Below are positions 1 through 64,000 of a stretch of 64,000 nt of DNA, one piece after another. Source of the DNA: Plantactinospora soyae (lineage in GTDB: Bacteria > Actinomycetota > Actinomycetes > Mycobacteriales > Micromonosporaceae). The notes below the pieces were generated by a model that was not told the origin of the DNA, made no database searches, and saw only the letters and a program-made list of their open reading frames with translations. The DNA lies in assembly GCF_014874095.1 (NCBI RefSeq), contig NZ_JADBEB010000001.1, forward strand, positions 7,006,001 through 7,070,000. Direction: 5' to 3'. Each line of letters begins with the position of its first letter. The stretch's first letter is position 1. The position numbers and the translations under genes were made by a program.

Positions 1-754
<754 letters not shown>

Positions 755-825
755 TCATTTGCTCTTACCGTTGGTTGCTTCGGTCCGAGGCCGTACGCCA
801 GTCGCCCGGCGCCACGGGTCCGCGC

Positions 826-1269
826 TCAGCCGTCGGGCGCGGCGGAGGCCGCCGCAACACATCCGGGGCACCTGCCCCAGTAGACGACCTCAGCTTCGTC
901 GATCTCGTAGCCCGACCTGTCGACCGGCGTCAGACAGGCGGTGTAGCCGACCGCGCCATCGACGTCGGCTATGGCGCCACAGGATCGACAGACGAAATGG
1001 TGGTGGTTGTCACCGGTCCGCGCCTCGTAGCGCGCCACGGAGCCCATCGGCTCGAAACACCGGACCAGACCCGCGGCTGTCAGTGCGTGCAGCACGTCGT
1101 AGACGGCCTGGCGGGAGACCTCAGCCAGATCCTCCCGCACCACACGGATGATCGAGTCCGTGTCGGCGTGCGGGTGGTCGTGGACCGCGGACAGCACCGC
1201 CACCCGGGGGCGCGTGACACGCAGGGCGGCCCCACGCAGCATGCTCTCCACGTCCGACGTCGTTGGCAC
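826..1269 (-). CDS. furA: Fur-family peroxide regulator (FurA/CatR type)
   Basis: 147-residue Fur-family repressor, placed directly upstream of katG, where FurA proteins autoregulate and repress katG until oxidised by peroxide. The winged-helix part begins LRVTRPRVAVLSAV and contains the recognition segment VSRQAVYDVLHAL. The metal-binding region HHHFVCRSCG follows, with a second CxxC (CPGC) near the C-terminus. The chosen start is GTG at 1269 (MPTTSDVESM), because its N-terminus aligns with the length of mycobacterial FurA; an ATG eight codons later has a closer GGAG. The frame stays open further upstream, but that extension does not look like family sequence. Confidence 0.88.
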   Translation of the reverse strand: MPTTSDVESMLRGAALRVTRPRVAVLSAVHDHPHADTDSIIRVVREDLAEVSRQAVYDVLHALTAAGLVRCFEPMGSVARYEARTGDNHHHFVCRSCGAIADVDGAVGYTACLTPVDRSGYEIDEAEVVYWGRCPGCVAAASAAPDG

Positions 1270-1280
1270 GTCGTGAAGTC

Positions 1281-1301
1281 TTGTCCTTTTTCTGGAATCA
1301 A
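1281..1301. promoter_or_regulatory. Candidate FurA operator upstream of furA
   Basis: An AT-rich imperfect dyad, TTGTCC-N7-GGaatCAA, sits 12 bp upstream of the furA start in otherwise GC-rich DNA. AT-rich autoregulatory FurA boxes at this position are known in actinobacteria. Assignment here rests on position and symmetry only. Confidence 0.4.
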
Positions 1302-1650
1302 TCAAGTATCGGGCCTCGGTCCTCGACCTCGTGTCGGGACCGCAGCGCTGCGTAGCGGGTCGAACACCTGCTTCGGGGAGCACGGAGCGGTACCGGCACG
1401 ACCGCGCCAACGGCTTCACGACCACGGCCGTCAGTCGATGTCAGCTACAACCCGGATATCATCGCCCAAAAGCACCTGGTCAGTGTTCTTCTTGCCCGGT
1501 TCGGGGTCAACCCTGCCGGCGTTCTCCGCCACGCGCCGCCCGGTCCGACCACGGTGGGCGCGGTGAGAAACCCGATCCGCCCTCGCGTCCGCGAAACCAG
1601 GCGCGACCTGGCCCGGCCGGGGCGGACTCGCCGACAGCGGCTCATGAACA

Positions 1651-1688
1651 CACTCCGGCCCAGGACACTGGTGTCCTGGGCCGGAGTG
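1651..1688 (-). terminator. Perfect 18-bp stem terminator of the LPMO gene
   Basis: CACTCCGGCCCAGGACAC is followed after two bases by its exact reverse complement, 26 bp downstream of the LPMO stop codon. It is a very strong hairpin without a clear U-tract, as is common in actinomycetes. Confidence 0.85.
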
Positions 1689-1713
1689 GTGCCGCAATCG
1701 TCGGTCGTACCGA

Positions 1714-2394
1714 TCAGCTGAAGGTCACGTCACTGCACCACATGTAGGCCTGGTCGAGGTGCGAGGCCTGCCAGATGACGAAGACGATGTGGTGCCCGGT
1801 GTACCCAGAGGTCGAGACGTTGAACGTGATGTTCTGTGCCGGTGCGTAGCGCCCGGTCTGGGTGATGAAGTCGAGGTTTCCCCACCCGAGGCGCTGGGTG
1901 GCGGGGTTGAACCCCTGCTTCGAGACGTACACCCGGAAGTAGTCAGCACCGTGGCTGGCCTGATCGTGCAGCTGGACCGAGAAGTTGCGGCTGACGTTGG
2001 TCGTCTTCCACGCTCCGGTCTGGTTCAGGCTGTCGTTCCTGGACAGGCCGTTGCTGCACAGCTGGCCGTCGGGGGTACGGGCCTGGAAGTTCCCGCCGAG
2101 GCCGTCCCGCAGCGCGCTCATCCAGTTCCACATGGTGTCGGGGTTGGCCTGGAACGCTTGATAGCAGGTGGGGTCCTGTTGCTGCATGGCCGGGTTCGTG
2201 TGGCTGCTTCCCCATGCCTTCCAGCACTGGTAGGCGCGACTTCCCGGGTTGATGATGGTGCCGTGGGCCTGGGCTGCGCCGGCCCAGGGCACCATGGCGA
2301 CCATCATCGTGAGCGCCAGGGCAAGCACTCCAAGGGGCTGACGGACGGCTGATCGGGATCGCCCGCCGGATTGATCTGGCTTGCGTGAACGCAT
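1714..2394 (-). CDS. Secreted AA10 lytic polysaccharide monooxygenase (chitin/cellulose-active)
   Basis: 226-residue copper-dependent oxidase that cleaves crystalline polysaccharide outside the cell. A long signal peptide (MRSRKPDQSG, then a hydrophobic stretch ending PWAGAAQA) is followed by HGTIINPGSR. Cleavage after AQA exposes the N-terminal His that forms the histidine brace in AA10 enzymes; the second brace His is probably the one in QASHGADYF. There is no separate carbohydrate-binding module, so this is a single-domain enzyme. The ATG at 2394 has AGAGGA seven bases upstream. The CebR-like operator about 37 bp upstream suggests cellobiose-controlled expression and hence cellulose as a plausible substrate. 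Substrate preference cannot be read from sequence alone. Confidence 0.92.
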   Translation of the reverse strand: MRSRKPDQSGGRSRSAVRQPLGVLALALTMMVAMVPWAGAAQAHGTIINPGSRAYQCWKAWGSSHTNPAMQQQDPTCYQAFQANPDTMWNWMSALRDGLGGNFQARTPDGQLCSNGLSRNDSLNQTGAWKTTNVSRNFSVQLHDQASHGADYFRVYVSKQGFNPATQRLGWGNLDFITQTGRYAPAQNITFNVSTSGYTGHHIVFVIWQASHLDQAYMWCSDVTFS

Positions 2395-2430
2395 GGGTCG
2401 TCCTCTCGTTCTCCGAGATTGGAGATCAGG

Positions 2431-2444
2431 TGGGAGCGCTTCCA
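2431..2444. promoter_or_regulatory. CebR/CelR-type operator upstream of the LPMO gene
   Basis: TGGGAGCGCTTCCA differs by one base from the established CebR/CelR palindrome TGGGAGCGCTCCCA, which is released by cellobiose in Streptomyces and Thermobifida. It lies just upstream of the LPMO start, a position suited to repression. Confidence 0.8.
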
Positions 2445-2568
2445 TGAGCATTCCATCGACAGAATTGGATGTCAACATTGCTCTTGTTTGGTGCGACTGT
2501 GTGTTGACTTGACCGGAGTCGTCGTCGGATGCGGCCTCCGCGCCTGGCGAGGTCGAACCGGCCGGCAG

Positions 2569-4341
2569 TCAGGAGTCCCCTGGTCCGGTCAGCACGATCC
2601 GGGCGTCGTCCGGCAGCCGTCGGGTGGCGCCGCGCCGGTCCAGCAACTCCAGCAGCGGCACCGCGACCCGGCGGGTGGTGCCGAGCGCCTGTCGGGCGGT
2701 GCTGAGGGTGAACGGCTGGGGAAGCCCGGCCAGCACCCGTACCGCCTGGTCGAGAGCGTCCGGCAGCAGTACGACGTTGTCGGCCAGCCGGAGCAGCGCG
2801 CCGGCCCGTACGGCGGCACCGATCTCCCGGTGGCCGAGCCCGAACTCGGCGAGCCGGGTCGCCTCCGGGGCGGCGAACGGGTGCTCGGCCAACTCGGCGC
2901 CGATCCGGCGGACGGCGCGGGCGACCTGCTCGGGCAGGGCGCTGGTCGTCCCGCCCCGGGCGATCCGGCCGTTCTCGGCGACCAGCGGTGCCGTGACCAG
3001 CGCCTCGACCAGCGTCCGGTCGGGCAGGTCCAGCAGCCGGCGCAGGATGTCGACCGGGATCCCCGGCTCCAGCGGATGCGCCTGCGTCCACCGGGTCACC
3101 TCGTCGACGAGGCGTCGCCGCAGTTCCCGCCAGTGGTCGGGGTCGGCGTGCCAGTCACCGGCCACCGGTGCCGTTCCGACGGTGACTCCCATCCGTTCCA
3201 GGTCACCCCGACGCATCAGCCCCCGCCGGGCCAGTTCGGCACCCTCGTCGGGCCTACCGTCCAGCCCGGCCAGCACACCGGCCCGAGCCGAAGCCGCACC
3301 CCGACGATCCAGTGCCGGCGGTACGACGTCGAGCACGGTCACCCCGCCGGCAATGTGCCGTCGGCCGGGGTCGCGGAGCAGTGCCCGGTCGCCGATGCGC
3401 AACGGCAGCGGCCGGTCCAGCCGTAGCCGGGCGGTGTCCGCGCCGAGTGGCCGTACCCGGGCCGTCACCGCGGCCGAACCCACATGCAGGGTGACCTCCG
3501 CCGGCAGGTCGTCCACCGGGTCGCCGGCGAGCCGGACGTCCACCAGGTCGGTCTGCTGGAACCGGCCGGGAGTGAGCAGGGCGTCGCCCCGCCCGACCTG
3601 TTCCCGGGACACGCCGCGCAGGTTGACCGCGACCCGGGCCACCCCGGCCACCCGGGCGGCCGGCTGACCCAGCGACTGCAGCCCCCGGACCCGGACCCGC
3701 TCGCCGGTGGCGGTCAGTTCCAGTTCGTCACCGGTCCGCAGTTCCCCGCCGCCGAGGGTGCCGGTGACGACCGTGCCGCTGCCCCGGATGCTGAACGCCC
3801 GGTCCACCCAGAGTCGTACCGGTAGATCCGGCTGCGGTACCGGCAGCCGGGCGGCGAGCCGGTCCAACGCGGCCCGCAGTTCGGGCAGGCCGGCGCCGGT
3901 GACCGCGCTGACCGCGACGGTCTCCACCGATCCGAGCGAGCTGGCCGCGATCTCCGCCTGGGCGAGTTCGGTCGCGGCGGCCGGGTCCGCCAGGTCGGCC
4001 CGGGTCACCACCAGCAGGCCGTGCCGGACGCCGAGGGCGTCGAGCGCGGCGAGGTGTTCGGTGGACTGCGGCATCCAGCCCTCGTCGGCGGCGACCACGA
4101 ACAGCGCGGCGGGGGCGGGGCCGACCCCGGCCAGCATGTTGGGCACGAAGCGTTCGTGTCCGGGTACGTCGACGAACGCGACGACCGCCCCGGACGGCAG
4201 GGTGGTCCAGGCGAAGCCGAGGTCGATGGTCATGCCCCGGCGCCGCTCCTCGGCCCAGCGGTCCGGTTCCATCCCGGTCAGCGCCCGGACGAGGGTGGAC
4301 TTGCCGTGGTCGACGTGTCCGGCGGTCGCGACGACCTGCAC
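2569..4341 (-). CDS. selB: Selenocysteine-specific elongation factor SelB
   Basis: 590-residue GTPase that delivers Sec-tRNA to UGA codons marked by a SECIS hairpin. The N-terminal G domain shows GHVDHGKST (P-loop), DVPGHE (G3) and a TRAD G4 motif. EF-Tu-like beta-barrel domains follow, and the C-terminal third has the winged-helix character that binds the SECIS RNA. The GTG start is three bases after the selA stop and its Shine-Dalgarno lies in the selA 3' end, so the genes are translationally coupled. Its target in this window is the formate dehydrogenase alpha gene at 15.1-18.4 kb. Confidence 0.96.
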   Translation of the reverse strand: MQVVATAGHVDHGKSTLVRALTGMEPDRWAEERRRGMTIDLGFAWTTLPSGAVVAFVDVPGHERFVPNMLAGVGPAPAALFVVAADEGWMPQSTEHLAALDALGVRHGLLVVTRADLADPAAATELAQAEIAASSLGSVETVAVSAVTGAGLPELRAALDRLAARLPVPQPDLPVRLWVDRAFSIRGSGTVVTGTLGGGELRTGDELELTATGERVRVRGLQSLGQPAARVAGVARVAVNLRGVSREQVGRGDALLTPGRFQQTDLVDVRLAGDPVDDLPAEVTLHVGSAAVTARVRPLGADTARLRLDRPLPLRIGDRALLRDPGRRHIAGGVTVLDVVPPALDRRGAASARAGVLAGLDGRPDEGAELARRGLMRRGDLERMGVTVGTAPVAGDWHADPDHWRELRRRLVDEVTRWTQAHPLEPGIPVDILRRLLDLPDRTLVEALVTAPLVAENGRIARGGTTSALPEQVARAVRRIGAELAEHPFAAPEATRLAEFGLGHREIGAAVRAGALLRLADNVVLLPDALDQAVRVLAGLPQPFTLSTARQALGTTRRVAVPLLELLDRRGATRRLPDDARIVLTGPGDS

Positions 4342-4344
4342 CCC

Positions 4345-5688
4345 TCAGTCCTCCCGCCAGGATCGGGGCACCCGCAGGATGGCGGCCCGCACCGCCTCGT
4401 CGTGCTCGGTGGGCACGCAGCGCAGGTCGAGCAGCAGCCGGCCCCGTTCGAGCCGACCGAGGATCGGCGGGTCACCGAGGCGCAGCGGCTCGGCGTACTC
4501 CTCGCCGAGGGCGAGTGCCCACGATTCCAGGGTGACCTCCGGTGCGCCGCCGCCACCGACGACGGCGTCGGCGGCCAGCACCTCGGTCTTCAGCCCGGCC
4601 GCCGCAAGGTGGTCGCGCAGCCGTTCGGTGCGGATCCGCAGCGCGCCGGGGGTGGCCCGCAGGGCCCGCCAGGTCGGGGTCTCCGGGCCGGACAGCGTCG
4701 CCTCCAGCGCGGCCAGGGTCAGCTTGTCCACCCGGAGCGCCCGGGCCAGCGGATGCCGGCGCAGTCGCTCGACGAGGTCCGCGTCGCCGAGCAGCAGCCC
4801 GGCCTGCGGCCCGCCGAGCAGCTTGTCGCCGCTCGCGGTGACCAGCGTCGCGCCGGCCCGCAGCGCCGACGCCGCGTCCGGCTCGTCGGGCAGCAGCGGG
4901 TCCGGGGCCAGCAGCCCGGAACCGATGTCCACCACCACCGGTACGCCGAGGGTGGCCAGCTCCTCGACCGGTACGGCGGCGGTGAACCCCCGGACGACGA
5001 AGTTCGACGGGTGCACCTTGAGTACGAAGGCGGTCTCCGGCCCGATCGCCGCCGCGTAGTCGGCGAGCGTGCTGCGGTTGGTGGTACCGACCTCGCGGAG
5101 CCGGGCACCGGTGCTGGCCAGCAGGTCCGGCAGCCGGAAGCCGTCGCCGATCTCGACCAGTTCGCCCCGGCTGACCACGATCTCCCGACCGGTACCGGCT
5201 CCGCCACCCGCACCGACCGAAGTGATCGCGGTCGCGGCGAGGGCGAGTGCGGCGGCGCCGTTGTTGACCACGTGCACCGCGCCGGCCGCCGGTACGGCCT
5301 CGGCGAGTGCCGCCATCGCGGTCCGGCCGCGCCGGGCGCGCCGACCGGTACGGAGGTCGAGTTCGACGTCGGTGTGCCCGGCCGCCGCCACCACCGCGCT
5401 GACCGCCGCGCCGGACAGCGGCGCGCGCCCGAGGTTGGTGTGCAGCACCACCCCGGTGGCGTTGAGCACCGGGCGCAGGCCGGCGGCGGTGTCCGACAAC
5501 CCGGCCAGGGCGACGGCGAGGACGTCCTCGGGTGGGATCTCGCCCCGCCGGGCCCGGTCCTGGGCGTTGCCCACCACGGCCTTGAGCCGGGCCCGCCCGA
5601 GGGTGGCCTCGGCGGCGGCGAGCCGGGGGTCGGCGAGCAGCGTGTCGGTACGTGGCACCCGCCGCCGAGGGTCAACCGCCCCGTTCAT
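4345..5688 (-). CDS. selA: L-seryl-tRNA(Sec) selenium transferase SelA
   Basis: PLP enzyme that converts seryl-tRNA(Sec) to selenocysteinyl-tRNA(Sec) using selenophosphate. The PLP lysine lies in TASGDKLLGGPQAG; the upstream NATGVVLHTNLGRAPL and VDIGSGLL segments are typical of the family. The ATG at 5688 gives 447 residues, close to the usual length, with a G-rich stretch just upstream. A GTG at 5727 would add 13 residues and is the alternative. It forms an operon with selB, and selD is divergent 159 bp away. Confidence 0.95.
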   Translation of the reverse strand: MNGAVDPRRRVPRTDTLLADPRLAAAEATLGRARLKAVVGNAQDRARRGEIPPEDVLAVALAGLSDTAAGLRPVLNATGVVLHTNLGRAPLSGAAVSAVVAAAGHTDVELDLRTGRRARRGRTAMAALAEAVPAAGAVHVVNNGAAALALAATAITSVGAGGGAGTGREIVVSRGELVEIGDGFRLPDLLASTGARLREVGTTNRSTLADYAAAIGPETAFVLKVHPSNFVVRGFTAAVPVEELATLGVPVVVDIGSGLLAPDPLLPDEPDAASALRAGATLVTASGDKLLGGPQAGLLLGDADLVERLRRHPLARALRVDKLTLAALEATLSGPETPTWRALRATPGALRIRTERLRDHLAAAGLKTEVLAADAVVGGGGAPEVTLESWALALGEEYAEPLRLGDPPILGRLERGRLLLDLRCVPTEHDEAVRAAILRVPRSWRED

Positions 5689-5847
5689 TCCCACCCCGTT
5701 CTCGTTCCTGAACCCTTTCACCGGCACTTAACCACACCTGATCTCTGGCCGTACGGGGAAGTCCCCCCGCGCTTGTGATCATGTCCACAGAAAAGGGGCG
5801 ACATTCGACGGGTGCGATCGACCGGCCGCAGATGCGACAGTGGTCCG

Positions 5848-6867
5848 GTGACGACCACGGAACGGTATCGACTCACCCAGTACGCGCACGGGGGCGGCTG
5901 CGCCTGCAAGATCCCGCCCGGGGAGCTGGAACAGGTGGTGGCCGGCCTGGTCGGCACCTCCGCGCCGGTCGGCCCCGGCGAGCTGCTCGTCGGGCTCGAC
6001 GACGGCGACGACGCGGCGGTGGTCCGGCTGGAGTCGGGTACGGCGGTGGTGGCGACCGCCGACTTCTTCACCCCCGTGGTCGACGACCCGTACGACTGGG
6101 GTCGCATCGCCGCCGCCAACGCGCTCTCCGACGTCTACGCGATGGGCGGTACCCCGGTCGTCGCGGTGAATCTGCTGTCCTGGCCCCGCGAGGTGCTGCC
6201 GCTGACGCTGGCCGCCGAGGTGCTGCGCGGTGGCCTGGACGTGGCTCGGCTGGCGGCCTGCCACGTGGCGGGCGGGCACAGTGTGGACGATCCGGAGCCG
6301 AAGTACGGGATGGCGGTCACCGGGATCGCCGACCCGGAGCGGCTGATGCGTAACGACGCGGGCCGGGCCGGGCTGCCGCTGACCCTGACCAAGCCGCTGG
6401 GCATCGGGGTGCTGAACAGCCGGCACAAGCAGACCGGTGAGACGTTTCCGCAGGCGGTGGCTGCGATGACCGAGCTGAACCGGGAGGCGTCCGCCGCCGC
6501 GGTGACCGCCGGGGTCCGGTGCGCGACCGACGTGACCGGGTTCGGGCTGCTCGGCCATCTGCACAAGCTGGCCCGGGCCTCGGGGCTGACCGCCCGGGTC
6601 GACGCGGCGGCCGTACCGTATCTGGACGGCGCCCGGGAGGCGCTGGCCGCGGGGTTCGTCAGCGGCGGGACCCGGCGGAACCTGGACTGGGTCCGGCCGC
6701 ACGCCGAGGTCTCCGGGGTGTCCGAGGACGATCTGCTGCTGCTCGCCGACGCGCAGACCTCCGGCGGCCTGCTGATCGCCGGTGAGCTGCCCGGCCATCC
6801 GGTGATCGGCGAGTTGCTGCCGGCCCGGGGCGCCGGGGTGACCCTCGTGGTGACCGGCGGCCGATAA
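5848..6867 (+). CDS. selD: Selenide, water dikinase SelD
   Basis: 339-residue enzyme that makes selenophosphate from selenide and ATP, the donor for SelA. The glycine-rich N-terminal loop LTQYAHGGGCACK carries the catalytic Cys and Lys; this copy has Cys, not selenocysteine, at that position. The metal/ATP-binding region contains GLDDGDDAAVV and ATADFFTPVVDDPYDWG. The GTG at 5848 (MTTTERYRL) is chosen because upstream codons do not resemble the family; its Shine-Dalgarno is weak. Divergent from selA-selB, it completes a selABD locus, with no selC tRNA seen nearby. Confidence 0.95.
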   Translation: MTTTERYRLTQYAHGGGCACKIPPGELEQVVAGLVGTSAPVGPGELLVGLDDGDDAAVVRLESGTAVVATADFFTPVVDDPYDWGRIAAANALSDVYAMGGTPVVAVNLLSWPREVLPLTLAAEVLRGGLDVARLAACHVAGGHSVDDPEPKYGMAVTGIADPERLMRNDAGRAGLPLTLTKPLGIGVLNSRHKQTGETFPQAVAAMTELNREASAAAVTAGVRCATDVTGFGLLGHLHKLARASGLTARVDAAAVPYLDGAREALAAGFVSGGTRRNLDWVRPHAEVSGVSEDDLLLLADAQTSGGLLIAGELPGHPVIGELLPARGAGVTLVVTGGR

Positions 6868-6873
6868 CGTGTC

Positions 6874-6905
6874 GGGCCCCCGGGATCGGTAGATCCCGGG
6901 GGCCC
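6874..6905. terminator. Bidirectional terminator between selD and the sugar-binding protein gene
   Basis: GGGCCCCCGGGATC, loop GGTA, then the exact reverse complement: a 14-bp stem between two convergent genes, so it probably ends transcription from both sides. Confidence 0.88.
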
Positions 6906-6938
6906 GTTCGGTACGGCGCGACGCCGACCTGGCCGGTG

Positions 6939-8039
6939 CTACTTGGTGAGCGGGGCCAGCTTCGGGTCGTTGGCGTACGCCTCGACGACGTTCGCCTTGG
7001 TCACGATCACCGGCTCGAGCAGGTACGACGGGACGACCTTCACCCCGTTGTTGTACGACTCGGTGTCGTTGACCTTCGGGGCGTTACCGGCCTGCAGGTC
7101 CTTGACCATTCCGATGGTCTCCTTGACCAGGTTCCGGGTGTCCTTGTTGATCGTCGAGTACTGCTCACCGGCGACGATCGACTTGACCGACTCCACCTCG
7201 GAGTCCTGCCCGGTCACGACCGGGACGGCCTTGCCGGCACCCTTGACCGAGGTGATGATGGCGCGGGCCAGCGTGTCGTTGGGCGAGAGCACCCCGTCCA
7301 GCGTCTTGCTGCTGTAGGTCGAGGTCAGCAGGGAGTCCATCCGCCGCTGGGCGTTCTCGGCCTTCCAGCCGTCGGTGGCGGTCTGCTTGATGTCCTTCTG
7401 ACCCGAGCCGACCACCAGGGTGCCCTTGTCGATCTCCGGCTTCAGCACGTCCATCGCGCCGTCGAAGAAGACCGCCGAGTTGTTGTCGTCCGAGGAACCG
7501 GAGAACAGCTCGATGTTGTACGGGCCGGCCGGCTTCTTCGCCTTCATGCCCTCCAGCAGCGCCTGGCCCTGGAGCTGGCCGACCTTGAAGTTGTCGTACG
7601 CGACGTAGAAGTCGAGATCCTTGGTGTTCTTGATCAGCCGGTCGTACGCGATCACCGACGCGCCGGCCGCCTTGGCCTGCTCCACCTGGGTGGTGAGCTG
7701 CGCGGCGTCGGTCGCACCGATGACGATCACCTTGGCGCCCTTGGTGACCATGGCCGAGATCTGGGCCTGCTGGTCGGCGACGGTGCTGGTGGCTCCGGCG
7801 TACTGGACGTCGGACTGGAAACCGGCCTCCTTGAGCCCGTTGGTGAACAGGTCACCGGCGAGGACCCAGTTCTCGGAGGTCTTGGCCGGCAGCGCCACGC
7901 CGATCAGCGAGTTCGCGGCGAAGCCCTTCTCGGGCGCGGTCGAGCCGGCCCCGTCACCGTCGGACCGCTCGGAGCAGGCCGTCAGTGCCAACAGGGCGAT
8001 GGCGCCAACCGCCACACCCCTGGCGAGATATTTGCGCAT
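6939..8039 (-). CDS. Sugar ABC transporter substrate-binding lipoprotein (ChvE/XylF type)
   Basis: 366-residue periplasmic-binding-protein-like lipoprotein of the type I sugar family. The signal peptide ends at the lipobox LTAC (Cys22), predicting attachment to the outer face of the membrane. The body begins IGVALPAKTSENW and includes the ligand-pocket-like AGATSTVADQQAQI and TGQDSEVESVKSIVAGEQ, patterns seen in multiple-sugar/xylose binding proteins. It is the last gene of the ATPase-permease-binding protein operon, with a stem-loop between it and the permease gene. The exact sugar is not evident; xylose, arabinose or galactose are the usual ligands of close relatives. Confidence 0.9.
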   Translation of the reverse strand: MRKYLARGVAVGAIALLALTACSERSDGDGAGSTAPEKGFAANSLIGVALPAKTSENWVLAGDLFTNGLKEAGFQSDVQYAGATSTVADQQAQISAMVTKGAKVIVIGATDAAQLTTQVEQAKAAGASVIAYDRLIKNTKDLDFYVAYDNFKVGQLQGQALLEGMKAKKPAGPYNIELFSGSSDDNNSAVFFDGAMDVLKPEIDKGTLVVGSGQKDIKQTATDGWKAENAQRRMDSLLTSTYSSKTLDGVLSPNDTLARAIITSVKGAGKAVPVVTGQDSEVESVKSIVAGEQYSTINKDTRNLVKETIGMVKDLQAGNAPKVNDTESYNNGVKVVPSYLLEPVIVTKANVVEAYANDPKLAPLTK

Positions 8040-8069
8040 TTGTGCACGTGCCCTTCTTGGAGGTGAGGC

Positions 8070-8090
8070 GGGGCGGAGGTTTTCCGCCCC
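8070..8090 (-). promoter_or_regulatory. Intra-operon stem-loop before the binding-protein gene
   Basis: GGGGCGGA, loop GGTTT, TCCGCCCC lies between the permease stop and the binding-protein start. In sugar ABC operons such hairpins often stabilise or partly terminate mRNA so that binding protein exceeds permease (inference). Confidence 0.5.
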
Positions 8091-8105
8091 GTCAGACGGT
8101 GACCG

Positions 8106-9404
8106 TCAGCTGGCCACCGGAGTCTTGGCGGGCTCCTGGCCCGTCTCGACCGTGGACGCCGGTTCGGCGGGTGCCTCCCGGCGGAGTGGGCGGGTCACCG
8201 ATCCGATGATCGAGAAACGCCCCCGGTTCTTGTTGTAGACGTCGAACGCGACGGCCAGCAGCAGGACCAGTCCCTTGATGATCTGTACGCGGTCCGAGCC
8301 GACACCCATCAGCTGGAGACCGTTGTTGAGCACCGCCATCACCAGGCCACCGACGATGGACCCGCTGACCGTGCCGAGACCGCCGGAGACCGCCGCGCCA
8401 CCGATGAAGACCGCGGCGATGGCGTCCAGTTCCCAGCCGAGCCCGTCCTGCGGGCCGGAGGCGGCGGATCGGGCGACGAAGATCATGCCAGCCAGGGCCG
8501 CGAGGACCGACATGTTCATGATTACGAGGAAGTTGACCCGCTTGAGTTTGACGCCGGAGAGTTCCGCCGCCCGGGCGTTGCCCCCGACGGCGTAGATGTG
8601 CCGGCCGCCGGCGGTGTTGCGGGTGATGAAGGCGTAGATCACGACCAGTACGCCGAGGATGATGCCGGAGATCGGGAAGCTGGTACCGACCCGGCCACCG
8701 GCGAACCGCAGGCTCGCGTACGCCACCACCGCGATGGGTACGGCCACCCGGATCACCGAGATCCACATCGGCGCCAACTCGGCGTCCATCTCGCGCCGGG
8801 TCTTGCGCGCCTTCCACTCCCGGGCCACCACCGCCACGCAGACCAGCAGGCCGAGCAGCAGGGTGAGGTTGTTGTACCCGGTGTCCGGCCCGACCTCCGG
8901 CAGGAAGCCGGCGCCGATCACCTTGAAGCCCTCGGGTACCGGGATGGTGTCGGCGTTGCCGATGTACTGGTTGCCGCCCCGGAACAGCATCATCCCGGCC
9001 AGGGTCACGATGAACGCCGGCACGCCGACGTACGCCACCCAGAAGCCCTGCCAGGCGCCGATCAGGGCGCCGACGCCGAGGCCGATCAGAATCGCCACGA
9101 ACCACGGCACGTTCCAGTCCTGCATGACCCGCGCGACCACGATGCCGACGAACGCGGCGATCGAGCCGACCGAGAGGTCGATGTGACCGGCGACGATCAC
9201 CATCAGCATCCCGATCGCCAGGATCAGGATGTAGGAGTACTGGCTCACCAGCGAGATGAGGTTGCTCGAGTTGAGCGTCAGACCGTTGGTGAGAATCTGG
9301 AACAGCAGGACGATCGCCACCAGCGTGAAGATCATCCCGAACTGTCGGGCGTTGGATGTCGTCCCCGCGAACAGGGACTTCTGGAGGTCCTTGATCTTGC
9401 TCAC
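8106..9404 (-). CDS. Sugar ABC transporter permease (XylH/MmsB type)
   Basis: 432-residue integral membrane protein of the monosaccharide ABC permease family, with about ten hydrophobic segments. The conserved region [20 protein letters not shown] is typical of sugar permeases of this class, as are [18 protein letters not shown] and the late [19 protein letters not shown]. The GTG start at 9404 overlaps the ATPase stop by four bases (GTGA), indicating translational coupling. The C-terminal tail after the last membrane segment is Pro/Ala/Glu-rich and presumably cytoplasmic. Confidence 0.92.
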
Positions 9405-10948
9405 GGCGTCTGCGCCTTCTTCGCTGAGGTCATCTGCTTCATGAGGAGTTCCGGGTCCGCGTCGCGCCGCTCGATGTCGCCGGTGATGGTTCCCTCGAAC
9501 ACCGTGTAGATGCGGTCGCACAGGCCGATCAGCTCGGGCAGTTCCGAGGAGATCACGATGACGCCCTTACCCTGGTCGGCGAGCTGCTGGATGATGCCGT
9601 AGATCTCGTACTTGGCGCCCACGTCGATGCCCCGGGTGGGCTCGTCGAGGATCAGCAGGTCCGGATCGGTGAACATCCACTTCGCCAGCACGACCTTCTG
9701 CTGGTTGCCACCCGAGAGCTTGGTGACGCCTTCGTCGACCGTGGGCGCCTTGACCCGCAGGCTGGTCCGGTACTGCTCGGCCGCCTGGTACTCGCGCACC
9801 TGGTCGACCACGCCGTGGTTCGCCACCTTGGACAGCTTGGCCGCCACCACCGAGGTCTTGATGTCGTCGAGCAGGTTCAGCCCGAGCGACTTGCGGTCCT
9901 CGCTGACGTACGCCAGCCCGTTGTCGATGGCGTCCGAGACGGACTTCAGCACGATCTCCCGGCCGTCCTTGAAGATCCGTCCGGACTGGTAGACGCCGTA
10001 CGACCGGCCGAAGACGCTCATCGCCAACTCGGTACGGCCGGCCCCCATCAGCCCGGCGAACCCGACGATCTCCCCACGGCGCACCGTGAAGTTGGAGCCC
10101 TTGACCACCATCCGGTCGGCCGAGATCGGGTGTCGGACGGTCCAGTCGCGGACCTCGAAGAAGACCTCACCGATCTTCGGCGTGTGGTCGGGGAACCGGC
10201 TGTGCAGCTCCCGGCCCACCATGCCGCGGACGATCCGGTCCTCGTCGACCCCCTGCGCCTTGACGTCGAGGGTCTCGATGGTCTGGCCGTCCCGCAGGAT
10301 GGTGATCGAGTCGGCGACCTGGGCGATCTCGTTGAGCTTGTGCGAGATCATGATCGAGGTGATGCCCCGCTCCTTGAACCCGCGGAGCAGGTCCAGCAGG
10401 TGCTGGGAGTCGGCCTCGTTCAGCGCGGCGGTGGGCTCGTCGAGGATCAGCAGTTTGACGTGCTTCGCGAAGGCCTTCGCGATCTCGACGAGCTGCTGCT
10501 TGCCCACGCCGATGTCCTTGATCAGCGTGTCCGGGTGCTCCCGCAGACCCACCCTGGCCATCAGCTCCAGCGCCTGCCGGTTGGCGGCCTTCCAGTCGAT
10601 CGCCCCGTGCCGGCGTGGCTCGTTGCCCAGGAAGATGTTCTCGGTGATGGACATCCCGGGCACCAGGGCCAGTTCCTGGTGGATGATCACGATTCCGGCC
10701 TGCTCGCTGGCCCGGATGTCGGAGAACCGGGACTCGGCACCCTGGTAGACGATGTTCCCGGAGTAGGTGCCGTGCGGGTACACCCCGCTGAGCACCTTCA
10801 TCAGGGTCGACTTTCCGGCCCCGTTCTCACCGCAGATCGCGTGGATCTCGCCACGGCGAACCACCAGGTTGACGTCGGAGAGCGCCTTGACCCCGGGAAA
10901 CTCCTTGGTGATCGAGCGCATCTCCAGAAGGACCGGAGCGCCGCTCAT
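9401..10948 (-). CDS. Sugar ABC transporter ATP-binding protein (XylG/MmsA type, double ABC)
   Basis: 515-residue protein with two fused nucleotide-binding domains. The first has Walker [10 protein letters not shown] and Walker [12 protein letters not shown]. The second has a degenerate P-loop region [13 protein letters not shown] with signature LSGGNQQKV and Walker [15 protein letters not shown]. This asymmetry is usual for monosaccharide importers. It is the first major gene of the transporter operon; its ATG overlaps by four bases a 46-codon upstream ORF, and GGGGAG also lies eight bases before the start. Confidence 0.94.
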
Positions 10949-11085
10949 CGCAGACGCTCCCCGGTCCGGGCGCGTGCGGCGTAGCCGGTCGGCGCGGCAG
11001 CAGCCGCGTCCCGCCCGTCGTCGGGGCGCCAGAGGGAACCACGCGCGTCCGGCCGTGGTCGGCCGCGCCGCGTCATCAACATCAT
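10945..11085 (-). CDS. Possible 46-residue Arg-rich leader peptide coupled to the ABC ATPase gene
   Basis: A short frame starts ATG at 11085 ([12 protein letters not shown]...) with GGAGG six bases upstream, a much better Shine-Dalgarno than most genes here. It ends in a TGA that overlaps the ATPase ATG (ATGA). The product is rich in Arg, Pro and Ala, with [19 protein letters not shown] near the end. I recognise no family. The strong start and exact overlap suggest it is translated and couples initiation of the transporter; it could be a leader peptide or a small unknown protein. Confidence 0.45.
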
Positions 11086-11103
11086 TGTTGCCTCCGGGCT
11101 GTC

Positions 11104-11116
11104 GTCACCAGGTGAC
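11104..11116. promoter_or_regulatory. Perfect 13-bp palindrome upstream of the sugar transporter operon
   Basis: GTCACC-A-GGTGAC lies 19 bp upstream of the leader ORF start. It may be an operator of an unlinked LacI- or ROK-type repressor; no regulator gene is adjacent. Confidence 0.4.
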
Positions 11117-11506
11117 ATCCGTTTGTTGCCTGGAGGAACTTATTGTAATACGAGGAAGTTTCGCAAGATTTCGTGACCGACTCTTGACATACGCATACAG
11201 CGCGGGATAGCCCACGCGCAGGGCGGACGCGTCGTCAACGTCACACCTCGGGTCCGGAGGAGGACGGGAGCATTCGGGTGGAACACCCCGGACCGACAGG
11301 TTTCTCGCCCGCTCCGGCGGCCAGCCCCTCGGCGGCGGCAGCCACTCCCCCCACCCCGTCACCGGCGGAGTGGCAGGCGACAGGCTATCCCGGTCCCCCG
11401 GCGGACCGTCGACCGGCCCGTCCGGCGGTGGCACCGCCCGGTTCGCGCGGCCCCGTTCCGGTATCGCAGCGGGGTGTCGACGCCCGCCCGGACGCGCCCC
11501 CGCCGG
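11117..11506. other. Intergenic stretch between the transporter operon and the OFA transporter gene
   Basis: About 390 bp without a convincing gene. The part near 11135-11190 is AT-rich for this genome (TTATTGTAATACGAGG) and probably holds the transporter promoter. A plus-strand TTGACA at about 11184 has a possible -10 17 bases on. A plus-strand Pro/Ala-rich frame (11278-11568) and a minus-strand frame (11105-11434) exist but look like compositional noise. Confidence 0.4.
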
Positions 11507-12796
11507 TCAGGGGCCGGTCACCTCGTCGTCCGGCCGGGGCGTACCGGGCCGCGACGGCATCCGGGTGAGCGGCGGCAGCACCAGCGCCACCAGGGCGATC
11601 ACCGCGAGTACGGTAAACGGCAGGGTGTACGAATTGCCGCTGGCCTCGAACAACGTCGCGGTCAGCAGCGGCCCGACCACGCCGCCGATGCTCCACGCCA
11701 CGATCATCGCGCCGTAGACCGCTCCGGCGTGCGGGGTGCCGAAGTAGTCGGCCGCGGTCGCCGGCATGGTGCCGAAGCCGCCGCCGTAGGCCAGGTAGAT
11801 CAACGCGGCGAGGACGGCGAACAGGGCGAACCCGGCCGCGTGCGGCAGGATGAAGAAGCAGACCGCCTGCAACGCGAGCATCCCGCCGAACGCCACCATC
11901 CGGCCGGTCTGGTCGGAGAGCCAGGCCCAGCAGAGTCGCCCGGCGCCGTTGAACAACCCGAGCACCGCGACCATGCTGGCGGCCGTGGCCGAACTCACTC
12001 CGGCGATCGCCTGGGCGGCATCGGCGGCCTGTGAGATGAAGGCGATCCCGCAGGTGACGTTGAGCGCCAGGATCCCGGTGAGCAGGTACCACTGCGGGGT
12101 ACGCAACGCCTCGGCGAGGGTGTACACCCGGGTCCCGGCCGGGGCCCGCCCGGTGGTCACCGGCACGAAACCGGCCACCTGGTACCCCGGCGGCGGATTA
12201 CGGAAGAACGACGCCCCGAGCAGCACCGCGACCAGGTACGCCAGGCCCAGCGGCAGGAAGACGCTCGGCTTGTCGGTGGTGTTGTTCAACAGCGTCTTCG
12301 CCACCGGGGCGGTGATCACCGCGCCGAAGCCGAAGCCGGCCACCGCGATACCGGTGATCAGCCCACGGTGATCCGGAAACCACTTGGTGAGCATGGCGAT
12401 CGGCGTGATGTACGCCGCCCCGAGCCCGATCCCGCCGAGGACGCCGTAGGTGAGCACCAGCAGCCAGAGCTGGTCGCCGTCGGAGACCAGCGAGGCGAGG
12501 ATGTTGCCCACCGCGTACAGCACCCCGCCGCCGAGCGCCACCACCCGGGGACCGCGCCGGTCCTGGACCCGCCCGCCGATCAGGCTGCCGATGAAGATCG
12601 TGCCGATCGCCACCTCGAACGGCAGCACCGCCTCGGACTTGCTCCAGCCGAACGCCTCCTGGAGCGGCTTGTTGAAGACGCTCCACGCGTACACCGCGCC
12701 GAGGGCCAGCTGCACCAGCACGGCGGCCACCACCAGGCCCCACCGGCCGGCGGATGGTCTCCGCTCCCCCTGACTGACACTGCCCGTTCCTGCCAT
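11507..12796 (-). CDS. OFA-type major facilitator (oxalate/formate antiporter family)
   Basis: 429-residue 12-TM MFS protein. The N-terminus GAVYAWSVFNKPLQEAFGWS is the recognisable start of OxlT/OFA transporters, and GLGAAYITPIAMLTKWFPDHRG is a second family landmark. It is the last gene of the formate dehydrogenase operon, 45 bp after the NrfD-like gene, which suggests formate or another small carboxylate as substrate. It is not a FocA-type channel. Substrate and direction are inference from family and context. Confidence 0.85.
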   Translation of the reverse strand: MAGTGSVSQGERRPSAGRWGLVVAAVLVQLALGAVYAWSVFNKPLQEAFGWSKSEAVLPFEVAIGTIFIGSLIGGRVQDRRGPRVVALGGGVLYAVGNILASLVSDGDQLWLLVLTYGVLGGIGLGAAYITPIAMLTKWFPDHRGLITGIAVAGFGFGAVITAPVAKTLLNNTTDKPSVFLPLGLAYLVAVLLGASFFRNPPPGYQVAGFVPVTTGRAPAGTRVYTLAEALRTPQWYLLTGILALNVTCGIAFISQAADAAQAIAGVSSATAASMVAVLGLFNGAGRLCWAWLSDQTGRMVAFGGMLALQAVCFFILPHAAGFALFAVLAALIYLAYGGGFGTMPATAADYFGTPHAGAVYGAMIVAWSIGGVVGPLLTATLFEASGNSYTLPFTVLAVIALVALVLPPLTRMPSRPGTPRPDDEVTGP

Positions 12797-12841
12797 GAGC
12801 GTGACCCCCGTCTCGGCCCATGGAACGGCGCCCGCCCGGAA

Positions 12842-13939
12842 CTACGGGCCGGCGCCAGCCCCCCGTTTCTCCCGCTGCTCCCGCTGCGGCAGCACCGTGT
12901 ACTTCGGATCCCTGGCCGACGCCACCCCGGCGGAGAAGACCCCGAACCGGGTCAGCACCGAGGAGGCCAGCAGGGCCGCGCCGGAGAGCGCGGACAGCAC
13001 CCGGCTGCGCCGGCCGAGCAGCGCGCCGGCCGTACCGGCGGCCAGCAGCAGCTGTCCGGCGTGGAGCAACCGGGCGGACCGGCCGACCCCGTACGGCTCG
13101 CCGGTCAGCCCCATCCGGGCGATCCGGCGCTCGGCGAGCGTCTCGATCACGGCGCCGGCCACGGCGAGCCGGACCGCCGGACCGCTCTGCGCGGTCGGCG
13201 CGGCGACCAGCCCGGCCCCCGCCCCGGCGACCAGCGCACTGCCCGCGAACACGAACGGCAGGTCTGGATACGCGTCGTGCCAGGCCGGCATCGCGGTGTC
13301 GGCGAGCAGCACCCCGGTGTACGTGGCCAGGGCCGGCGCCAGTCCCGCCGAGGCGAAGCCGGCGGCGCGGCCGACCGGTGGCAGCAGTCGACGGACCAGG
13401 CCTAGCCCGCCGTGCCGGGGCAGCATCGGAGCGATCTCGCTCACCGCGGCCAGTCCGGCCACCGGCCCGAACGCGGCCAGGATCCAGGTGCCCATCGACA
13501 TCGGCGAGGTCGGCTTCACCACCCGCAGCATGTGGTGGAACCGGGCCGGACGACCGAGGTCGTTGACCAGGAAGTAGGTGCTGGCCCCGATCGCGGCGAG
13601 CGAACCGAGCCGGCCCACCCGGCGCAGCGCCGCCCGGCCGGTCAGGTCCGCGCCGGCGGCCAGCAGCGCCGTCCCGGCGGCGAGTCCTCCGGTGAACAGG
13701 TACGCCGGTATGTCGTGCCGCCACACCGGTGCCTTCACGATCGGCCGGCCGTAGTAGGAGGCGAACTCGGCCGGCGGCACGACCTGCGGCTCCCCGCCGA
13801 CGACCCCCGGCCCGGATCCGGCACCCCGCCCGGACCGGCGCCGCCGCCCGGCACCGTTCGGCTGGTCGAGGCTGGCCCTGAACTCCCGGAAGCGCTCCCC
13901 CAGTGGTCCGCCCCAATCTCCCCGGCCCGGGCCGCTCAT
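12842..13939 (-). CDS. NrfD-like membrane subunit of formate dehydrogenase
   Basis: 365-residue polytopic protein of the NrfD/PsrC superfamily, which passes electrons to or from quinones. After a Gly/Arg-rich N-terminal tail comes the typical WRHDIPAYLFTGGLAAGTAL, then a series of hydrophobic helices with FLVNDLGRPARFHHMLRVVK. It replaces the cytochrome b subunit (FdnI) of the classical enzyme, so no haem is expected. The start ATG at 13939 has GGGGAG six bases upstream; an earlier ATG at 14008 has no such signal. It lies between the beta subunit and the OFA transporter genes. Confidence 0.88.
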   Translation of the reverse strand: MSGPGRGDWGGPLGERFREFRASLDQPNGAGRRRRSGRGAGSGPGVVGGEPQVVPPAEFASYYGRPIVKAPVWRHDIPAYLFTGGLAAGTALLAAGADLTGRAALRRVGRLGSLAAIGASTYFLVNDLGRPARFHHMLRVVKPTSPMSMGTWILAAFGPVAGLAAVSEIAPMLPRHGGLGLVRRLLPPVGRAAGFASAGLAPALATYTGVLLADTAMPAWHDAYPDLPFVFAGSALVAGAGAGLVAAPTAQSGPAVRLAVAGAVIETLAERRIARMGLTGEPYGVGRSARLLHAGQLLLAAGTAGALLGRRSRVLSALSGAALLASSVLTRFGVFSAGVASARDPKYTVLPQREQREKRGAGAGP

Positions 13940-14078
13940 GCCGTCTCCCCGGTTCGCTCGTCGCCTCGGTGCCCCGACGGCCCGAGCTGGTCGGAACGCT
14001 TGCTCCACCCGCTCGTGACCGCTCCTCGCGCCCGTGCACCCGCCGACCTGAGCTGGCTGATGCCCGCGCTCCGCCCGG

Positions 14079-15125
14079 TCATGCCGACCGACCGACGAAC
14101 GCGGTTACCGTGGCCGCCGCCATGGCGAGCGCGGCCAGTCCGGCCCGCCGCCACATCCGGGGCAGGTCCCGAGTAGTCACCACCGGGTCCGGCGGCAGCC
14201 CGTACACCTCCGGCTCGTCGAGCAGCAGGAAGAACGCGCCGTCGCCACCCACCCCGTCGGCCGGGTCGTGGCCGTAGAGGCGTGCCTCCGGGACGCCCTC
14301 GGCGTGCAGCCGCTCGACCCGGATCCGGGCCCGGGCCCGCAACTCGTCGACCTCGCCGTACTGGATCGACTCGGTGGGACACGCCTGGGCACAGGCCGGG
14401 GTCCGGCCCGCCCCGATCCGGTCGTAGCACAGCGTGCACTTCCAGGCGCGGCCGTCGTCCTCACGCTGGTCGATCACCCCGTACGGGCAGGCGGGTATGC
14501 AGTAGCCGCAGCCGTTGCAGATGTCCTGCTGCACCACCACCGTGCCGAACTCGGTCCGGAACAACGAACCGGTCGGGCAGACGTCCAGGCAGGCGGCGTG
14601 GGTGCAGTGCTTGCAGACGTCCGACATCATCAGCCAGCGCAGGTCGGTCCGCTCACCCCGGTCGCCCCGGCCCGGCAGGTCGGTTCCGGGCAGGCCGAGG
14701 AACTGCGTCCCGGACACCATCCGGCCGGCCGGGGCGGGATCCGGTGCGGTCGGCAGGCCGGGTCGCGTTCCGGGCTCGGCCACCGTTAGGGCGCCCGCCT
14801 CGGCGGTGGCCAAACTGATCGGCGGCCCGGTGGGCGTACCGACGGTCGGTGGCGACGTCTGCCAGCCGACCGGTCGAGGTTGTTCGATGAAGGCGACGTG
14901 CCGCCACGAGTTGGCGGTCAGCGCCCCGGTGTTGTCGTACGACATGCCGAGCAGGTCCAGCCCGCTCTCCGGCACCAGGTTCCACTCCTTGCAGGCCACC
15001 TCGCAGGCCTTGCAGCCGATGCAGACGCTGGTGTCGGTGAAGAAGCCCATCCGGGGTGGCGGGTCGACGTGGCCGGCCCGCTCGGCGGGGTTCGCCGGGG
15101 CGCTCGGGGAGTTCGTGTCGACCAT
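14079..15125 (-). CDS. Formate dehydrogenase beta subunit (four 4Fe-4S clusters)
   Basis: 348-residue iron-sulfur protein that carries electrons from the alpha subunit to the membrane subunit. Four Cys motifs are visible: CIGCKACEVAC, CKHCTHAACLDVCP, CNGCGYCIPACPYG and CTLCYDRIGAGRTPACAQAC. A roughly 80-residue Pro/Gly/Thr-rich insertion lies between the first motif and the second. A C-terminal hydrophobic segment (RAGLAALAMAAATVTAFVG) matches the single membrane helix of FdnH-like subunits. The ATG is two bases after the alpha-subunit stop, so the genes are in one operon. Confidence 0.94.
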   Translation of the reverse strand: MVDTNSPSAPANPAERAGHVDPPPRMGFFTDTSVCIGCKACEVACKEWNLVPESGLDLLGMSYDNTGALTANSWRHVAFIEQPRPVGWQTSPPTVGTPTGPPISLATAEAGALTVAEPGTRPGLPTAPDPAPAGRMVSGTQFLGLPGTDLPGRGDRGERTDLRWLMMSDVCKHCTHAACLDVCPTGSLFRTEFGTVVVQQDICNGCGYCIPACPYGVIDQREDDGRAWKCTLCYDRIGAGRTPACAQACPTESIQYGEVDELRARARIRVERLHAEGVPEARLYGHDPADGVGGDGAFFLLLDEPEVYGLPPDPVVTTRDLPRMWRRAGLAALAMAAATVTAFVGRSA

Positions 15126-15127
15126 GC

Positions 15128-18100
15128 TCAGGCCTCCCGGTCCGTGCCGTCGTCCGGGCCACTGCGGCGGGGGCCGTCGTCGGAGCCGACGTCGCCCTGT
15201 CCGGCGGTGACGACCGGTGGATAGTGGCCGTCCCGCCCGGACCGGCGACGGTATTCGGCGAGATAGTCGAGCAGGGCCGGACCGGTCGGACGCCGCCCGG
15301 CCCGGATGTCGCAGGTGCCGACCTTGCTCTCCTGGATCAGTACGTTGGGGTCGAGGGTGGCGCCGAAGAGATCGTTGGCCGACTCGCCCCGGACCAGTCC
15401 CTCAGCGCCGAAGTGGTACGGCAGCCACACCTGGTGGATCACCCGGCCGTCCACCCGCAGCGGGGTCAGCCGGTCGGTCACCATCACCCGCGCCTCGATC
15501 ACGCCGCGGCTGGTCACCAGGTGCGCCCAGCCCAGGTGGGTCAGTTTCCGCTCGACCGCCAGCTCGGGCGAGACCTCCACGAACATCTCCGGTTGCAGCT
15601 CGGCCAGGTACTTCACCGTCCGGCTCATTCCGCCCGCGGTGTGGTGCTCGGTCAGGCGGCTGACCGTGAAGACGTACGGGAAGACGTCCGCGTGCTGCTC
15701 CGGCGGGCTCGGATTGGTCGGGTTGTCCGGCCGTTCGTACACCTTGCGGGTCGGGTTGGCCTGCTGGCCGTAGAGCGGGTTGCGGACCGGTGACTCGGCC
15801 GGCTCGTAGTGGGCGGGCAGCGGCCCGTCGAGCACCCCCACCGGGGCGAAGAGCCAGCCCTTACCGTCGCCCTGCATGATGAACGGGTCATCGCCGCTGA
15901 TCCCGGCCACCCCGACGTCGTCCTCGCCGGGCCGGTAGGACGGCGGCTTCGTCTTCTCGAAGTCGGGTACGTCGTGCCCGGTCCACTGCCCCTGTTCCTC
16001 GTCCCACCAGACGTATCGCTTCCGTTCGCTCCACGGTCGGCCCTCCGGGTCGGCGGAGGCCCGGTTGTAGAGCAGCCGCCGGTTGGCCGGCCAGGCCCAG
16101 CCCCACTCCGGGGCCACCCAGCTCTGCTCCCGGCCGGGTTTGCGCCGGGCCGCCTGGTTGACTCCATCGGCGAAGACTCCGGTGTAGATCCAGCAGCCGC
16201 CGGTTGTACTGCCGTCGTCCTTCATCTCGGTGAACGTGGCGAGTGGGCGGCCGGTCGCCACCTCGTACCCGTTGATCTCCCGCAGCACCGCGGTGGCGCT
16301 CGGCTCGGCGTGCGGACCGTGCGTGGGGTAGTCCCAGGCCAGGTCGAGCAGGGCCCGGTCGCGCGGCAGGGTGGAGTTGGTCAGCCTCTCCCGGACGATC
16401 CGGCCGAGGTGGTAGAAGAACCACAGCTCGGAGCGGGCGTCGCCGGGGGCCTCGACGGCCTTCTCCCGCCACTGCAACAACCGCTGGGTCTGGGTGAAGG
16501 TGCCCTCCTTCTCCACGTGCGAGGCGGCCGGCAGGAAGAACACCTCGGTACGGCAGCGTTCCGGCGCGATCTCGCCGGTCTCCACCTCCCGGCTGTTCTT
16601 CCAGAAGGTGGCGCTCTCGATCATGAATAGGTCCCGGACCACCAGCCAGTCCAGGTTGGCCATGCCCAGCCGCTGGGCGCGGCCGTGCGCCGAGCCGACC
16701 GCCGGATTCTGGCCGAGCAGGAAGTACCCCTTGATCTTGCCGTCGATCATGTCGAACACCTGCCGGTAGGTGCCGTGGTCACCGGTCATCCGGGGCAGGT
16801 AGTCGTAGCAGAAGTCGTTGTCGGGGGTGGCCGCGGTGCCCCAGTACGCCTTGAGCAGGTTCACCGCGTACGCCCGGGCGTTGTTCCAGAAGCCCTTCTG
16901 CCCGGGGTGCTGGATGCTGGTGACCCACTTGTCGAAGGTCGGGTGCTGCGCGTGTTGCGGCATCGGCAGGTACCCGGGCAGCAGGTTGAACAGCGTCGGG
17001 ATGTCGGTCGAGCCCTGGATGCTGGCGTGTCCACGCAGGGCCAGTACGCCGCCGCCGGGCCGACCCATGTTGCCGAGCAGTAGCTGGATGATCGCCCCGG
17101 CCCGGATGTACTGCACCCCGACCGTGTGCTGGGTCCAGCCGACCGAGTAGACCAGCATGCTGGTCCGGTCCCGCCCGGAGTTCGCGGCCCAGGTCCGGGC
17201 CACCTCCTCGAACTTCTCCCTCGGGGTGCCGCAGACCCGCTCGACCATCTCCGGGGTGTAGCGGTCGTAGTGCCGCTTGAGGATCTGGTAGACACAGCGC
17301 GGATGTTGCAGGGTCTCGTCCCGCTGCACCTGACCGGAGACCGGCGCGCCGTGCGACTCGTGCCGCATCCCCGCCGCGCTGTCCCGCTCGGTGGCGGTGT
17401 CGTTCGCCCCGTCGCCCTCGTTCCCGTCGTACTGCCAGCTGCTCTGGGCGTAGCTGGTCGTCTCGGGGTCGAAGCCGGAGAAGAGCCCGTCGAGGTCCTC
17501 GGTGTCCTGGAAGTCGTCGCTGACGATGGTCGCCGCGTTGGTGTAGGCGACCACGTACTCCCGGAAGTCCAGCTCGTTGTCAAGGATGTACCGGACGATG
17601 CCGCCGAGGAACGCGATGTCGGTGCCGGCCCGGATCGGCACGTAGCTGTCGGCGAGCGCGCTGGTCCGGGTGAACCTCGGGTCGACGTGGAAGACCCGGG
17701 CCCCCCGTCGCTTGGCCTCCATCACCCACTGGAAGCCGACCGGATGCGCCTCGGCCATGTTCGAGCCCTGGATGATGATGCAGTCACTGTTGATCAGATC
17801 CTGCTGGAAGGCCGTCGCACCGCCGCGACCGAAGCTGGTCCCCAGACCGGGGACGGTGGCGGAGTGTCAAATCCGGGCCTGGTTCTCGATCTGGAGCGCC
17901 CCCATCGCGGTGAACAACTTCTTGATGAGGTAGTTCTCCTCGTTGTCCAGGGTCGCCCCGCCGAGGCTGGCGATGCCCATGGTGCGGTGCAGCGGGCGCC
18001 CCTCGTCGTCGACGTCCTCCCAGGTCGCGTCGCGGGCGGCGAGAACCCGGTCGGCGATCATCTCCATCGCGGTGGAGAGGTCCAGCTCTTCCCAGTCGGT

Positions 18101-18436
18101 CCCGTACGGCCGGCGGTAGAGCACCCGCTGCTGGCGTAGCTCGCTGGTGACCAGGGTCTTGCTGGCCGCGCCCTTCGGACAGAGCCGGCCCCGGGAGATC
18201 GGGCTGTCCGGATCGCCCTCGATCTGGGTGACCTTGCCGCCGGAGACGTAGACCCGCTGTCCGCAACCGACGGCGCAGTACGGACAGATCGACCGGGCCA
18301 CCGAGTCGGCGCTGTCGGTACGCGGGGTGAGCGCGTCGGACCCGGCCGACTTCGCCGCTGTCCCCCGACCGAGCGGATCGGTGCCGGTGAGCTGCCGATA
18401 GACGGGCCAGCCCGCAAGCCAGGTCCGGACTCCCAT
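15128..18436 (-). CDS. Selenocysteine-containing formate dehydrogenase alpha subunit (UGA read through)
   Basis: 1102-residue molybdenum (bis-MGD) formate dehydrogenase of the FdnG type. The N-terminal 4Fe-4S motif is CPYCAVGCGQ with a later RLCPKG. The frame is interrupted by TGA at 17867-17869 in the context ENQARI-UGA-HSATVPGLG; E. coli FdnG has NQARV-Sec-HGPTVASL at the same place, so the codon is Sec190. Downstream, NMAEAHPVGFQWVMEAKRRG and DPRFTRTSALADSYVPIRAG are classic family sequence, ruling out a pseudogene. The ATG at 18436 has AGGAGGT eight bases upstream. No twin-arginine signal is present, unlike FdnG, suggesting a cytoplasm-facing catalytic subunit. Confidence 0.95.
17828..17869 (-). 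promoter_or_regulatory. Bacterial SECIS element in the formate dehydrogenase alpha mRNA
   Basis: Directly after the UGA the RNA folds as GUCCCC-GGUCU-GGGGAC (17838-17854), a perfect 6-bp stem with the GGUCU apical loop that SelB recognises; an outer ACC/GGU can extend it. Exactly 18 nt separate the UGA from GGUCU, the same spacing as in E. coli fdhF. The hairpin is inside the coding sequence, as expected for bacteria. Confidence 0.93.
17867..17869 (-). other. Selenocysteine UGA codon (residue 190 of formate dehydrogenase alpha)
   Basis: In-frame TGA at the conserved active-site position of Sec-type formate dehydrogenases, followed immediately by His as in E. coli FdhF and FdnG. The surrounding frame is intact on both sides and selA, selB and selD are in the same window. 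Confidence 0.95.
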
Positions 18437-18616
18437 TTCGGGCACCTCCTGACAAATGAGGCGGGCGAGCCGACCAACCGAGCGTAAGGCAGCTGGCCGG
18501 TCCCCGCATGGGACCGCCGAAACAGCGGTGGACTTCGTGGGCGGCTGACCGGGGAGCGAGAGCGGCTGACCCGGGGCAGGGCGGTTTAAGGCTCGCGCCA
18601 ATGGCAATGACGCCGC

Positions 18617-18838
18617 ATGGCCGACCGCACCCCGGTGGACGTCGTTCTGTCCTGCCCCAACGAAGCCGACGTGTCGCTGCGGGTCCTACTCGGCGAGGAC
18701 CGCGCGGGCTGGTGGTCGGCCGTGCCCGCAAACCTCCGACCAGGGGTGGCCAAGCCGTACGTGCCGGACGCCGACCCGGGCCGGCAGACGTACGGCCCGG
18801 ATCCGGCCGCCGGCGCCACCGGATCCGGTACCCGATGA
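18617..18838 (+). CDS. Possible 73-residue protein coupled to the CorA-like gene
   Basis: A short frame (MADRTPVDVVLSCPNEADVS...) ends in a TGA overlapping the downstream transporter ATG (ATGA). There is no good Shine-Dalgarno before its ATG and no recognisable domain; the C-terminal half is Pro/Gly/Ala-rich. Overlap supports it as a real coupled gene, but it may simply be part of a 5' untranslated region. If it is not real, 18437-18834 is a 400-bp divergent promoter region between the formate dehydrogenase operon and the transporter gene. Confidence 0.35.
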   Translation: MADRTPVDVVLSCPNEADVSLRVLLGEDRAGWWSAVPANLRPGVAKPYVPDADPGRQTYGPDPAAGATGSGTR

Positions 18839-19809
18839 CCAGCAGCCGGCTGTACCGCGACGGCGCCCTGGTCGAGCAGGACTTCCCGGCCAGCGAGGTC
18901 GGGGACCGGCTGGCGGCCGACGACCGCGTCGTCGCCTGGCTGGACATCTGTCAGCCGAGCGAGGACGACCTCAAGCTGCTCGCCGAGGAACTCGGCATGC
19001 ACGAGCTGGCCCTGGAGGACGTCGTCCAGCAGGCCCAGCGGGCCAAACTCGACCGGTACGACACCCATCTGTTCCTGAACACCTACATGGTGCGGCTGGA
19101 CGCGGCCGGTGGGTTGACCGACGTCGAGGTGTCGGCGTTCGTCAAGCCCCGAGCGCTGGTCACGGTGCGGTACGACGACCGGTTCGACATCCGCGAGGTG
19201 CTGGCCCGCTGGGACGAGAGTGCGGAACTCGCGCCGCACGGGGTGGCCTTCCTGCTCTACGGCCTGCTCGACACGCTGATCGACGGGCACTTCACGGCCG
19301 TACAGCAGCTCGACTCGACGCTGGAGCAGGTCCAGGGGGTGATGTTCAAGGGCGGTGCGACGAACCGCGACGAGGTCCAGCGGCGCATCTTCACCGCCCG
19401 GCGTGATCTGGTCCGGCTCCGCCAGGTCACCCTGCCGATGCGGGAGGTGGTCAACTCCCTGATGCGCCCGACGATGCACACCGTCGATCCCGAGATGCTG
19501 CCGTTCTACCAGGACCTCTACGACCATGTGCTGCGGGTCATCGAGTGGAGCGACTCGTTGCGGGATCTCAACACGACCATGCTCGAAACGAACCTGATGC
19601 TGCAGAACAACCAGCTCAACCTGATCGTCAAGAAGGTCACCGGCTGGGCCGCCATCATCGCCGTACCGGCCGCCGTGACCGGGTTCTTCGGACAGAACGT
19701 CGCGTTCCCGTGGCGGCACACCCCGGCGGAGTTCATCATCTCGCTGGTCGTGACCTTTGGATTTGCGATCGCGCTCTATCTGGTGTTCCGGAGGAAGACC
19801 TGGATCTGA
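18835..19809 (+). CDS. CorA-family divalent cation transporter
   Basis: 324-residue protein of the CorA/2-TM-GxN superfamily. A long cytoplasmic domain (LEDVVQQAQRAKLDRYDTH and a helical region rich in charged residues) is followed by two C-terminal membrane helices. The loop after TM1 reads TGFFGQNVAFPW: the usual pore signature GMN is replaced by GQN. The protein ends with a short basic tail RRKTWI. The ATG at 18835 overlaps the end of a small upstream frame. Magnesium transport is the family default; the GQN change makes selectivity uncertain. Confidence 0.87.
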   Translation: MTSSRLYRDGALVEQDFPASEVGDRLAADDRVVAWLDICQPSEDDLKLLAEELGMHELALEDVVQQAQRAKLDRYDTHLFLNTYMVRLDAAGGLTDVEVSAFVKPRALVTVRYDDRFDIREVLARWDESAELAPHGVAFLLYGLLDTLIDGHFTAVQQLDSTLEQVQGVMFKGGATNRDEVQRRIFTARRDLVRLRQVTLPMREVVNSLMRPTMHTVDPEMLPFYQDLYDHVLRVIEWSDSLRDLNTTMLETNLMLQNNQLNLIVKKVTGWAAIIAVPAAVTGFFGQNVAFPWRHTPAEFIISLVVTFGFAIALYLVFRRKTWI

Positions 19810-19831
19810 GGTACCCCGGCCGAAGCACGGC

Positions 19832-19873
19832 ACTGCCGGGGAGGCCGGCGGATGGCCAGCCACCCCCGGCAGT
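19832..19873. terminator. Bidirectional terminator after the CorA-like gene
   Basis: ACTGCCGGGG and CCCCGGCAGT form a 10-bp stem enclosing a second GGCC/GGCC hairpin, between convergent genes. Confidence 0.75.
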
Positions 19874-19887
19874 AGGGGTGAATCGGG

Positions 19888-20688
19888 TTATCGGGACCAG
19901 ACGTCCTGGACGATGTCCGCGGCCTGGTCCTCCCACTGGGCGTACGCGAACGGGTACGCCGACACCTGCACGCGCTGCGCGGCGTCGGTCAACGGCAGGT
20001 CGCGCCAGCCGTCGATCCGCTTCAGCCCGTCGAAGAAGGCCCCAGCCGAGTAGTCACGGTCGGTGACCTGGTCCGGCGATCCCCAGCCCGACGACGGGCG
20101 CTGCTGGAACAGACCCAGCGAGTCGTGGTCGTTCCACGCGCCCAGGTGGCCGAGGTTGCGCAGCTTCGACTCCTGGAGCGAGGTCGCCACGCCGATCACG
20201 GCACCGCGCTGACCCATGTCCAGTTTGCGGGCCACCCGGACGATCTCCCTGGCGTTGTCCCGCTGGTCGTCGTCCAGGTCGATCCGTGACTGGTAGCCCT
20301 GGACGCCGTGCGGGATCAGCTTGTCCCGGGACGGCTTGTCGTCCGAGTTCCCGTCGTCCGACTGCTTACCGTCGGATTTCCCGTCGGCCGCCGACCGGTC
20401 CCCGGCCGAGCCGTCCTGCGGTTCGTCGGCCCGCACCGTCTGGCTGTATGCCGCCGGCTGGGCACCCTGGTCGCCGCCGGCAGCCACCGTGGCGGCGGGT
20501 CCGGCGACGGCCGAACACGCTGCCGCACAGGTGAGTCCCGCGACGGCCAGTGCGGTGCGACGAGCGACCGGCTTCTCCGCGACGGCGGGAAGCCGACGCA
20601 CCGCCGGGTGTTCCGCGATGGCGGGAATCCACCGTGTTACAGCGGTCTCCGCGATGGCGGGGAGCCATCGTCCGAAGATCGGATTCAT
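19888..20688 (-). CDS. Secreted lysozyme-like protein, diverged member of the repeated family
   Basis: 266-residue relative of the five near-identical proteins further right. The C-terminal domain keeps ATSLQESKLRNLGHLG and DSLGLFQQRPSSGWGSPDQ, a pattern like the Glu-Ser...Gly-Leu-Phe/Met-Gln signature of lytic transglycosylases; the Glu in LQESK is the likely catalytic residue. The N-terminus before the signal hydrophobic core has three imperfect repeats of the type RWLPAIAE (RWLPAIAET, RWIPAIAEH, RRLPAVAEK) where the other copies have one. An Asp/Ser/Lys-rich linker precedes the domain. The ATG at 20688 has GAAAGGG upstream. Activity on peptidoglycan is inference from motif and secretion. 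Confidence 0.8.
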   Translation of the reverse strand: MNPIFGRWLPAIAETAVTRWIPAIAEHPAVRRLPAVAEKPVARRTALAVAGLTCAAACSAVAGPAATVAAGGDQGAQPAAYSQTVRADEPQDGSAGDRSAADGKSDGKQSDDGNSDDKPSRDKLIPHGVQGYQSRIDLDDDQRDNAREIVRVARKLDMGQRGAVIGVATSLQESKLRNLGHLGAWNDHDSLGLFQQRPSSGWGSPDQVTDRDYSAGAFFDGLKRIDGWRDLPLTDAAQRVQVSAYPFAYAQWEDQAADIVQDVWSR

Positions 20689-20820
20689 GGTTGCCCTTTC
20701 GATCTGGGATTCCGGGGAGGCACTGCGACGTCCTGGGTCTCGCAGACCCGGTACATAGCGGTACGCCCGCGGTCCAGGGGGCTGAGCTCGCGGGCGTACC
20801 AACAGACTCAACCGGCAGGG
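20689..20820 (-). promoter_or_regulatory. Structured leader of the diverged lysozyme-like gene
   Basis: A 12-bp perfect stem (20760-20771 with 20789-20800, GGTACGCCCGCG/CGCGGGCGTACC) and a second hairpin GGGTCTGCGAGACCC lie between the start codon and an upstream CCGGTTGAGT. The leaders of the five other family members also contain CGGTTGAGTA followed by hairpins. The remaining stretch to 21026 presumably holds divergent promoters. Confidence 0.5.
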
Positions 20821-21026
20821 CAGGTCCGGCATTCCGGATTTGCCCTCCCGGCGATCCGGTCCGACCCGGGCCGGGTCCGCCCGACGATCCAGGCCCCCGG
20901 AGCCGGCCCGCCGACCGCCCACCGGCGGGCCGCTGGCCGGCCTCGGACCCCCGACAGGGTCCGGACAGACCATCGAAATCGGGTACGGATCATCCGCACC
21001 CGCCAGGTTCGGGCTACCCTGACCCC

Positions 21027-21401
21027 ATGCAGTACGCCGCCGCGGCCGGAACCGGCGTGGCCTATCTGGCCCGCCCGGGCCGTCCTGCCGTGGTGACCCC
21101 GACCGTCGCCGAGCTGGCGGGGCCGACGCACGGTACCGTCACCCTGCCGCTGCGGCTGATGTGGGGGCCGGACCGCTCGTTCGACCTCGCCGATCCGGAC
21201 CAACTGCTCTGGATGTACGAGAACGTGCTGCGCGAGACCACCCGCTCGGAAGATCTACGCCGGTTCGTCAACGCCGGGATCCTCCGCCAGGTCTGGCCGA
21301 TGCTGAACCTGCCCCGGGGCGTACGGGCGGCGTGGGAGCGACGGCACCCCTCGCTGACGGCGGAGTACGGCGATCCGTCGGGCGACCGTCGGGCGGCATG
21401 A
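21027..21401 (+). CDS. Conserved hypothetical protein paired with a nucleotidyltransferase
   Basis: 124-residue protein beginning MQYAAAAGTGVAYLARPG and containing a helical part (LLWMYENVLRETTRSEDLRRFVNAG). Its stop overlaps the start of the downstream nucleotidyltransferase (ATGA), so the two are translated together. I do not recognise a domain. By analogy with MenA-MenT and AbiEi-AbiEii pairs, the upstream partner could be an antitoxin or accessory protein, but nothing in its sequence proves that. Confidence 0.7.
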   Translation: MQYAAAAGTGVAYLARPGRPAVVTPTVAELAGPTHGTVTLPLRLMWGPDRSFDLADPDQLLWMYENVLRETTRSEDLRRFVNAGILRQVWPMLNLPRGVRAAWERRHPSLTAEYGDPSGDRRAA

Positions 21402-22057
21402 CCACCACCCATCTCGACGACTTCTACCGCCAGGTCGCCCGGGTTGCGCTCTCCGTAGCCGACAAACACGGGTTCGTACTCGGTGGCGGGGTCGCCTGGG
21501 CGGCACACGGACTGGTGTCCCGGCCCACCGAGGACGTCGACCTGTTCGCCGATGTCGACGGCGCGGCCGCCAGCGCGGAGGCGGAAGTCCGGGTCACCCT
21601 GGAAGCCGCCGGCTTCACCGTGGCCGACGAGGATCCGTCGAACGATCTTGCCGGCCTGTTCAGCGGCTTCGAGCTGGACATGAAGGACTTCCTGGTGAGT
21701 CGGGGCGGCCGTCGGCTCCGACTCAGCCTGGGCCGGTTGGACCGGCACCGGAGCCCGGTCGTGATGGACCTCGGACCGGTGATGCACGTCCAGGACCTGG
21801 TGGCCAGCAAGACCGCCGCCCTGGTCACCCGCCGTGAGGTGCGGGACTACATCGACGTCGCCGCCGCGCTCGACCGGTACTCCGTCAACGACCTGCTCCG
21901 ACTCGCCTCCGAGTACGACCCGGCGATCGAGCCCGACGACGTCACCGCCGCCGGCCGCTACCTCGACCGGCTCCCGGACCAGCGTTTCGCCCGCTACGGC
22001 CGCGACCCCGAACAGGTACGACAGATCCGTGCCAAGCTCGCCGACTGGCCCCGCTGA
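21398..22057 (+). CDS. AbiEii/MenT-like nucleotidyltransferase
   Basis: 219-residue protein of the DNA polymerase beta-like nucleotidyltransferase fold. The signature GGGVAWAAHGLVSRPTEDVD gives the GG...hG...T-D-D-x-D arrangement, with the two metal-binding Asp in EDVDLF. A later RREVRDYIDVAA segment is typical of AbiEii/MenT relatives. Some family members are toxins that add nucleotides to tRNA, others are housekeeping or unknown. It overlaps the upstream small gene by four bases. Toxin function is a hypothesis. Confidence 0.75.
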   Translation: MTTTHLDDFYRQVARVALSVADKHGFVLGGGVAWAAHGLVSRPTEDVDLFADVDGAAASAEAEVRVTLEAAGFTVADEDPSNDLAGLFSGFELDMKDFLVSRGGRRLRLSLGRLDRHRSPVVMDLGPVMHVQDLVASKTAALVTRREVRDYIDVAAALDRYSVNDLLRLASEYDPAIEPDDVTAAGRYLDRLPDQRFARYGRDPEQVRQIRAKLADWPR

Positions 22058-22085
22058 CGAGGGCCGCTACTCGCTGCCGCCTGGG

Positions 22086-22316
22086 TCAGCGGGGTGCCAG
22101 CCGCTCGGCCAGGAGGCCGATGTAGGCCTCCACCTGCTGCCGGTCGTAGCCGCGAAGGCGCACGGTGAAGGTGGGTCGCCGGAGCGCCTCCGCAGCAGCG
22201 GCCCGCTCGGCGGGACTGTCCGAGGCGAGCGCCGCTTCGCCCTGACGCAGCAACGCGCGTACCTGTTTCATGTCGTAGCCGCGAAGGGCAACGATGAAGT
22301 TGGGATCATGTGCCAT
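22086..22316 (-). CDS. Small DivIVA-domain-like protein
   Basis: 76-residue protein with two copies of a motif of the type FxVxLRGYDxxQV: FIVALRGYDMKQVRALL near the N-terminus and FTVRLRGYDRQQVEAYI near the C-terminus. This is the short N-terminal motif seen in actinobacterial DivIVA/Wag31-like proteins and in many small relatives. The extended coiled coil of true Wag31 is missing. GGGATGG precedes the ATG. A role near membranes or in polar growth is only a guess from family resemblance. Confidence 0.75.
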   Translation of the reverse strand: MAHDPNFIVALRGYDMKQVRALLRQGEAALASDSPAERAAAAEALRRPTFTVRLRGYDRQQVEAYIGLLAERLAPR

Positions 22317-22350
22317 CCCGGTAGTGTCGCAACCTCTGTCCAGACACGAC

Positions 22351-22384
22351 GCTGGCCGGATTCCCGGTGGGGAACCCGGCCAGC
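22351..22384 (-). terminator. Terminator of repeat unit A
   Basis: GCTGGCCGG-a-TTCCC / GGGAA-c-CCGGCCAGC: the same hairpin as in the other units but with one internal mismatch and compensating changes in the upper stem. Confidence 0.82.
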
Positions 22385-22405
22385 GGTAGCGCCATGCTTC
22401 GTTGT

Positions 22406-23101
22406 TTAGCTGTTGTTCCAGGCGTTGGCGACGAGGTCAGCGGCCTGGTTCTCCCACTTGGCGTACGCGTCCGGGTACGCCGAGACCTGCACCTTCTGCG
22501 CCGCCACGGTCAACGGCAGATCATGCCAACCATCAACCTGCTTCAGACCCTTGAGGAACGCGATCGTCGAGTACTCCGGATCGGTGATCTGATCCGGCGA
22601 ACCCCAACCCGAGGACGGCCGCTGCTGGAACAGACCCAGCGAGTCATGGTCGTTACGGTCACCCAGGTGACCCAGGTTCTCCAACTTCGACTCCTGGAGG
22701 CTCGTGCCCACCGCGATCACGGCGGCACGCTCGTCCAGACCAGCCTTCTTCGTGGCCTTCACGATCGCCTTCACGTTCCCGGACTGCTCGCCCGAGAGCG
22801 GAATCGACTGCTGCTCACCCTGCACACCACGCGGAACCAGCCTGTCCCGCGACGGCTTAGCGTCCTTCTTACCCTTGTCCTTGTCGTTCTTGTCCTTGTC
22901 GCCCTTGTGGTCCTTGTCGGCCAGCACCGACTGCGACACCGACACCGGCCTGTTGTGCTCCGGGGCGGCCTGAGCCGCCACCGCGGGACCGGCGACCGCG
23001 CCACCGACAAACGCCAAACCAGCAAGACCCAACACACTCTTACGAACAATCGAAGTCTGCTCGACGGCCGGGAGCCATCGGCTGAACAGAGTCGTGTTCA
23101 C
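22406..23101 (-). CDS. Secreted lysozyme-like protein, repeat copy A
   Basis: 231 residues. N-terminus VNTTLFSRWLPAVEQ, a signal peptide with hydrophobic core LGLAGLAFVGGAVAG and likely cleavage after AAQA (residue 45). A Lys/Asp linker at 62-82 (KDHKGDKDKNDKDKGKK) leads to the domain with Glu137 in SLQESKL, then GLFQQRPSSGWGSPDQ and VQVSAYPDAYAKWENQAAD. The Glu-Ser and Gly-Leu-Phe-Gln motifs resemble lytic transglycosylases, so a wall-lytic role is likely but unproven. The GTG at 23101 has GGAAGG eight bases upstream; the diverged relative starts at the equivalent place. Coding sequence appears identical to copy C. Confidence 0.85.
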   Translation of the reverse strand: MNTTLFSRWLPAVEQTSIVRKSVLGLAGLAFVGGAVAGPAVAAQAAPEHNRPVSVSQSVLADKDHKGDKDKNDKDKGKKDAKPSRDRLVPRGVQGEQQSIPLSGEQSGNVKAIVKATKKAGLDERAAVIAVGTSLQESKLENLGHLGDRNDHDSLGLFQQRPSSGWGSPDQITDPEYSTIAFLKGLKQVDGWHDLPLTVAAQKVQVSAYPDAYAKWENQAADLVANAWNNS

Positions 23102-23410
23102 GATGGTTACCTTCCACTCGGGGATGAACACCCCACGGGGGAAATCCGGGGTGCCAGTGGTACGTGATTCCGTCCCGAGGCGAACACGCGCCTCCAGGGA
23201 CCAAGACTTGTCCGGGAAGTACCGGGGGGCTACTCAACCGAACACCATATGTAACGACCGGGGGCCCTGGATCATTCCCGGCCCGCCACCTGTCAGCCCA
23301 GCTCACAGACCGTGGTACTCGGTCGTACGGGCAATGTAACGACCGGCCCCCCACCAACATTCCGGGCCACAAACTTGATCATGAACCGAACCGGACACCC
23401 GGAACATTCG
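23102..23410 (-). promoter_or_regulatory. Leader and promoter region of repeat copy A
   Basis: About 300 bp with no gene. Two related elements, GGTCG-N14-CGACC (23321-23344) and GGTCG-N14-CGGTT (23236-23259), both begin GGTCGTTACAT. A hairpin GTCCC-tg-GAGGCG/CGCCTC-GGGAC and a CACCCC/GGGGTG pair lie nearer the gene. Layout is shared by all five units. Confidence 0.6.
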
Positions 23411-23486
23411 GCAAGAGAGTCCGCCCTTGTCGTGGCTCCTGGCGGCCGGCCGAACTCTCAGGGTGGCTTGCTGGAGTTCGAGGGGG

Positions 23487-23876
23487 TCAGATGTCCTCGC
23501 CGTCCGAGTTGTCGGCGTCAGCGTCGAACGGGTCCGTCCAGTAGCCGGTGTCATGGAACCGGTCAACCGCAGCCTGCCAGGTCGAATAGCGGGGATCGTC
23601 CATCGCCACGTCGTCACCCTCAGCGGTACGCGGTGGCGGCGGCTCGTTACCCGAAAGGAAGCCGCGAATGAAGTAGAGGGCCTGTTCCGAGCACAGCTCG
23701 ATCTCCCCGAGCGACACCCGGGTGTAAACGCCCCTCTCCGCACAGTAAGCGCGCATACGACCCCGGTGAGTATGCGGGTTGCCGACCAGCAGGTAGTGCC
23801 GACCGCACGGGTCACTGTCGTACCACACCGCCGGATCGACATCCGCCGGTAACTTCTGATCAACCGAGGAGGTCAC
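23487..23876 (-). CDS. Conserved hypothetical protein
   Basis: 129-residue acidic protein from GTG 23876 (MTSSVDQKLPADVDP). The central part (CGRHYLLVGNPHTHRGRMRA, then CAERGVYTRVSLGEIELC) looks globular and conserved, with three Cys residues; the C-terminus is Asp-rich (DPFDADADNSDGEDI). No signal peptide or membrane segment. The Shine-Dalgarno is weak. I do not recognise a family. It stands alone between repeat unit A and the AraC gene on the same strand. Confidence 0.6.
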   Translation of the reverse strand: MTSSVDQKLPADVDPAVWYDSDPCGRHYLLVGNPHTHRGRMRAYCAERGVYTRVSLGEIELCSEQALYFIRGFLSGNEPPPPRTAEGDDVAMDDPRYSTWQAAVDRFHDTGYWTDPFDADADNSDGEDI

Positions 23877-24010
23877 CGCACCACTATGGCGCCAGCAGCA
23901 GCGGATCCGGAGTGTTTGGGCCGGTGACGTGAGCCACGAGGCTCGACCAGCCGCTGGCGGTCGACGGGTGTCCGGCCTGAGCATTCGTACCGGGGCCGGC
24001 CCCGACGACT

Positions 24011-25024
24011 TCAGTGGCGCGTTTCCGAGCTGATCTCCGCGATCTCCGGCAACGTGATCCGGGTCTGTCGGATCATTCGATCGGTGTCCGTACGGAGACG
24101 CCACTCTGACGGGGTGCATCCGTACTGCTGTTTGAACGCGCGGGAGAACGAGGAGTGGTCGGGGTACCCGGACATCCGGGCGATCGCCGCGACCGACACC
24201 AACGCGTTGGCGGGATTGACCAACGCGCGCGCCGCCCGGCTGAGCCGTTCGGTTCGGATCCACTCCCCCAGGGTCACGTTCATCCGGGCGAGCACCGCGT
24301 ACAGGTATCGCTTCGAGATGCCGAAGTGGGCGGCGAGCTTGTCGGCGCTCAGTTCGGGGTCTCCCGCGTGGGTCCGCAGGTACAGCATGATCCTCATGCC
24401 CATCGTCTGGCTGAGCGGTTGTCGGCTGAGGAACTCGTCGCCGCCGGCGGTTGTCAGCAGCGCGCGGAGCAGGTCGACCGTCGGATGCGCGAGCGCCGCC
24501 GCCTGCGCCTCGGAGAGCTCGGGCAGCCCCGCCAGCTCGGTCAGGTACTTGTCGACCAGCGGCCCGAGTGGGCTGCGACCGATGTTGCGGACCATCACGT
24601 CGCGGAGGAAGAGATAGGGCATACCCAGCTCCTCCATGGTCACGGTGATTGACCGCGCCTGGGTCGGCTCGTCCGCTCGGAGCCTGAGTGCGTCCCGGCT
24701 CCAGTACGGCACCATGGACCCTGACCGCTGGCGATCCATCCGGCCGTTCTGCTCGATGGCGTACGGCCCGGAGGAGACGGTCAGGATCAGACGCGGCATG
24801 GGGTCTCGCCGCGCGACGTTCGCAGACCGGAATCCGTGGAAGTTGTCGAGGGCGGTCTGGGTCACGTTGATGCCGCCGAAGTAGCGGTCCATGTGCTGGA
24901 AGGCGACCCCACGGCCAGGGTCGGCCGGTCGCGCGCGGAACGGCACCGAGCAGGTGCGGGCCGCCTCGTCGAGGATCTCGACCCGGGACGACCGCACCCC
25001 GTCGGTCAGGTTGAAGTAGCGCAT
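24011..25024 (-). CDS. AraC-family transcriptional regulator
   Basis: 337 residues. The N-terminal two thirds resemble the AraC-binding-like cupin domain of actinobacterial regulators; the C-terminus has the double helix-turn-helix (LAAHFGISKRYLYAVL and VSVAAIARMSGYPDHSSFSRAFKQQYG, the second being the AraC signature). The ATG at 25024 has GGAGAG eight bases upstream. It lies 22 bp after a degenerate short-chain dehydrogenase gene on the same strand. The divergent hydrolase/MBL pair beyond it may be its target (inference). Confidence 0.9.
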   Translation of the reverse strand: MRYFNLTDGVRSSRVEILDEAARTCSVPFRARPADPGRGVAFQHMDRYFGGINVTQTALDNFHGFRSANVARRDPMPRLILTVSSGPYAIEQNGRMDRQRSGSMVPYWSRDALRLRADEPTQARSITVTMEELGMPYLFLRDVMVRNIGRSPLGPLVDKYLTELAGLPELSEAQAAALAHPTVDLLRALLTTAGGDEFLSRQPLSQTMGMRIMLYLRTHAGDPELSADKLAAHFGISKRYLYAVLARMNVTLGEWIRTERLSRAARALVNPANALVSVAAIARMSGYPDHSSFSRAFKQQYGCTPSEWRLRTDTDRMIRQTRITLPEIAEISSETRH

Positions 25025-25046
25025 CTCGTAACTCTCCGGTTGCCGC

Positions 25047-25730
25047 TCATGGCGAAACAAGCTCGGGGTACATGATCGGAATCGGCGCCGACAACCTTGC
25101 CTTGATCTCCTCGCTGTACGCGTCGACCGTGATCTCGTAGTCACGGGCGGCGATCCCGGCCAGTGTCCGGTCCACGATCGCGTCCAACCCGGGGTCGGCC
25201 TCGCACAGGCCGAGCACGAGCCCGGCGACGTGGACGCCAGCCGGGGCAAGCTCCACCCGCAGGGCATTGGTCGCCGACCAGAGGGCGGCCTGCGAGACGG
25301 CGTACGCACCGCTGAGATTGATCCACGCCTGCACCGAGTACACCATCAGGATCACGCTTCGCGGCGAACCGGCCAGCACCGGCGCGAAGGCACTGGCCAA
25401 CCGGATCGCGCCGACCACATTGGTGTCGAGGTGGGCCGCGACGGCCGCCAGGTCACCCCCGCCGACGGTGACGGGGGGCCATTCCGGGAGTCCGTCGTTG
25501 TTCAGCAGGATCGTGGCATCGGAGGCCTCGGCCCTGGCCCGCTCGATGGTGTCGATGTCACGCACGTCGAGTTCGACCGCGACCACCCGATCGCTCGACC
25601 AGTCGCGGGGCTGGCGTCCGCCCGCGTAGACCCGTGCGGCACCCTGGGCGAGGAACCGGTCGACGAAGAGCTCGCCGAGATCCGACGACGCGTCGGTGAC
25701 GAAGACGACCTCCGACTCGAAGCCAGGCAT
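25047..25730 (-). CDS. Degenerate short-chain dehydrogenase/reductase-like protein
   Basis: 227 residues with a Rossmann fold of the SDR type. The dinucleotide loop reads VTDASSDLGELF rather than TGxxxGxG, and the catalytic YxxxK is YAVSQ, so the active-site Lys is replaced by Gln. The LLNNDG segment corresponds to the usual NNAG. The loss of both key motifs suggests a non-catalytic or altered role. It is cotranscribed with the downstream AraC regulator gene. Confidence 0.82.
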   Translation of the reverse strand: MPGFESEVVFVTDASSDLGELFVDRFLAQGAARVYAGGRQPRDWSSDRVVAVELDVRDIDTIERARAEASDATILLNNDGLPEWPPVTVGGGDLAAVAAHLDTNVVGAIRLASAFAPVLAGSPRSVILMVYSVQAWINLSGAYAVSQAALWSATNALRVELAPAGVHVAGLVLGLCEADPGLDAIVDRTLAGIAARDYEITVDAYSEEIKARLSAPIPIMYPELVSP

Positions 25731-25860
25731 GGCCCTCCTCTCCGTTCTACGCGAAGGGTAGCGCCGTACCCGCTCGGGAGAGGCCCAGCACGATGTGCAT
25801 CCTGCTGTGCCACGCGTGCACCGCAGGTCGGCCTGACCAGGCCACCCGGCCGTTAGTTCA

Positions 25861-25872
25861 CTGTGTGCACAG
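25861..25872. promoter_or_regulatory. Candidate operator in the SDR/hydrolase divergent region
   Basis: CTGTG-TG-CACAG inverted repeat, with further TGCAC/GTGCA copies on both sides (25797-25892), between the divergent SDR-araC and hydrolase-MBL transcription units. A plausible AraC regulator site. Confidence 0.35.
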
Positions 25873-25927
25873 CAAGATGCACGACGGGTGAAGGCGCCAC
25901 GTCGGGCATGGCGCCTACGGTTCGGCC

Positions 25928-26746
25928 ATGACTCCCGACACCATCGTGCTGGTGCACGGCTTCTGGGTGACGCCTCGTAGCTGGGAACACTGGATCACGC
26001 ACTATGAGCAGAAGGGGTTCCGCGTTCTCGCGCCCGGATACCCCGGGTTCGAAGTCGAGGTCGAGGCCCTCAACGCCAACCCGGACATCATCACCGCGGT
26101 CACGGTCCCGGCCATCATCGACAAGGTCGAGAAGATCATTCAAGGTCTGGACCGGCAACCGATCATCATCGGGCACTCGGCCGGCGGCGCGTTCACGCAG
26201 ATCCTGCTCGACCACGGGTACGGCGCCGCCGGCGTAGCGCTCAACTCCGCACCCACCGAGGGCGTACGGGTGGTGCCGCTGTCGCAGGTGAAGTCGACGT
26301 TCTCGGTACTGAAGTCACCGGCCAACCGGCACAAGGCCGTCGGCCTCACGCTGGAGGAGTGGACGTACGCGTTCACCAACACCTTCACGCCCGAGGAATC
26401 CAAGGCGTTGTACGAGCGGTACCACATCCCCGCCAACGGCGGCATCCTCTGGGGCAGTGTGCTGGCCAACTTCCAACCCGGCCACCAGGACACCTGGGTC
26501 GACTACCACAACGACAAGCGCGCTCCCCTGCTGTTCGTCTCCGGCAGCGAGGACCACATCATGCCGCCCGCCATCCAGCAGTCCAACCACAAGCACTACA
26601 AGTCCGACACCGTCACCGAGATTCGCGAGTACCCCGGGTACGCCCACCTGCTCCCGGCGCAGACGGGCTGGGAGGTCATCGCGGACGAGGTACTCGACTG
26701 GGCGCTGCGCCACGCCCGGACCGGTCCCGTGCCGACCAGCGGATGA
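25928..26746 (+). CDS. Alpha/beta hydrolase
   Basis: 272-residue hydrolase of the alpha/beta fold. The oxyanion segment is VLVHGFWVTP, the nucleophile elbow GHSAGG, the acid probably the Asp in GSEDHIMPP, and the catalytic His in GYAHLLP. There is no signal peptide, so it is cytoplasmic. Substrate is unknown; an esterase or lactonase is plausible. Its stop overlaps the start of the MBL-fold gene (ATGA), so the two form an operon. Confidence 0.9.
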   Translation: MTPDTIVLVHGFWVTPRSWEHWITHYEQKGFRVLAPGYPGFEVEVEALNANPDIITAVTVPAIIDKVEKIIQGLDRQPIIIGHSAGGAFTQILLDHGYGAAGVALNSAPTEGVRVVPLSQVKSTFSVLKSPANRHKAVGLTLEEWTYAFTNTFTPEESKALYERYHIPANGGILWGSVLANFQPGHQDTWVDYHNDKRAPLLFVSGSEDHIMPPAIQQSNHKHYKSDTVTEIREYPGYAHLLPAQTGWEVIADEVLDWALRHARTGPVPTSG

Positions 26747-27534
26747 CGGAGGTCCGGGTCACCCACATCGGCGGGCCGACAACGCTGGTCGAGTTCGCCG
26801 GGTGGCGGGTGCTCACCGACCCGACCTTCGACCCGCCCGGCCGGACCTACCAGTTCGGATGGGGCACATCGTCGCGGAAGCTCACCGGCCCGTCCATCGC
26901 CCCGGCAGACCTGGGACCGATCGACGCGGTGCTGCTCACCCACGACCATCACGGCGACAATCTCGACGACGCCGGCCGGGTGCTGCTGTCTGGAGTCGGC
27001 ACCGTGCTCACCACGGTCCCCGGCGCGAGACGACTGGGCGGCAACGCCACCGGTCTCGCGCCGTGGGCCACCACCCGTCTCGTCCTCGACGGCCGCCCCA
27101 CGATCGAAGTCACCGCGACACCCTGCCGACACGGCCCACCGCTGAGCCGTCCGATCGTCGGTGACGTCATCGGCTTCGCGCTGAGCTGGAGCGGCCAGCG
27201 ACACGGGCTGTTCTGGGTCTCCGGAGACACCGTGTTGTACGGCGGCGTCCGGCAGGTCGCCCAGCGGCTCGACATCGGCACCGCGCTCGTACACCTCGGT
27301 GGCGTCCGGTTTCCGCTGACCGGGCCGCTGCGCTACAGCATGACCGGTCGCGAGGCCGTCGAACTCTGCCAGGCGATCCAGGCGCACACGGTCATCCCCG
27401 TGCACTACGAGGGCTGGCAACACTTCCAGCAACCCCACGCGAAGCTGGCGCGGGAACTGGACGCCGCGCCGGACGACGTCCGCCGTAGCGTCCGCTGGCT
27501 GCCGGTCGGCGTGGCGAGCGACATCACCGTCTGA
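26743..27534 (+). CDS. MBL-fold metal-dependent hydrolase
   Basis: 263 residues of the metallo-beta-lactamase fold, closest in look to the UlaG/RomA-like group. The metal motif is THDHHGDNLD (HxHxDH type), followed by the later His in CRHGPP, an Asp in VSGDTVLYGG and a final His in PVHYEGW. It starts within the stop codon of the alpha/beta hydrolase gene. The substrate is unknown; pairing with an esterase-like enzyme suggests consecutive steps on an ester or lactone compound. Confidence 0.88.
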   Translation: MTEVRVTHIGGPTTLVEFAGWRVLTDPTFDPPGRTYQFGWGTSSRKLTGPSIAPADLGPIDAVLLTHDHHGDNLDDAGRVLLSGVGTVLTTVPGARRLGGNATGLAPWATTRLVLDGRPTIEVTATPCRHGPPLSRPIVGDVIGFALSWSGQRHGLFWVSGDTVLYGGVRQVAQRLDIGTALVHLGGVRFPLTGPLRYSMTGREAVELCQAIQAHTVIPVHYEGWQHFQQPHAKLARELDAAPDDVRRSVRWLPVGVASDITV

Positions 27535-27594
27535 CCTGGTCCCGCTGCGACGGCACGGCACCGTTGCGGTTGCACCGAGAGACGCGGTACGCGG

Positions 27595-28143
27595 TCAACC
27601 GGCCCAGGACCGGATGTACTCGTCGACGAGTTTCATCCGTACCTCGAGCGTGCCGGCGGGTACGTCAACCAGTTCAAAACCATGTTCCCGGTACGCCTGC
27701 TCGTGGAAGCGTTCGAACCTGACCGACTGTGCGAGGGTGATCCGGCGCGCCGCTGTCGGCGTGATGAATCCGAGCAGGTGGACGAAGAAGACGCGTGGTT
27801 GATAGATGCCCTCCCCGACGACGCGGTCGATCTCCCTGGCCAGGGTCGGCGTCACCGGCCGCCCGGCGTAGTGGGCGAGCGCCAACGTGCAGATCGGCGA
27901 CCGGTCGAATACCTGGACCGTGGTCGCGGGCGGCGCCGGCTGCTCCTGGCGGTCACGCTGGAGCAGCGTGACCGCGTCGATGAAGCCCGCATCGCGCCAC
28001 GGCTCGTCGCGACCCAGCGCCTGTTCGCGGGCGATGACGTCGGTCGCCGCCTCGTCGACCACGGCGTATCCGCGATCGCGAAGCGCTGCCACGATCGTCG
28101 TTTTTCCGGCGCCCGGCGCGCCGGTCAAGATGTATCGCCGCAC
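27595..28143 (-). CDS. P-loop AAA-type nucleotide-binding protein
   Basis: 182 residues from GTG 28143, preceded by GAGAGGAG. Walker A is TGAPGAGKTTIV at the extreme N-terminus. DEAATDVIAREQ and FDRSPICTLALAHYAGR resemble the AAA_28 group of small P-loop proteins. The C-terminus (RFERFHEQAYREHGFELVDVP) is typical of that group. The biochemical role is unknown; nucleotide or small-molecule kinase is possible. The gene is convergent with the MBL-fold gene. Confidence 0.8.
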   Translation of the reverse strand: MRRYILTGAPGAGKTTIVAALRDRGYAVVDEAATDVIAREQALGRDEPWRDAGFIDAVTLLQRDRQEQPAPPATTVQVFDRSPICTLALAHYAGRPVTPTLAREIDRVVGEGIYQPRVFFVHLLGFITPTAARRITLAQSVRFERFHEQAYREHGFELVDVPAGTLEVRMKLVDEYIRSWAG

Positions 28144-28446
28144 AGCGTCGACTCCTCTCGGGCAGGGTGTCGGGCCGGCACATTCGATGGCCGGCGGACA
28201 GGGGAAACGGGATGGGGTGCAATGGCGGGGGTGGCCGCCGACCGATCGGCGGCCCGGTCGACTGGGCGCCGATGCGAGGCGGAGGTGACCCGGCGGAGGC
28301 TGGCGCCGGGAAGCCGCACTCCCCGGATGGACACCGGGTCGCGGTCGGACGGCGAGACCATCATCAGGCAACGGCATGCTGCCGACGCGGGTACTTACAG
28401 AATGACGACAACCAAGGGCCGACGGCTACGGATAACGAGTTACGAA
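28144..28446. other. Intergenic region upstream of the P-loop gene
   Basis: About 300 bp between the P-loop gene start and repeat unit B. I see no convincing gene; it should hold the promoter of the P-loop gene. The final 70 bp before the repeat are less GC-rich than the surroundings. Confidence 0.4.
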
Positions 28447-28451
28447 GACGC

Positions 28452-28489
28452 CGCTGGCCGGGTCCCCGTGGGTGGGGACCCGGCCAGCG
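28452..28489 (-). terminator. Terminator of repeat unit B
   Basis: CGCTGGCCGGGTCCCC, loop GTGGGT, and the exact reverse complement: 16-bp stem, identical in units B, C, D and E. Confidence 0.9.
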
Positions 28490-28509
28490 GTGATGCCATG
28501 TTTTGTTGT

Positions 28510-29205
28510 TTAGCTGTTGTTCCAGGCGTTGGCGACGAGGTCAGCGGCCTGGTTCTCCCACTTGGCGTACGCGTCCGGGTACGCCGAGACCTGCACCTTC
28601 TGCGCCGCCACGGTCAGCGGCAGATCATGCCAACCATCAACCTGCTTCAGACCCTTGAGGAACGCGATCGTCGAGTACTCCGGATCGGTGATCTGATCCG
28701 GCGAACCCCAACCCGAAGACGGCCGCTGCTGGAACAGACCCAGCGAGTCATGGTCGTTACGGTCACCCAGGTGACCCAGGTTCTCCAACTTCGACTCCTG
28801 CAACGACGTTCCGACCGCGATCACGGCGGCACGCTCGTCCAGACCAGCCTTCTTCGTAGCCTTCACGATCGCCTTCACGTTCCCGGACTGCTCGCCCGAG
28901 AGCGGAATCGACTGCTGCTCACCCTGCACACCACGCGGAACCAGCCTGTCCCGCGACGGCTTAGCGTCCTTCTTACCCTTGTCCTTGTCGTTCTTGTCCT
29001 TGTCGCCCTTGTGGTCCTTGTCGGCCAGCACCGACTGCGACACCGACACCGGCCTGTTGTGCTCCGGGGCGGCCTGAGCCGCCACCGCGGGACCGGCGAC
29101 CGCGCCACCGACAAACGCCAAACCAGCAAGACCCAACACACTCTTACGAACAATCGAAGTCTGCTCGACGGCCGGGAGCCATCGGCTGAACAGAGTCGTG
29201 TTCAC
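28510..29205 (-). CDS. Secreted lysozyme-like protein, repeat copy B
   Basis: 231 residues, same amino-acid sequence as copies A and C including the linker, but with silent differences clustered around the SLQESKL codons, where it matches copies D and E instead. This mosaic pattern indicates recombination between copies. Start GTG at 29205 with the same GGAAGG. Signal peptide, Lys/Asp linker and lysozyme-like domain are as in copy A. Confidence 0.85.
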   Translation of the reverse strand: MNTTLFSRWLPAVEQTSIVRKSVLGLAGLAFVGGAVAGPAVAAQAAPEHNRPVSVSQSVLADKDHKGDKDKNDKDKGKKDAKPSRDRLVPRGVQGEQQSIPLSGEQSGNVKAIVKATKKAGLDERAAVIAVGTSLQESKLENLGHLGDRNDHDSLGLFQQRPSSGWGSPDQITDPEYSTIAFLKGLKQVDGWHDLPLTVAAQKVQVSAYPDAYAKWENQAADLVANAWNNS

Positions 29206-29468
29206 GATGGTTACCTTCCACTCGGGGATGAACACCCCACGGGGGAAATCCGGGGTGCCAGTGAAACCAAACTGTCCCGAGACGAACAAACGCCCGCCTC
29301 CAGGGACCAAGACTTGTCCGGGAAGTACCGGGGGGCTACTCAACCGAACACCATATGTAACGACCGGGGGCCCAGGATCATTCCCGGCCCGCCACCTGTC
29401 AGCCCAGCTCACAGACCGTGGTACTCGGTCGTACGGGTAATGTAACGACCGGCCCCCCACCAACATTC
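29206..29468 (-). promoter_or_regulatory. Leader and promoter region of repeat copy B
   Basis: Gene-proximal leader differs from A/C/D (GTGAAACCAAAC block), yet the hairpin GTCCC-tg-GAGGCG / CGTCTC-GGGAC is kept through a G-U pair. Both GGTCGTTACAT elements are intact, 85 bp apart. The remaining 200 bp to the response-regulator gene show nothing recognisable. Confidence 0.6.
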
Positions 29469-29671
29469 CCACCAGCCGAGTCGATCAAGTCTGCGTTCCG
29501 GACACCTGGGCGAATCTCGCCCAGTCACCCCGGAACCTCCTCCTCGGCGCCCACAGCGTAGGCCACCTCGCAGTCGCGACTCCGGCGTCGATGCGTGCCG
29601 CCAGGCACATTGCGTACGGCGTCCTAGGATACTGGGTACGTCGCTCAACCCGCGTGATGGACGAGGGATGC

Positions 29672-30346
29672 CTACAGTGCCGGGCGACGATTCGTCGGGC
29701 TGACGAGGCCGGACTCGTAGGCGAGTACGACGAGCTGGGCGCGATCCCGGGCGTGGAGCTTGGTCATTGCCCGGCTGACGTGTGTCTTCGCGGTCGCCTG
29801 GCTGATCACCATCTGCGCGGCGATCTCGTCGTTGGACAGGCCACGGGCGGCCAGCGCCACGACCTCGCGTTCCCGGTTGGTCAGGATCTCCAGGGCCTGC
29901 GAAAGATCGCCGTGCGGCGGACGGGAGACGTACTCGTCGATCAGCCGGCGGGTGATGGTGGGCGAGAGTAGGGCGTCGCCCCGGGCGGCCACCCGTACAC
30001 CGTGTAGCAGGTCCTCCGGCTCGGTGTCCTTGACGAGGAAGCCACCGGCCCCAGCCCGCAGCGCGGTGTAGACGTACTCGTCGAGGCCGTAGTTGGTCAG
30101 CATCACCACGTGCACCGCGGTCAGGCGCGGATCGGCGGCGATCTGCCGGGTCGCCTGGATGCCGTCGAGAACCGGCATCTGGATGTCGATCAGCGCCACG
30201 TCGGGCAGGTGCGCCACGGCGAGCGCCACGGCCTGGCTACCGTCGGCCGCTTCGGCCACCACCTCGATGTCGTCCTCGGCGTTCAGCAGCGCGCGGAACC
30301 CGGCGCGGATCAGGGCCTGATCGTCGGCGAGCAGCACCCGAATCAC
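29672..30346 (-). CDS. NarL/FixJ-family response regulator
   Basis: 224 residues: receiver domain with acidic pocket LLADDQ, phospho-acceptor Asp in ALIDIQMPVLDG and the switch Lys in FLVKDTEPEDL, then a LuxR-type helix-turn-helix (LTNREREVVALAARGLSNDEIA...). The GTG start overlaps the kinase stop by four bases, so the pair is cotranscribed with the kinase upstream. Likely targets are the divergent DUF1772-MMPL genes (inference from position). Confidence 0.93.
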   Translation of the reverse strand: MIRVLLADDQALIRAGFRALLNAEDDIEVVAEAADGSQAVALAVAHLPDVALIDIQMPVLDGIQATRQIAADPRLTAVHVVMLTNYGLDEYVYTALRAGAGGFLVKDTEPEDLLHGVRVAARGDALLSPTITRRLIDEYVSRPPHGDLSQALEILTNREREVVALAARGLSNDEIAAQMVISQATAKTHVSRAMTKLHARDRAQLVVLAYESGLVSPTNRRPAL

Positions 30347-31521
30347 GAGTCCGCACCCAGCGGCAGTTCGGCCCGGACCCCGAAACCGCCACCGTGGCGT
30401 GGACCGACGCGCAACGATCCGCCGAGGGCGGTGACCCTCTCCCGCATCCCTACCAGCCCCACCCCCGGTACGACGTCCGAGCCATCGTCGTCGAAGCGCC
30501 CGCCGTCGTCGCGGACGGTGCCGCGCCCGTCGTCGTCGACGCGGACCGTCAGTGCATCGTCGCGGTAGTCGAGCTCGACCACCACGGTCGCCGCCCCGGC
30601 GTGCCGGGTGACGTTGGTGAGCGCCTCCTGGATGATCCGGTACGCGGCACGGTCGACCGGAGCGGGCAGTGGGCGCCTGTTCCCACAGACCCCGACGGTG
30701 ACCGGGAGGCCAGCCTTCCGTGCCCCCTCGACGAGGTTCTCCAGCCGCTCCAGCCCGCTACCGGGCTGGTCACCGTCGCTGCGCAGCACCTCAAGGGTCG
30801 CCCGCAGCTCCCGGGTCGCCTCGCCGCTGGCCTGCTGGATGGCGAGCAGCGCCTCGGGTACCGGCTCGTCGCGCTTGCGAGCCAGGTGTACGGCGACACC
30901 GGCCTGCACCTTGATGATCGAGATGCTGTGCGTGAGCGAGTCGTGCAGTTCCCGGGCGATCCGCAGCCGTTCCTCGTCGGCCCGGCGTCGGGCGGTCTCC
31001 TCCCGGGTCCGTTCGGCATCGGCAGCCCGCTGTTCCACCTGCTCCAGATAGGCCTGCCGCTGCCGGGTTACCTCGGCGGCCACGCTCGCCGCGACCATCC
31101 AGCCGATGAGCAGGAACCACCGCTCGAAGACGTCGGGAGCCGCTTGGCCGCTGCTGGAAAGGGCGAGTTCGGCGGCGAGGCCTCCGACCAGGATGCCTAC
31201 GATGGCGGTGCCGGCGACCCGATGATGCCCGGCCCGCACCGTGGCGTACAGGGCGAACATCGTCGGCACCGCGGGGACGACTCCGGGATAGCCTCGCGCC
31301 TGGTAGACCAGCAGGCAGACCGTGGTGATCCCGAGGACGAGTCTGGGCGTCCGCCGACGTAGCGCCAGCACCGCCGCCGAGAGCACCAGCAGCAGGCAGC
31401 CGGCCACGTCGAGCGGTACCCGGCCGGTTCGCGCGGTCGCGCCGCCGAGCAGCACCAGTACGGCGACGCCAAGGGCCACCTGCCAGTCGCGCGACCTTCC
31501 GCGCCAACCATCGTCGCGCAT
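30343..31521 (-). CDS. Sensor histidine kinase (HisKA_3 type)
   Basis: 392 residues from ATG 31521. Several N-terminal hydrophobic segments form a membrane sensor without a large extracellular loop. A coiled-coil stretch (YLEQVEQRAADAERTREETA) leads to the phospho-acceptor box RIARELHDSLTHSISII and a C-terminal ATPase domain with IIQEALTNVTRHAGA and DDGRG. It is a NarL-partner kinase of the type common in actinomycetes. The divergent neighbours are a DUF1772 protein and an MMPL exporter, so it may sense an envelope-acting compound. Confidence 0.92.
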   Translation of the reverse strand: MRDDGWRGRSRDWQVALGVAVLVLLGGATARTGRVPLDVAGCLLLVLSAAVLALRRRTPRLVLGITTVCLLVYQARGYPGVVPAVPTMFALYATVRAGHHRVAGTAIVGILVGGLAAELALSSSGQAAPDVFERWFLLIGWMVAASVAAEVTRQRQAYLEQVEQRAADAERTREETARRRADEERLRIARELHDSLTHSISIIKVQAGVAVHLARKRDEPVPEALLAIQQASGEATRELRATLEVLRSDGDQPGSGLERLENLVEGARKAGLPVTVGVCGNRRPLPAPVDRAAYRIIQEALTNVTRHAGAATVVVELDYRDDALTVRVDDDGRGTVRDDGGRFDDDGSDVVPGVGLVGMRERVTALGGSLRVGPRHGGGFGVRAELPLGADS

Positions 31522-31778
31522 GGTCGAAACGGTAGACGACCATCGGGGATCCCGCGTCCGGCGGAGGATGCAGTCCGCCGCTACCGCACGGGACGTACTT
31601 CCGGTTCGGGCTACGCCGCCGTCGGCAGCCGCGATTGTCGTCCCTGGACCGACGACCTCGACCACCAGGCGACGGCATCCTGACTACTCGCAACGCCGAT
31701 ACCCGGGGGACGGCGCCCGGATCGGCATCGGCCCCGTTTCCCGGACCGTTCCGTCAGCCCAGTGAAGGCGGGTAACCC

Positions 31779-32381
31779 ATGAGCGAGCCTGTCGACCGTA
31801 CGCGCGCCCCCGGCAGTGGCCCCGACGCCCGTGTCGAACCCGGTTCCGGAGTCGGAGCCGGTCCGGCGGACGGCCGCAGAGGTGCCTGGATACGTCCACT
31901 GCGGACGCTCGCGCTGCTCTCCAGCGGTCTGCTGGCCGGGGCGTTCTGCTACGGCGCACTCAACGTCGTGCAGGCGTTCAAGGCGGTGCCGCTCGACGTA
32001 CGGCTGACGTTCCATACGGCGTTGATGAGGATGAACGGGCCCGTCATGCAGACGGTGATGGCGGTGGCGCTGCTCAGTACGCTCGCGCTCGCCATCCTGC
32101 TCCGTACCACGTCACGACGGCTCGCCGGCACGGCCAGCGCACTGGTGCTCACCACCTTCCTGGTCACCCGGTTCGGAAACGTCCCGATCAACGGCCAGAT
32201 CAAGGTCTGGCTGGCCACCTCGGTCCCGGCTGATCATGCAGAGATCCTGCGGCGTTGGGAGCTGTTCAACTACGTCCGGACGCTCGCTGCCCTCACCGCG
32301 TTCCTCCTACTGCTGACCCTCGTCGACGGGGTCATTGCCCGCCGGGGCGGAGCAGGCGCCGGGGCCGGAGGGGCCGCCTGA
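31779..32381 (+). CDS. DUF1772 / anthrone-oxygenase-like membrane protein
   Basis: 200 residues with about four hydrophobic helices and the family signature FGNVPINGQIKVW followed by ILRRWELFNYVRT. Members of this family include small anthrone oxygenases but most are of unknown function. The first 35 residues are Gly/Pro-rich. Its stop (TGATG) overlaps the MMPL start by one base, and the pair is divergent from a two-component system. Confidence 0.85.
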   Translation: MSEPVDRTRAPGSGPDARVEPGSGVGAGPADGRRGAWIRPLRTLALLSSGLLAGAFCYGALNVVQAFKAVPLDVRLTFHTALMRMNGPVMQTVMAVALLSTLALAILLRTTSRRLAGTASALVLTTFLVTRFGNVPINGQIKVWLATSVPADHAEILRRWELFNYVRTLAALTAFLLLLTLVDGVIARRGGAGAGAGGAA

Positions 32382-34474
32382 TGTCGCCGACCGCCCACGC
32401 TGGCCGAGGATCCTTCGTCGGGCTGGTCGCCGGTCGGCGTACCAGGTGGGTGGTGTTGGGGTTCTGGCTGATCGCCGCCATCGCGGCGGCCGGCCTGGCC
32501 GGCCGGCTGGGGTCGGTGCAGCGGGACGACGCCGCAGCCGCGCTGCCGGCGGACGCCGAGTCCACCCAGGTCGTACTGCTTGCGCCGTCGACGGCCGACA
32601 CCGAGGCGCTGCCCGCGGTCGTGGTCTACGAGCGATCCGGTGGACTCGTCGACGCCGACCGGGCCAAGTTGACGGCCGACGCTCGGCTCTTCGCCCAGCG
32701 TGGCGACCTCGATGGTGCCGTCGTCGGGCCGACCCTGAGCGCCGACGGGACCGCAGCGCAGATCGTGCTCTCCCTCGACCTCGGTCCGGACCCGTTCGAG
32801 CGGGTCGGGGATGCCGTCGCCACGATCAGGCAGGTCGCGCGGGCGGACGCGGGCGGGATGACGGTGCACGTGGCGGGGCCGGCGGGATCGCTCGCCGACC
32901 AGAGTGCGGCGGTCAGTGGGATCGACACCCGGCTGCTGCTGGTCACCATCGCCGTCGTCATCGCGATTCTGCTGGTCACCTATCGCAGCCCGGTGCTGTG
33001 GCTGCTGCCCGTGCTCTCCGCCGGGTTGGCGCTGGTCGCCGCGCAGGCGGTCGTGTACCTGCTCGCCCGGTACGCCAACCTGGCCGTGACCGCCGACAGC
33101 AGTGCGATCCTGACCATCCTCGTCTTCGGCGCGGCCACCGACTACGCACTGCTCATCGTCGCCCGATACCGGGAGGAACTGCGGCGGCACGAAGATCGGA
33201 ACGATGCGATGGCGGTGGCACTGCGGCGGTCCGCGCCGGCGATCATCGCCAGTGCGGGTACGGCGGTGGCTGCGATGCTGTGCCTGCTGCTGGCCGACCT
33301 GAACTCGACCCGGAACCTCGGGCCGGTGCTCGCCGTCGGCGTCCTGACCGGGCTGGTGGTGATGCTGACCGCGTTTCCCGCGCTGTTGGTGAGTACCGGT
33401 CGCTGGGTCTTCTGGCCGGCTCGTCCCCGGTACGGCTCCCCCGCCGCCGACGCCTCCGGCCGGTGGACCCGGATCGGCCGGAGCATCGCCCGACGTCCTC
33501 GCCTGACCTGGCTGGCGACCACGTTCGCGCTCGGCGCGATGGCGCTCGGCATCATCCAGCTCGATGCCAGCGGGCTGAGCAGCCAGGAGTCGTTCCGGGG
33601 CAGCCACGACTCGGTTCTCGGTGCGCAGGTGCTGAACCGGCACTTCGCCGCCGGTGTCGGCACTCCGATCATGGTCGTCAGCCGGGCCGACCGAGCCGAC
33701 GAGGTACGCGCGGCGGTGCTCGGGACCCGGGGCGTCGACGCCGGTTCGGTCACACCGGGCGAGATCCACGGCGGCCGTGCGTACCTGAAGGCCACCCTCA
33801 TCGAGCCGGCGGACAGCCAGGCCGCGTACGACACGGTGGACCGTGTACGTGGGGCGGTGCATGCCGTAGCGCGGGCGGATGCGCTCGTCGGTGGCGACAC
33901 CGCCATCCAGCTCGACATCCAGCGCACCGCGCGAGCCGACCGGAACATCCTGCTACCGATCGTGTTCGCGGTGGTGTTCACGATTCTGGTACTGCTGCTG
34001 CGGTCCCTGGTGGCTCCGCTGCTGCTCATCGGAACGGTGGTGCTCTCGTTCGGGGCCGCGCTCGGCGCGAGCGTCCTGGTGTTCCGGCACGTCTTCGGCT
34101 TCAGCGGGGAGGACAGTTCACTTCCGCTCTACCTGTTCGTGTTCCTCGTCGCGCTCGGCGTCGACTACAACATCTTCCTGATGACCCGGGTCCGCGAGGA
34201 GGCCGCCCGGCACGGCACCCGACCCGCGACGGTGCTGGGGCTGGCGGCGACCGGGGGCGTGATCACGTCGGCGGGTCTGGTCCTCGCCGGCACCTTTGCG
34301 GTGCTGACGACCCTGCCGTTGACGATGATCGTGCAGCTCGGTTTCGCGGTCGCGATCGGCATTCTCCTGGACACCGTCGTCGTGCGGTCCGTACTGGTTC
34401 CCGCGCTCAGCTTGGATGTCGGACGACACCTCTGGTGGCCGAGCCGACTGTTCCGCGAATCGGCGGAACCGTAG
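32381..34474 (+). CDS. MMPL-family (RND-like) membrane transporter
   Basis: 697 residues with two repeats of a transmembrane helix plus extracytoplasmic domain followed by a five-helix bundle. The proton-relay Asp-Tyr motifs appear as GAATDYALLIVARYREEL in the first half and GVDYNIFLMTRVREEA in the second. Family members export lipids or drugs in actinobacteria. The gene overlaps the DUF1772 gene by one base; the adjacent divergent two-component system probably controls both. Confidence 0.92.
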   Translation: MSPTAHAGRGSFVGLVAGRRTRWVVLGFWLIAAIAAAGLAGRLGSVQRDDAAAALPADAESTQVVLLAPSTADTEALPAVVVYERSGGLVDADRAKLTADARLFAQRGDLDGAVVGPTLSADGTAAQIVLSLDLGPDPFERVGDAVATIRQVARADAGGMTVHVAGPAGSLADQSAAVSGIDTRLLLVTIAVVIAILLVTYRSPVLWLLPVLSAGLALVAAQAVVYLLARYANLAVTADSSAILTILVFGAATDYALLIVARYREELRRHEDRNDAMAVALRRSAPAIIASAGTAVAAMLCLLLADLNSTRNLGPVLAVGVLTGLVVMLTAFPALLVSTGRWVFWPARPRYGSPAADASGRWTRIGRSIARRPRLTWLATTFALGAMALGIIQLDASGLSSQESFRGSHDSVLGAQVLNRHFAAGVGTPIMVVSRADRADEVRAAVLGTRGVDAGSVTPGEIHGGRAYLKATLIEPADSQAAYDTVDRVRGAVHAVARADALVGGDTAIQLDIQRTARADRNILLPIVFAVVFTILVLLLRSLVAPLLLIGTVVLSFGAALGASVLVFRHVFGFSGEDSSLPLYLFVFLVALGVDYNIFLMTRVREEAARHGTRPATVLGLAATGGVITSAGLVLAGTFAVLTTLPLTMIVQLGFAVAIGILLDTVVVRSVLVPALSLDVGRHLWWPSRLFRESAEP

Positions 34475-34525
34475 TCGGGGCCGGGGGTTGCGGTACGAGT
34501 ACCGGCCGGGGTGGGGCGAAGACGC

Positions 34526-34563
34526 CGCTGGCCGGGTCCCCGTGGGTGGGGACCCGGCCAGCG
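34526..34563 (-). terminator. Terminator of repeat unit C
   Basis: Perfect 16-bp stem with GTGGGT loop. Lying between convergent genes, it may also stop transcription from the MMPL gene. Confidence 0.9.
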
Positions 34564-34587
34564 GTGCTATCCAAGCGTCTTCGTTGT

Positions 34588-35283
34588 TTAGCTGTTGTTC
34601 CAGGCGTTGGCGACGAGGTCAGCGGCCTGGTTCTCCCACTTGGCGTACGCGTCCGGGTACGCCGAGACCTGCACCTTCTGCGCCGCCACGGTCAACGGCA
34701 GATCATGCCAACCATCAACCTGCTTCAGACCCTTGAGGAACGCGATCGTCGAGTACTCCGGATCGGTGATCTGATCCGGCGAACCCCAACCCGAGGACGG
34801 CCGCTGCTGGAACAGACCCAGCGAGTCATGGTCGTTACGGTCACCCAGGTGACCCAGGTTCTCCAACTTCGACTCCTGGAGGCTCGTGCCCACCGCGATC
34901 ACGGCGGCACGCTCGTCCAGACCAGCCTTCTTCGTGGCCTTCACGATCGCCTTCACGTTCCCGGACTGCTCGCCCGAGAGCGGAATCGACTGCTGCTCAC
35001 CCTGCACACCACGCGGAACCAGCCTGTCCCGCGACGGCTTAGCGTCCTTCTTACCCTTGTCCTTGTCGTTCTTGTCCTTGTCGCCCTTGTGGTCCTTGTC
35101 GGCCAGCACCGACTGCGACACCGACACCGGCCTGTTGTGCTCCGGGGCGGCCTGAGCCGCCACCGCGGGACCGGCGACCGCGCCACCGACAAACGCCAAA
35201 CCAGCAAGACCCAACACACTCTTACGAACAATCGAAGTCTGCTCGACGGCCGGGAGCCATCGGCTGAACAGAGTCGTGTTCAC
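34588..35283 (-). CDS. Secreted lysozyme-like protein, repeat copy C
   Basis: 231 residues, apparently identical to copy A at the protein level and in the stretches of DNA compared, including the silent block at SLQESKL. Signal peptide, linker KDHKGDKDKNDKDKGKK and lysozyme-like domain as in A. Near-absence of silent change between genes 12 kb apart argues for very recent duplication or continuing gene conversion. Confidence 0.85.
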   Translation of the reverse strand: MNTTLFSRWLPAVEQTSIVRKSVLGLAGLAFVGGAVAGPAVAAQAAPEHNRPVSVSQSVLADKDHKGDKDKNDKDKGKKDAKPSRDRLVPRGVQGEQQSIPLSGEQSGNVKAIVKATKKAGLDERAAVIAVGTSLQESKLENLGHLGDRNDHDSLGLFQQRPSSGWGSPDQITDPEYSTIAFLKGLKQVDGWHDLPLTVAAQKVQVSAYPDAYAKWENQAADLVANAWNNS

Positions 35284-35601
35284 GATGGTTACCTTCCACT
35301 CGGGGATGAACACCCCACGGGGGAAATCCGGGGTGCCAGTGGTACGTGATTCCGTCCCGAGGCGAACACGCGCCTCCAGGGACCAAGACTTGTCCGGGAA
35401 GTACCGGGGGGCTACTCAACCGAACACCATATGTAACGACCGGGGGCCCTGGATCATTCCCGGCCCGCCACCTGTCAGCCCAGCTCACAGACCGTGGTAC
35501 TCGGTCGTACGGGTAATGTAACGACCGGCCCCCCACCAACATTCCGGGCCACAAACTTGATCATGAATCGAACCGGACACCGGGGGCACCGGACGCATGC
35601 C
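35284..35601 (-). promoter_or_regulatory. Leader and promoter region of repeat copy C
   Basis: Contains the far-upstream block TTGATCATGAATCGAACCGG, two GGTCGTTACAT elements 85 bp apart, the GTCCC-tg-GAGGCG hairpin (35354-35383) and a GGGGTG stretch that can pair with CACCCC on one side or with CCCC on the other just before the Shine-Dalgarno. Confidence 0.62.
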
Positions 35602-35649
35602 GTCGGATCGGCCGCGAGGTCGTCGTGCAGCGGTCGACGACGGACGAGG

Positions 35650-36222
35650 TCAGTCGCCCCGGTTCCGTGGGGGCCGGTCGAGCAACAGGTCGGCGGCGCG
35701 GACGAGAACCTGGGCCCGGGTGCGATCGCCGTGGTCGGCGGCCAGGAAGTGCTCTCCGATCGCCACGCAGAAGGCGAGCAGGCTGCGGGCCTCGATCTCG
35801 TCGGCGTCGGAACAGAAGGTGCCGATCATCTCGCGCAGCAGTCCCATGCGCCGGTTGTCCACCCGTCGCAGGCGCTCGGCAACCCCCTCGTCCCGCCGCG
35901 CCCAGTCCCGGATCGCGAGGTCGATCGGCAGCAGGCGGTCACTGGAGAAGGTGAGCGCACCCGCGCGCTGAATTTTGCTCCTCGGGTCGCCGCCCTCGCG
36001 CTCGATTCGGTCGAGCACCTCGTCGGTGCTCTCCCGCTCCCAGACGTCCAGCATCGCCTCCAGCAGTGCGTCGCGGTCGGCGAAGGAGCCGTAGAACCCG
36101 CCCTTCGTGACGCCGAGACTCTTCGCCAGCGCCTCGACACGGACCGCGTCCGGGCCTCCGGCTGCCAGCGCCTGGAGCCCTTCCTCGATCCACCTGTCAC
36201 GCGTCGTGCGGATCGCGCCCAC
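35650..36222 (-). CDS. TetR-family transcriptional regulator
   Basis: 190 residues from GTG 36222 (MGAIRTTRDRW). The N-terminal helix-turn-helix (VRVEALAKSLGVTKGGFYGSFADRDALL) is the classic TetR signature; the rest is an all-helical ligand domain with LLAFCVAIGEHFLAAD near its end. It is divergent from a DUF2867-like gene 70 bp away, with direct repeats between them, so it probably represses that gene and itself. Confidence 0.9.
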   Translation of the reverse strand: MGAIRTTRDRWIEEGLQALAAGGPDAVRVEALAKSLGVTKGGFYGSFADRDALLEAMLDVWERESTDEVLDRIEREGGDPRSKIQRAGALTFSSDRLLPIDLAIRDWARRDEGVAERLRRVDNRRMGLLREMIGTFCSDADEIEARSLLAFCVAIGEHFLAADHGDRTRAQVLVRAADLLLDRPPRNRGD

Positions 36223-36238
36223 GATGCGCCTCACCTCT

Positions 36239-36258
36239 CCGTATACGCCACCGTATAT
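36239..36258. promoter_or_regulatory. Candidate TetR operator
   Basis: CCGTATAC and CCGTATAT are direct repeats 12 bp apart, with a further CGTATAG at 36286-36292, in the short AT-rich gap between the divergent TetR and DUF2867-like genes. Confidence 0.5.
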
Positions 36259-36292
36259 AGGGGCTAACCTGGTCTTGTACGGCATCGTATAG

Positions 36293-36817
36293 ATGAACGG
36301 GGACCGTGAGATGCCCGTCCACTGTGTCGAGAGTGTCGTGGGCACGCCCAACGTTTCCGAATCCATCCGCGCACTGTGTTCGTTGCCGGGCATCGACTAC
36401 GCCGACCAGTTCACCCTCTCCACGGATCCGGTCGCGGACGCGACACCGGAGCAGTGGGCCCGGGCGATCTTCGGCGACGTCCCCAGCGTCGCGCAGCTGC
36501 TGAGCTGGCGTGCTGTCCTCGGTCTCCGACTCAGCCGAGGGCGGTCGCCGGCCACGGTGGCCGGATGGCGGATCGGCGGACGTGGCGAGGACTGGATCCG
36601 ACTCGAGACCGCTTCCTGGTTCATGACCGGCAACCTCGTTGTGCAGACAACCGACGGACGGGTGTCGCTGGGGACCTTTCTGCATTACGACCGGAGCCTG
36701 GGTCACGACCTGTGGCCGCCGTTGTCCGCCATTCATCGCCGGCTGATCCCCGGGGCGCTCCGCAACGCCGCAGCGAGGATCAGGCGCCGCGACGACCGCC
36801 GGAACCCGGGCGACTGA
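36293..36817 (+). CDS. DUF2867-like protein
   Basis: 174 residues. The pattern DYADQFTLSTDPVADATPEQWA near position 37 followed by SWRAVLGLRLSRG and a beta-rich C-terminus resembles DUF2867 proteins, often found beside TetR regulators in actinobacteria. Function unknown; a small ligand-binding fold is plausible. ATG 36293 is chosen; an internal ATG six codons later is an alternative. No signal peptide. Confidence 0.65.
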   Translation: MNGDREMPVHCVESVVGTPNVSESIRALCSLPGIDYADQFTLSTDPVADATPEQWARAIFGDVPSVAQLLSWRAVLGLRLSRGRSPATVAGWRIGGRGEDWIRLETASWFMTGNLVVQTTDGRVSLGTFLHYDRSLGHDLWPPLSAIHRRLIPGALRNAAARIRRRDDRRNPGD

Positions 36818-36956
36818 CCGTGGGGCCATGGTCCCGGTCGGACCCGTCGCGCCGTCGTCCGGTTCGTCGAGCAGCATGACCAGGGCCCGGGTGCCGCTGG
36901 TGACCACTGCATGATCCTGCAGGAACCAGTTCCCGGGCACACAGGGCCGCCGAGGA

Positions 36957-38183
36957 TCAGCGACCGGCGGTGGTGCCGGTAGCGAGTACCTCGGTCGCGG
37001 AAGTGAGCCGGCGAGCCGCCAGTTCGGCGAGCAGCGCAGCGCCGTCGGCGAGCACGCTGTCGTCGTACGTGGCCCGGGGCGAGTGGTTTCCCGGTGCCGT
37101 CTCCGGGTCGTCGGTGGTGCACGCGCCGAGGAAAAGGTACGCCCCGGGTACCCGGCCCAGTACCCGGGAGAAGTCCTCCGAGCCGGTCACCGGGTTGCGC
37201 AGGTCCGCGAACCGGTCCGCCCCGAACACCTCACGGACGGTCGTGGCGGCGAACTCGTGCTCGGCGGGATCGTTGACCGTGACCGGATACTCCGCCTCGT
37301 ACCGCACCTCGGCCCGCAGGCCGTGGGCCGCGGCGAGCTGCTCGCAGAGCCGTACCGCGTGCTCCCCGATCTGTTCGGTGACCGATTCGTCGAAGGTCCG
37401 TACGGTCGCCTCGAAGTACGCCTCGTCCGGGATGACGTTTCGGCGGGTTCCGGCGTGGAAGGTGCCGACCGTCAGCACCACCGGTTCGAACGCGTCGAAC
37501 CGACGGGCGACCATCGTCTGCAACGCGGTGACCATCTCGCAGGCGACCGGCACCGGGTCAAGGGTCGTGTGCGGCCGGGAGCCGTGCCCACCCGCCCCGA
37601 CGACCTTGACGAACAGGCCGGCCGAGCCCGCCATCAACGGCCCGGGTCGGGACGAGAACACGCCCCGGTCGAGAATCGAGGCGAACACGTGCAGCCCGTA
37701 CGCGGCCTCGACCGGTCGACCGGCGGCGGCGAGTACGCCCTCGGAGATCATGTGGGCGGCGCCGTCGAAGCCCTCCTCGCCGGGCTGGAACATGAACACC
37801 ACGTCACCGGCGAGTTCGTTCCGCCGGGCGGCGAGCAGCCGGGCGGCGCCGACCAGCCCGGCGGTGTGCAGGTCGTGACCGCAGGCGTGCATGAGGCCCG
37901 GATGCCGCGAGGTGAAGTCGACGCCGGTGCCCTCGACGATCGGCAGCGCGTCCATGTCGCCCCGGAGCAGCACGGCCGGTCCCGGCCTGCCGCCGCGCAG
38001 TACGGCGGTCACCGAGGAGAGCGCCTTGCCGGTGCTGATCTCGAGCGGCAGGGGTTCGAGGGCGGCGAGCACCCGTTCCTGGGTACGCGGAAGGTCGAGG
38101 CCCATCTCCGGGATCTGGTGCAGTTCCCGGCGCAGTGCGACCAACTCGTCCTGGATCTCCGCCGCGTCATCCCGCAGACTCAT
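36957..38183 (-). CDS. M20-family amidohydrolase (HipO/AbgB-like)
   Basis: 408-residue zinc peptidase/amidohydrolase of the M20D group. Metal ligands are in LLRGDMDALP, MHACGHDLHTAG, PGEEGFDGA and a late His in GNHSPRATYDD; the dimerisation segment contains GAGGHGSRPH. Such enzymes remove acyl groups from amino acids or cleave small amide-linked compounds. It is monocistronic, between a TetR/DUF2867 pair and a divergent 5'-nucleotidase gene. The substrate cannot be read from the sequence. Confidence 0.92.
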   Translation of the reverse strand: MSLRDDAAEIQDELVALRRELHQIPEMGLDLPRTQERVLAALEPLPLEISTGKALSSVTAVLRGGRPGPAVLLRGDMDALPIVEGTGVDFTSRHPGLMHACGHDLHTAGLVGAARLLAARRNELAGDVVFMFQPGEEGFDGAAHMISEGVLAAAGRPVEAAYGLHVFASILDRGVFSSRPGPLMAGSAGLFVKVVGAGGHGSRPHTTLDPVPVACEMVTALQTMVARRFDAFEPVVLTVGTFHAGTRRNVIPDEAYFEATVRTFDESVTEQIGEHAVRLCEQLAAAHGLRAEVRYEAEYPVTVNDPAEHEFAATTVREVFGADRFADLRNPVTGSEDFSRVLGRVPGAYLFLGACTTDDPETAPGNHSPRATYDDSVLADGAALLAELAARRLTSATEVLATGTTAGR

Positions 38184-38374
38184 CGGTCCCCCACCGTCGT
38201 CGTACCCGAACTGCCGTTTCCTCGGGTCGGTCGCCGCAGCACAGGCCCCGGCAGATATCCAAGATCCTACGGAGCGGGGTCGGGCGGGCAAGTGTCACGA
38301 CCAGCCCCGCCACTGTGGGAGTGACGAACGGCACCCCGGCGGGCTCGGCTTCGGGGGCACCGGACGGCGGCCGG

Positions 38375-38417
38375 TCGGAGCCGGGAAGGGCTGCGGCCGA
38401 TCGGAGCCGGGAAGGGC
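38375..38417. repeat. 17-bp direct repeat in the M20/nucleotidase intergenic region
   Basis: TCGGAGCCGGGAAGGGC occurs at 38375-38391 and again at 38401-38417. The rest of the 396-bp divergent region (38184-38579) shows no gene. Confidence 0.7.
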
Positions 38418-38536
38418 ACCGGCGACCCGGCCCGGGATGACGGGCCGCCGTCCGGCCATCGGACATCAGATGGCCGGACGATGTCGATCACCGGCTCCGC
38501 TGGCGTGGCCCGCGACGGGTCGTTATGGTGCCGTCG

Positions 38537-38555
38537 GCGCGCCTACCAGGCGCGC
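38537..38555. promoter_or_regulatory. Inverted repeat before the 5'-nucleotidase gene
   Basis: GCGCGCCT-ACC-AGGCGCGC, perfect 8-bp arms, 24 bp upstream of the ATG and just before the Shine-Dalgarno AGGAAAGG. It could be an operator or a leader hairpin. Confidence 0.45.
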
Positions 38556-38579
38556 GCCCCCGTCTAGGAAAGGCACGGC

Positions 38580-40370
38580 ATGACCCCCCTCACCGGCCCT
38601 TCGCGGCGGCAGGTGCTCGCCGGCGCCGCCGCTGCCGCCGCAGCACCGCTCGTCGGCACCGCACCGGCGCAGGCGCACCGGCCGACCCGGCCGAAGACCT
38701 ACGACCTCACCGTGCTGGGTACCTCGGACACCCACGGCAACGTCTACAACTGGGACTACTACCGCGACGCCGAGTACGACGACAGCGCCCACAACGACGT
38801 CGGGGTGGCGAAGCTGGCCAGCCTGGTGAAGCAGATCCGCACCGAGCGGCGGGGCAAAGCCACCCTGGTCCTCGACGCCGGTGACACGATCCAGGGAACC
38901 TCGCTCGCCACCTACTACGCCAAGCAGGAGCCGATCACCACCACCGGTGAGACGCACCCGATGGCGCGGGCGATGAACATCCTCGACTACGACGCGGTGA
39001 CGCTCGGGAACCACGAGTTCAACTACGGGCTTCCGCTGCTGGACAAGTGGATCCGGCAGCTCGGCTTCCCGGCGCTGGCCGCCAACGCGGTCAACGAGCG
39101 CACCGGCAAGCCGGCGTTCACGCCGTACCTGATCAAGAAGGTCTCGCTCGGACACGGCGCGCCGACGCTGCGGGTCGGCATCCTGGGTCTGACCAACCCG
39201 GGCACGGCGATCTGGGACCGTGGCCACGTCGAGGGCAAGCTGCGCTTCGAGGACATGGTGGCGACCGCCGCGAAGTGGGTTCCGGTGATGCGGGAGCGCG
39301 GCGCCGACATCGTGCTGATCTCGGCGCACGGCGGCGACAGCGGTACGTCGAGCTACGGACCGGAGCTGCCGAACGAGAACCCGTGCGCGATGATCGCCGA
39401 ACAGGTACCCGGGATCGACGCGATCCTCTTCGGTCACGCCCACAACGAGGTGGTGGAACGGTTCGTCGCGAACGTCAGGACCGGCGAGCGGGTACTGCTG
39501 TCCGAGCCGTCGAAGTGGGGCCAGCGGCTGACCCGGATGGACTTCACCCTCGAACGGGACCGTGGACGCTGGCGGATCACCACCAAGCGGGCCACGATGC
39601 TGAACAGCAACACCGTGCCGGAGGACCCGAAGGTGCTCGCAGCGGTACGCGGTCAGCACGCCAAGACGGTCGCGTACGTCAACCAGGTGGTGGCCACCTC
39701 CGCGGTGGAGTTGTCGGCGGCGGAGTCCCGGTACAAGGACACCCCGATCCTGGACTACATCAACAAGGTGCAGACCGACACCGTCACCGCCGCCCTGGCC
39801 GGCACCCAGTACGCCAGCCTGCCGGTGCTGTCGATCGCGGCGCCGTTCAGCCGGACCGCCGTCTTTCCGGCCGGCGACGTACGGATCAAGGATGTCGCGG
39901 GGCTCTACATCTACGACAACACCCTCGAAGCGGTGGTGGTCAGCGGCGCCGAGGTACGGGCCTACCTGGAGTACTCGGCGAAGTACTTCCGCACCTTCGG
40001 GCCGGGCGCACCCGTCGACCCGGCGCAGATCAGTGACCCGGCCGTACCGGACTACAACTACGACACCCTCTCCGGCGTCGACTACGACATCGACATCAGC
40101 CGGCCGGTGGGCCAGCGGATCACCAGCCTGACCCATCCGGGCAGCGGAACCCCGGTCGCCGACAACGACCAGTTCGTGATCGCGGTGAACAACTACCGGC
40201 GCAGCGGCGGCGGAAACTTCCCCGGGATCGTGAAGACCCAGATCTACAACGAGCAGCAGGAGATCCGTCAGCTGCTCATCGACTGGGCCCAGGCCAAGGG
40301 CAGCATCGACCCGGCCGACTTCTTCGAGCCGAACTGGCGACTGGTCCGCGAGGGCGTCCCCGTCTTCTGA
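38580..40370 (+). CDS. Secreted bifunctional nucleotidase / metallophosphoesterase (UshA/YfkN-like)
   Basis: 596 residues. A Tat-type signal (PSRRQVLAGAAAAAAAPLVG, cleavage after AQA) predicts export in folded form. The N-terminal calcineurin-like domain has LGTSDTHGNVYNWD, VLDAGDTIQG, LGNHEFNYG, AHGGDS and GHAHNEV metal motifs. The C-terminal 5'-nucleotidase domain carries FSRTAVFPAGDV and the substrate-stacking-like NNYRRSGGGNFPG. It probably releases phosphate and nucleosides from extracellular nucleotides. AGGAAAGG lies ahead of the ATG. Confidence 0.94.
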   Translation: MTPLTGPSRRQVLAGAAAAAAAPLVGTAPAQAHRPTRPKTYDLTVLGTSDTHGNVYNWDYYRDAEYDDSAHNDVGVAKLASLVKQIRTERRGKATLVLDAGDTIQGTSLATYYAKQEPITTTGETHPMARAMNILDYDAVTLGNHEFNYGLPLLDKWIRQLGFPALAANAVNERTGKPAFTPYLIKKVSLGHGAPTLRVGILGLTNPGTAIWDRGHVEGKLRFEDMVATAAKWVPVMRERGADIVLISAHGGDSGTSSYGPELPNENPCAMIAEQVPGIDAILFGHAHNEVVERFVANVRTGERVLLSEPSKWGQRLTRMDFTLERDRGRWRITTKRATMLNSNTVPEDPKVLAAVRGQHAKTVAYVNQVVATSAVELSAAESRYKDTPILDYINKVQTDTVTAALAGTQYASLPVLSIAAPFSRTAVFPAGDVRIKDVAGLYIYDNTLEAVVVSGAEVRAYLEYSAKYFRTFGPGAPVDPAQISDPAVPDYNYDTLSGVDYDIDISRPVGQRITSLTHPGSGTPVADNDQFVIAVNNYRRSGGGNFPGIVKTQIYNEQQEIRQLLIDWAQAKGSIDPADFFEPNWRLVREGVPVF

Positions 40371-40384
40371 CCAGGTGCAAGGAG

Positions 40385-40422
40385 GGGCCCCTTCTTATCG
40401 TTTCTTGTAGAAGAAGGGGCCC
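40385..40422. terminator. Bidirectional terminator between nucleotidase and AtzH-like genes
   Basis: GGGCCCCTTCTT and AAGAAGGGGCCC form a 12-bp stem; each side ends in a T-rich run on the appropriate strand, as in classical intrinsic terminators. Confidence 0.88.
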
Positions 40423-40425
40423 TTC

Positions 40426-40818
40426 CTAACGCTCTGCCGGCACGCCGGCCGGTTCGGAGACATGGGCGCTGACGATGCGCCAGCCGATTGGCAGGCGTAC
40501 CCAGGTCTGGGTCTGCCGGCCGGTGGCGTTGCCGTCGGGGTAGTCGAAGAAGGTGTTCACCACCGCCGTGTCGGCACCGAAGGTGCTGATCACGGTGCCG
40601 TGCAGCCGCCGGCCGGGCGGCAGCGGTGGCTGCTCCGACCGCCACCGCCGCTGCTCCTCGATCCCGACCTGATGGTCGGCGACGCCGAACCGGACCGTCC
40701 GGGCCGAAGCCCAGAAGTAGCCGATGATCGCGTCCACGTCGCCGGCCGTCAGCGCCGCCTCGTAGCCGGCGAACTCGGCCCCGATCTCGGCGACCACCTC
40801 CGGCCGGTCAACGTCCAC
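40426..40818 (-). CDS. AtzH/HpxZ-like SnoaL-fold protein
   Basis: 130 residues of the DUF3225 group: GYEAALTAGDVDAIIGYFW, HQVGIEEQRRWR and WVRLPIGWRIVSAHVS are landmarks. AtzH takes part in cyanuric-acid breakdown beside allophanate hydrolase AtzF, and HpxZ in oxalurate use. Here it ends an operon with permease, two cysteine hydrolases and AtzF, supporting a role in the same nitrogen pathway. It overlaps the permease gene by 11 bp. Confidence 0.82.
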   Translation of the reverse strand: MDVDRPEVVAEIGAEFAGYEAALTAGDVDAIIGYFWASARTVRFGVADHQVGIEEQRRWRSEQPPLPPGRRLHGTVISTFGADTAVVNTFFDYPDGNATGRQTQTWVRLPIGWRIVSAHVSEPAGVPAER

Positions 40819-42544
40819 CGGTCGTCGCCTCCGCCCCGGCCGGCGCCGACGACTCCGGGTCGGCCGTTCGTTGCACCGGCAGCGCCGGGTCCGCCGACGC
40901 GAGAGCTGGCGCCGACGCGGGAGCCGGCGACGACGCCGGATCCGGCGATGACGCGGGAGCCGCCGACGACCGGCCGCCGTGCTGGCGGTCGAGTTCCCGT
41001 TCCTCGGGCTCCGGCTCGCGGGGTGGGATCTTCGCCAGTGCGAACAGGCCGCAGATCACCGCCACGAACAGGTACCCCAGCGCCACCTGGCCGTTGGCGT
41101 TCCATTCGATCCGTTCGCCGTGGATGAGCCCGATGAAGGCAAGGGCCGAGCCGACCGCCGCGAAGATCGCCGCCCGGGTGAACCGCTTGTCGATGATGAA
41201 CACCACCACCGCACCGAGCACCAGGCCCGCCAGGATCGCACCCTGACCGAGTACCAGCAGCCCGTCGTAGACGACACCGGCACCGGCCAGCGCCGAATTT
41301 CCCACCTCGGCGGCGCTGGTACCGGCCGCGGCGAGCACGTTGTCCATCTGCCCGGTCGCCCAGGCGGCGATGTTGGGAATCAGCGCCGCCACCACCGCTG
41401 CGGCGTGTACCCGGGGCGTCGCCTGGAACGCCTGCGCCCCGATCAGCAGGCCGATGTAGAGCAGGATCGGCACGATCGCGGCGGTCGGGAAGATCGTGGC
41501 GAGCAGGCCGAACATGCCGAGGAAACAGAGCACCGCGATGACCACCCCGGTCGCCATCGAGTAGCCACTGCGACCACCGGCGGCCTTCCAGCCCGGATGG
41601 CCGACGTAGACGGCCGGCGGAAACGGCGAGCCGAGTGCCGCACCGATGACCGCACCGGCCCCGTCCGCGAGCAGCACGCTGCGCAGGTTGTAGTTGTCCC
41701 CGGCCGTGGCCGCACTCTCCACGTTGGTCATGCCCTCGGTGAAGTTGTAGACGCCCAGCGGGATGGCGGTGGCGAGCAGCGGCGCCATTTCGGCGAGCCC
41801 GTCGAACAGCAGCCCGAGTTGCAACGACGGCAACCCGAGTGCGATGTCCCCGGCCGCCGCCGAGACGTCCGGCACCGACATCGCCCCACCGATCCAGCCG
41901 ATCGCCGTACCGAGCAGCAGGGCGGCCAGCCCGATCGGAATGTTGCCGGGCAGTCGTACGTCGGTGAGCAGGCCGATCAGCAGCAACGCCAGTACGGGAA
42001 GGGCGATCCAGGCCATCCGCCACATCTGACCGGCCGGGTTCATCGAGATGAAGGTGATGGAGATTCCGGCCAGGGTGCCGAGCAGTGCCGCCCGAGGGGC
42101 GTACCGGCGGATGTACGGGCCGACGAACGCGCCGATCAGCACGATGACGCCGATGATGAACGCCCAGGCCACCCCGGCCTGCCAGGCCTGCCGCGCGTCC
42201 TGGGTACGCAGATAGATCGGCAGCATGATCACGAAGATCACGATGAACATGTGCGGCACACTGGGCCCGTACGGCAGCGCGGTGACGTCGGTACGGTTCT
42301 CCCGGCGGGCCAGCCGCCGGGCCAGCACCGTGTAGTAGATGTTGCCGGCGACCAGGGCGATGCCCAGCGCCGGCAGAATGGTGCCGAACACGTCGCCGGA
42401 GGAGAGCCTGACGACGCCTAGACAGAGGGCGGTCAGCGTCAGCACGTTGACCAGGACGTTGACCCCGAAACCGAAGAAGGCGTTGGTGTCGCCGCGCACC
42501 CAGAGCGGGAGATTCGCGGCGGTGCGCTCGGTCGTCTTCACCAT
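40808..42544 (-). CDS. Purine/uracil-permease-like membrane transporter
   Basis: 578 residues with 12-14 hydrophobic helices. Motifs such as RTDVTALPYGPSVPHMF and LGVYNFTEGMTNVESAA resemble NCS2/AzgA-type nucleobase permeases. The last 75 residues form a cytoplasmic Pro/Ala/Ser-rich tail (PASSPDPASSPAPASAPA). ATG 42544 follows AAAGGGTG. Within a biuret/allophanate operon its cargo may be biuret, triuret or a cyclic ureide rather than a nucleobase (inference). Confidence 0.82.
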   Translation of the reverse strand: MVKTTERTAANLPLWVRGDTNAFFGFGVNVLVNVLTLTALCLGVVRLSSGDVFGTILPALGIALVAGNIYYTVLARRLARRENRTDVTALPYGPSVPHMFIVIFVIMLPIYLRTQDARQAWQAGVAWAFIIGVIVLIGAFVGPYIRRYAPRAALLGTLAGISITFISMNPAGQMWRMAWIALPVLALLLIGLLTDVRLPGNIPIGLAALLLGTAIGWIGGAMSVPDVSAAAGDIALGLPSLQLGLLFDGLAEMAPLLATAIPLGVYNFTEGMTNVESAATAGDNYNLRSVLLADGAGAVIGAALGSPFPPAVYVGHPGWKAAGGRSGYSMATGVVIAVLCFLGMFGLLATIFPTAAIVPILLYIGLLIGAQAFQATPRVHAAAVVAALIPNIAAWATGQMDNVLAAAGTSAAEVGNSALAGAGVVYDGLLVLGQGAILAGLVLGAVVVFIIDKRFTRAAIFAAVGSALAFIGLIHGERIEWNANGQVALGYLFVAVICGLFALAKIPPREPEPEERELDRQHGGRSSAAPASSPDPASSPAPASAPALASADPALPVQRTADPESSAPAGAEATTGGR

Positions 42545-42562
42545 GGCTGGCACCCTTTCCGG

Positions 42563-43381
42563 TCAGGAGGGTTGCAACACGGACGTGGCCGTTGCCGCGA
42601 CTGCGGCCGGCTGGGACGAACTGGTCGCGGACGGATCGGAGCCGGGCGGAGTCGCGACGGTGGAAGACGGCGCGGAAGCGACGACGGAGGACGCCGCAGA
42701 GGCGGCCGGCGACCACGCCGTGGTCAACTCGGTGATCACCTCGGTCGAGTCGGCGACCCAGCCGAAGATCCCGCCCTGTGCGGAGATCATGTCGAGACCG
42801 ACCCGCTGGAACTCGGGAAAGTACGATCCGACGCAGTCGGCGAGCACCAGACACTCGTACCCGCGATCGTTCGCCTCCCGGACCGTCGTGTGCACGCACA
42901 CCTCGGTCGTCACGCCGGTGACCAGTAGGCTCGTTATCCCGCGTTCGGTGAGCATCGCGTCCAGGCCGGTGGCGTAGAAGGCGCCCTTGCCCGGCTTGTC
43001 GATGACCGGCTCGCCGTCGGTCGGCGCGAGTTCGTCGATGATGTCGTGGCCGTACTCGCCACGGATCAGGATCCGGCCGTTCGGTCCGGGGTCGCCGATC
43101 CGGGCACTCGGTGCGCCCCGGTCTCGCTTGGCCGGCGGGCAGTCGGAGAGGTCGGGTAGGTGCCCCTCCCGGGTGTGGATGACCGGCAGCCCGGTCTCCC
43201 GGGCCGCGGCGAGCAGCGCCGTGAGCGGCGCGATGGTCCGGCGCAACTGGGCGACGTCGTTGCCCAGGCTCTCCCCGAACCCGCCGGGTTCGAGGAAGTC
43301 GCGCTGCATGTCGATGACCAGCAGCGCGGTCGTGGACAGTTCGAAGGTGTACGGATCGGGACGCGCGTCGACGGTAGGCAT
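42563..43381 (-). CDS. Isochorismatase-family cysteine hydrolase, triuret/biuret hydrolase-like
   Basis: 272 residues. Catalytic triad: Asp in [10 protein letters not shown], Lys in [11 protein letters not shown] and Cys in [20 protein letters not shown], the same pattern as in biuret hydrolase BiuH and triuret hydrolase TrtA. It is clearly paralogous to the next gene but more diverged from BiuH, so TrtA-like activity is the preferred guess. A C-terminal tail of about 45 residues is Ala/Ser/Thr/Pro-rich and absent from typical family members. ATG 43381 has GAGGA seven bases upstream. Confidence 0.8.
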
Positions 43382-43423
43382 GGAAGATCCTCAGGGGTAA
43401 GGGATCCGTCGCGACAACGGCGG

Positions 43424-44116
43424 TCAGTCGTCGGTGATCGCGGCGAGAACGTCGTCGGAGGTGCTGACGCAGCCGAAGACCCCACCCTGCATCGTCACCA
43501 TGTGCAGGGCGGCGGCGTGGTTGTCCGGGTCGGTCGCGCCGGTACAGTCGGCGAGGATCAGGCACTCGTAGCCCCGATCGTTCGCCTCCCGCATCGTGGT
43601 GTGTACGCAGACATCGGTGGTGATGCCGGTGAGAATCAGATGGGTGATGCCCCGGGTACGCAGCACCAGGTCCAGGTTGGTGGCGTAGAAGGCGCCCTTG
43701 CCGGGCTTGTCGACGACTACCTCGCCGGCCGCCGGAGCCACCTCGGGCACGATCTCCCAGCCGGGCTCGCCCCGGACCAGAATCCGCCCGCACGGGCCGG
43801 CCGCGCCGATCTCGGCGCCGATCCGGGCCGACCGCCAGCGCTTGTTGGCCGGCAGATCGGAGAGTTCGGGATCGTGGCCCTCCCGGGTGTGCACGACCAG
43901 CATGCCGATCTCCCGGGCCCGACTGAGAAGTCGAGCGGTGGCGGGCAGGCCGGCTCGGGTGAGGCTGATGTCGTAACCCATGCTGTCGACGTAGCCACCT
44001 GGACCGCAGAAGTCGGTCTGCCAGTCGATACAGAGCAGTGCGGTACGTTCGGCGGGTGCCGAACCGTCGTACGGCCAGAGGTAGGGGTCGGCTTTGACGG
44101 GGCCGATGCGAGGCAC
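43424..44116 (-). CDS. biuH: Biuret amidohydrolase (BiuH-like)
   Basis: 230-residue cysteine hydrolase converting biuret to allophanate and ammonia. N-terminal [10 protein letters not shown] and the segments [37 protein letters not shown] and [20 protein letters not shown] closely follow the Rhizobium BiuH pattern, with the catalytic Asp, Lys and Cys in place. GTG 44116 follows AAGGGAG. Located 14 bp after atzF, whose product removes the allophanate formed. The neighbouring paralog probably supplies a related substrate step. Confidence 0.88.
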
Positions 44117-44130
44117 GGGGGCGGCTCCCT

Positions 44131-46107
44131 TCAGACGGGACTGGGTCGACCGGTACGCGTGGCCTGCCGGTAGGCGCGCCACCCACCGGTGGCGGTGATG
44201 TCCTCCACCTCGTCATCGGCCGCGTACGCCTCACCGAGGAAGCCGAGCACCTCCCGGCCGTCGTGCAGGCGCAGCCAGCCGAGCGACAGAGGCGCCGGTA
44301 CTCCGGCGAGCAGCCCACCGATCGCGCCGACCGGCAGGCGCCAGAGTTCGATCTCGATTGCTGCGCCGTCGGCGGGACCGACCCGGACCAGAGTCGGTAG
44401 GCCGACGCCATCCTCGGAGGGCAGCCGGTAGAGGCGGTACAGCGGTGCGGTTCGACCGACTCCGGCGAGGATCGCGTCGCGTTCGATCAGTTCCGCGTTG
44501 CGGGACTCACCGCTCAGGTGCCGGCCGACCACCGCGAGCAGCATCCAGTCGTCGCCGAACGCGTCGGAGGACCCGGCGACGGTGGCAGCGCTGCCACCGG
44601 CGGCGGTCCGCGCTGCCGGGGTCGGCCCGGGCACGCTCGGCCCGCGCAGGCCGGGCCCGGACAGGCTCGGCCCGGACAGGGTGGGCCCGGGCACGCTCGG
44701 CCCGGACGGGGTGGGACTGGACAGGGTCGGCTCTGCCACCGCCGGCCCGGACACGGTGGGTCCGACGGTCAGCGCGGCGGCGAGCTGGATCAGGGTGATG
44801 TCGCTGAACGCCGGACCGACCAGGGTCAGGCTGGCCGGCCGGCCCGCTTCGGTGAACCCGTTGGGTACGGTCACCGCAGCCAGGTCGAGCAGGTTGGCGA
44901 ACTGGGTGTAACGGCCGAGCATCGTGTTGCGGCCGATCGGATCCTCGTCGATCTCCTCGATCGTGAAGGTGGTACCCACCGTCGGCACCACCAGTACGTC
45001 GATCCGCCGCCACAGCCGGTCCGCCCACGCGCGTAGCTCCTGGAGGCGGTGCCGGGCCCGGAAGACCTGCGCGGCGTCGTAACGGCGTCCAGCCTCCAGC
45101 ACCTTCCGGGTCACCGGAAGTACGGCCTCCGGTCGGCGCCGCAGGAAGTCGTCGAGGTCGGCCAGGCGCTCTGCCACCCACGGGCCCTGGTACAGCAGGT
45201 CACCGGCCTCGAACAGCGGACGAAGGCCGACCGGTTCGGTCTCGCCCACCAGCGCGGCGACCCGGTCCTGTCCGACGGTGAACCGGTCGCGCTGGCCCAG
45301 GTCGCCGAAGAAGTCCAGGTCCTCGGCCCGGGGCAGGCCGAGCCGGAGTGTCCCGGGTGGGCGCGCGACACTCCGATCCGCAGGTAGCGGCCGTGCCCAC
45401 GGATCGTCCGGGTCGACGCCGCACGCGACCCGGAACACCGTGTCGGCGTCGTCCGGAGTGTGGGTGAAGATGGATACGCAGTCGAGCGATCGGCAGGCCG
45501 GCACGACCCCGGCCACGCTCAGCAGTCCCCGGCTCGGCTTCATGCCGACGATTCCGTTGCAGGCCGCCGGCACCCGCCCGGACCCGGCCGTGTCCGTACC
45601 CAGCGTGAAGGACACCAGGCCGGTGGCCACCGCTACAGCCGAGCCCGAACTCGACCCACCGGCGATCAGGCCGCCGCCGAAGACACTCTCACAGGTTCCG
45701 TACGGCGAGCGGGTTCCGGTGAGCCCGGTGGCGAACTGGTCGAGGTTGGTCTTACCGACGAGCATCGCCCCGGCATCGAGCAGCCGGGTCAGTACGCCGG
45801 CGGTCCGGTCCGGTCGGTACGCGAACTCCGGGCAGCCGGCGGTGGTCGGCAGACCGGCCAGGTCGATGTTGTCCTTCACCGCGAACGGCACTCCGTAGAG
45901 CGGCAGGGCAGCCATCTCGTCCCGGCGGTCGTACAGCTCGGCCGCGCGGGCCCGCAGCTGTGCGGCCGGTACGGTGCTGATCCAGATCGGGTTCCCGGTC
46001 CGGTCCCCGAGCGCGGTGAGGACCCGATCGGCAACATCCAGCGTGGTCAGCTCTCCGGCCGAGTACGCGGACCGGAGGGCCGCTGCGGTGCCGATCGGTT
46101 CTGGCAT
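44131..46107 (-). CDS. atzF: Allophanate hydrolase (AtzF type)
   Basis: 658 residues. The amidase-signature domain contains Lys in [12 protein letters not shown] and the Ser-cis-Ser region [18 protein letters not shown]; the C-terminal domain ([20 protein letters not shown]... to GWRAYRQA) finishes decarboxylation as in AtzF. Between them is an unusual low-complexity linker of about 50 residues built from GPS/GPT units. It converts allophanate to ammonia and carbon dioxide. Little Shine-Dalgarno precedes the ATG, and a GACAAT lies seven bases before it, so the transcript may be leaderless. Confidence 0.92.
44620..44780. repeat. 15-bp imperfect tandem repeat inside atzF (interdomain linker)
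   Basis: Tandem units of the form GGCCCGGACAGGSTSG encode repeated pentapeptides such as GPSLS, GPTLS and GPSVP. Units keep the reading frame and lie exactly between the amidase and C-terminal domains. Confidence 0.8.
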
Positions 46108-46119
46108 ACAAACGATTGT
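46108..46119 (-). promoter_or_regulatory. Candidate GntR operator / leaderless promoter at the atzF start
   Basis: ACAAACGATTGT has ACAA/TTGT arms and touches the atzF start codon. On the minus strand GACAAT seven bases before ATG could be the -10 box of a leaderless transcript. Binding by the adjacent FCD regulator would block it. Confidence 0.4.
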
Positions 46120-46251
46120 CGACCGTTCTGTTTCGACGGATCGTCAGTCAGGTAACGACGATGTGTCACACCTGGCGGGCGGCGGGAACGGTGGACGAAG
46201 TCACGCCGACGTGGGGCCGGCGCGGAGCGGGGCCGGACCAGGTTCATTCGA

Positions 46252-47001
46252 TCAGCGGCTCAGATAGGACCGGCCGCCGTGTGCGGCCAACTCGGCGAGC
46301 ACCGTCTGCGGGTCGCCGTCCGCCACCGCCGCGAAGAGTCGCTCGTGTCGGTGTACGCCGTCCGTTGCCGTCGCCGTCTCCGCCTCCCGATGCAGGTTGA
46401 GCGCCATGTAGAGCTGAAGCTTCAACAGAATCGAGCCGTAGACGGCGGAGAGCTGCCGGTTGCCCGCGAGGGCCACCAGTTCCAGGTGGAAACCTCGGTG
46501 GGCCTCCGCCACGGCCAGCCGATCGCCGGACCGGGTAGCCTCCCGCATCTGGTCGAGCGCCGCCCGGAGTCCGACCAGGTCGCTTTCCGAGCCCACCGGC
46601 AGGGCTGCCTCGACGGCGTACCGCTCCAGCACGTCGCGCACCGCGTACAGCTCGAGCATGTCCCGCTCGGAGAGGGTGGCGACCCGAACTCCGCGCCGTG
46701 GCACGTGTTCGACCAGGCCCTGCTGGGCGAGCAGCCGAAGCGCCTCCCGGAGCGGAGCCCGGCTGATGCCGAGTCGCCGGGTCAGTTGCTCCTCGACCAG
46801 CCGCTCCCCCGGATCCGTCTTGCCGCCGAGGATCTCGCGGCTGAGCCGGAGCACTGCCAACTCGACGAGGCTGGCACTCTCCAACTCACCGTCCGTCGAC
46901 GGTTCCGCGCTGTTCCGGTACGACCCCCACCCGCGCTGCGCCGGCAGGCCACGAGCGGCAGTGTCGCTGATTCTGACAGTCCGCTCGGTTGGCTCGGTCA
47001 C
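46252..47001 (-). CDS. GntR-family (FCD) transcriptional regulator
   Basis: 249 residues from GTG 47001. Winged helix with LVEEQLTRRLGISRAPLREALRLLAQQGLVEHVPRRG, then an all-helical FCD ligand domain with metal-site-like Asp/His residues (LELYAVRDVLERYAVE, AHRGFHLELVALAGN, HRHERLFAAVADGD). It lies directly upstream of atzF on the same strand and probably senses an intermediate of the biuret/allophanate pathway. Confidence 0.9.
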   Translation of the reverse strand: MTEPTERTVRISDTAARGLPAQRGWGSYRNSAEPSTDGELESASLVELAVLRLSREILGGKTDPGERLVEEQLTRRLGISRAPLREALRLLAQQGLVEHVPRRGVRVATLSERDMLELYAVRDVLERYAVEAALPVGSESDLVGLRAALDQMREATRSGDRLAVAEAHRGFHLELVALAGNRQLSAVYGSILLKLQLYMALNLHREAETATATDGVHRHERLFAAVADGDPQTVLAELAAHGGRSYLSR

Positions 47002-47058
47002 GCCGAAGAGTCTGCCATCCGCCCCGGCTGGCACGGTTGCGGGCGGCGCACAGGACGC

Positions 47059-47096
47059 CGCTGGCCGGGTCCCCGTGGGTGGGGACCCGGCCAGCG
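47059..47096 (-). terminator. Terminator of repeat unit D
   Basis: Perfect 16-bp stem with GTGGGT loop, identical to unit C; the following 28 bp up to the gene stop are also the same as in C. Confidence 0.9.
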
Positions 47097-47120
47097 GTGC
47101 TATCCAAGCGTCTTCGTTGT

Positions 47121-47849
47121 TTAGCTGTTGTTCCAGGCGTTGGCGACGAGGTCGGCGGCCTGGTTCTCCCACTTGGCGTACGCGTCCGGGTACGCCGAGA
47201 CCTGCACCTTCTGCGCCGCCACGGTCAACGGCAGATCATGCCAACCATCAACCTGCTTCAGACCCTTGAGGAACGCGATCGTCGAGTACTCCGGATCGGT
47301 GATCTGATCCGGCGAACCCCAACCCGAAGACGGCCGCTGCTGGAACAGGCCCAGCGAGTCGTGGTCGTTACGGTCACCCAGGTGACCCAGGTTCTCCAAC
47401 TTCGACTCCTGTAACGACGTTCCGACCGCGATCACGGCGGCACGCTCGTCCAGACCAGCCTTCTTCGTAGCCTTCACGATCGCCTTCACGTTCCCGGACT
47501 GCTCACCCGAGAGCGGAATCGACGACTGCTCACCCTGCACACCACGCGGAACCAGCCTGTCCCGCGACGGCTTACCCTTGTTCTTATCCTTGTCGTTGTT
47601 CTTATCCTTGTCGTTGTTCTTATCCTTGTCGTTGTTCTTGTCCTTGTCGCCCTTGTGGTCCTTGTCGGCCAGCACCGACTGCGACACCGACACCGGCCTG
47701 TTGTGCTCCGGAGCGGCCTGAGCCGCCACCGCGGGACCGGCGACCGCGCCACCGACAAACGCCAAACCAGCAAGACCCAACACACTCTTACGAACAATCG
47801 AAGTCTGCTCGACGGCCGGGAGCCATCGGCTGAACAGAGTCGTGTTCAC
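47121..47849 (-). CDS. Secreted lysozyme-like protein, repeat copy D (expanded linker)
   Basis: 242 residues. Signal peptide and catalytic-like domain match copy A except for QSSIPLS in place of QQSIPLS. The linker differs: three tandem NNDKDK units replace the A-type sequence and it ends NKGKPSRD. The units are exact 18-nt DNA repeats, so the length change is probably slippage or unequal crossing-over. Start GTG 47849. Confidence 0.85.
   Translation of the reverse strand: MNTTLFSRWLPAVEQTSIVRKSVLGLAGLAFVGGAVAGPAVAAQAAPEHNRPVSVSQSVLADKDHKGDKDKNNDKDKNNDKDKNNDKDKNKGKPSRDRLVPRGVQGEQSSIPLSGEQSGNVKAIVKATKKAGLDERAAVIAVGTSLQESKLENLGHLGDRNDHDSLGLFQQRPSSGWGSPDQITDPEYSTIAFLKGLKQVDGWHDLPLTVAAQKVQVSAYPDAYAKWENQAADLVANAWNNS
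47578..47660. repeat. 18-nt tandem repeat encoding the linker of copy D
   Basis: TTCTTATCCTTGTCGTTG recurs three times in a row (plus partial units), adding six residues per unit to the Lys/Asp/Asn linker. Confidence 0.88.
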
Positions 47850-48160
47850 GATGGTTACCTTCCACTCGGGGATGAACACCCCACGGGGGAAATCCGGGGT
47901 GCCAGTGGTACGTGATTCCGTCCCGAGGCGAACACGCGCCTCCAGGGACCAAGACTTGTCCGGGAAGTACCGGGGGGCTACTCAACCGAACACCATATGT
48001 AACGACCGGGGGCCCAGGATCATTCCCGGCCCACCATCCAACAGCCCAGCCCACAGACCGTGGTACTCGGTCGTACGGGTAATGTAACGACCGGCCCCCC
48101 ACCAACATTCCAAGCCACAAACTTGATCATGAATCGAACCGGACACCGGGGACAATCGGA
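47850..48160 (-). promoter_or_regulatory. Leader and promoter region of repeat copy D
   Basis: Same layout as in C. The stretch between the two GGTCGTTACAT elements has its own variants (CCATCCAACAGCCCAGCCC). The further 165 bp to the next gene hold nothing recognisable. Confidence 0.6.
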
Positions 48161-48325
48161 CCCGCGCGACCCGGTCGGCCCTACAGCGCGGCAGAACCCG
48201 TGCCCCGATACTCGTCGTCGCCGTCCCCGGCCCGATGACCCACGTGCGGATGGCGGGAACTCCCGCCAAGCCAGCCGGGCACGCTGGTCGTCCGAGCCGC
48301 GGAGTGGAGCGGTAACGTCAGTCGC

Positions 48326-48895
48326 GTGGACGATGCCGAGGAGGGTACGCGGATCGGCGCCGCGCTGGACGGCTGGTTGGATCGGCTGACCTTCACCGAC
48401 CAGACGAGCGACGAGGTCACCGCGCTGCTGATCGACTCGGTGGCGGCCTGGGCGATGGCCCAGGGTTGGCGGGTGTACCGCCGAGCCGCCAGCGTCATGC
48501 CCCTCCCGCCGCCCTACACCCACAAGCACTCCATAGTGGACATCGGCTGCGCCCGGACTGCCGGCGCGCCCGTCGTGATCGAGGTCGACCATTCCGACCG
48601 GCAACGCTCCATCGACAAGCTCCTGTTGGAGGCGGCGGCCGGCCGGATCCCCGTCTGGCTCCGCTGGAGCGATCGGCGGTTCGAACCGCCGCCGGCACCG
48701 GTCACCATGGTGACCTTCAGGGTCACCTCCCGGTCCGGCCCGGATGGCACCGGAAGGCGGTACTCGAAAGCTTCCGCCACCGATCGGCCCGCACCGTCAC
48801 ACACCCTTGGACAGACCGCCGAGCCGGGTGAACAGGTCGACCTGTTCACCACCCCGACGCCGCCGGGCCGGCCCGACCGGGGTACCGAGCCCTGA
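48326..48895 (+). CDS. Hypothetical protein with nuclease-fold-like core
   Basis: 189 residues from GTG 48326. The centre reads HSIVDIGCARTAGAPVVIEVDH, then RSIDKLLLEAAAGRIPVWLRW. A spaced D...E-x-D with a downstream Lys is reminiscent of PD-(D/E)XK folds, but this is weak evidence. The C-terminal third is Pro/Thr-rich and probably disordered. No signal peptide. Family not recognised with confidence. Confidence 0.6.
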   Translation: MDDAEEGTRIGAALDGWLDRLTFTDQTSDEVTALLIDSVAAWAMAQGWRVYRRAASVMPLPPPYTHKHSIVDIGCARTAGAPVVIEVDHSDRQRSIDKLLLEAAAGRIPVWLRWSDRRFEPPPAPVTMVTFRVTSRSGPDGTGRRYSKASATDRPAPSHTLGQTAEPGEQVDLFTTPTPPGRPDRGTEP

Positions 48896-48995
48896 CCTCG
48901 CCTACGGGTACGCGGTCCCGGCCATCGGCCTCCCGCAAAGCCTTCCACCGCCGAGCGCCGGGACCCAGACCTCGCCCAGCCAACTTGCGAACGCT

Positions 48996-49018
48996 GTACG
49001 CATAGCGCATAGTCGTAC
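48996..49018. promoter_or_regulatory. Candidate TetR operator
   Basis: GTACG-N13-CGTAC inverted repeat enclosing a CATAGcgCATAG direct repeat, about 50 bp upstream of the TetR gene. AT-rich against its surroundings. Confidence 0.45.
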
Positions 49019-49070
49019 GCAATGTCGAACGTCGTCCGCTAGGCTGGGGGACAAGAAATGAGGAGGCCGG

Positions 49071-49832
49071 ATGCCCGCCGACCAGAAGCCGGTGCCATCG
49101 GTGTGGACCCGTCAGCGCCGACAGCGAGAGCAGCCGGCGCTGAGCCAGGAACGGATCGTCTCCGAGGCCGTCCACCTGCTCGACGTCGACGGCATCGATG
49201 CCCTGAGCATGCGCAGCCTCGGCAACCGGCTGGGCGCCGGGGCCACCTCGCTCTACCGGCACGTCGCCACGAAGGACGAGCTGATCGAGCTGGTCGTGGA
49301 CGAGGTCTACGGCGAACTGGAAGTACCGGACGTGACCGATCCGGCGCACTGGCGCGAAGTCGCCGCCCGCAGCGCCCATGACGTGCGGTCGATGACCCTG
49401 CGGCACCCCTGGGTCGCCGCCGTACTCGGCCAGGTCGGGCTCGCCTCCCTCGGGCCGAACCTGAGCCGGGTGTCCGAAGGCATGCTCGCCCTGTTCGAGG
49501 TGGCCGGCTTCGACCTCGAGGAAGCCGACCAGGCCATGAACACCCTCATCGCGTACGTCATCGGAATGACGACGAGCGAAGCCGCGTACCTGTCCATGCT
49601 CGCGCGCAGCGGCCAGACCGAGCAGGAGTGGGCAGAGAGCCTACGACCCGCCGCCGAGCAGGCCGTCAAGGACCACCCACGGCTGAGCGAGGGCTACGCC
49701 GCGCATCGCGACAGAGACCCCCGGGTCATCCGCGACGCCAACTTCGACTACGGACTCCAGCGGGTTCTGGACGGCCTGGAGAGCCGGCTCGACCACCTCG
49801 GCGGTTCGCCGGGTAGCGCTCTGCCGACGTAG
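49071..49832 (+). CDS. TetR-family regulator (TetR_C-type)
   Basis: 253 residues. The N-terminal DNA-binding part (IVSEAVHLLDVDGIDALSMRSLGNRLGAGATSLYRHVATKDELIELVVDEVYG) is the TetR/TetR_C class common in antibiotic-resistance regulators. ATG 49071 has GAGGAGG at ideal spacing. It has no obvious divergent target; the candidate operator in front suggests autoregulation. Confidence 0.9.
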   Translation: MPADQKPVPSVWTRQRRQREQPALSQERIVSEAVHLLDVDGIDALSMRSLGNRLGAGATSLYRHVATKDELIELVVDEVYGELEVPDVTDPAHWREVAARSAHDVRSMTLRHPWVAAVLGQVGLASLGPNLSRVSEGMLALFEVAGFDLEEADQAMNTLIAYVIGMTTSEAAYLSMLARSGQTEQEWAESLRPAAEQAVKDHPRLSEGYAAHRDRDPRVIRDANFDYGLQRVLDGLESRLDHLGGSPGSALPT

Positions 49833-49919
49833 ACCCCTGGTTCGGCGGCGACCAGGGCGAGGAAGATGTCGTGGTCGCCGGCCGGCCCGGCGAGGTCCCC
49901 GGGTTCCTTGAGAGCCGGG

Positions 49920-50228
49920 TTAGCCGCGCTTCATCAGACGTCCGACGGCGGCCATCATCTCGGAGGCCATCTCGTCGGCCCGTCCCTCGGCGGCACCCTC
50001 GTGCATGCAGTGCCGGGCGTGCCCGTCGAGCAGGCCGAGCGCGACCTTGTCCAGCGCCGCCTGGATCGCGGAGATCTGCGTCAGTACGTCGATGCAGTAG
50101 CGGTCGTCCTCGACCATCCGCTCGATACCCCGGACCTGCCCCTCGACGCGTCGTAGCCGCGCGAGCAACTGATCCTTGCTGGCGGTGTAGCCACGCGTCG
50201 GCGTCGGAGTGTCCGCTGGGGTTGTCAT
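49920..50228 (-). CDS. csoR: Copper-sensing repressor CsoR
   Basis: 102-residue all-helical repressor. The copper ligands Cys-x-His-x-Cys appear as Cys in DDRYCIDVL and His/Cys in GHARHCMHEG. The N-terminal TASKDQLLARLRRVEGQVRG is the family landmark. It is divergent from copZ-copA, with several CsoR-like boxes between them; copper(I) binding should release the DNA. Start ATG 50228. Confidence 0.93.
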   Translation of the reverse strand: MTTPADTPTPTRGYTASKDQLLARLRRVEGQVRGIERMVEDDRYCIDVLTQISAIQAALDKVALGLLDGHARHCMHEGAAEGRADEMASEMMAAVGRLMKRG

Positions 50229-50243
50229 GTCCCCAAGCATAGC

Positions 50244-50260
50244 TAACCCCCCAGGGGTAT
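50244..50260. promoter_or_regulatory. CsoR box 1
   Basis: TAACCCCCCAGGGGTAT, a G/C-tract pseudo-palindrome of CsoR type, 15 bp upstream of csoR. Confidence 0.7.
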
Positions 50261-50278
50261 GCTACGGTCCTTCGCATG

Positions 50279-50297
50279 GATACCCCCACCGGGTACC
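50279..50297. promoter_or_regulatory. Possible CsoR box 2
   Basis: GATACCCCCACCGGGTACC, a weaker match between the two clear boxes. Confidence 0.4.
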
Positions 50298-50376
50298 CGT
50301 ATATGGCGACCGTCGTACCGGCAGTCGGCGCACCCCTCCGGCGCGCGCCGCAGTCCGGCACACTCACGCCCGGCGG

Positions 50377-50393
50377 ATACCCCCCTAGGGTAT
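50377..50393. promoter_or_regulatory. CsoR box 3 upstream of copZ
   Basis: ATACCCCCCTAGGGTAT closely follows the CsoR palindrome consensus and lies 30 bp upstream of the copZ Shine-Dalgarno. Confidence 0.78.
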
Positions 50394-50424
50394 ATGCTCG
50401 GGTGTGATGGAAGGGAGAGAGCAG

Positions 50425-50634
50425 ATGATCACGGAGAAGTACCAGGTCAAGGGCATGACGTGCAGCCACTGTGTCGACGCCGTCAGCACCGAGGTCCGCG
50501 CGATTCCCGGCGTCAGCGAGGTGACCGTCGACCTGGCCTCCGGTCAGGTCACCGTCAGCAGCGCTGAGCCGCTCGACGTGCAGGTCCTGCGCAACGCGGT
50601 GGACGAGGCCGGCTACGAGGTTGTCACTTCCTGA
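50425..50634 (+). CDS. copZ: Copper chaperone CopZ
   Basis: 69-residue heavy-metal-associated domain with the copper motif GMTCSHC at residues 10-16 and the usual beta-alpha-beta pattern ending VDEAGYEVVTS. ATG 50425 is preferred because GGGAGA lies six bases upstream; two earlier in-frame starts exist. It hands copper(I) to the CopA ATPase encoded two genes downstream. Confidence 0.93.
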   Translation: MITEKYQVKGMTCSHCVDAVSTEVRAIPGVSEVTVDLASGQVTVSSAEPLDVQVLRNAVDEAGYEVVTS

Positions 50635-50668
50635 CCACGCTCGATCTCACGGAAATGCAGGTACCACG

Positions 50669-51664
50669 ATGAACACCTCGGCGAAGCTGGGCGTCTTCGC
50701 GCTCGCCCTCGCGACAGTGTTCGGTGCGGCGTACGGGACCGGCCAGTTGACCGGTCCCGTACGTACCGCCACCGATTCCGACCCCTCCCACTCCGCCGGC
50801 CACGACGAGATCTCCGATCCGGCTGGCCAACCCCGACTGCCGGGCGGACTGCTCGTCTCCGACCGGGGCTACACCCTCACCCTCGTACCGACCGATGCCA
50901 CAGAGTTCGCGTTCCAGGTGATCGGGCCCGACAAACGACCGGTGACGGGGTACGACGTCGAGCACGACAAGCGGATGCATCTGATCGTCGCCCGGCGGGA
51001 CCTGTCGGGGTTCCGGCACGTACATCCCGTGATGGATCCGGACGGCACCTGGCGGGTCGCCGCCCCGCTCACCGACCCCGGCAGTTGGCGCGCGTTCGCG
51101 GACTTCAAGCCCATCGGCGGGGACGCGCTGACGCTCGGGATCGACGTCTCCGTTCCCGGGGACTACCAGCCCCGACCGCTGCCCGCACCCGCACCGACCA
51201 CGAAGGTCGACGGGTACGACGTCCGCCTCGACGGCAGCCTCCGCCCCGGGCAGAGCAACCGGTTGACCCTGACCGTGAGCCGAGACGGTAGCGCCGTCAC
51301 CGACCTTCAGCCCTACCTCGGGGCGTACGGCCACCTCGTCGCGCTCCGCGACGGCGACCTGGCGTACCTGCACGTGCACCCCGACGGTGCACCCGGCGAC
51401 GGAAAGACACCGGCGGGTCCGGGGATAACCTTCTTCGCCGAGGTTCCCTCGGCCGGCGCCTACCGGCTGTACCTCGACTTCCAGCACGCCGGCACGGTCC
51501 GCACCGCCGAGTTCACCCTGACCGCCACCGACGAGTCCGCCGGTTCGCCGAGCGCTACCCCCGGCTCGCCGAGCGGTGCGCCCGACCGGCCGAGCGGCAC
51601 ACCCGACCATCCCGATCCGACGGCCGGGAACGGGACTGACGAGTCCGGCCACGGACACAACTGA
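50669..51664 (+). CDS. Exported copper-associated protein
   Basis: 331 residues. An N-terminal hydrophobic segment ([19 protein letters not shown]) serves as signal or anchor. Two beta-rich parts follow with His-rich motifs: [28 protein letters not shown] and a C-terminal GHGHN. The tail has Pro/Ser/Gly repeats ([17 protein letters not shown]). Similar proteins commonly lie between copZ and copA in actinobacteria; extracellular copper binding is likely but unproven. Confidence 0.75.
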
Positions 51665-51677
51665 GCAGGAGGCAGTG

Positions 51678-53969
<2,292 letters not shown>

Positions 53970-53992
53970 CAGCGGCACGGCGTGCAAGACGC

Positions 53993-54030
53993 CGCTGGCC
54001 GGGTCCCCGTGGGTGGGGACCCGGCCAGCG
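53993..54030 (-). terminator. Terminator of repeat unit E
   Basis: Perfect 16-bp stem with GTGGGT loop; between convergent genes, so it may also end the copper operon transcript. Confidence 0.9.
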
Positions 54031-54053
54031 GTGGTGTGACATGTCTTCGTTGT

Positions 54054-54737
54054 TTAGCTGTTGTTCCAGGCGTTGGCGACGAGGTCAGCGGCCTGGTTCT
54101 CCCACTTGGCGTACGCGTCCGGGTACGCCGAGACCTGCACCTTCTGCGCCGCCACGGTCAACGGCAGATCATGCCAACCATCAACCTGCTTCAGACCCTT
54201 GAGGAACGCGATCGTCGAGTACTCCGGATCGGTGATCTGATCCGGCGAACCCCAACCCGAAGACGGCCGCTGCTGGAACAGGCCCAGCGAGTCGTGGTCG
54301 TTACGGTCACCGAGGTGACCCAGGTTCTCCAACTTCGACTCCTGCAACGAGGTTCCGACCGCGATCACGGCGGCACGCTCGTCCAGACCAGCCTTCTTCG
54401 TAGCCTTCACGATCGCCTTCACGTTCCCGGACTGCTCGCCCGAGAGCGGGATCGACGACTGCTCACCCTGCACACCACGCGGAACCAGCCTGTCCCGCGA
54501 CGGCTTACCCTTGTTCTTGTCCTTGTCGGACTTGTGGTCCTTGTGGTCCTTGTCGGCCAGCACCGACTGCGACACCGACACCGGCTTGTTGTGCTCCGGG
54601 GCGGCCTGAGCCGCCACCGCGGGACCGGCGACCGCGCCACCGACAAACGCCAAACCAGCAAGACCCAACACACTCTTACGAACAATCGAAGTCTGCTCGA
54701 CGGCCGGGAGCCATCGGCTGAACAAAGTCGTGTTCAC
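54054..54737 (-). CDS. Secreted lysozyme-like protein, repeat copy E (short linker)
   Basis: 227 residues. Differs from copy A by HNKP for HNRP after the signal peptide, a shorter linker (KDHKDHKSDKDKNKGK) and QSSIPLS. The lysozyme-like domain is unchanged, so selection or conversion holds it constant while the linker varies. Start GTG 54737. Confidence 0.85.
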   Translation of the reverse strand: MNTTLFSRWLPAVEQTSIVRKSVLGLAGLAFVGGAVAGPAVAAQAAPEHNKPVSVSQSVLADKDHKDHKSDKDKNKGKPSRDRLVPRGVQGEQSSIPLSGEQSGNVKAIVKATKKAGLDERAAVIAVGTSLQESKLENLGHLGDRNDHDSLGLFQQRPSSGWGSPDQITDPEYSTIAFLKGLKQVDGWHDLPLTVAAQKVQVSAYPDAYAKWENQAADLVANAWNNS

Positions 54738-55053
54738 GATGGTTACCTTCCACTCGGGGATGAACACCCCACGGGGGAAAACCGGGGTGCCAGTGAAACG
54801 TGATCCTGTCCCGAAGCGAACACGCGCCCGCCTCCAGGGACCAAGACTTTGCCCGGCGAATAACTGGGGGGCTACTCAACCGAACACCATATGTAACGAC
54901 CGGGGGCCCAGGATCATTCCCGGCCCGCCACCCAACAGCCCAGCTCACAGGCTGCGGTACTCGGTCGTACGGGTAATGTAACGACCGACCCCCGGCCAAC
55001 ATTCCGGGCCACAGACTTGATCATGAAACGAATCGGACGCCGGGGACGATCGG
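54738..55053 (-). promoter_or_regulatory. Leader and promoter region of repeat copy E
   Basis: Hairpin arm here is CGCTTC instead of CGCCTC, which still pairs with GAGGCG through G-U. Paired elements conserved; the distal one ends in CGACCCCC variants. Confidence 0.6.
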
Positions 55054-55099
55054 CCGACTCAGGCACCAGATCGGCTCGGGTGGTCCGTCCAAGGGTGTG

Positions 55100-56212
55100 T
55101 CAGCTCAACAGGGCCAGTGCCGCCCGTACCCGACGTCGGTCCAGCGTCCGGTCGAACGTCGTCTCGCCCCGGCAGAAGGACGCGAACATCCGCCAGCCGG
55201 GCGGAGTGGCCAGCATCGTGTGGAAGACGCCCGGATGCCGGGAGAACGCGGTGAGGATCTGGTGGCCGGCGCGCATCGACGGCACGAGTTGCTGGTGCAC
55301 CGAATCGACGTACCCGTCGAGGTCGCCGCTTGCCGCGGCGGTGCCGGCGAGCGTGCCGGAGCGGAGCGCGAAACTGATGCCCTCCCTGGTCCAGGGTTCC
55401 AGCAGGCCGGCGGCGTCCCCTGCGACCAGGATCCGACCCCGGCGCAGCGGAGAGTCGGTGCTGCGGCATCGGGTCAGGTGGCCCGAATCGTGGACCGGCT
55501 CCAGTCCACCGAGCCCCAGCCGGTCGACGAAGTTCCGCAGATAGCGCCGGGTCCGCTCCCCCTCGCCCCGCGCCGCGATCACGCCGACGGTGAGCCGGTC
55601 GCCCTTCGGAAAGACCCAGGCGTACGACCCGGGCAGCGGGCCCCAGTCCAGCAGCAACCTGCCCCGCCACCGTTGTGCGACCTCGGCCGGGGCCGGGATC
55701 TCCAACTCCAGACCGAGGTCGACCTGGCAGTACTCGACCCCTACCTGGCGAGCGGTCACTCCGGCGGAGCCGTCGGCCCCGATAGCCACCCCCGCGAGCA
55801 GTTCGGAGCCGTCGGCCAGCCTGACCCGTACCTGCTCGGGGCTCTGCTCGACACCGCGGACCGCGACCCGTTGCCGGATCTCGGCGCCGGCCTCGACCGC
55901 GGCCGCCCGGAGCCGGTCGTCGAACTCCTCGCGCCGCACCATCGTCAGCAGATGCCCCGGCCCGTGCCGACGGGTGAAAGGTCGCCGGCCGTCCGCGGTG
56001 AACGTCACCCGGTCCACCTGGTCGTCGGCGGGTACGTCGATCCGGGCCGCCGCGGCTGCCAGGGAGGTACCGATCAGGCCGCCGCCGCAGGTCTTGTAGC
56101 GCGGATGCTCGGCCTTCTCCAGTACGACAGTCCGTGCGCCCGCCCGCGCGGCGGCGTACGCGGCGGAAAGCCCGGCCGGCCCGGCGCCGATCACGGCCAC
56201 GTCCCAAGTCAC
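55100..56212 (-). CDS. FAD-dependent geranylgeranyl-reductase-family oxidoreductase
   Basis: 370 residues. FAD-binding GAGPAGLSAAYAAARAG at the N-terminus, a family loop CGGGLIG, and the second flavin motif GRILVAGDAAGLLEPWTREG. The family saturates isoprenoid chains, for example of menaquinone or lipids. GTG 56212 is chosen because it directly precedes the dinucleotide-binding strand; the frame extends upstream without family sequence. A small winged-helix-like gene is divergent. Confidence 0.88.
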   Translation of the reverse strand: MTWDVAVIGAGPAGLSAAYAAARAGARTVVLEKAEHPRYKTCGGGLIGTSLAAAAARIDVPADDQVDRVTFTADGRRPFTRRHGPGHLLTMVRREEFDDRLRAAAVEAGAEIRQRVAVRGVEQSPEQVRVRLADGSELLAGVAIGADGSAGVTARQVGVEYCQVDLGLELEIPAPAEVAQRWRGRLLLDWGPLPGSYAWVFPKGDRLTVGVIAARGEGERTRRYLRNFVDRLGLGGLEPVHDSGHLTRCRSTDSPLRRGRILVAGDAAGLLEPWTREGISFALRSGTLAGTAAASGDLDGYVDSVHQQLVPSMRAGHQILTAFSRHPGVFHTMLATPPGWRMFASFCRGETTFDRTLDRRRVRAALALLS

Positions 56213-56362
56213 GCGTAGCAGCCTAGGGGACGGTCCGGTCGCCTCCGGGGACGGGACACCGCGAACGACCGGTTGGGTTCCGGCAGGCATCATCGCCGGT
56301 TCGTTGGGTAATCGCGGCCTCGCGAACTGCCCGACGCGCTGTGCTCGGGCGAGGAGGTCACG

Positions 56363-56599
56363 ATGCAACAGCTACATCTGAGCGACATCGAGCAGCGGGT
56401 GTACCAGGCGGTCACCACGCTGGAGGCCCGGGGACAGGTGCCGTTCCCGGAGGCCATCGCGGAGGAGGTGGGACTACCCCCCGAGCAGTTGACGACGCCG
56501 CTGCACGTACTCGGGGAGAAGAACCTGCTGCACCGCGAGGACTCTCCGCTGGAGGGTCTGGACTTCGGCCCGAGGTGGTGCTCGCAGCACCTCGGCTGA
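56363..56599 (+). CDS. Small winged-helix-like protein
   Basis: 78 residues. LSDIEQRVYQAVTTLEARGQ and PEAIAEEVGLPPEQLTTPLHVL look like the first helices and recognition helix of a winged-helix fold. GAGGAGG precedes ATG 56363, so it is very probably translated. Function unknown; DNA binding is possible. Confidence 0.75.
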   Translation: MQQLHLSDIEQRVYQAVTTLEARGQVPFPEAIAEEVGLPPEQLTTPLHVLGEKNLLHREDSPLEGLDFGPRWCSQHLG

Positions 56600-56908
56600 G
56601 CCCGGAGGAGGCGCCGGCGCAGCCGTCCGCGTAGGCGGGTGGAAATGCCGACCACGCCCAGCACGCCGAGCGGGTATCGGTGTGATTTGGGGTATTGTGT
56701 CCGCTGTAAACGCTGTTTGCGGCGTCCATCCGCGACGACGCCGACGGGCGAGCACCGGCGGCCGGAGCGTGCCGACGGCACCGCGACCATCGAACGGACC
56801 GTAGAACGGTCGCGTCCGGTGGGTCGGTGGCCGGCCGGGGCATCCCCGGTCGCGGTGTCCGGCAGCGCACGACCCAGACACGGCACAGTCAGCGAGGCCC
56901 GATTGAGC
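56600..56908 (+). other. Region upstream of the DHA2 transporter start
   Basis: About 300 bp. The transporter frame is open across most of it from 56639, but the encoded Arg/Pro-rich sequence does not look like transporter N-terminus. An AT-rich patch (GATTTGGGGTATTGTGTCC, around 56682-56702) could be its promoter. Confidence 0.4.
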
Positions 56909-58426
56909 GTGCCAGACGGCAGTCGACCGGAGCGTGGTGAACGATCCCGCCCGGCCGACCCGACGGCCAACCCGGCCAGGTCCGCGGATCCGAGCAGCCG
57001 GGTCAGCGATCGACGCCGAAAGCAGGCGATGGCGGTCGGCCTGGTCGCCGCGTTCATGACCCTGCTCGACGTGAGCATCGTGAACGTCGCGATCCCGTCG
57101 ATCGACGAGGCCATCCACGCCACACCGAGCGACCTGCAGTGGATCCTGTCCGGGTACGCGTTGACCTTCGGTCTGATCCTGGTACCCGCCGGCCGGTTCG
57201 GCGACATCCGGGGACGGCGCAACGTCTTCATCATCGGCCTCGGACTCTTCACCCTGACCAGTGCGGGCGCGGGCCTGGCCCCGTCACCGACCTGGCTGAT
57301 CGTCGCCCGACTGCTCCAGGGCGCCGCCGCCGGCCTGGTAAATCCGCAGGTGATCGGGCTGATTCAGCAGCTCTACCAGGGCGCCGCCCGAGGGCGCCCG
57401 TTCGGGCTGCTCGGGGCCACCATCGGCATCTCCACCGGGGTCGGTCCACTGCTCGGTGGGGTGCTGATCCAGCTCGGTGGTGAGCACAACGGTTGGCGGT
57501 TGGTCTTCTTCGTCAACGTCCCGGTGGGGATCCTCACGATGATCGCCGCCTGGCGGGTGCTCCCGACCCATCCCCCACGGCGGGCCGAACGGCAGGGTCT
57601 CGACCCGGTCGGCGTACTCCTGCTCGGCGTTGGCGTCGTACTGCTGCTGCTACCGCTGGTGCAGCGGCAACAGTGGCAGGGGTGGCTCAAGTGGTTGCTG
57701 ATCCCCGCCGGTCTGCTGGTGCTGCTCGGCTTCGTCGGCTGGGAACTCCGGTACCGCCGGCACCGCGAGCCGCTGTTCGACCTCGCCCTGTTCCGACTCC
57801 GCTCGTACTCGCTCGGCACCCTGATCGGGCTGCTCTACTTCGCCGGCTTCGTCGCCATCTTCTTCCTCTTCACGATCTACCTGCAGAGCGGCCTGCGCTA
57901 CACCGCGCTGGAGGCCGGAATCGCGATCACTCCGTTCGCGGTCGGCTCGGCGATCACCGCGACGCTCGGCGGCCGGATCGTCAACCGGTTCGGCCGGCCG
58001 CTGGTCGCCATCGGTCTGGCCACCGTCGCATTCGGACTGGCCTGCGTGGTACTCGCCCTGCACTACGTACCCGGGCACGGGGCTCCGTGGGCCACCGCCC
58101 TGCCGCTGCTGGTCGCCGGGCTCGGCAGCGGCCTGGTCATCACCCCCAACCAGAACCTCGCACTCTCCGAGGTGCCGGTCGCCCAGGCCGGCAGCGCCGC
58201 CGGAATGCTCCAGACCGGTCAACGGATCGGCGCGGCCGCCGGGATCGCCGGCGTCGGCGCCATCTTCTTCACCACCCTCGCCTCCACCCACAACGGCTGG
58301 TCGCGGGCCTTCCGGGACTCGCTCCTGGTGACCATCGGATTCGTGCTGGTCGCGCTGGTCGCCGCGATTGTCGACAGTCGGACCGAGCAACGAGGCAGTC
58401 CGGCGGGACCGGGCGGGACCGGTTGA
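56909..58426 (+). CDS. MFS drug/proton antiporter, DHA2 (14-TM) family
   Basis: 505 residues from GTG 56909, chosen because it follows a GAGG and leaves a moderate N-terminal tail before the first helix; starts as early as 56639 are possible. Motifs: LLDVSIVNVAIPSI in TM1, LVPAGRFGDIRGRRNVF (motif A) and GPLLGGVL in TM5 (motif C of antiporters). Probably exports hydrophobic compounds. No regulator is adjacent. Confidence 0.88.
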   Translation: MPDGSRPERGERSRPADPTANPARSADPSSRVSDRRRKQAMAVGLVAAFMTLLDVSIVNVAIPSIDEAIHATPSDLQWILSGYALTFGLILVPAGRFGDIRGRRNVFIIGLGLFTLTSAGAGLAPSPTWLIVARLLQGAAAGLVNPQVIGLIQQLYQGAARGRPFGLLGATIGISTGVGPLLGGVLIQLGGEHNGWRLVFFVNVPVGILTMIAAWRVLPTHPPRRAERQGLDPVGVLLLGVGVVLLLLPLVQRQQWQGWLKWLLIPAGLLVLLGFVGWELRYRRHREPLFDLALFRLRSYSLGTLIGLLYFAGFVAIFFLFTIYLQSGLRYTALEAGIAITPFAVGSAITATLGGRIVNRFGRPLVAIGLATVAFGLACVVLALHYVPGHGAPWATALPLLVAGLGSGLVITPNQNLALSEVPVAQAGSAAGMLQTGQRIGAAAGIAGVGAIFFTTLASTHNGWSRAFRDSLLVTIGFVLVALVAAIVDSRTEQRGSPAGPGGTG

Positions 58427-58430
58427 CCCG

Positions 58431-59027
58431 TCAGGCCGCCTCGCCCGGCCCGAGCCAGCGGTAGTCGTGGCCGCACCGCTCGGCGAGCCACCCGTGCACG
58501 CTGCGCAGTCCGCGCTCGTTGAGTTGGGCGTCGTGGATGCCGTACGCACGCTCAGGTGCGACGGCGCGGACGAAGTCGATCGCCTCGTCGGTCTTCAGCC
58601 ACGACCCCTGCACCGGTACGAGCAGCGTCTCGACCGGCACCTCCGGCCGGTGCAACGAGTCGCCGGGATGGTAGACCCGCTCCTCGACCAGATACCCGAG
58701 GTTGGCGCAGTCCGGCTGCCCTCCGTAGATCACGGCGTGCCGCCCGCCGAGCGCGCGTACCCGGAAACCGGCGGCGGCGAATTCCTGGCCCGGCGTGACC
58801 GGTACGTGGGCGAGATCCGGGAGGTCCGCTCCGGCGGGGGCGTAGACCGGGACATTCAAGCCGGCCAGCCGCAGTACGTCGATGTGGTCGATGTGCTCGT
58901 GCGTGACCAGTACGGCGTCGGCTCCGCGCAAGGCGCTCGGCTCGCTCCAGACTCCGGGGTCGATCACCAGGACGGCCCCGTCCTGTTCCAGCCGGACGCA
59001 GGCGTGCGTGTACTTGAGAAGACGCAT
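58431..59027 (-). CDS. MBL-fold hydrolase (beta-lactamase_2 group)
   Basis: 198 residues. Metal motif LVTHEHIDHIDVL (HxHxDH), Asp in YHPGDSLHRP and His in GIHDAQL. N-terminal MRLLKYTHACVRLEQDG is typical of this actinobacterial group. The substrate is unknown. Convergent with the DHA2 gene, only four bases apart. Confidence 0.87.
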   Translation of the reverse strand: MRLLKYTHACVRLEQDGAVLVIDPGVWSEPSALRGADAVLVTHEHIDHIDVLRLAGLNVPVYAPAGADLPDLAHVPVTPGQEFAAAGFRVRALGGRHAVIYGGQPDCANLGYLVEERVYHPGDSLHRPEVPVETLLVPVQGSWLKTDEAIDFVRAVAPERAYGIHDAQLNERGLRSVHGWLAERCGHDYRWLGPGEAA

Positions 59028-59164
59028 CCGGCGAAGTTACCCGGCCCGACCCGACCGGGCCGACGTGTGGCACAGATCACACAGAAGCTTGGGCTGCCGG
59101 GGTTCGACTTCTGTCCCAGCGTGTAAGCCAGTGCCGACCTGCCGCACGCTCACCGGGAGGACGC

Positions 59165-59353
59165 ATGTCCCGCCAACAGTTCGGCTTTGTCATCGGGTTC
59201 CTCATCGCGGCGGTCTGGGCCATCGCCGGCTTCGGCGCGGCTGCGGGCACCGTGCTCGCCGGCCTGGTCGGGTGGCTCGCCGTACGGGTGATCGACGGCG
59301 ACATCACCGTTGCCGGCCTGGCCGATCGAGCCACCGCGTCCCGACGGCGGTGA
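59165..59353 (+). CDS. Small membrane protein (DUF2273-like), first gene of the Asp23 operon
   Basis: 62 residues with two hydrophobic helices (FVIGFLIAAVWAIAGFG and GTVLAGLVGWLAVRVI). DUF2273 proteins accompany Asp23/AmaP genes in many Gram-positive bacteria. GGGAGG lies upstream of the ATG. Probably part of the same envelope-stress unit as the four genes that follow. Confidence 0.7.
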   Translation: MSRQQFGFVIGFLIAAVWAIAGFGAAAGTVLAGLVGWLAVRVIDGDITVAGLADRATASRRR

Positions 59354-59411
59354 GCGCTGTCGAACGCCGCGTCGGACCGACCGAGGAGGCAGCAGCAGAT
59401 GGGGGCAGGAA

Positions 59412-59906
59412 ATGGCTGATACCAGCACCGCCACCAGAGACGACAACCGCGAGAAGACGAGGTCGCCGAGCCGGATGGCCCGGTCCGACGGCGGAGAGCC
59501 TGCCCGGGCCCAGCTGAGCACGGATGCCGGAAAGACGAGAATCGCCGAGGGCGTGGTCGCCAAGATCGCCGGATTCGCCGCACGGGAGATTCCGGGCGTC
59601 CACTCGATGGGTGCCGGACTCGCCCGGCGGGTCGGCCAGCTACGTGGCCTCGTCCCCGGGGCCTCCGAGACCATCGGCCAGGGCGTCTCGGTCGAGGTCG
59701 GCGAGCGCGAGACCGCCATCGACCTGGACATCGTCACCTGGTACGGCCAGAGCATCGTCGACATCTCCGACGCGGTACGCCGCAACGTCGTCGACCGGGT
59801 CCAGGCGATGACCGGACTGAAGGTCATCGAGGTGAACATCAACGTCGACGATGTCTTCGTCGAAGGCGACCAGGACAACGACAACCGTCAGCAGCAGGCG
59901 CGATGA
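59412..59906 (+). CDS. Asp23/Gls24-family envelope stress protein
   Basis: 164 residues. After a charged N-terminal tail of 35 residues comes the family core TRIAEGVVAKIAGFAAREIPGVHSM, with DLDIVTWYGQSIVDISDAVRRNV and the C-terminal VIEVNINVDDVFVE. Asp23 proteins form membrane-associated networks linked to cell-wall stress. Its stop overlaps the next start by four bases. Confidence 0.9.
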   Translation: MADTSTATRDDNREKTRSPSRMARSDGGEPARAQLSTDAGKTRIAEGVVAKIAGFAAREIPGVHSMGAGLARRVGQLRGLVPGASETIGQGVSVEVGERETAIDLDIVTWYGQSIVDISDAVRRNVVDRVQAMTGLKVIEVNINVDDVFVEGDQDNDNRQQQAR

Positions 59907-60382
59907 GCGGGCGGGCGGGGCCGGGCACGACGGCGAGGGGCGACCGCGCGGAAACGACCGGCCCGGGCGCGACGGCGACGACCAGCGACGCGACGCGGAG
60001 CAGCGGCCCAACGGCGGCCACGGCCACGGCATCGCCGACGTCCGGGAATGCGACCGAGCAGGCGCAGCGGGCCGATCCGGCGACGGTGGCGGCGGAGATT
60101 CGCACGGCGGTACTCGCGGTTCCCGGCGTGACCCGGCTGACCCCGGGCACCGGCGTCGAGGTGGCCACCCACTTCCCCGGCGGCAAGATCACCGGCATCC
60201 GGCTCGGTGAGCCGATCGAGGTGCACGTCGAGATCGGCCCCGTGCCGATCGCGCCGGTGGCGGAGCAGATCCGGGACGCGGTCCGGGACGTACTGGGCAG
60301 GTTCGGTCGACGTTCGCCGGTGGAGGTGGTCGTCGACGACATCGACCTGCCGGTGCCGGCCACCGCCACGGTGGGGAACTGA
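59903..60382 (+). CDS. Second Asp23/Gls24-like protein
   Basis: 159 residues. A 55-residue Ala/Thr/Ser/Gly-rich N-terminus precedes a compact Asp23-like core: ADPATVAAEIRTAVLAVPGVTRL, GEPIEVHVEIGPVPIAPVAEQIRDAV and VEVVVDDIDLP. It starts inside the stop of the first Asp23 gene (ATGA), so the two products are likely made in similar amounts and may interact. Confidence 0.78.
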   Translation: MSGRAGPGTTARGDRAETTGPGATATTSDATRSSGPTAATATASPTSGNATEQAQRADPATVAAEIRTAVLAVPGVTRLTPGTGVEVATHFPGGKITGIRLGEPIEVHVEIGPVPIAPVAEQIRDAVRDVLGRFGRRSPVEVVVDDIDLPVPATATVGN

Positions 60383-60383
60383 C

Positions 60384-60929
60384 GTGCGTCTGGTCAACCG
60401 GCTGGCCACCCTGCTGCTGGCACTGGCGCTGCTCGGAGGCGGCCTACTGCTGATCGCCGAGGTGGTCACGGTCGCGTTGAACCGGCCGTCGCTGGTCGTG
60501 GACCGCACCGGCTGGTACCAGACGCTCACCAGCGTACGGCTGGAGAACGCCTGGGTCCGGACCGTCATCATCGGGCTGGGGGTACTCGGACTGCTGATCC
60601 TTTCCGGACAGCTGCTGCGTTGGAAGCCTGACCGGTTGCCGAGCCGGCTGGCCGACGGCTGGCATCTCCAGCGCCGCTCGGTCGAACGACACCTGGCGAT
60701 GGCGGCGGACGGGGTGCCCGGGGTGGCGTCGACGAACGCCCGGGTCCGACGGGATGGGATCGGCTGGCGGACCCGGATCCGGGCGGTCGGAGCGGACTCG
60801 TCCCGCTCCGAGGTGGAGAAGGCGATCCGGCGCGAGTTGGCGCGGCTCGGGGCCTCGGCGGACGACCATGTCGGGGTGGAGATGGTCCGGCCGGGTACCC
60901 GGCCCGCCGATCCGGGGGTCCGGGCATGA
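60384..60929 (+). CDS. AmaP-like membrane anchor, first copy
   Basis: 181 residues from GTG 60384, one base after the previous stop. Two hydrophobic helices (TLLLALALLGGGLLLIAEVV and VIIGLGVLGLLILSGQLL) separated by a loop, then a cytoplasmic domain with VARNAR-type charged segments. Layout matches AmaP, which anchors Asp23 at the membrane. Family assignment rests on topology and context. Confidence 0.68.
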   Translation: MRLVNRLATLLLALALLGGGLLLIAEVVTVALNRPSLVVDRTGWYQTLTSVRLENAWVRTVIIGLGVLGLLILSGQLLRWKPDRLPSRLADGWHLQRRSVERHLAMAADGVPGVASTNARVRRDGIGWRTRIRAVGADSSRSEVEKAIRRELARLGASADDHVGVEMVRPGTRPADPGVRA

Positions 60930-60995
60930 GTCGGCCCGGAGTAGGAAATCGGAACGGCCGCGTGTGCGGGCGATGCGACGACGCGGGGTGACGGC

Positions 60996-61598
60996 ATGAC
61001 GAACGGTGCGCTGCGGGTGCTCTGGACGGTGATCGGCATCGTGCTGACCGCCATCGGCGTGGTCGGGTTGATCGCCAGCCTGGGGCACCTCGCCGGCGTC
61101 GACGAGAAGACGCCACTGCTCTGGTCGGGTCTGCTCGACCTGTGGCGGAGCCTCAACCCGTGGGGACTGGTCATCCTCGGCGTACTCGGCCTGGTCTTCG
61201 CCTGGCTCGGCTTCGACATGCTCGGACGGCAGTTCCGGACCCGCCGCTACCCCGCGATGGGCGACCTCGATCTGCGGGCCGTCCGAGAGAGTCCCCCGGA
61301 CGGGCAGCCGATGCTGCCCGGGGCGACCCGGATCCGTGGGGCCCGCCTGGTCCGTGGCCTGGAACGTGATCTCACCCGGGATCCACTGGTCCGCAAGGCC
61401 TCGGTCAGGCTGGCCGGTACGGTGCCCCGACCGGAACTCTGGATCGAGTTGCAACTCAGTTCCCGGGCCGGGATGGCCGTGGTCCGGGAGCACGTCTCGG
61501 CGGCGGTCGACCGGTTCCGGGACACCTCCGGTCTGGCGCCGAGCCGGCTCGAGGTGACCGCCAGGATCGACACCGCCAACCCGGTCCGGGTGCACTGA
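60996..61598 (+). CDS. amaP: AmaP-like membrane anchor, second copy
   Basis: 200 residues. Two N-terminal helices (LWTVIGIVLTAIGVVGLIAS and GLVILGVLGLVFAWLGFDML) and a soluble C-terminal domain with Asp23-interaction-like beta segments (KASVRLAGTVPRPELWIELQ). It follows the first AmaP-like gene after 66 bp. The conserved layout small membrane protein, Asp23, Asp23, AmaP, AmaP makes an envelope-stress role likely. Confidence 0.72.
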   Translation: MTNGALRVLWTVIGIVLTAIGVVGLIASLGHLAGVDEKTPLLWSGLLDLWRSLNPWGLVILGVLGLVFAWLGFDMLGRQFRTRRYPAMGDLDLRAVRESPPDGQPMLPGATRIRGARLVRGLERDLTRDPLVRKASVRLAGTVPRPELWIELQLSSRAGMAVVREHVSAAVDRFRDTSGLAPSRLEVTARIDTANPVRVH

Positions 61599-61696
61599 CC
61601 CGTACCTCGCCCCGGTCGGGCCGGATCAGGCCGACCATCAGGTGCAGCAGCGATCCTTTCCCGGCGGCGGGACCAAGCTCCCCGCTGCGCCCTCGG

Positions 61697-62173
61697 TCAC
61701 CACACCGGACGCAGTGGCGGCGGCGAGTCGCCGGCCAGGTGCCGGACCAGCCGGGTCAGCTCGGCACGCAGCGTGGCCAGGTCTTCGGCACCGATCCCGG
61801 CAGCGAGCTCGGCCTCCAGGGCGTGCAGTACCCGACCCGCCACCGCCAGGTGCTCGGTCGCCCGTTCGGTCAGTACGACCAGCCGCCGCCGCCCGCCCTC
61901 CGGATGCGCCTGCCGTCGTACGTAGCCGCGCCGCTCCAGGTCGTCGACGAGTTGACCGGCGGCCTGCTTGGTCACCCCGAGCCGGTCGGCCAACTCGCTG
62001 CTGGTGACACCGGGACCGCGCAGCACCTGGAAGGCCAGGCCGTGCACCGGGCGCAGGTCCGGATAGCCGGCCTCGGCGACCCGCCGGACGAACTCCGCGA
62101 GCACCAGTTGGAATCCCAGGCCGAGCAGGAAGGTGAGTTCGGTACCGGCGAGGGGGTCATGGTCTGTGGTCAC
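61697..62173 (-). CDS. MarR-family transcriptional regulator
   Basis: 158 residues from GTG 62173 (a GTG five codons earlier is possible). The winged helix reads VTSSELADRLGVTKQAAGQLVDDLERRGYVRR, then a wing with HPEGGRRRLVVLTERA. It is divergent from a cupin gene with a near-perfect 18-bp inverted repeat between them, so it probably represses both. Confidence 0.9.
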   Translation of the reverse strand: MTTDHDPLAGTELTFLLGLGFQLVLAEFVRRVAEAGYPDLRPVHGLAFQVLRGPGVTSSELADRLGVTKQAAGQLVDDLERRGYVRRQAHPEGGRRRLVVLTERATEHLAVAGRVLHALEAELAAGIGAEDLATLRAELTRLVRHLAGDSPPPLRPVW

Positions 62174-62192
62174 GGCCCATCTTGACACGGCC

Positions 62193-62238
62193 GAGTCAAG
62201 TCGCTTTACTCATCTCAGCAAGTAAAGCAACTTGACTC
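62193..62238. promoter_or_regulatory. Large MarR-type operator between marR and cupin genes
   Basis: GAGTCAAGTCGCTTTACT and AGTAAAGCAACTTGACTC form 18-bp arms with one mismatch around a 10-bp spacer. A second overlapping dyad, CTTGAC-N8-GTCAAG, lies on the marR side. Symmetry strongly suggests two or more repressor dimers. Confidence 0.78.
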
Positions 62239-62248
62239 AGGAGGCGTC

Positions 62249-62623
62249 ATGATCGTGGTAACCGAGAGCGAGAACCGGACGATCCGGACGGCGTCCGGCA
62301 TCGCGGCCGGGCTTGCCGCGCCCAGCCAGGGCAGCGGGGAGCTGGCCACCTGGCGGGTCCGGATGACCCCGGACGCGGCCGGGCCGGTGCACGAGATCGA
62401 CCGGGAACAGGTGTGGATGCCGCTGTCCGGGACGTTCTCGGTCACCGTCGCCGACGACACTCAGGTGATCGGGGCGGGTCAGGCCGTGATCCTGCCGGCC
62501 GGAGCGGTCCGGCAGATCCGCGCCGGAGCCGAACCGGCCGAGGCCCTGGTCTGCATGGCGATCGGCGGCACGGCCACGGTGCCGGGCAACCCGGAGCGCC
62601 GGGAGCTGCCCTGGGCGCGCTGA
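62249..62623 (+). CDS. Cupin-domain protein
   Basis: 124 residues of single-cupin fold. The usual metal His pair is seen as PVHEIDREQVWM (HxxxxE-like) and the second motif as ILPAGAVRQIRAG, where the expected His is Arg or absent, so metal binding may be weakened. GGAGG lies upstream of ATG. Probably small-molecule binding or isomerase-like; induced when the MarR repressor leaves. Confidence 0.82.
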   Translation: MIVVTESENRTIRTASGIAAGLAAPSQGSGELATWRVRMTPDAAGPVHEIDREQVWMPLSGTFSVTVADDTQVIGAGQAVILPAGAVRQIRAGAEPAEALVCMAIGGTATVPGNPERRELPWAR

Positions 62624-62700
62624 CTGTCGCGATGACGACGTCGGCCCGGGTCACCGGCGGGCCGCTGGAGAAGACTGCGAGACGGCCGGCCGGGGCCGGG

Positions 62701-63378
62701 TCAGATCCAGCCGTACCGGCGGGCGATGCTGACCGCCTCGTGCCGGTTGGCGGCCCCGACCTTGCCGGCGGCCGAGGAAAGGTAGTTGCGGACCGTCCCC
62801 GGGGAGAGGGAGACCCGTTGGGCGATCTCCTCGACCGGGGCGCCGTCCGCCGCCAACTCCAGCACGTCGGCCTCGCGGGGAGTGAACGGGCTGTCCCCGG
62901 CACTGATCGCCTCGGCGGCGAGGTGCGGATCGACGTACCGGCCGCCACGGTGGACCGTACGGACCACCTCGGCGAGCACCTCGGCGGTGACCGTCTTGGG
63001 CAGGAAGCCCCGTACGCCGGCCGAGAGTGCCCGCTTGAGGTGTCCCGGACGGCCGTGGCTGGTGACGATCATCGTCCGGCAGTACGGCAGCTCGGCGTGG
63101 ATCGCCTCGGCGACCGCGATGCCGTCCAGCTCCGGCATCTGCAGGTCGAGCATCGCGACGTCGGGTCGCAGCGTCCGGGCCAGCGCCAACGCCTGGCCAC
63201 CGGTCGCGGCCTGCCCGATCACCGCCAGGTCGTCGTGCAGGCCGAGCAGGGCGGTCAGGGCGCCCCGGATCAGGTGCTCGTCCTCGGCGAGCAGAATCCG
63301 GATCGGCCCGGCGGTCTTCCCCGGGTCACCCGCACCCGACACGTCGTCCGGACGCGGCAGCCCGCCGGCCCGGGTCAC
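62701..63378 (-). CDS. NarL/DesR-type response regulator
   Basis: 225 residues. Receiver domain with LLAEDEHLIRGALT, phospho-acceptor Asp in MLDLQMPELDG and Lys in FLPKTVTAEVL; C-terminal LuxR helix-turn-helix (FTPREADVLELAADGAPVEEIAQRVSLSPGTVRNYL). DesR-type regulators pair with DesK-like kinases, and this one starts inside the kinase stop (GTGA). Confidence 0.93.
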   Translation of the reverse strand: MTRAGGLPRPDDVSGAGDPGKTAGPIRILLAEDEHLIRGALTALLGLHDDLAVIGQAATGGQALALARTLRPDVAMLDLQMPELDGIAVAEAIHAELPYCRTMIVTSHGRPGHLKRALSAGVRGFLPKTVTAEVLAEVVRTVHRGGRYVDPHLAAEAISAGDSPFTPREADVLELAADGAPVEEIAQRVSLSPGTVRNYLSSAAGKVGAANRHEAVSIARRYGWI

Positions 63379-64000
63379 GCCGGCTCACCGCCCCGGGTGC
63401 CGACCCACGACCCGGTGTCCCGGGCCGGTCCGACGTCCGCCCCCGCTGCCCCGGCCGGCGGCGCCGCCGCTGTCGCAATCGCGTCCACCGTGGACAACGG
63501 AAAGTCCGGCTGGCCGGTGGACTCCGACGACGGACCGTCGGTGCGGCCGGTACGCGGTTGCGCGACCGGTGGCACCACCGGCAGTTCCGCCGTCAGCCGG
63601 AACCGGTCGCGCCCCCGCCGCTCGACCGTGACCCGGCCGCCGAGCGGGGCCAGTCGTTCGCTGAGTCCGAGCAGGCCGTTGCCGAACTGCGGCGGATCGC
63701 CCGGACGCACCCCGTCGTTCTCCATCACCAGCGTCACCAGCCGCTCGTCTGGATGGATTGTCGGGACGTGTCCGAGGCCGCTGTCGCCGTCCGGCAGGTC
63801 GCCCGGCACCGGATCGGTGGCAGCCCCGCCCCGGCGCAGCGACACCGTGCAACTGATCGCCTCACTGTGCCGCAGCACGTTCGTGGTGCCCTCCCGGACC
63901 ACCCAGCCGAGCGCGCTCTGGGCCTGCGGGCTGAGTTCGTGGCCCTCCCCCAGCACCCGGCACCGTACCCCCGCCGAGGCGAGGACGGACCGCGCACCGG
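63375..64000 (-). CDS. DesK-like sensor histidine kinase, C-terminal part (cut by window edge)
   Basis: The last 208 residues of a kinase are visible. The ATPase domain has GWVVREGTTNVLRHS (N box), MENDGVRPGD and GNGLLGLSERLAPLGGRVTVERR (G boxes). A roughly 55-residue Pro/Ala/Gly-rich tail after the ATPase domain is longer than usual. The membrane sensor and phospho-acceptor His lie beyond the right edge. Overlap with the downstream regulator gene marks them as partners. Confidence 0.88.
   Translation of the reverse strand, partial: GARSVLASAGVRCRVLGEGHELSPQAQSALGWVVREGTTNVLRHSEAISCTVSLRRGGAATDPVPGDLPDGDSGLGHVPTIHPDERLVTLVMENDGVRPGDPPQFGNGLLGLSERLAPLGGRVTVERRGRDRFRLTAELPVVPPVAQPRTGRTDGPSSESTGQPDFPLSTVDAIATAAAPPAGAAGADVGPARDTGSWVGTRGGEPA

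What the first reader, a model, noticed from the sequence alone, without database searches (positions are those of the whole stretch)
22351..55053. Five near-identical transcription units for a secreted lysozyme-like protein, dispersed through 33 kb in one orientation
Units A-E (22351, 28447, 34521, 47054, 53988) each carry the same terminator hairpin, a gene for a secreted protein with Glu-Ser and Gly-Leu-Phe-Gln motifs, and a leader with two elements exactly 85 bp apart. They sit between unrelated gene modules with no transposase, terminal inverted repeats or target duplications in view. Identity extends through non-coding flanks, so this is not ordinary paralogy. As same-orientation direct repeats they could also drive loss, gain or shuffling of the modules between them.
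Basis: partly seen in the sequence, partly recalled or inferred. Interest (0 to 1): 0.85.

Follow-up and report, generated by a model that had tools for sequence, protein, structure and literature searches.

The report
Self-homogenising repeated lysozyme genes, chromosome-wide
Bacteria of one family keep several nearly identical copies of a secreted lysozyme-type gene, with its promoters and terminator, at old sites around the chromosome; the copies seem to keep overwriting one another and lie where gene order has changed more often than nearby.

Summary
The five units are real: about 1.05 kb, two GGAAT-N18-GTTACAT promoters exactly 85 bp apart, leader, GTG gene, terminator hairpin. The genome is one 9.7 Mb contig, probably Plantactinospora, with a sixth copy 1.8 Mb away. 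The protein is a predicted secreted GH184-type muramidase: profile match to solved GH184 structures E=2e-26, same fold, catalytic Glu invariant. Near-identity is not recent spread. Several sites are shared between species, yet copies resemble others in the same genome rather than the copy at the same site elsewhere. In 12 complete Micromonospora chromosomes (83 copies, 4-9 each) paralogues beat orthologues in 182 of 184 two-genome, two-site quartets. The alike stretch covers promoters, gene and a short 3' piece, then ends: concerted evolution, best explained by ectopic gene conversion. New sites also arise: one copy has unit-free orthologous places in 11 of 11 other genomes. Known processes, in a gene family and form I did not find described.

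The parts
22346..23411 (-). Unit A (gene 22406-23101; promoters 23249-23278 and 23334-23363)
   Evidence: a unit beside the same left neighbour in G001-G004
28447..29469 (-). Unit B (gene 28510-29205; promoters 29355-29384 and 29440-29469; weaker similarity to about 29515)
34521..35594 (-). Unit C (gene 34588-35283; promoters 35431-35460 and 35516-35545; terminator hairpin 34525-34564)
47054..48161 (-). Unit D (gene 47121-47849; promoters 47997-48026 and 48082-48111)
   Evidence: a unit or unit piece beside the same left neighbour in G002, G004 and G006
53988..55054 (-). Unit E (gene 54054-54737; promoters 54891-54920 and 54976-55005); G004 has no unit between the same two genes
19888..20688 (-). 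Diverged paralogue beside site A (start codon by my own gene caller)
   Evidence: its counterpart lies beside a unit in Micromonospora
23487..28143 (.). Module between A and B (AraC regulator, SDR, hydrolase, beta-lactamase fold, AAA); no homologue at the threshold used in the fetched stretches of the six relatives
29672..34474 (.). Module between B and C (two-component system, MMPL transporter); beside a unit piece in G003, and in G006 on a contig whose end matches 33 bases of a unit
35650..47001 (.). Stretch between C and D (TetR, M20 peptidase, 5'-nucleotidase, isochorismatases, amidase, GntR); partly conserved in relatives
48326..53969 (.). Module between D and E (TetR, metal repressor, HMA protein, P-type ATPase); mostly conserved in G004

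Best explanation
Each unit is a complete transcription unit (two ECF-type promoters, leader, gene, terminator) for a secreted GH184-type muramidase. The family is old in Micromonosporaceae and several of its sites are shared between species. Within a genome the copies overwrite one another by homologous recombination without crossover (ectopic gene conversion), which keeps promoters, gene and 3' end alike. Rarer crossovers between units delete, insert, exchange or invert the DNA between them; in the window, same-orientation units bound gene modules that differ between species. Occasionally a unit appears at a new intergenic site by an unknown route. Selection for high dosage of one enzyme from one regulon is the likely reason for keeping many copies. 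Shown by sequence: anatomy, homology to GH184, shared sites, within-genome homogenisation, changed neighbours at units. Inferred: the recombination mechanism, the role of crossovers, secretion, the sigma factor, dosage as the selective reason, and enzyme activity.
For: Plantactinospora: 19 full copies from 5 genomes. Coding identity among G004 copies A, D, x and Far 98.9-99.7%, among five G001 copies 94.2-98.2%, among window A-E 96.2-100%, between genomes 76.5-88.3% apart from one pair (93.5%), although A, D and Far are shared sites; in the whole-unit tree A-E separate from the rest with 100% support. Micromonospora, 12 complete genomes, 83 copies: same genome, different site 93.4% (265 pairs); same site, different genome 84.6% (158); neither 83.7% (2966); nearest copy in own genome for 81 of 83; best own paralogue beats best orthologue for 62 of 62; 182 of 184 quartets. 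Third codon positions show it too (88.5% against 74.7%), so protein constraint is not the cause. In sampled pairs the alike stretch covers roughly 300 bp upstream to about 60 bp past the gene; same-site pairs become alike again further downstream, though not upstream. Incompatible informative sites show that A-E are mosaics. Rearrangement: a nearest neighbour shared on one side is shared across the unit in 98 of 163 and 98 of 155 cases, against 134 of 157 and 117 of 155 for the next gene out; break rate 0.34 across units, 0.18 in flanks, higher across units in 32 of 42 genome pairs and lower in 10 (42 of 66 pairs had enough cases). Flanks occur in several combinations. Muramidase.
Against: The gene-order comparison uses non-independent genome pairs, and some flank steps break about as often as the unit does (third to fourth downstream gene shared in 68 of 108, second to third upstream 86 of 117). 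Four site labels keep both flanks in 8-9 of 12 genomes, so crossovers are not frequent everywhere. Homogenisation is incomplete: the Far copies of G000 and G002 are 93.5% alike as orthologues but only 87-89% and 84-85% like the other copies of their own genomes. In the leader tree G003 A falls among the G001 copies with weak support. Two of 184 quartets go the other way, and in the first Micromonospora set 9 of 73 copies are closest to another genome. In several species inserted DNA has a unit on one side only, which a simple crossover between two units does not produce. How units reach new sites is unexplained.
Confidence: 0.85

Rival explanations
1. The unit is a non-autonomous mobile element (gene cassette or MITE-like) that spreads by transposition, helped by an enzyme elsewhere; near-identity reflects recent bursts in each genome.
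For: New sites exist: G105 673,557 has collinear unit-free flanks in 11 of 11 other genomes (6 of the 11 intergenic stretches fetched and compared); unit E has an empty counterpart in G004; 11 of 83 Micromonospora copies share neither flank with another genome examined.
Against: Many sites are shared across species, so repeated bursts would have to hit the same places. No terminal inverted repeats in unit C, no recognisable target duplication, and the 5' end of the repeat varies: G004 D, x and Far share about 200 bp more than A.
Confidence: 0.1
2. Repeated lineage-specific duplication and loss (birth and death) with no gene conversion.
For: Copy number varies from 4 to 9 in 12 genomes.
Against: The quartet test uses only sites present in both genomes and still gives 182 of 184, so independent re-duplication at the same sites would be needed. 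Mosaic sites in A-E need recombination.
Confidence: 0.04
3. Units merely sit in variable regions (insertion hot spots), and the gene-order breaks are unrelated to recombination between units. This can hold together with gene conversion.
For: New DNA lies on one side of a unit without a second unit in G000 Far, G004 D and others; breaks also occur away from units.
Against: Conserved flanks change partners at units: KJ029 L101 carries the upstream flank of rubida L052 and the downstream flank of rubida L044; globispora L067 and HK10 L061 carry the exchanged combinations of rubida L043 and L044 (the L061 upstream match is partial); G062 carries an exchanged combination against most other genomes.
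Confidence: 0.2

Closest known systems
Concerted evolution of prokaryotic genes (Wang and Chen 2018, PMC6053082; passages read) such as tuf and amoCAB; rRNA operons (recalled, and listed)
   Same: Paralogues within a genome are more alike than orthologues at shared sites, including silent positions.
   Different: Here 4-9 copies of a predicted secreted cell-wall hydrolase in Actinobacteria; the words lysozyme and Micromonospora do not occur in that paper's main text (its supplements were not seen). The homogenised stretch includes promoters and a 3' piece.
GH184 muramidases (PMC10394673; passages read)
   Same: Sequence, fold, catalytic Glu and the Asp and Ser positions.
   Different: The enzymes studied there are fungal; the paper says bacterial members exist, lack the wall-binding domain and are not discussed. 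Here a signal-like N-terminus and a charged linker precede the domain.
Rearrangements between dispersed repeats (rRNA operons, IS elements, rhs genes; recalled)
   Same: Homologous repeats act as joints for deletion, exchange and inversion.
   Different: The repeat is a protein gene unit without a transposase.
Integron gene cassettes (recalled)
   Same: Hairpin-bearing gene units between unrelated genes.
   Different: No integrase named by Pfam nearby, not a tandem array, own promoters.

Membership tests
GH184 muramidase | Sequence homology to the GH184 catalytic domain | tested here: met
   Profile of 58 sequences against PDB sequences: 8b2e E 2.3e-26, 8b2h 6.1e-26; single sequence 3.5e-11 and 5.1e-12
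GH184 muramidase | Catalytic Glu (Glu41 of KsGH184) with Asp66 and Ser69 | tested here: met
   E137, D151 and S154 align with them (read by counting along, positions) and are invariant in 58 of 58
GH184 muramidase | Fold | tested here: met
   112 of 231 residues at pLDDT 90 or more, N-terminal third below 50; best PDB matches 8b2e TM 0.82 and 8b2h 0.79 by target length
GH184 muramidase | Cleavage of peptidoglycan | not testable with these tools
   needs an enzyme assay
Concerted evolution | Paralogues closer than orthologues at shared sites | tested here: met
   182 of 184 quartets; Plantactinospora matrix and trees, with the Far copies of G000 and G002 as exception
Concerted evolution | Also at silent sites | tested here: met
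   third positions 88.5% within, 74.7% orthologues
Concerted evolution | Mosaic copies | tested here: met
   incompatible two-to-three site patterns among A-E
Transposable element (IS, MITE) | Terminal inverted repeats | tested here: not met
   no inverted pair joins the ends of unit C
Transposable element (IS, MITE) | Target-site duplication | tested here: inconclusive
   none seen at two empty-site comparisons, but the intergenic DNA has diverged
Transposable element (IS, MITE) | Transposase in or beside the unit | tested here: not met
   none named by Pfam; 6 of 30 neighbouring proteins had no family
Integron cassette array | Integrase with tandem cassettes | tested here: not met
   no integrase named among scanned genes; units 5-12 kb apart
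Repeat-mediated chromosome rearrangement | Excess of gene-order breaks and exchanged flanks at the repeat | tested here: met
   pairs are not independent and the control is the flanks of the same loci
Repeat-mediated chromosome rearrangement | Dependence on RecA | not testable with these tools
   needs mutants

The most novel reading that the evidence does not exclude
Micromonosporaceae maintain a protein-coding counterpart of rRNA operons: a chromosome-wide set of near-identical muramidase transcription units, held alike by continual gene conversion for dosage of a single stress- or development-controlled enzyme, which also seeds new intergenic sites beside other genes' ends and serves as a main set of recombination joints of these chromosomes.
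Probability: 0.25. Interest if true: 0.8.

Novelty: new variant of a known kind. Interest (0 to 1): 0.6.

Why it matters
Long-lasting concerted evolution of protein genes is reported as rare in prokaryotes (26 genes in PMC6053082, passages read). This family offers 4-9 copies per genome in the 12 complete Micromonospora genomes examined. Of 121 genomes sampled from the genus, 113 have a match better than 1e-100; the other 8, all drafts, have only matches in the range of the diverged paralogue. With shared sites as controls, rates, tract lengths and limits of ectopic gene conversion in Actinobacteria could be measured from existing genomes. It would also account for assembly breaks in draft genomes, and it links a cell-wall enzyme of unknown role in these bacteria to chromosome structure.

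Tried and rejected
Pfam and NCBIfam gave no family for the window's unit proteins; Pfam SLT_3 appears weakly in 30 of 58 aligned sequences. The GH184 placement came from PDB sequences and the fold. Rfam gave nothing for the window at gathering scores or for the leader of unit C up to E 5; for one Micromonospora leader only a chance-level match.

RNA-mediated copying was considered because the alike stretch ends near promoter and terminator; rejected because the -35 elements and some upstream DNA are inside it. Replication-strand bias was tested as an explanation of orientation: 52 of 83 copies are on the leading strand against 548 of 924 genes called in the same stretches (unit genes included), so no clear bias (termini assumed opposite dnaA).

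Weak points. The first Micromonospora set took only the 80 loci most like the query and dropped matches under 58% identity; 64 of 73 copies with a sister copy had their nearest neighbour in the own genome, 9 did not. The set of 12 single-contig genomes, chosen by me, replaced it. One search scored only about three matches per genome. In one search nine diverged paralogues (52-61%) and one short G066 match (L190, 89%) were put aside before counting. In one search the composite label u0d0 was left out of the same-site average and the quartets, but not of the 62-of-62 comparison. One search used samples: 150 of 265 same-genome, 120 of 158 same-site and 120 of 2966 other pairs. In one search, 42 of 66 genome pairs had at least four cases of both kinds. 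Flank families are single-linkage groups. Gene calls are from my own simple caller.

Literature: the listings (titles and abstract starts; capped lists) showed no description of this family's concerted evolution; the library lacks most subscription papers. Only PMC10394673 and PMC6053082 were opened, passages only.

Full report
What was checked. The five units exist as described. The window is position 7,006,001-7,070,000 of a single-contig 9.7 Mb genome with six unit copies: the five here and one at 8,853,160, 84% identical. The nearest named records are Plantactinospora, and six further genomes of the same genus are held.

Anatomy. From the gene's 5' side: a short conserved stretch, two GGAAT-N18-GTTACAT elements exactly 85 bp apart in all six copies (12 of 14 genome matches), a leader of about 150 bases, a GTG gene of 227-242 codons, and a terminator hairpin. 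The elements resemble ECF sigma promoters of the SigR kind; that resemblance is recalled, not tested. In Micromonospora 64 of 83 copies have one to three such elements under a looser pattern, and 19 have none within 520 bp.

Protein. An N-terminus like a signal peptide (by eye) and a Lys/Asp-rich linker, both low-confidence in the model, precede a confident helical domain. The profile matches the two solved GH184 muramidase catalytic domains, as do the single sequence and the fold. The Glu shown by mutation to be essential in the Kionochaeta enzyme (passages of PMC10394673) aligns with E137, invariant in 58 of 58 aligned sequences.

Old sites, young similarity. In Plantactinospora, a unit lies beside the same downstream neighbours at site A in G000-G004 (in G005 and G006 the contig ends there), beside the same downstream neighbour at site D in G000, G002, G004 and G006, and at the distant site in G000, G001, G002, G004 and, by neighbours, G003 and G006, where contigs end in units. 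Yet copies group mostly by genome: G004 copies at four places, some megabases apart, are 98.9-99.7% identical in the gene, while the A copies of G000 and G004 are 83.6% identical. Genes beside site A are 82-92% identical between G000 and the others, much like the units (for G002 the unit, 85.5%, is somewhat below its flanks, 90-92%), so the units do not diverge very fast between species; they are kept alike within them. The exception is G000 Far and G002 Far, orthologues at 93.5% that differ more from the other copies of their own genomes.

Twelve complete Micromonospora chromosomes carry 83 copies, 4-9 each. Copies at the same site in different genomes are hardly more alike (84.6%, 158 pairs) than copies at different sites in different genomes (83.7%, 2966 pairs), while copies in one genome average 93.4% (265 pairs). 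Of two-genome, two-site quartets, 182 of 184 favour the genome. Third positions agree. The alike stretch covers about 300 bp upstream through to about 60 bp past the gene, which is roughly the transcription unit. Together with mosaic site patterns in the window's own copies this is concerted evolution, and ectopic gene conversion is its best explanation.

Rearrangement. In Plantactinospora the right-hand (upstream) neighbours of unit A differ in all five genomes in which they can be read, at the homology threshold used, while the left-hand neighbour is the same. G000 has neighbour-unit-neighbour at D where G004 has 11 kb of other genes and where two G002 contigs suggest unit-module-unit; the join of those contigs is not proven. 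E is absent between the same two genes in G004. In Micromonospora the break rate across units is 0.34 against 0.18 in flanks, higher in 32 of 42 genome pairs and lower in 10; in the first, biased set a neighbour was shared across the unit in 49 of 93 cases against 91 of 100 and 73 of 95 one gene out. Upstream and downstream flanks occur in several combinations, including exchanged ones seen in DNA: KJ029 L101 matches the upstream flank of rubida L052 and the downstream flank of rubida L044. For the G103 unit at 2,261,277, one of the 11 other genomes (G178) matches both flanks, at two distant places, and G062, G066, G091, G097 and G171 match one flank strongly (long listing). Inversion between oppositely oriented units would give exchanged flanks; that step is inferred. 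Close pairs of units are in the same orientation (16 of 16 under 13 kb), as in the window and in a cluster of another genus, G026 (six units 75-84% alike and one diverged copy within 30 kb). Deletion, duplication or circle integration would preserve this; inversion would not.

The home locus. The window region corresponds to a Micromonospora locus with two units about 8-11 kb apart, to the G026 cluster and, in part, to a G007 locus. Homologues recur of window genes 38580 (5'-nucleotidase), 55100 (FAD protein), 56363 and 57029 in Micromonospora and G026, of 21027, 21398, 17867 and 15128 in Micromonospora, and of 17867, 15128 and 38580 in G007. In Micromonospora it lies at 0.47-0.54 of the chromosome from dnaA, and in G000 at 0.52, close to the presumed terminus.

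New sites. The G105 copy at 673,557 has collinear flanks without a unit in 11 of 11 other genomes, 4 to about 1,580 bases apart; in G091 the flanks are almost next to each other (six of the 11 intergenic stretches compared). The terminator side of this copy begins within about 15 bases of the neighbour's stop codon. No target duplication can be read.

Draft genomes G002, G003 and G006 have 15 contig ends inside or within about 70 bp of unit pieces (5, 4 and 6), as expected of true near-identical repeats.

Verdict. The kinds of process are known; the combination, the gene and the extent were not found in the searches named in Tried and rejected.

Noticed in passing
window 35284-35430 (leader of unit C) and the leaders of the Micromonospora units (loci L180-L248): Possible structured leader RNA. 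In Micromonospora a hairpin-like pattern AGCGCC...GGYGCT (63 of 83 copies within 520 bp) and a C-run followed by GGAG or GGAC near the start (67 of 83); in Plantactinospora a stem beside the ribosome-binding site seems, by eye, to change on both sides between species. No shuffled control was made; no convincing Rfam match.
   Followed up: partly
window 17867-58426: This locus recurs in four genera (G000, Micromonospora, G026, in part G007) as a place of units and lies near the presumed replication terminus in G000 and Micromonospora.
   Followed up: partly
L130, L131, L128 (G004 units x, Far, D): These three copies share about 200 bp more upstream DNA than copy A, so the repeat's 5' end is not fixed.
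   Followed up: partly
window 47578-47649 and 35054-35104: The Lys/Asp-rich linker is coded by short tandem repeats that differ in number between copies.
   Followed up: no
L214 7400-7951 (upstream of the G105 copy at 673,557): The inserted stretch is about 0.5 kb longer than the unit itself; the origin of the extra DNA was not traced.
   Followed up: no
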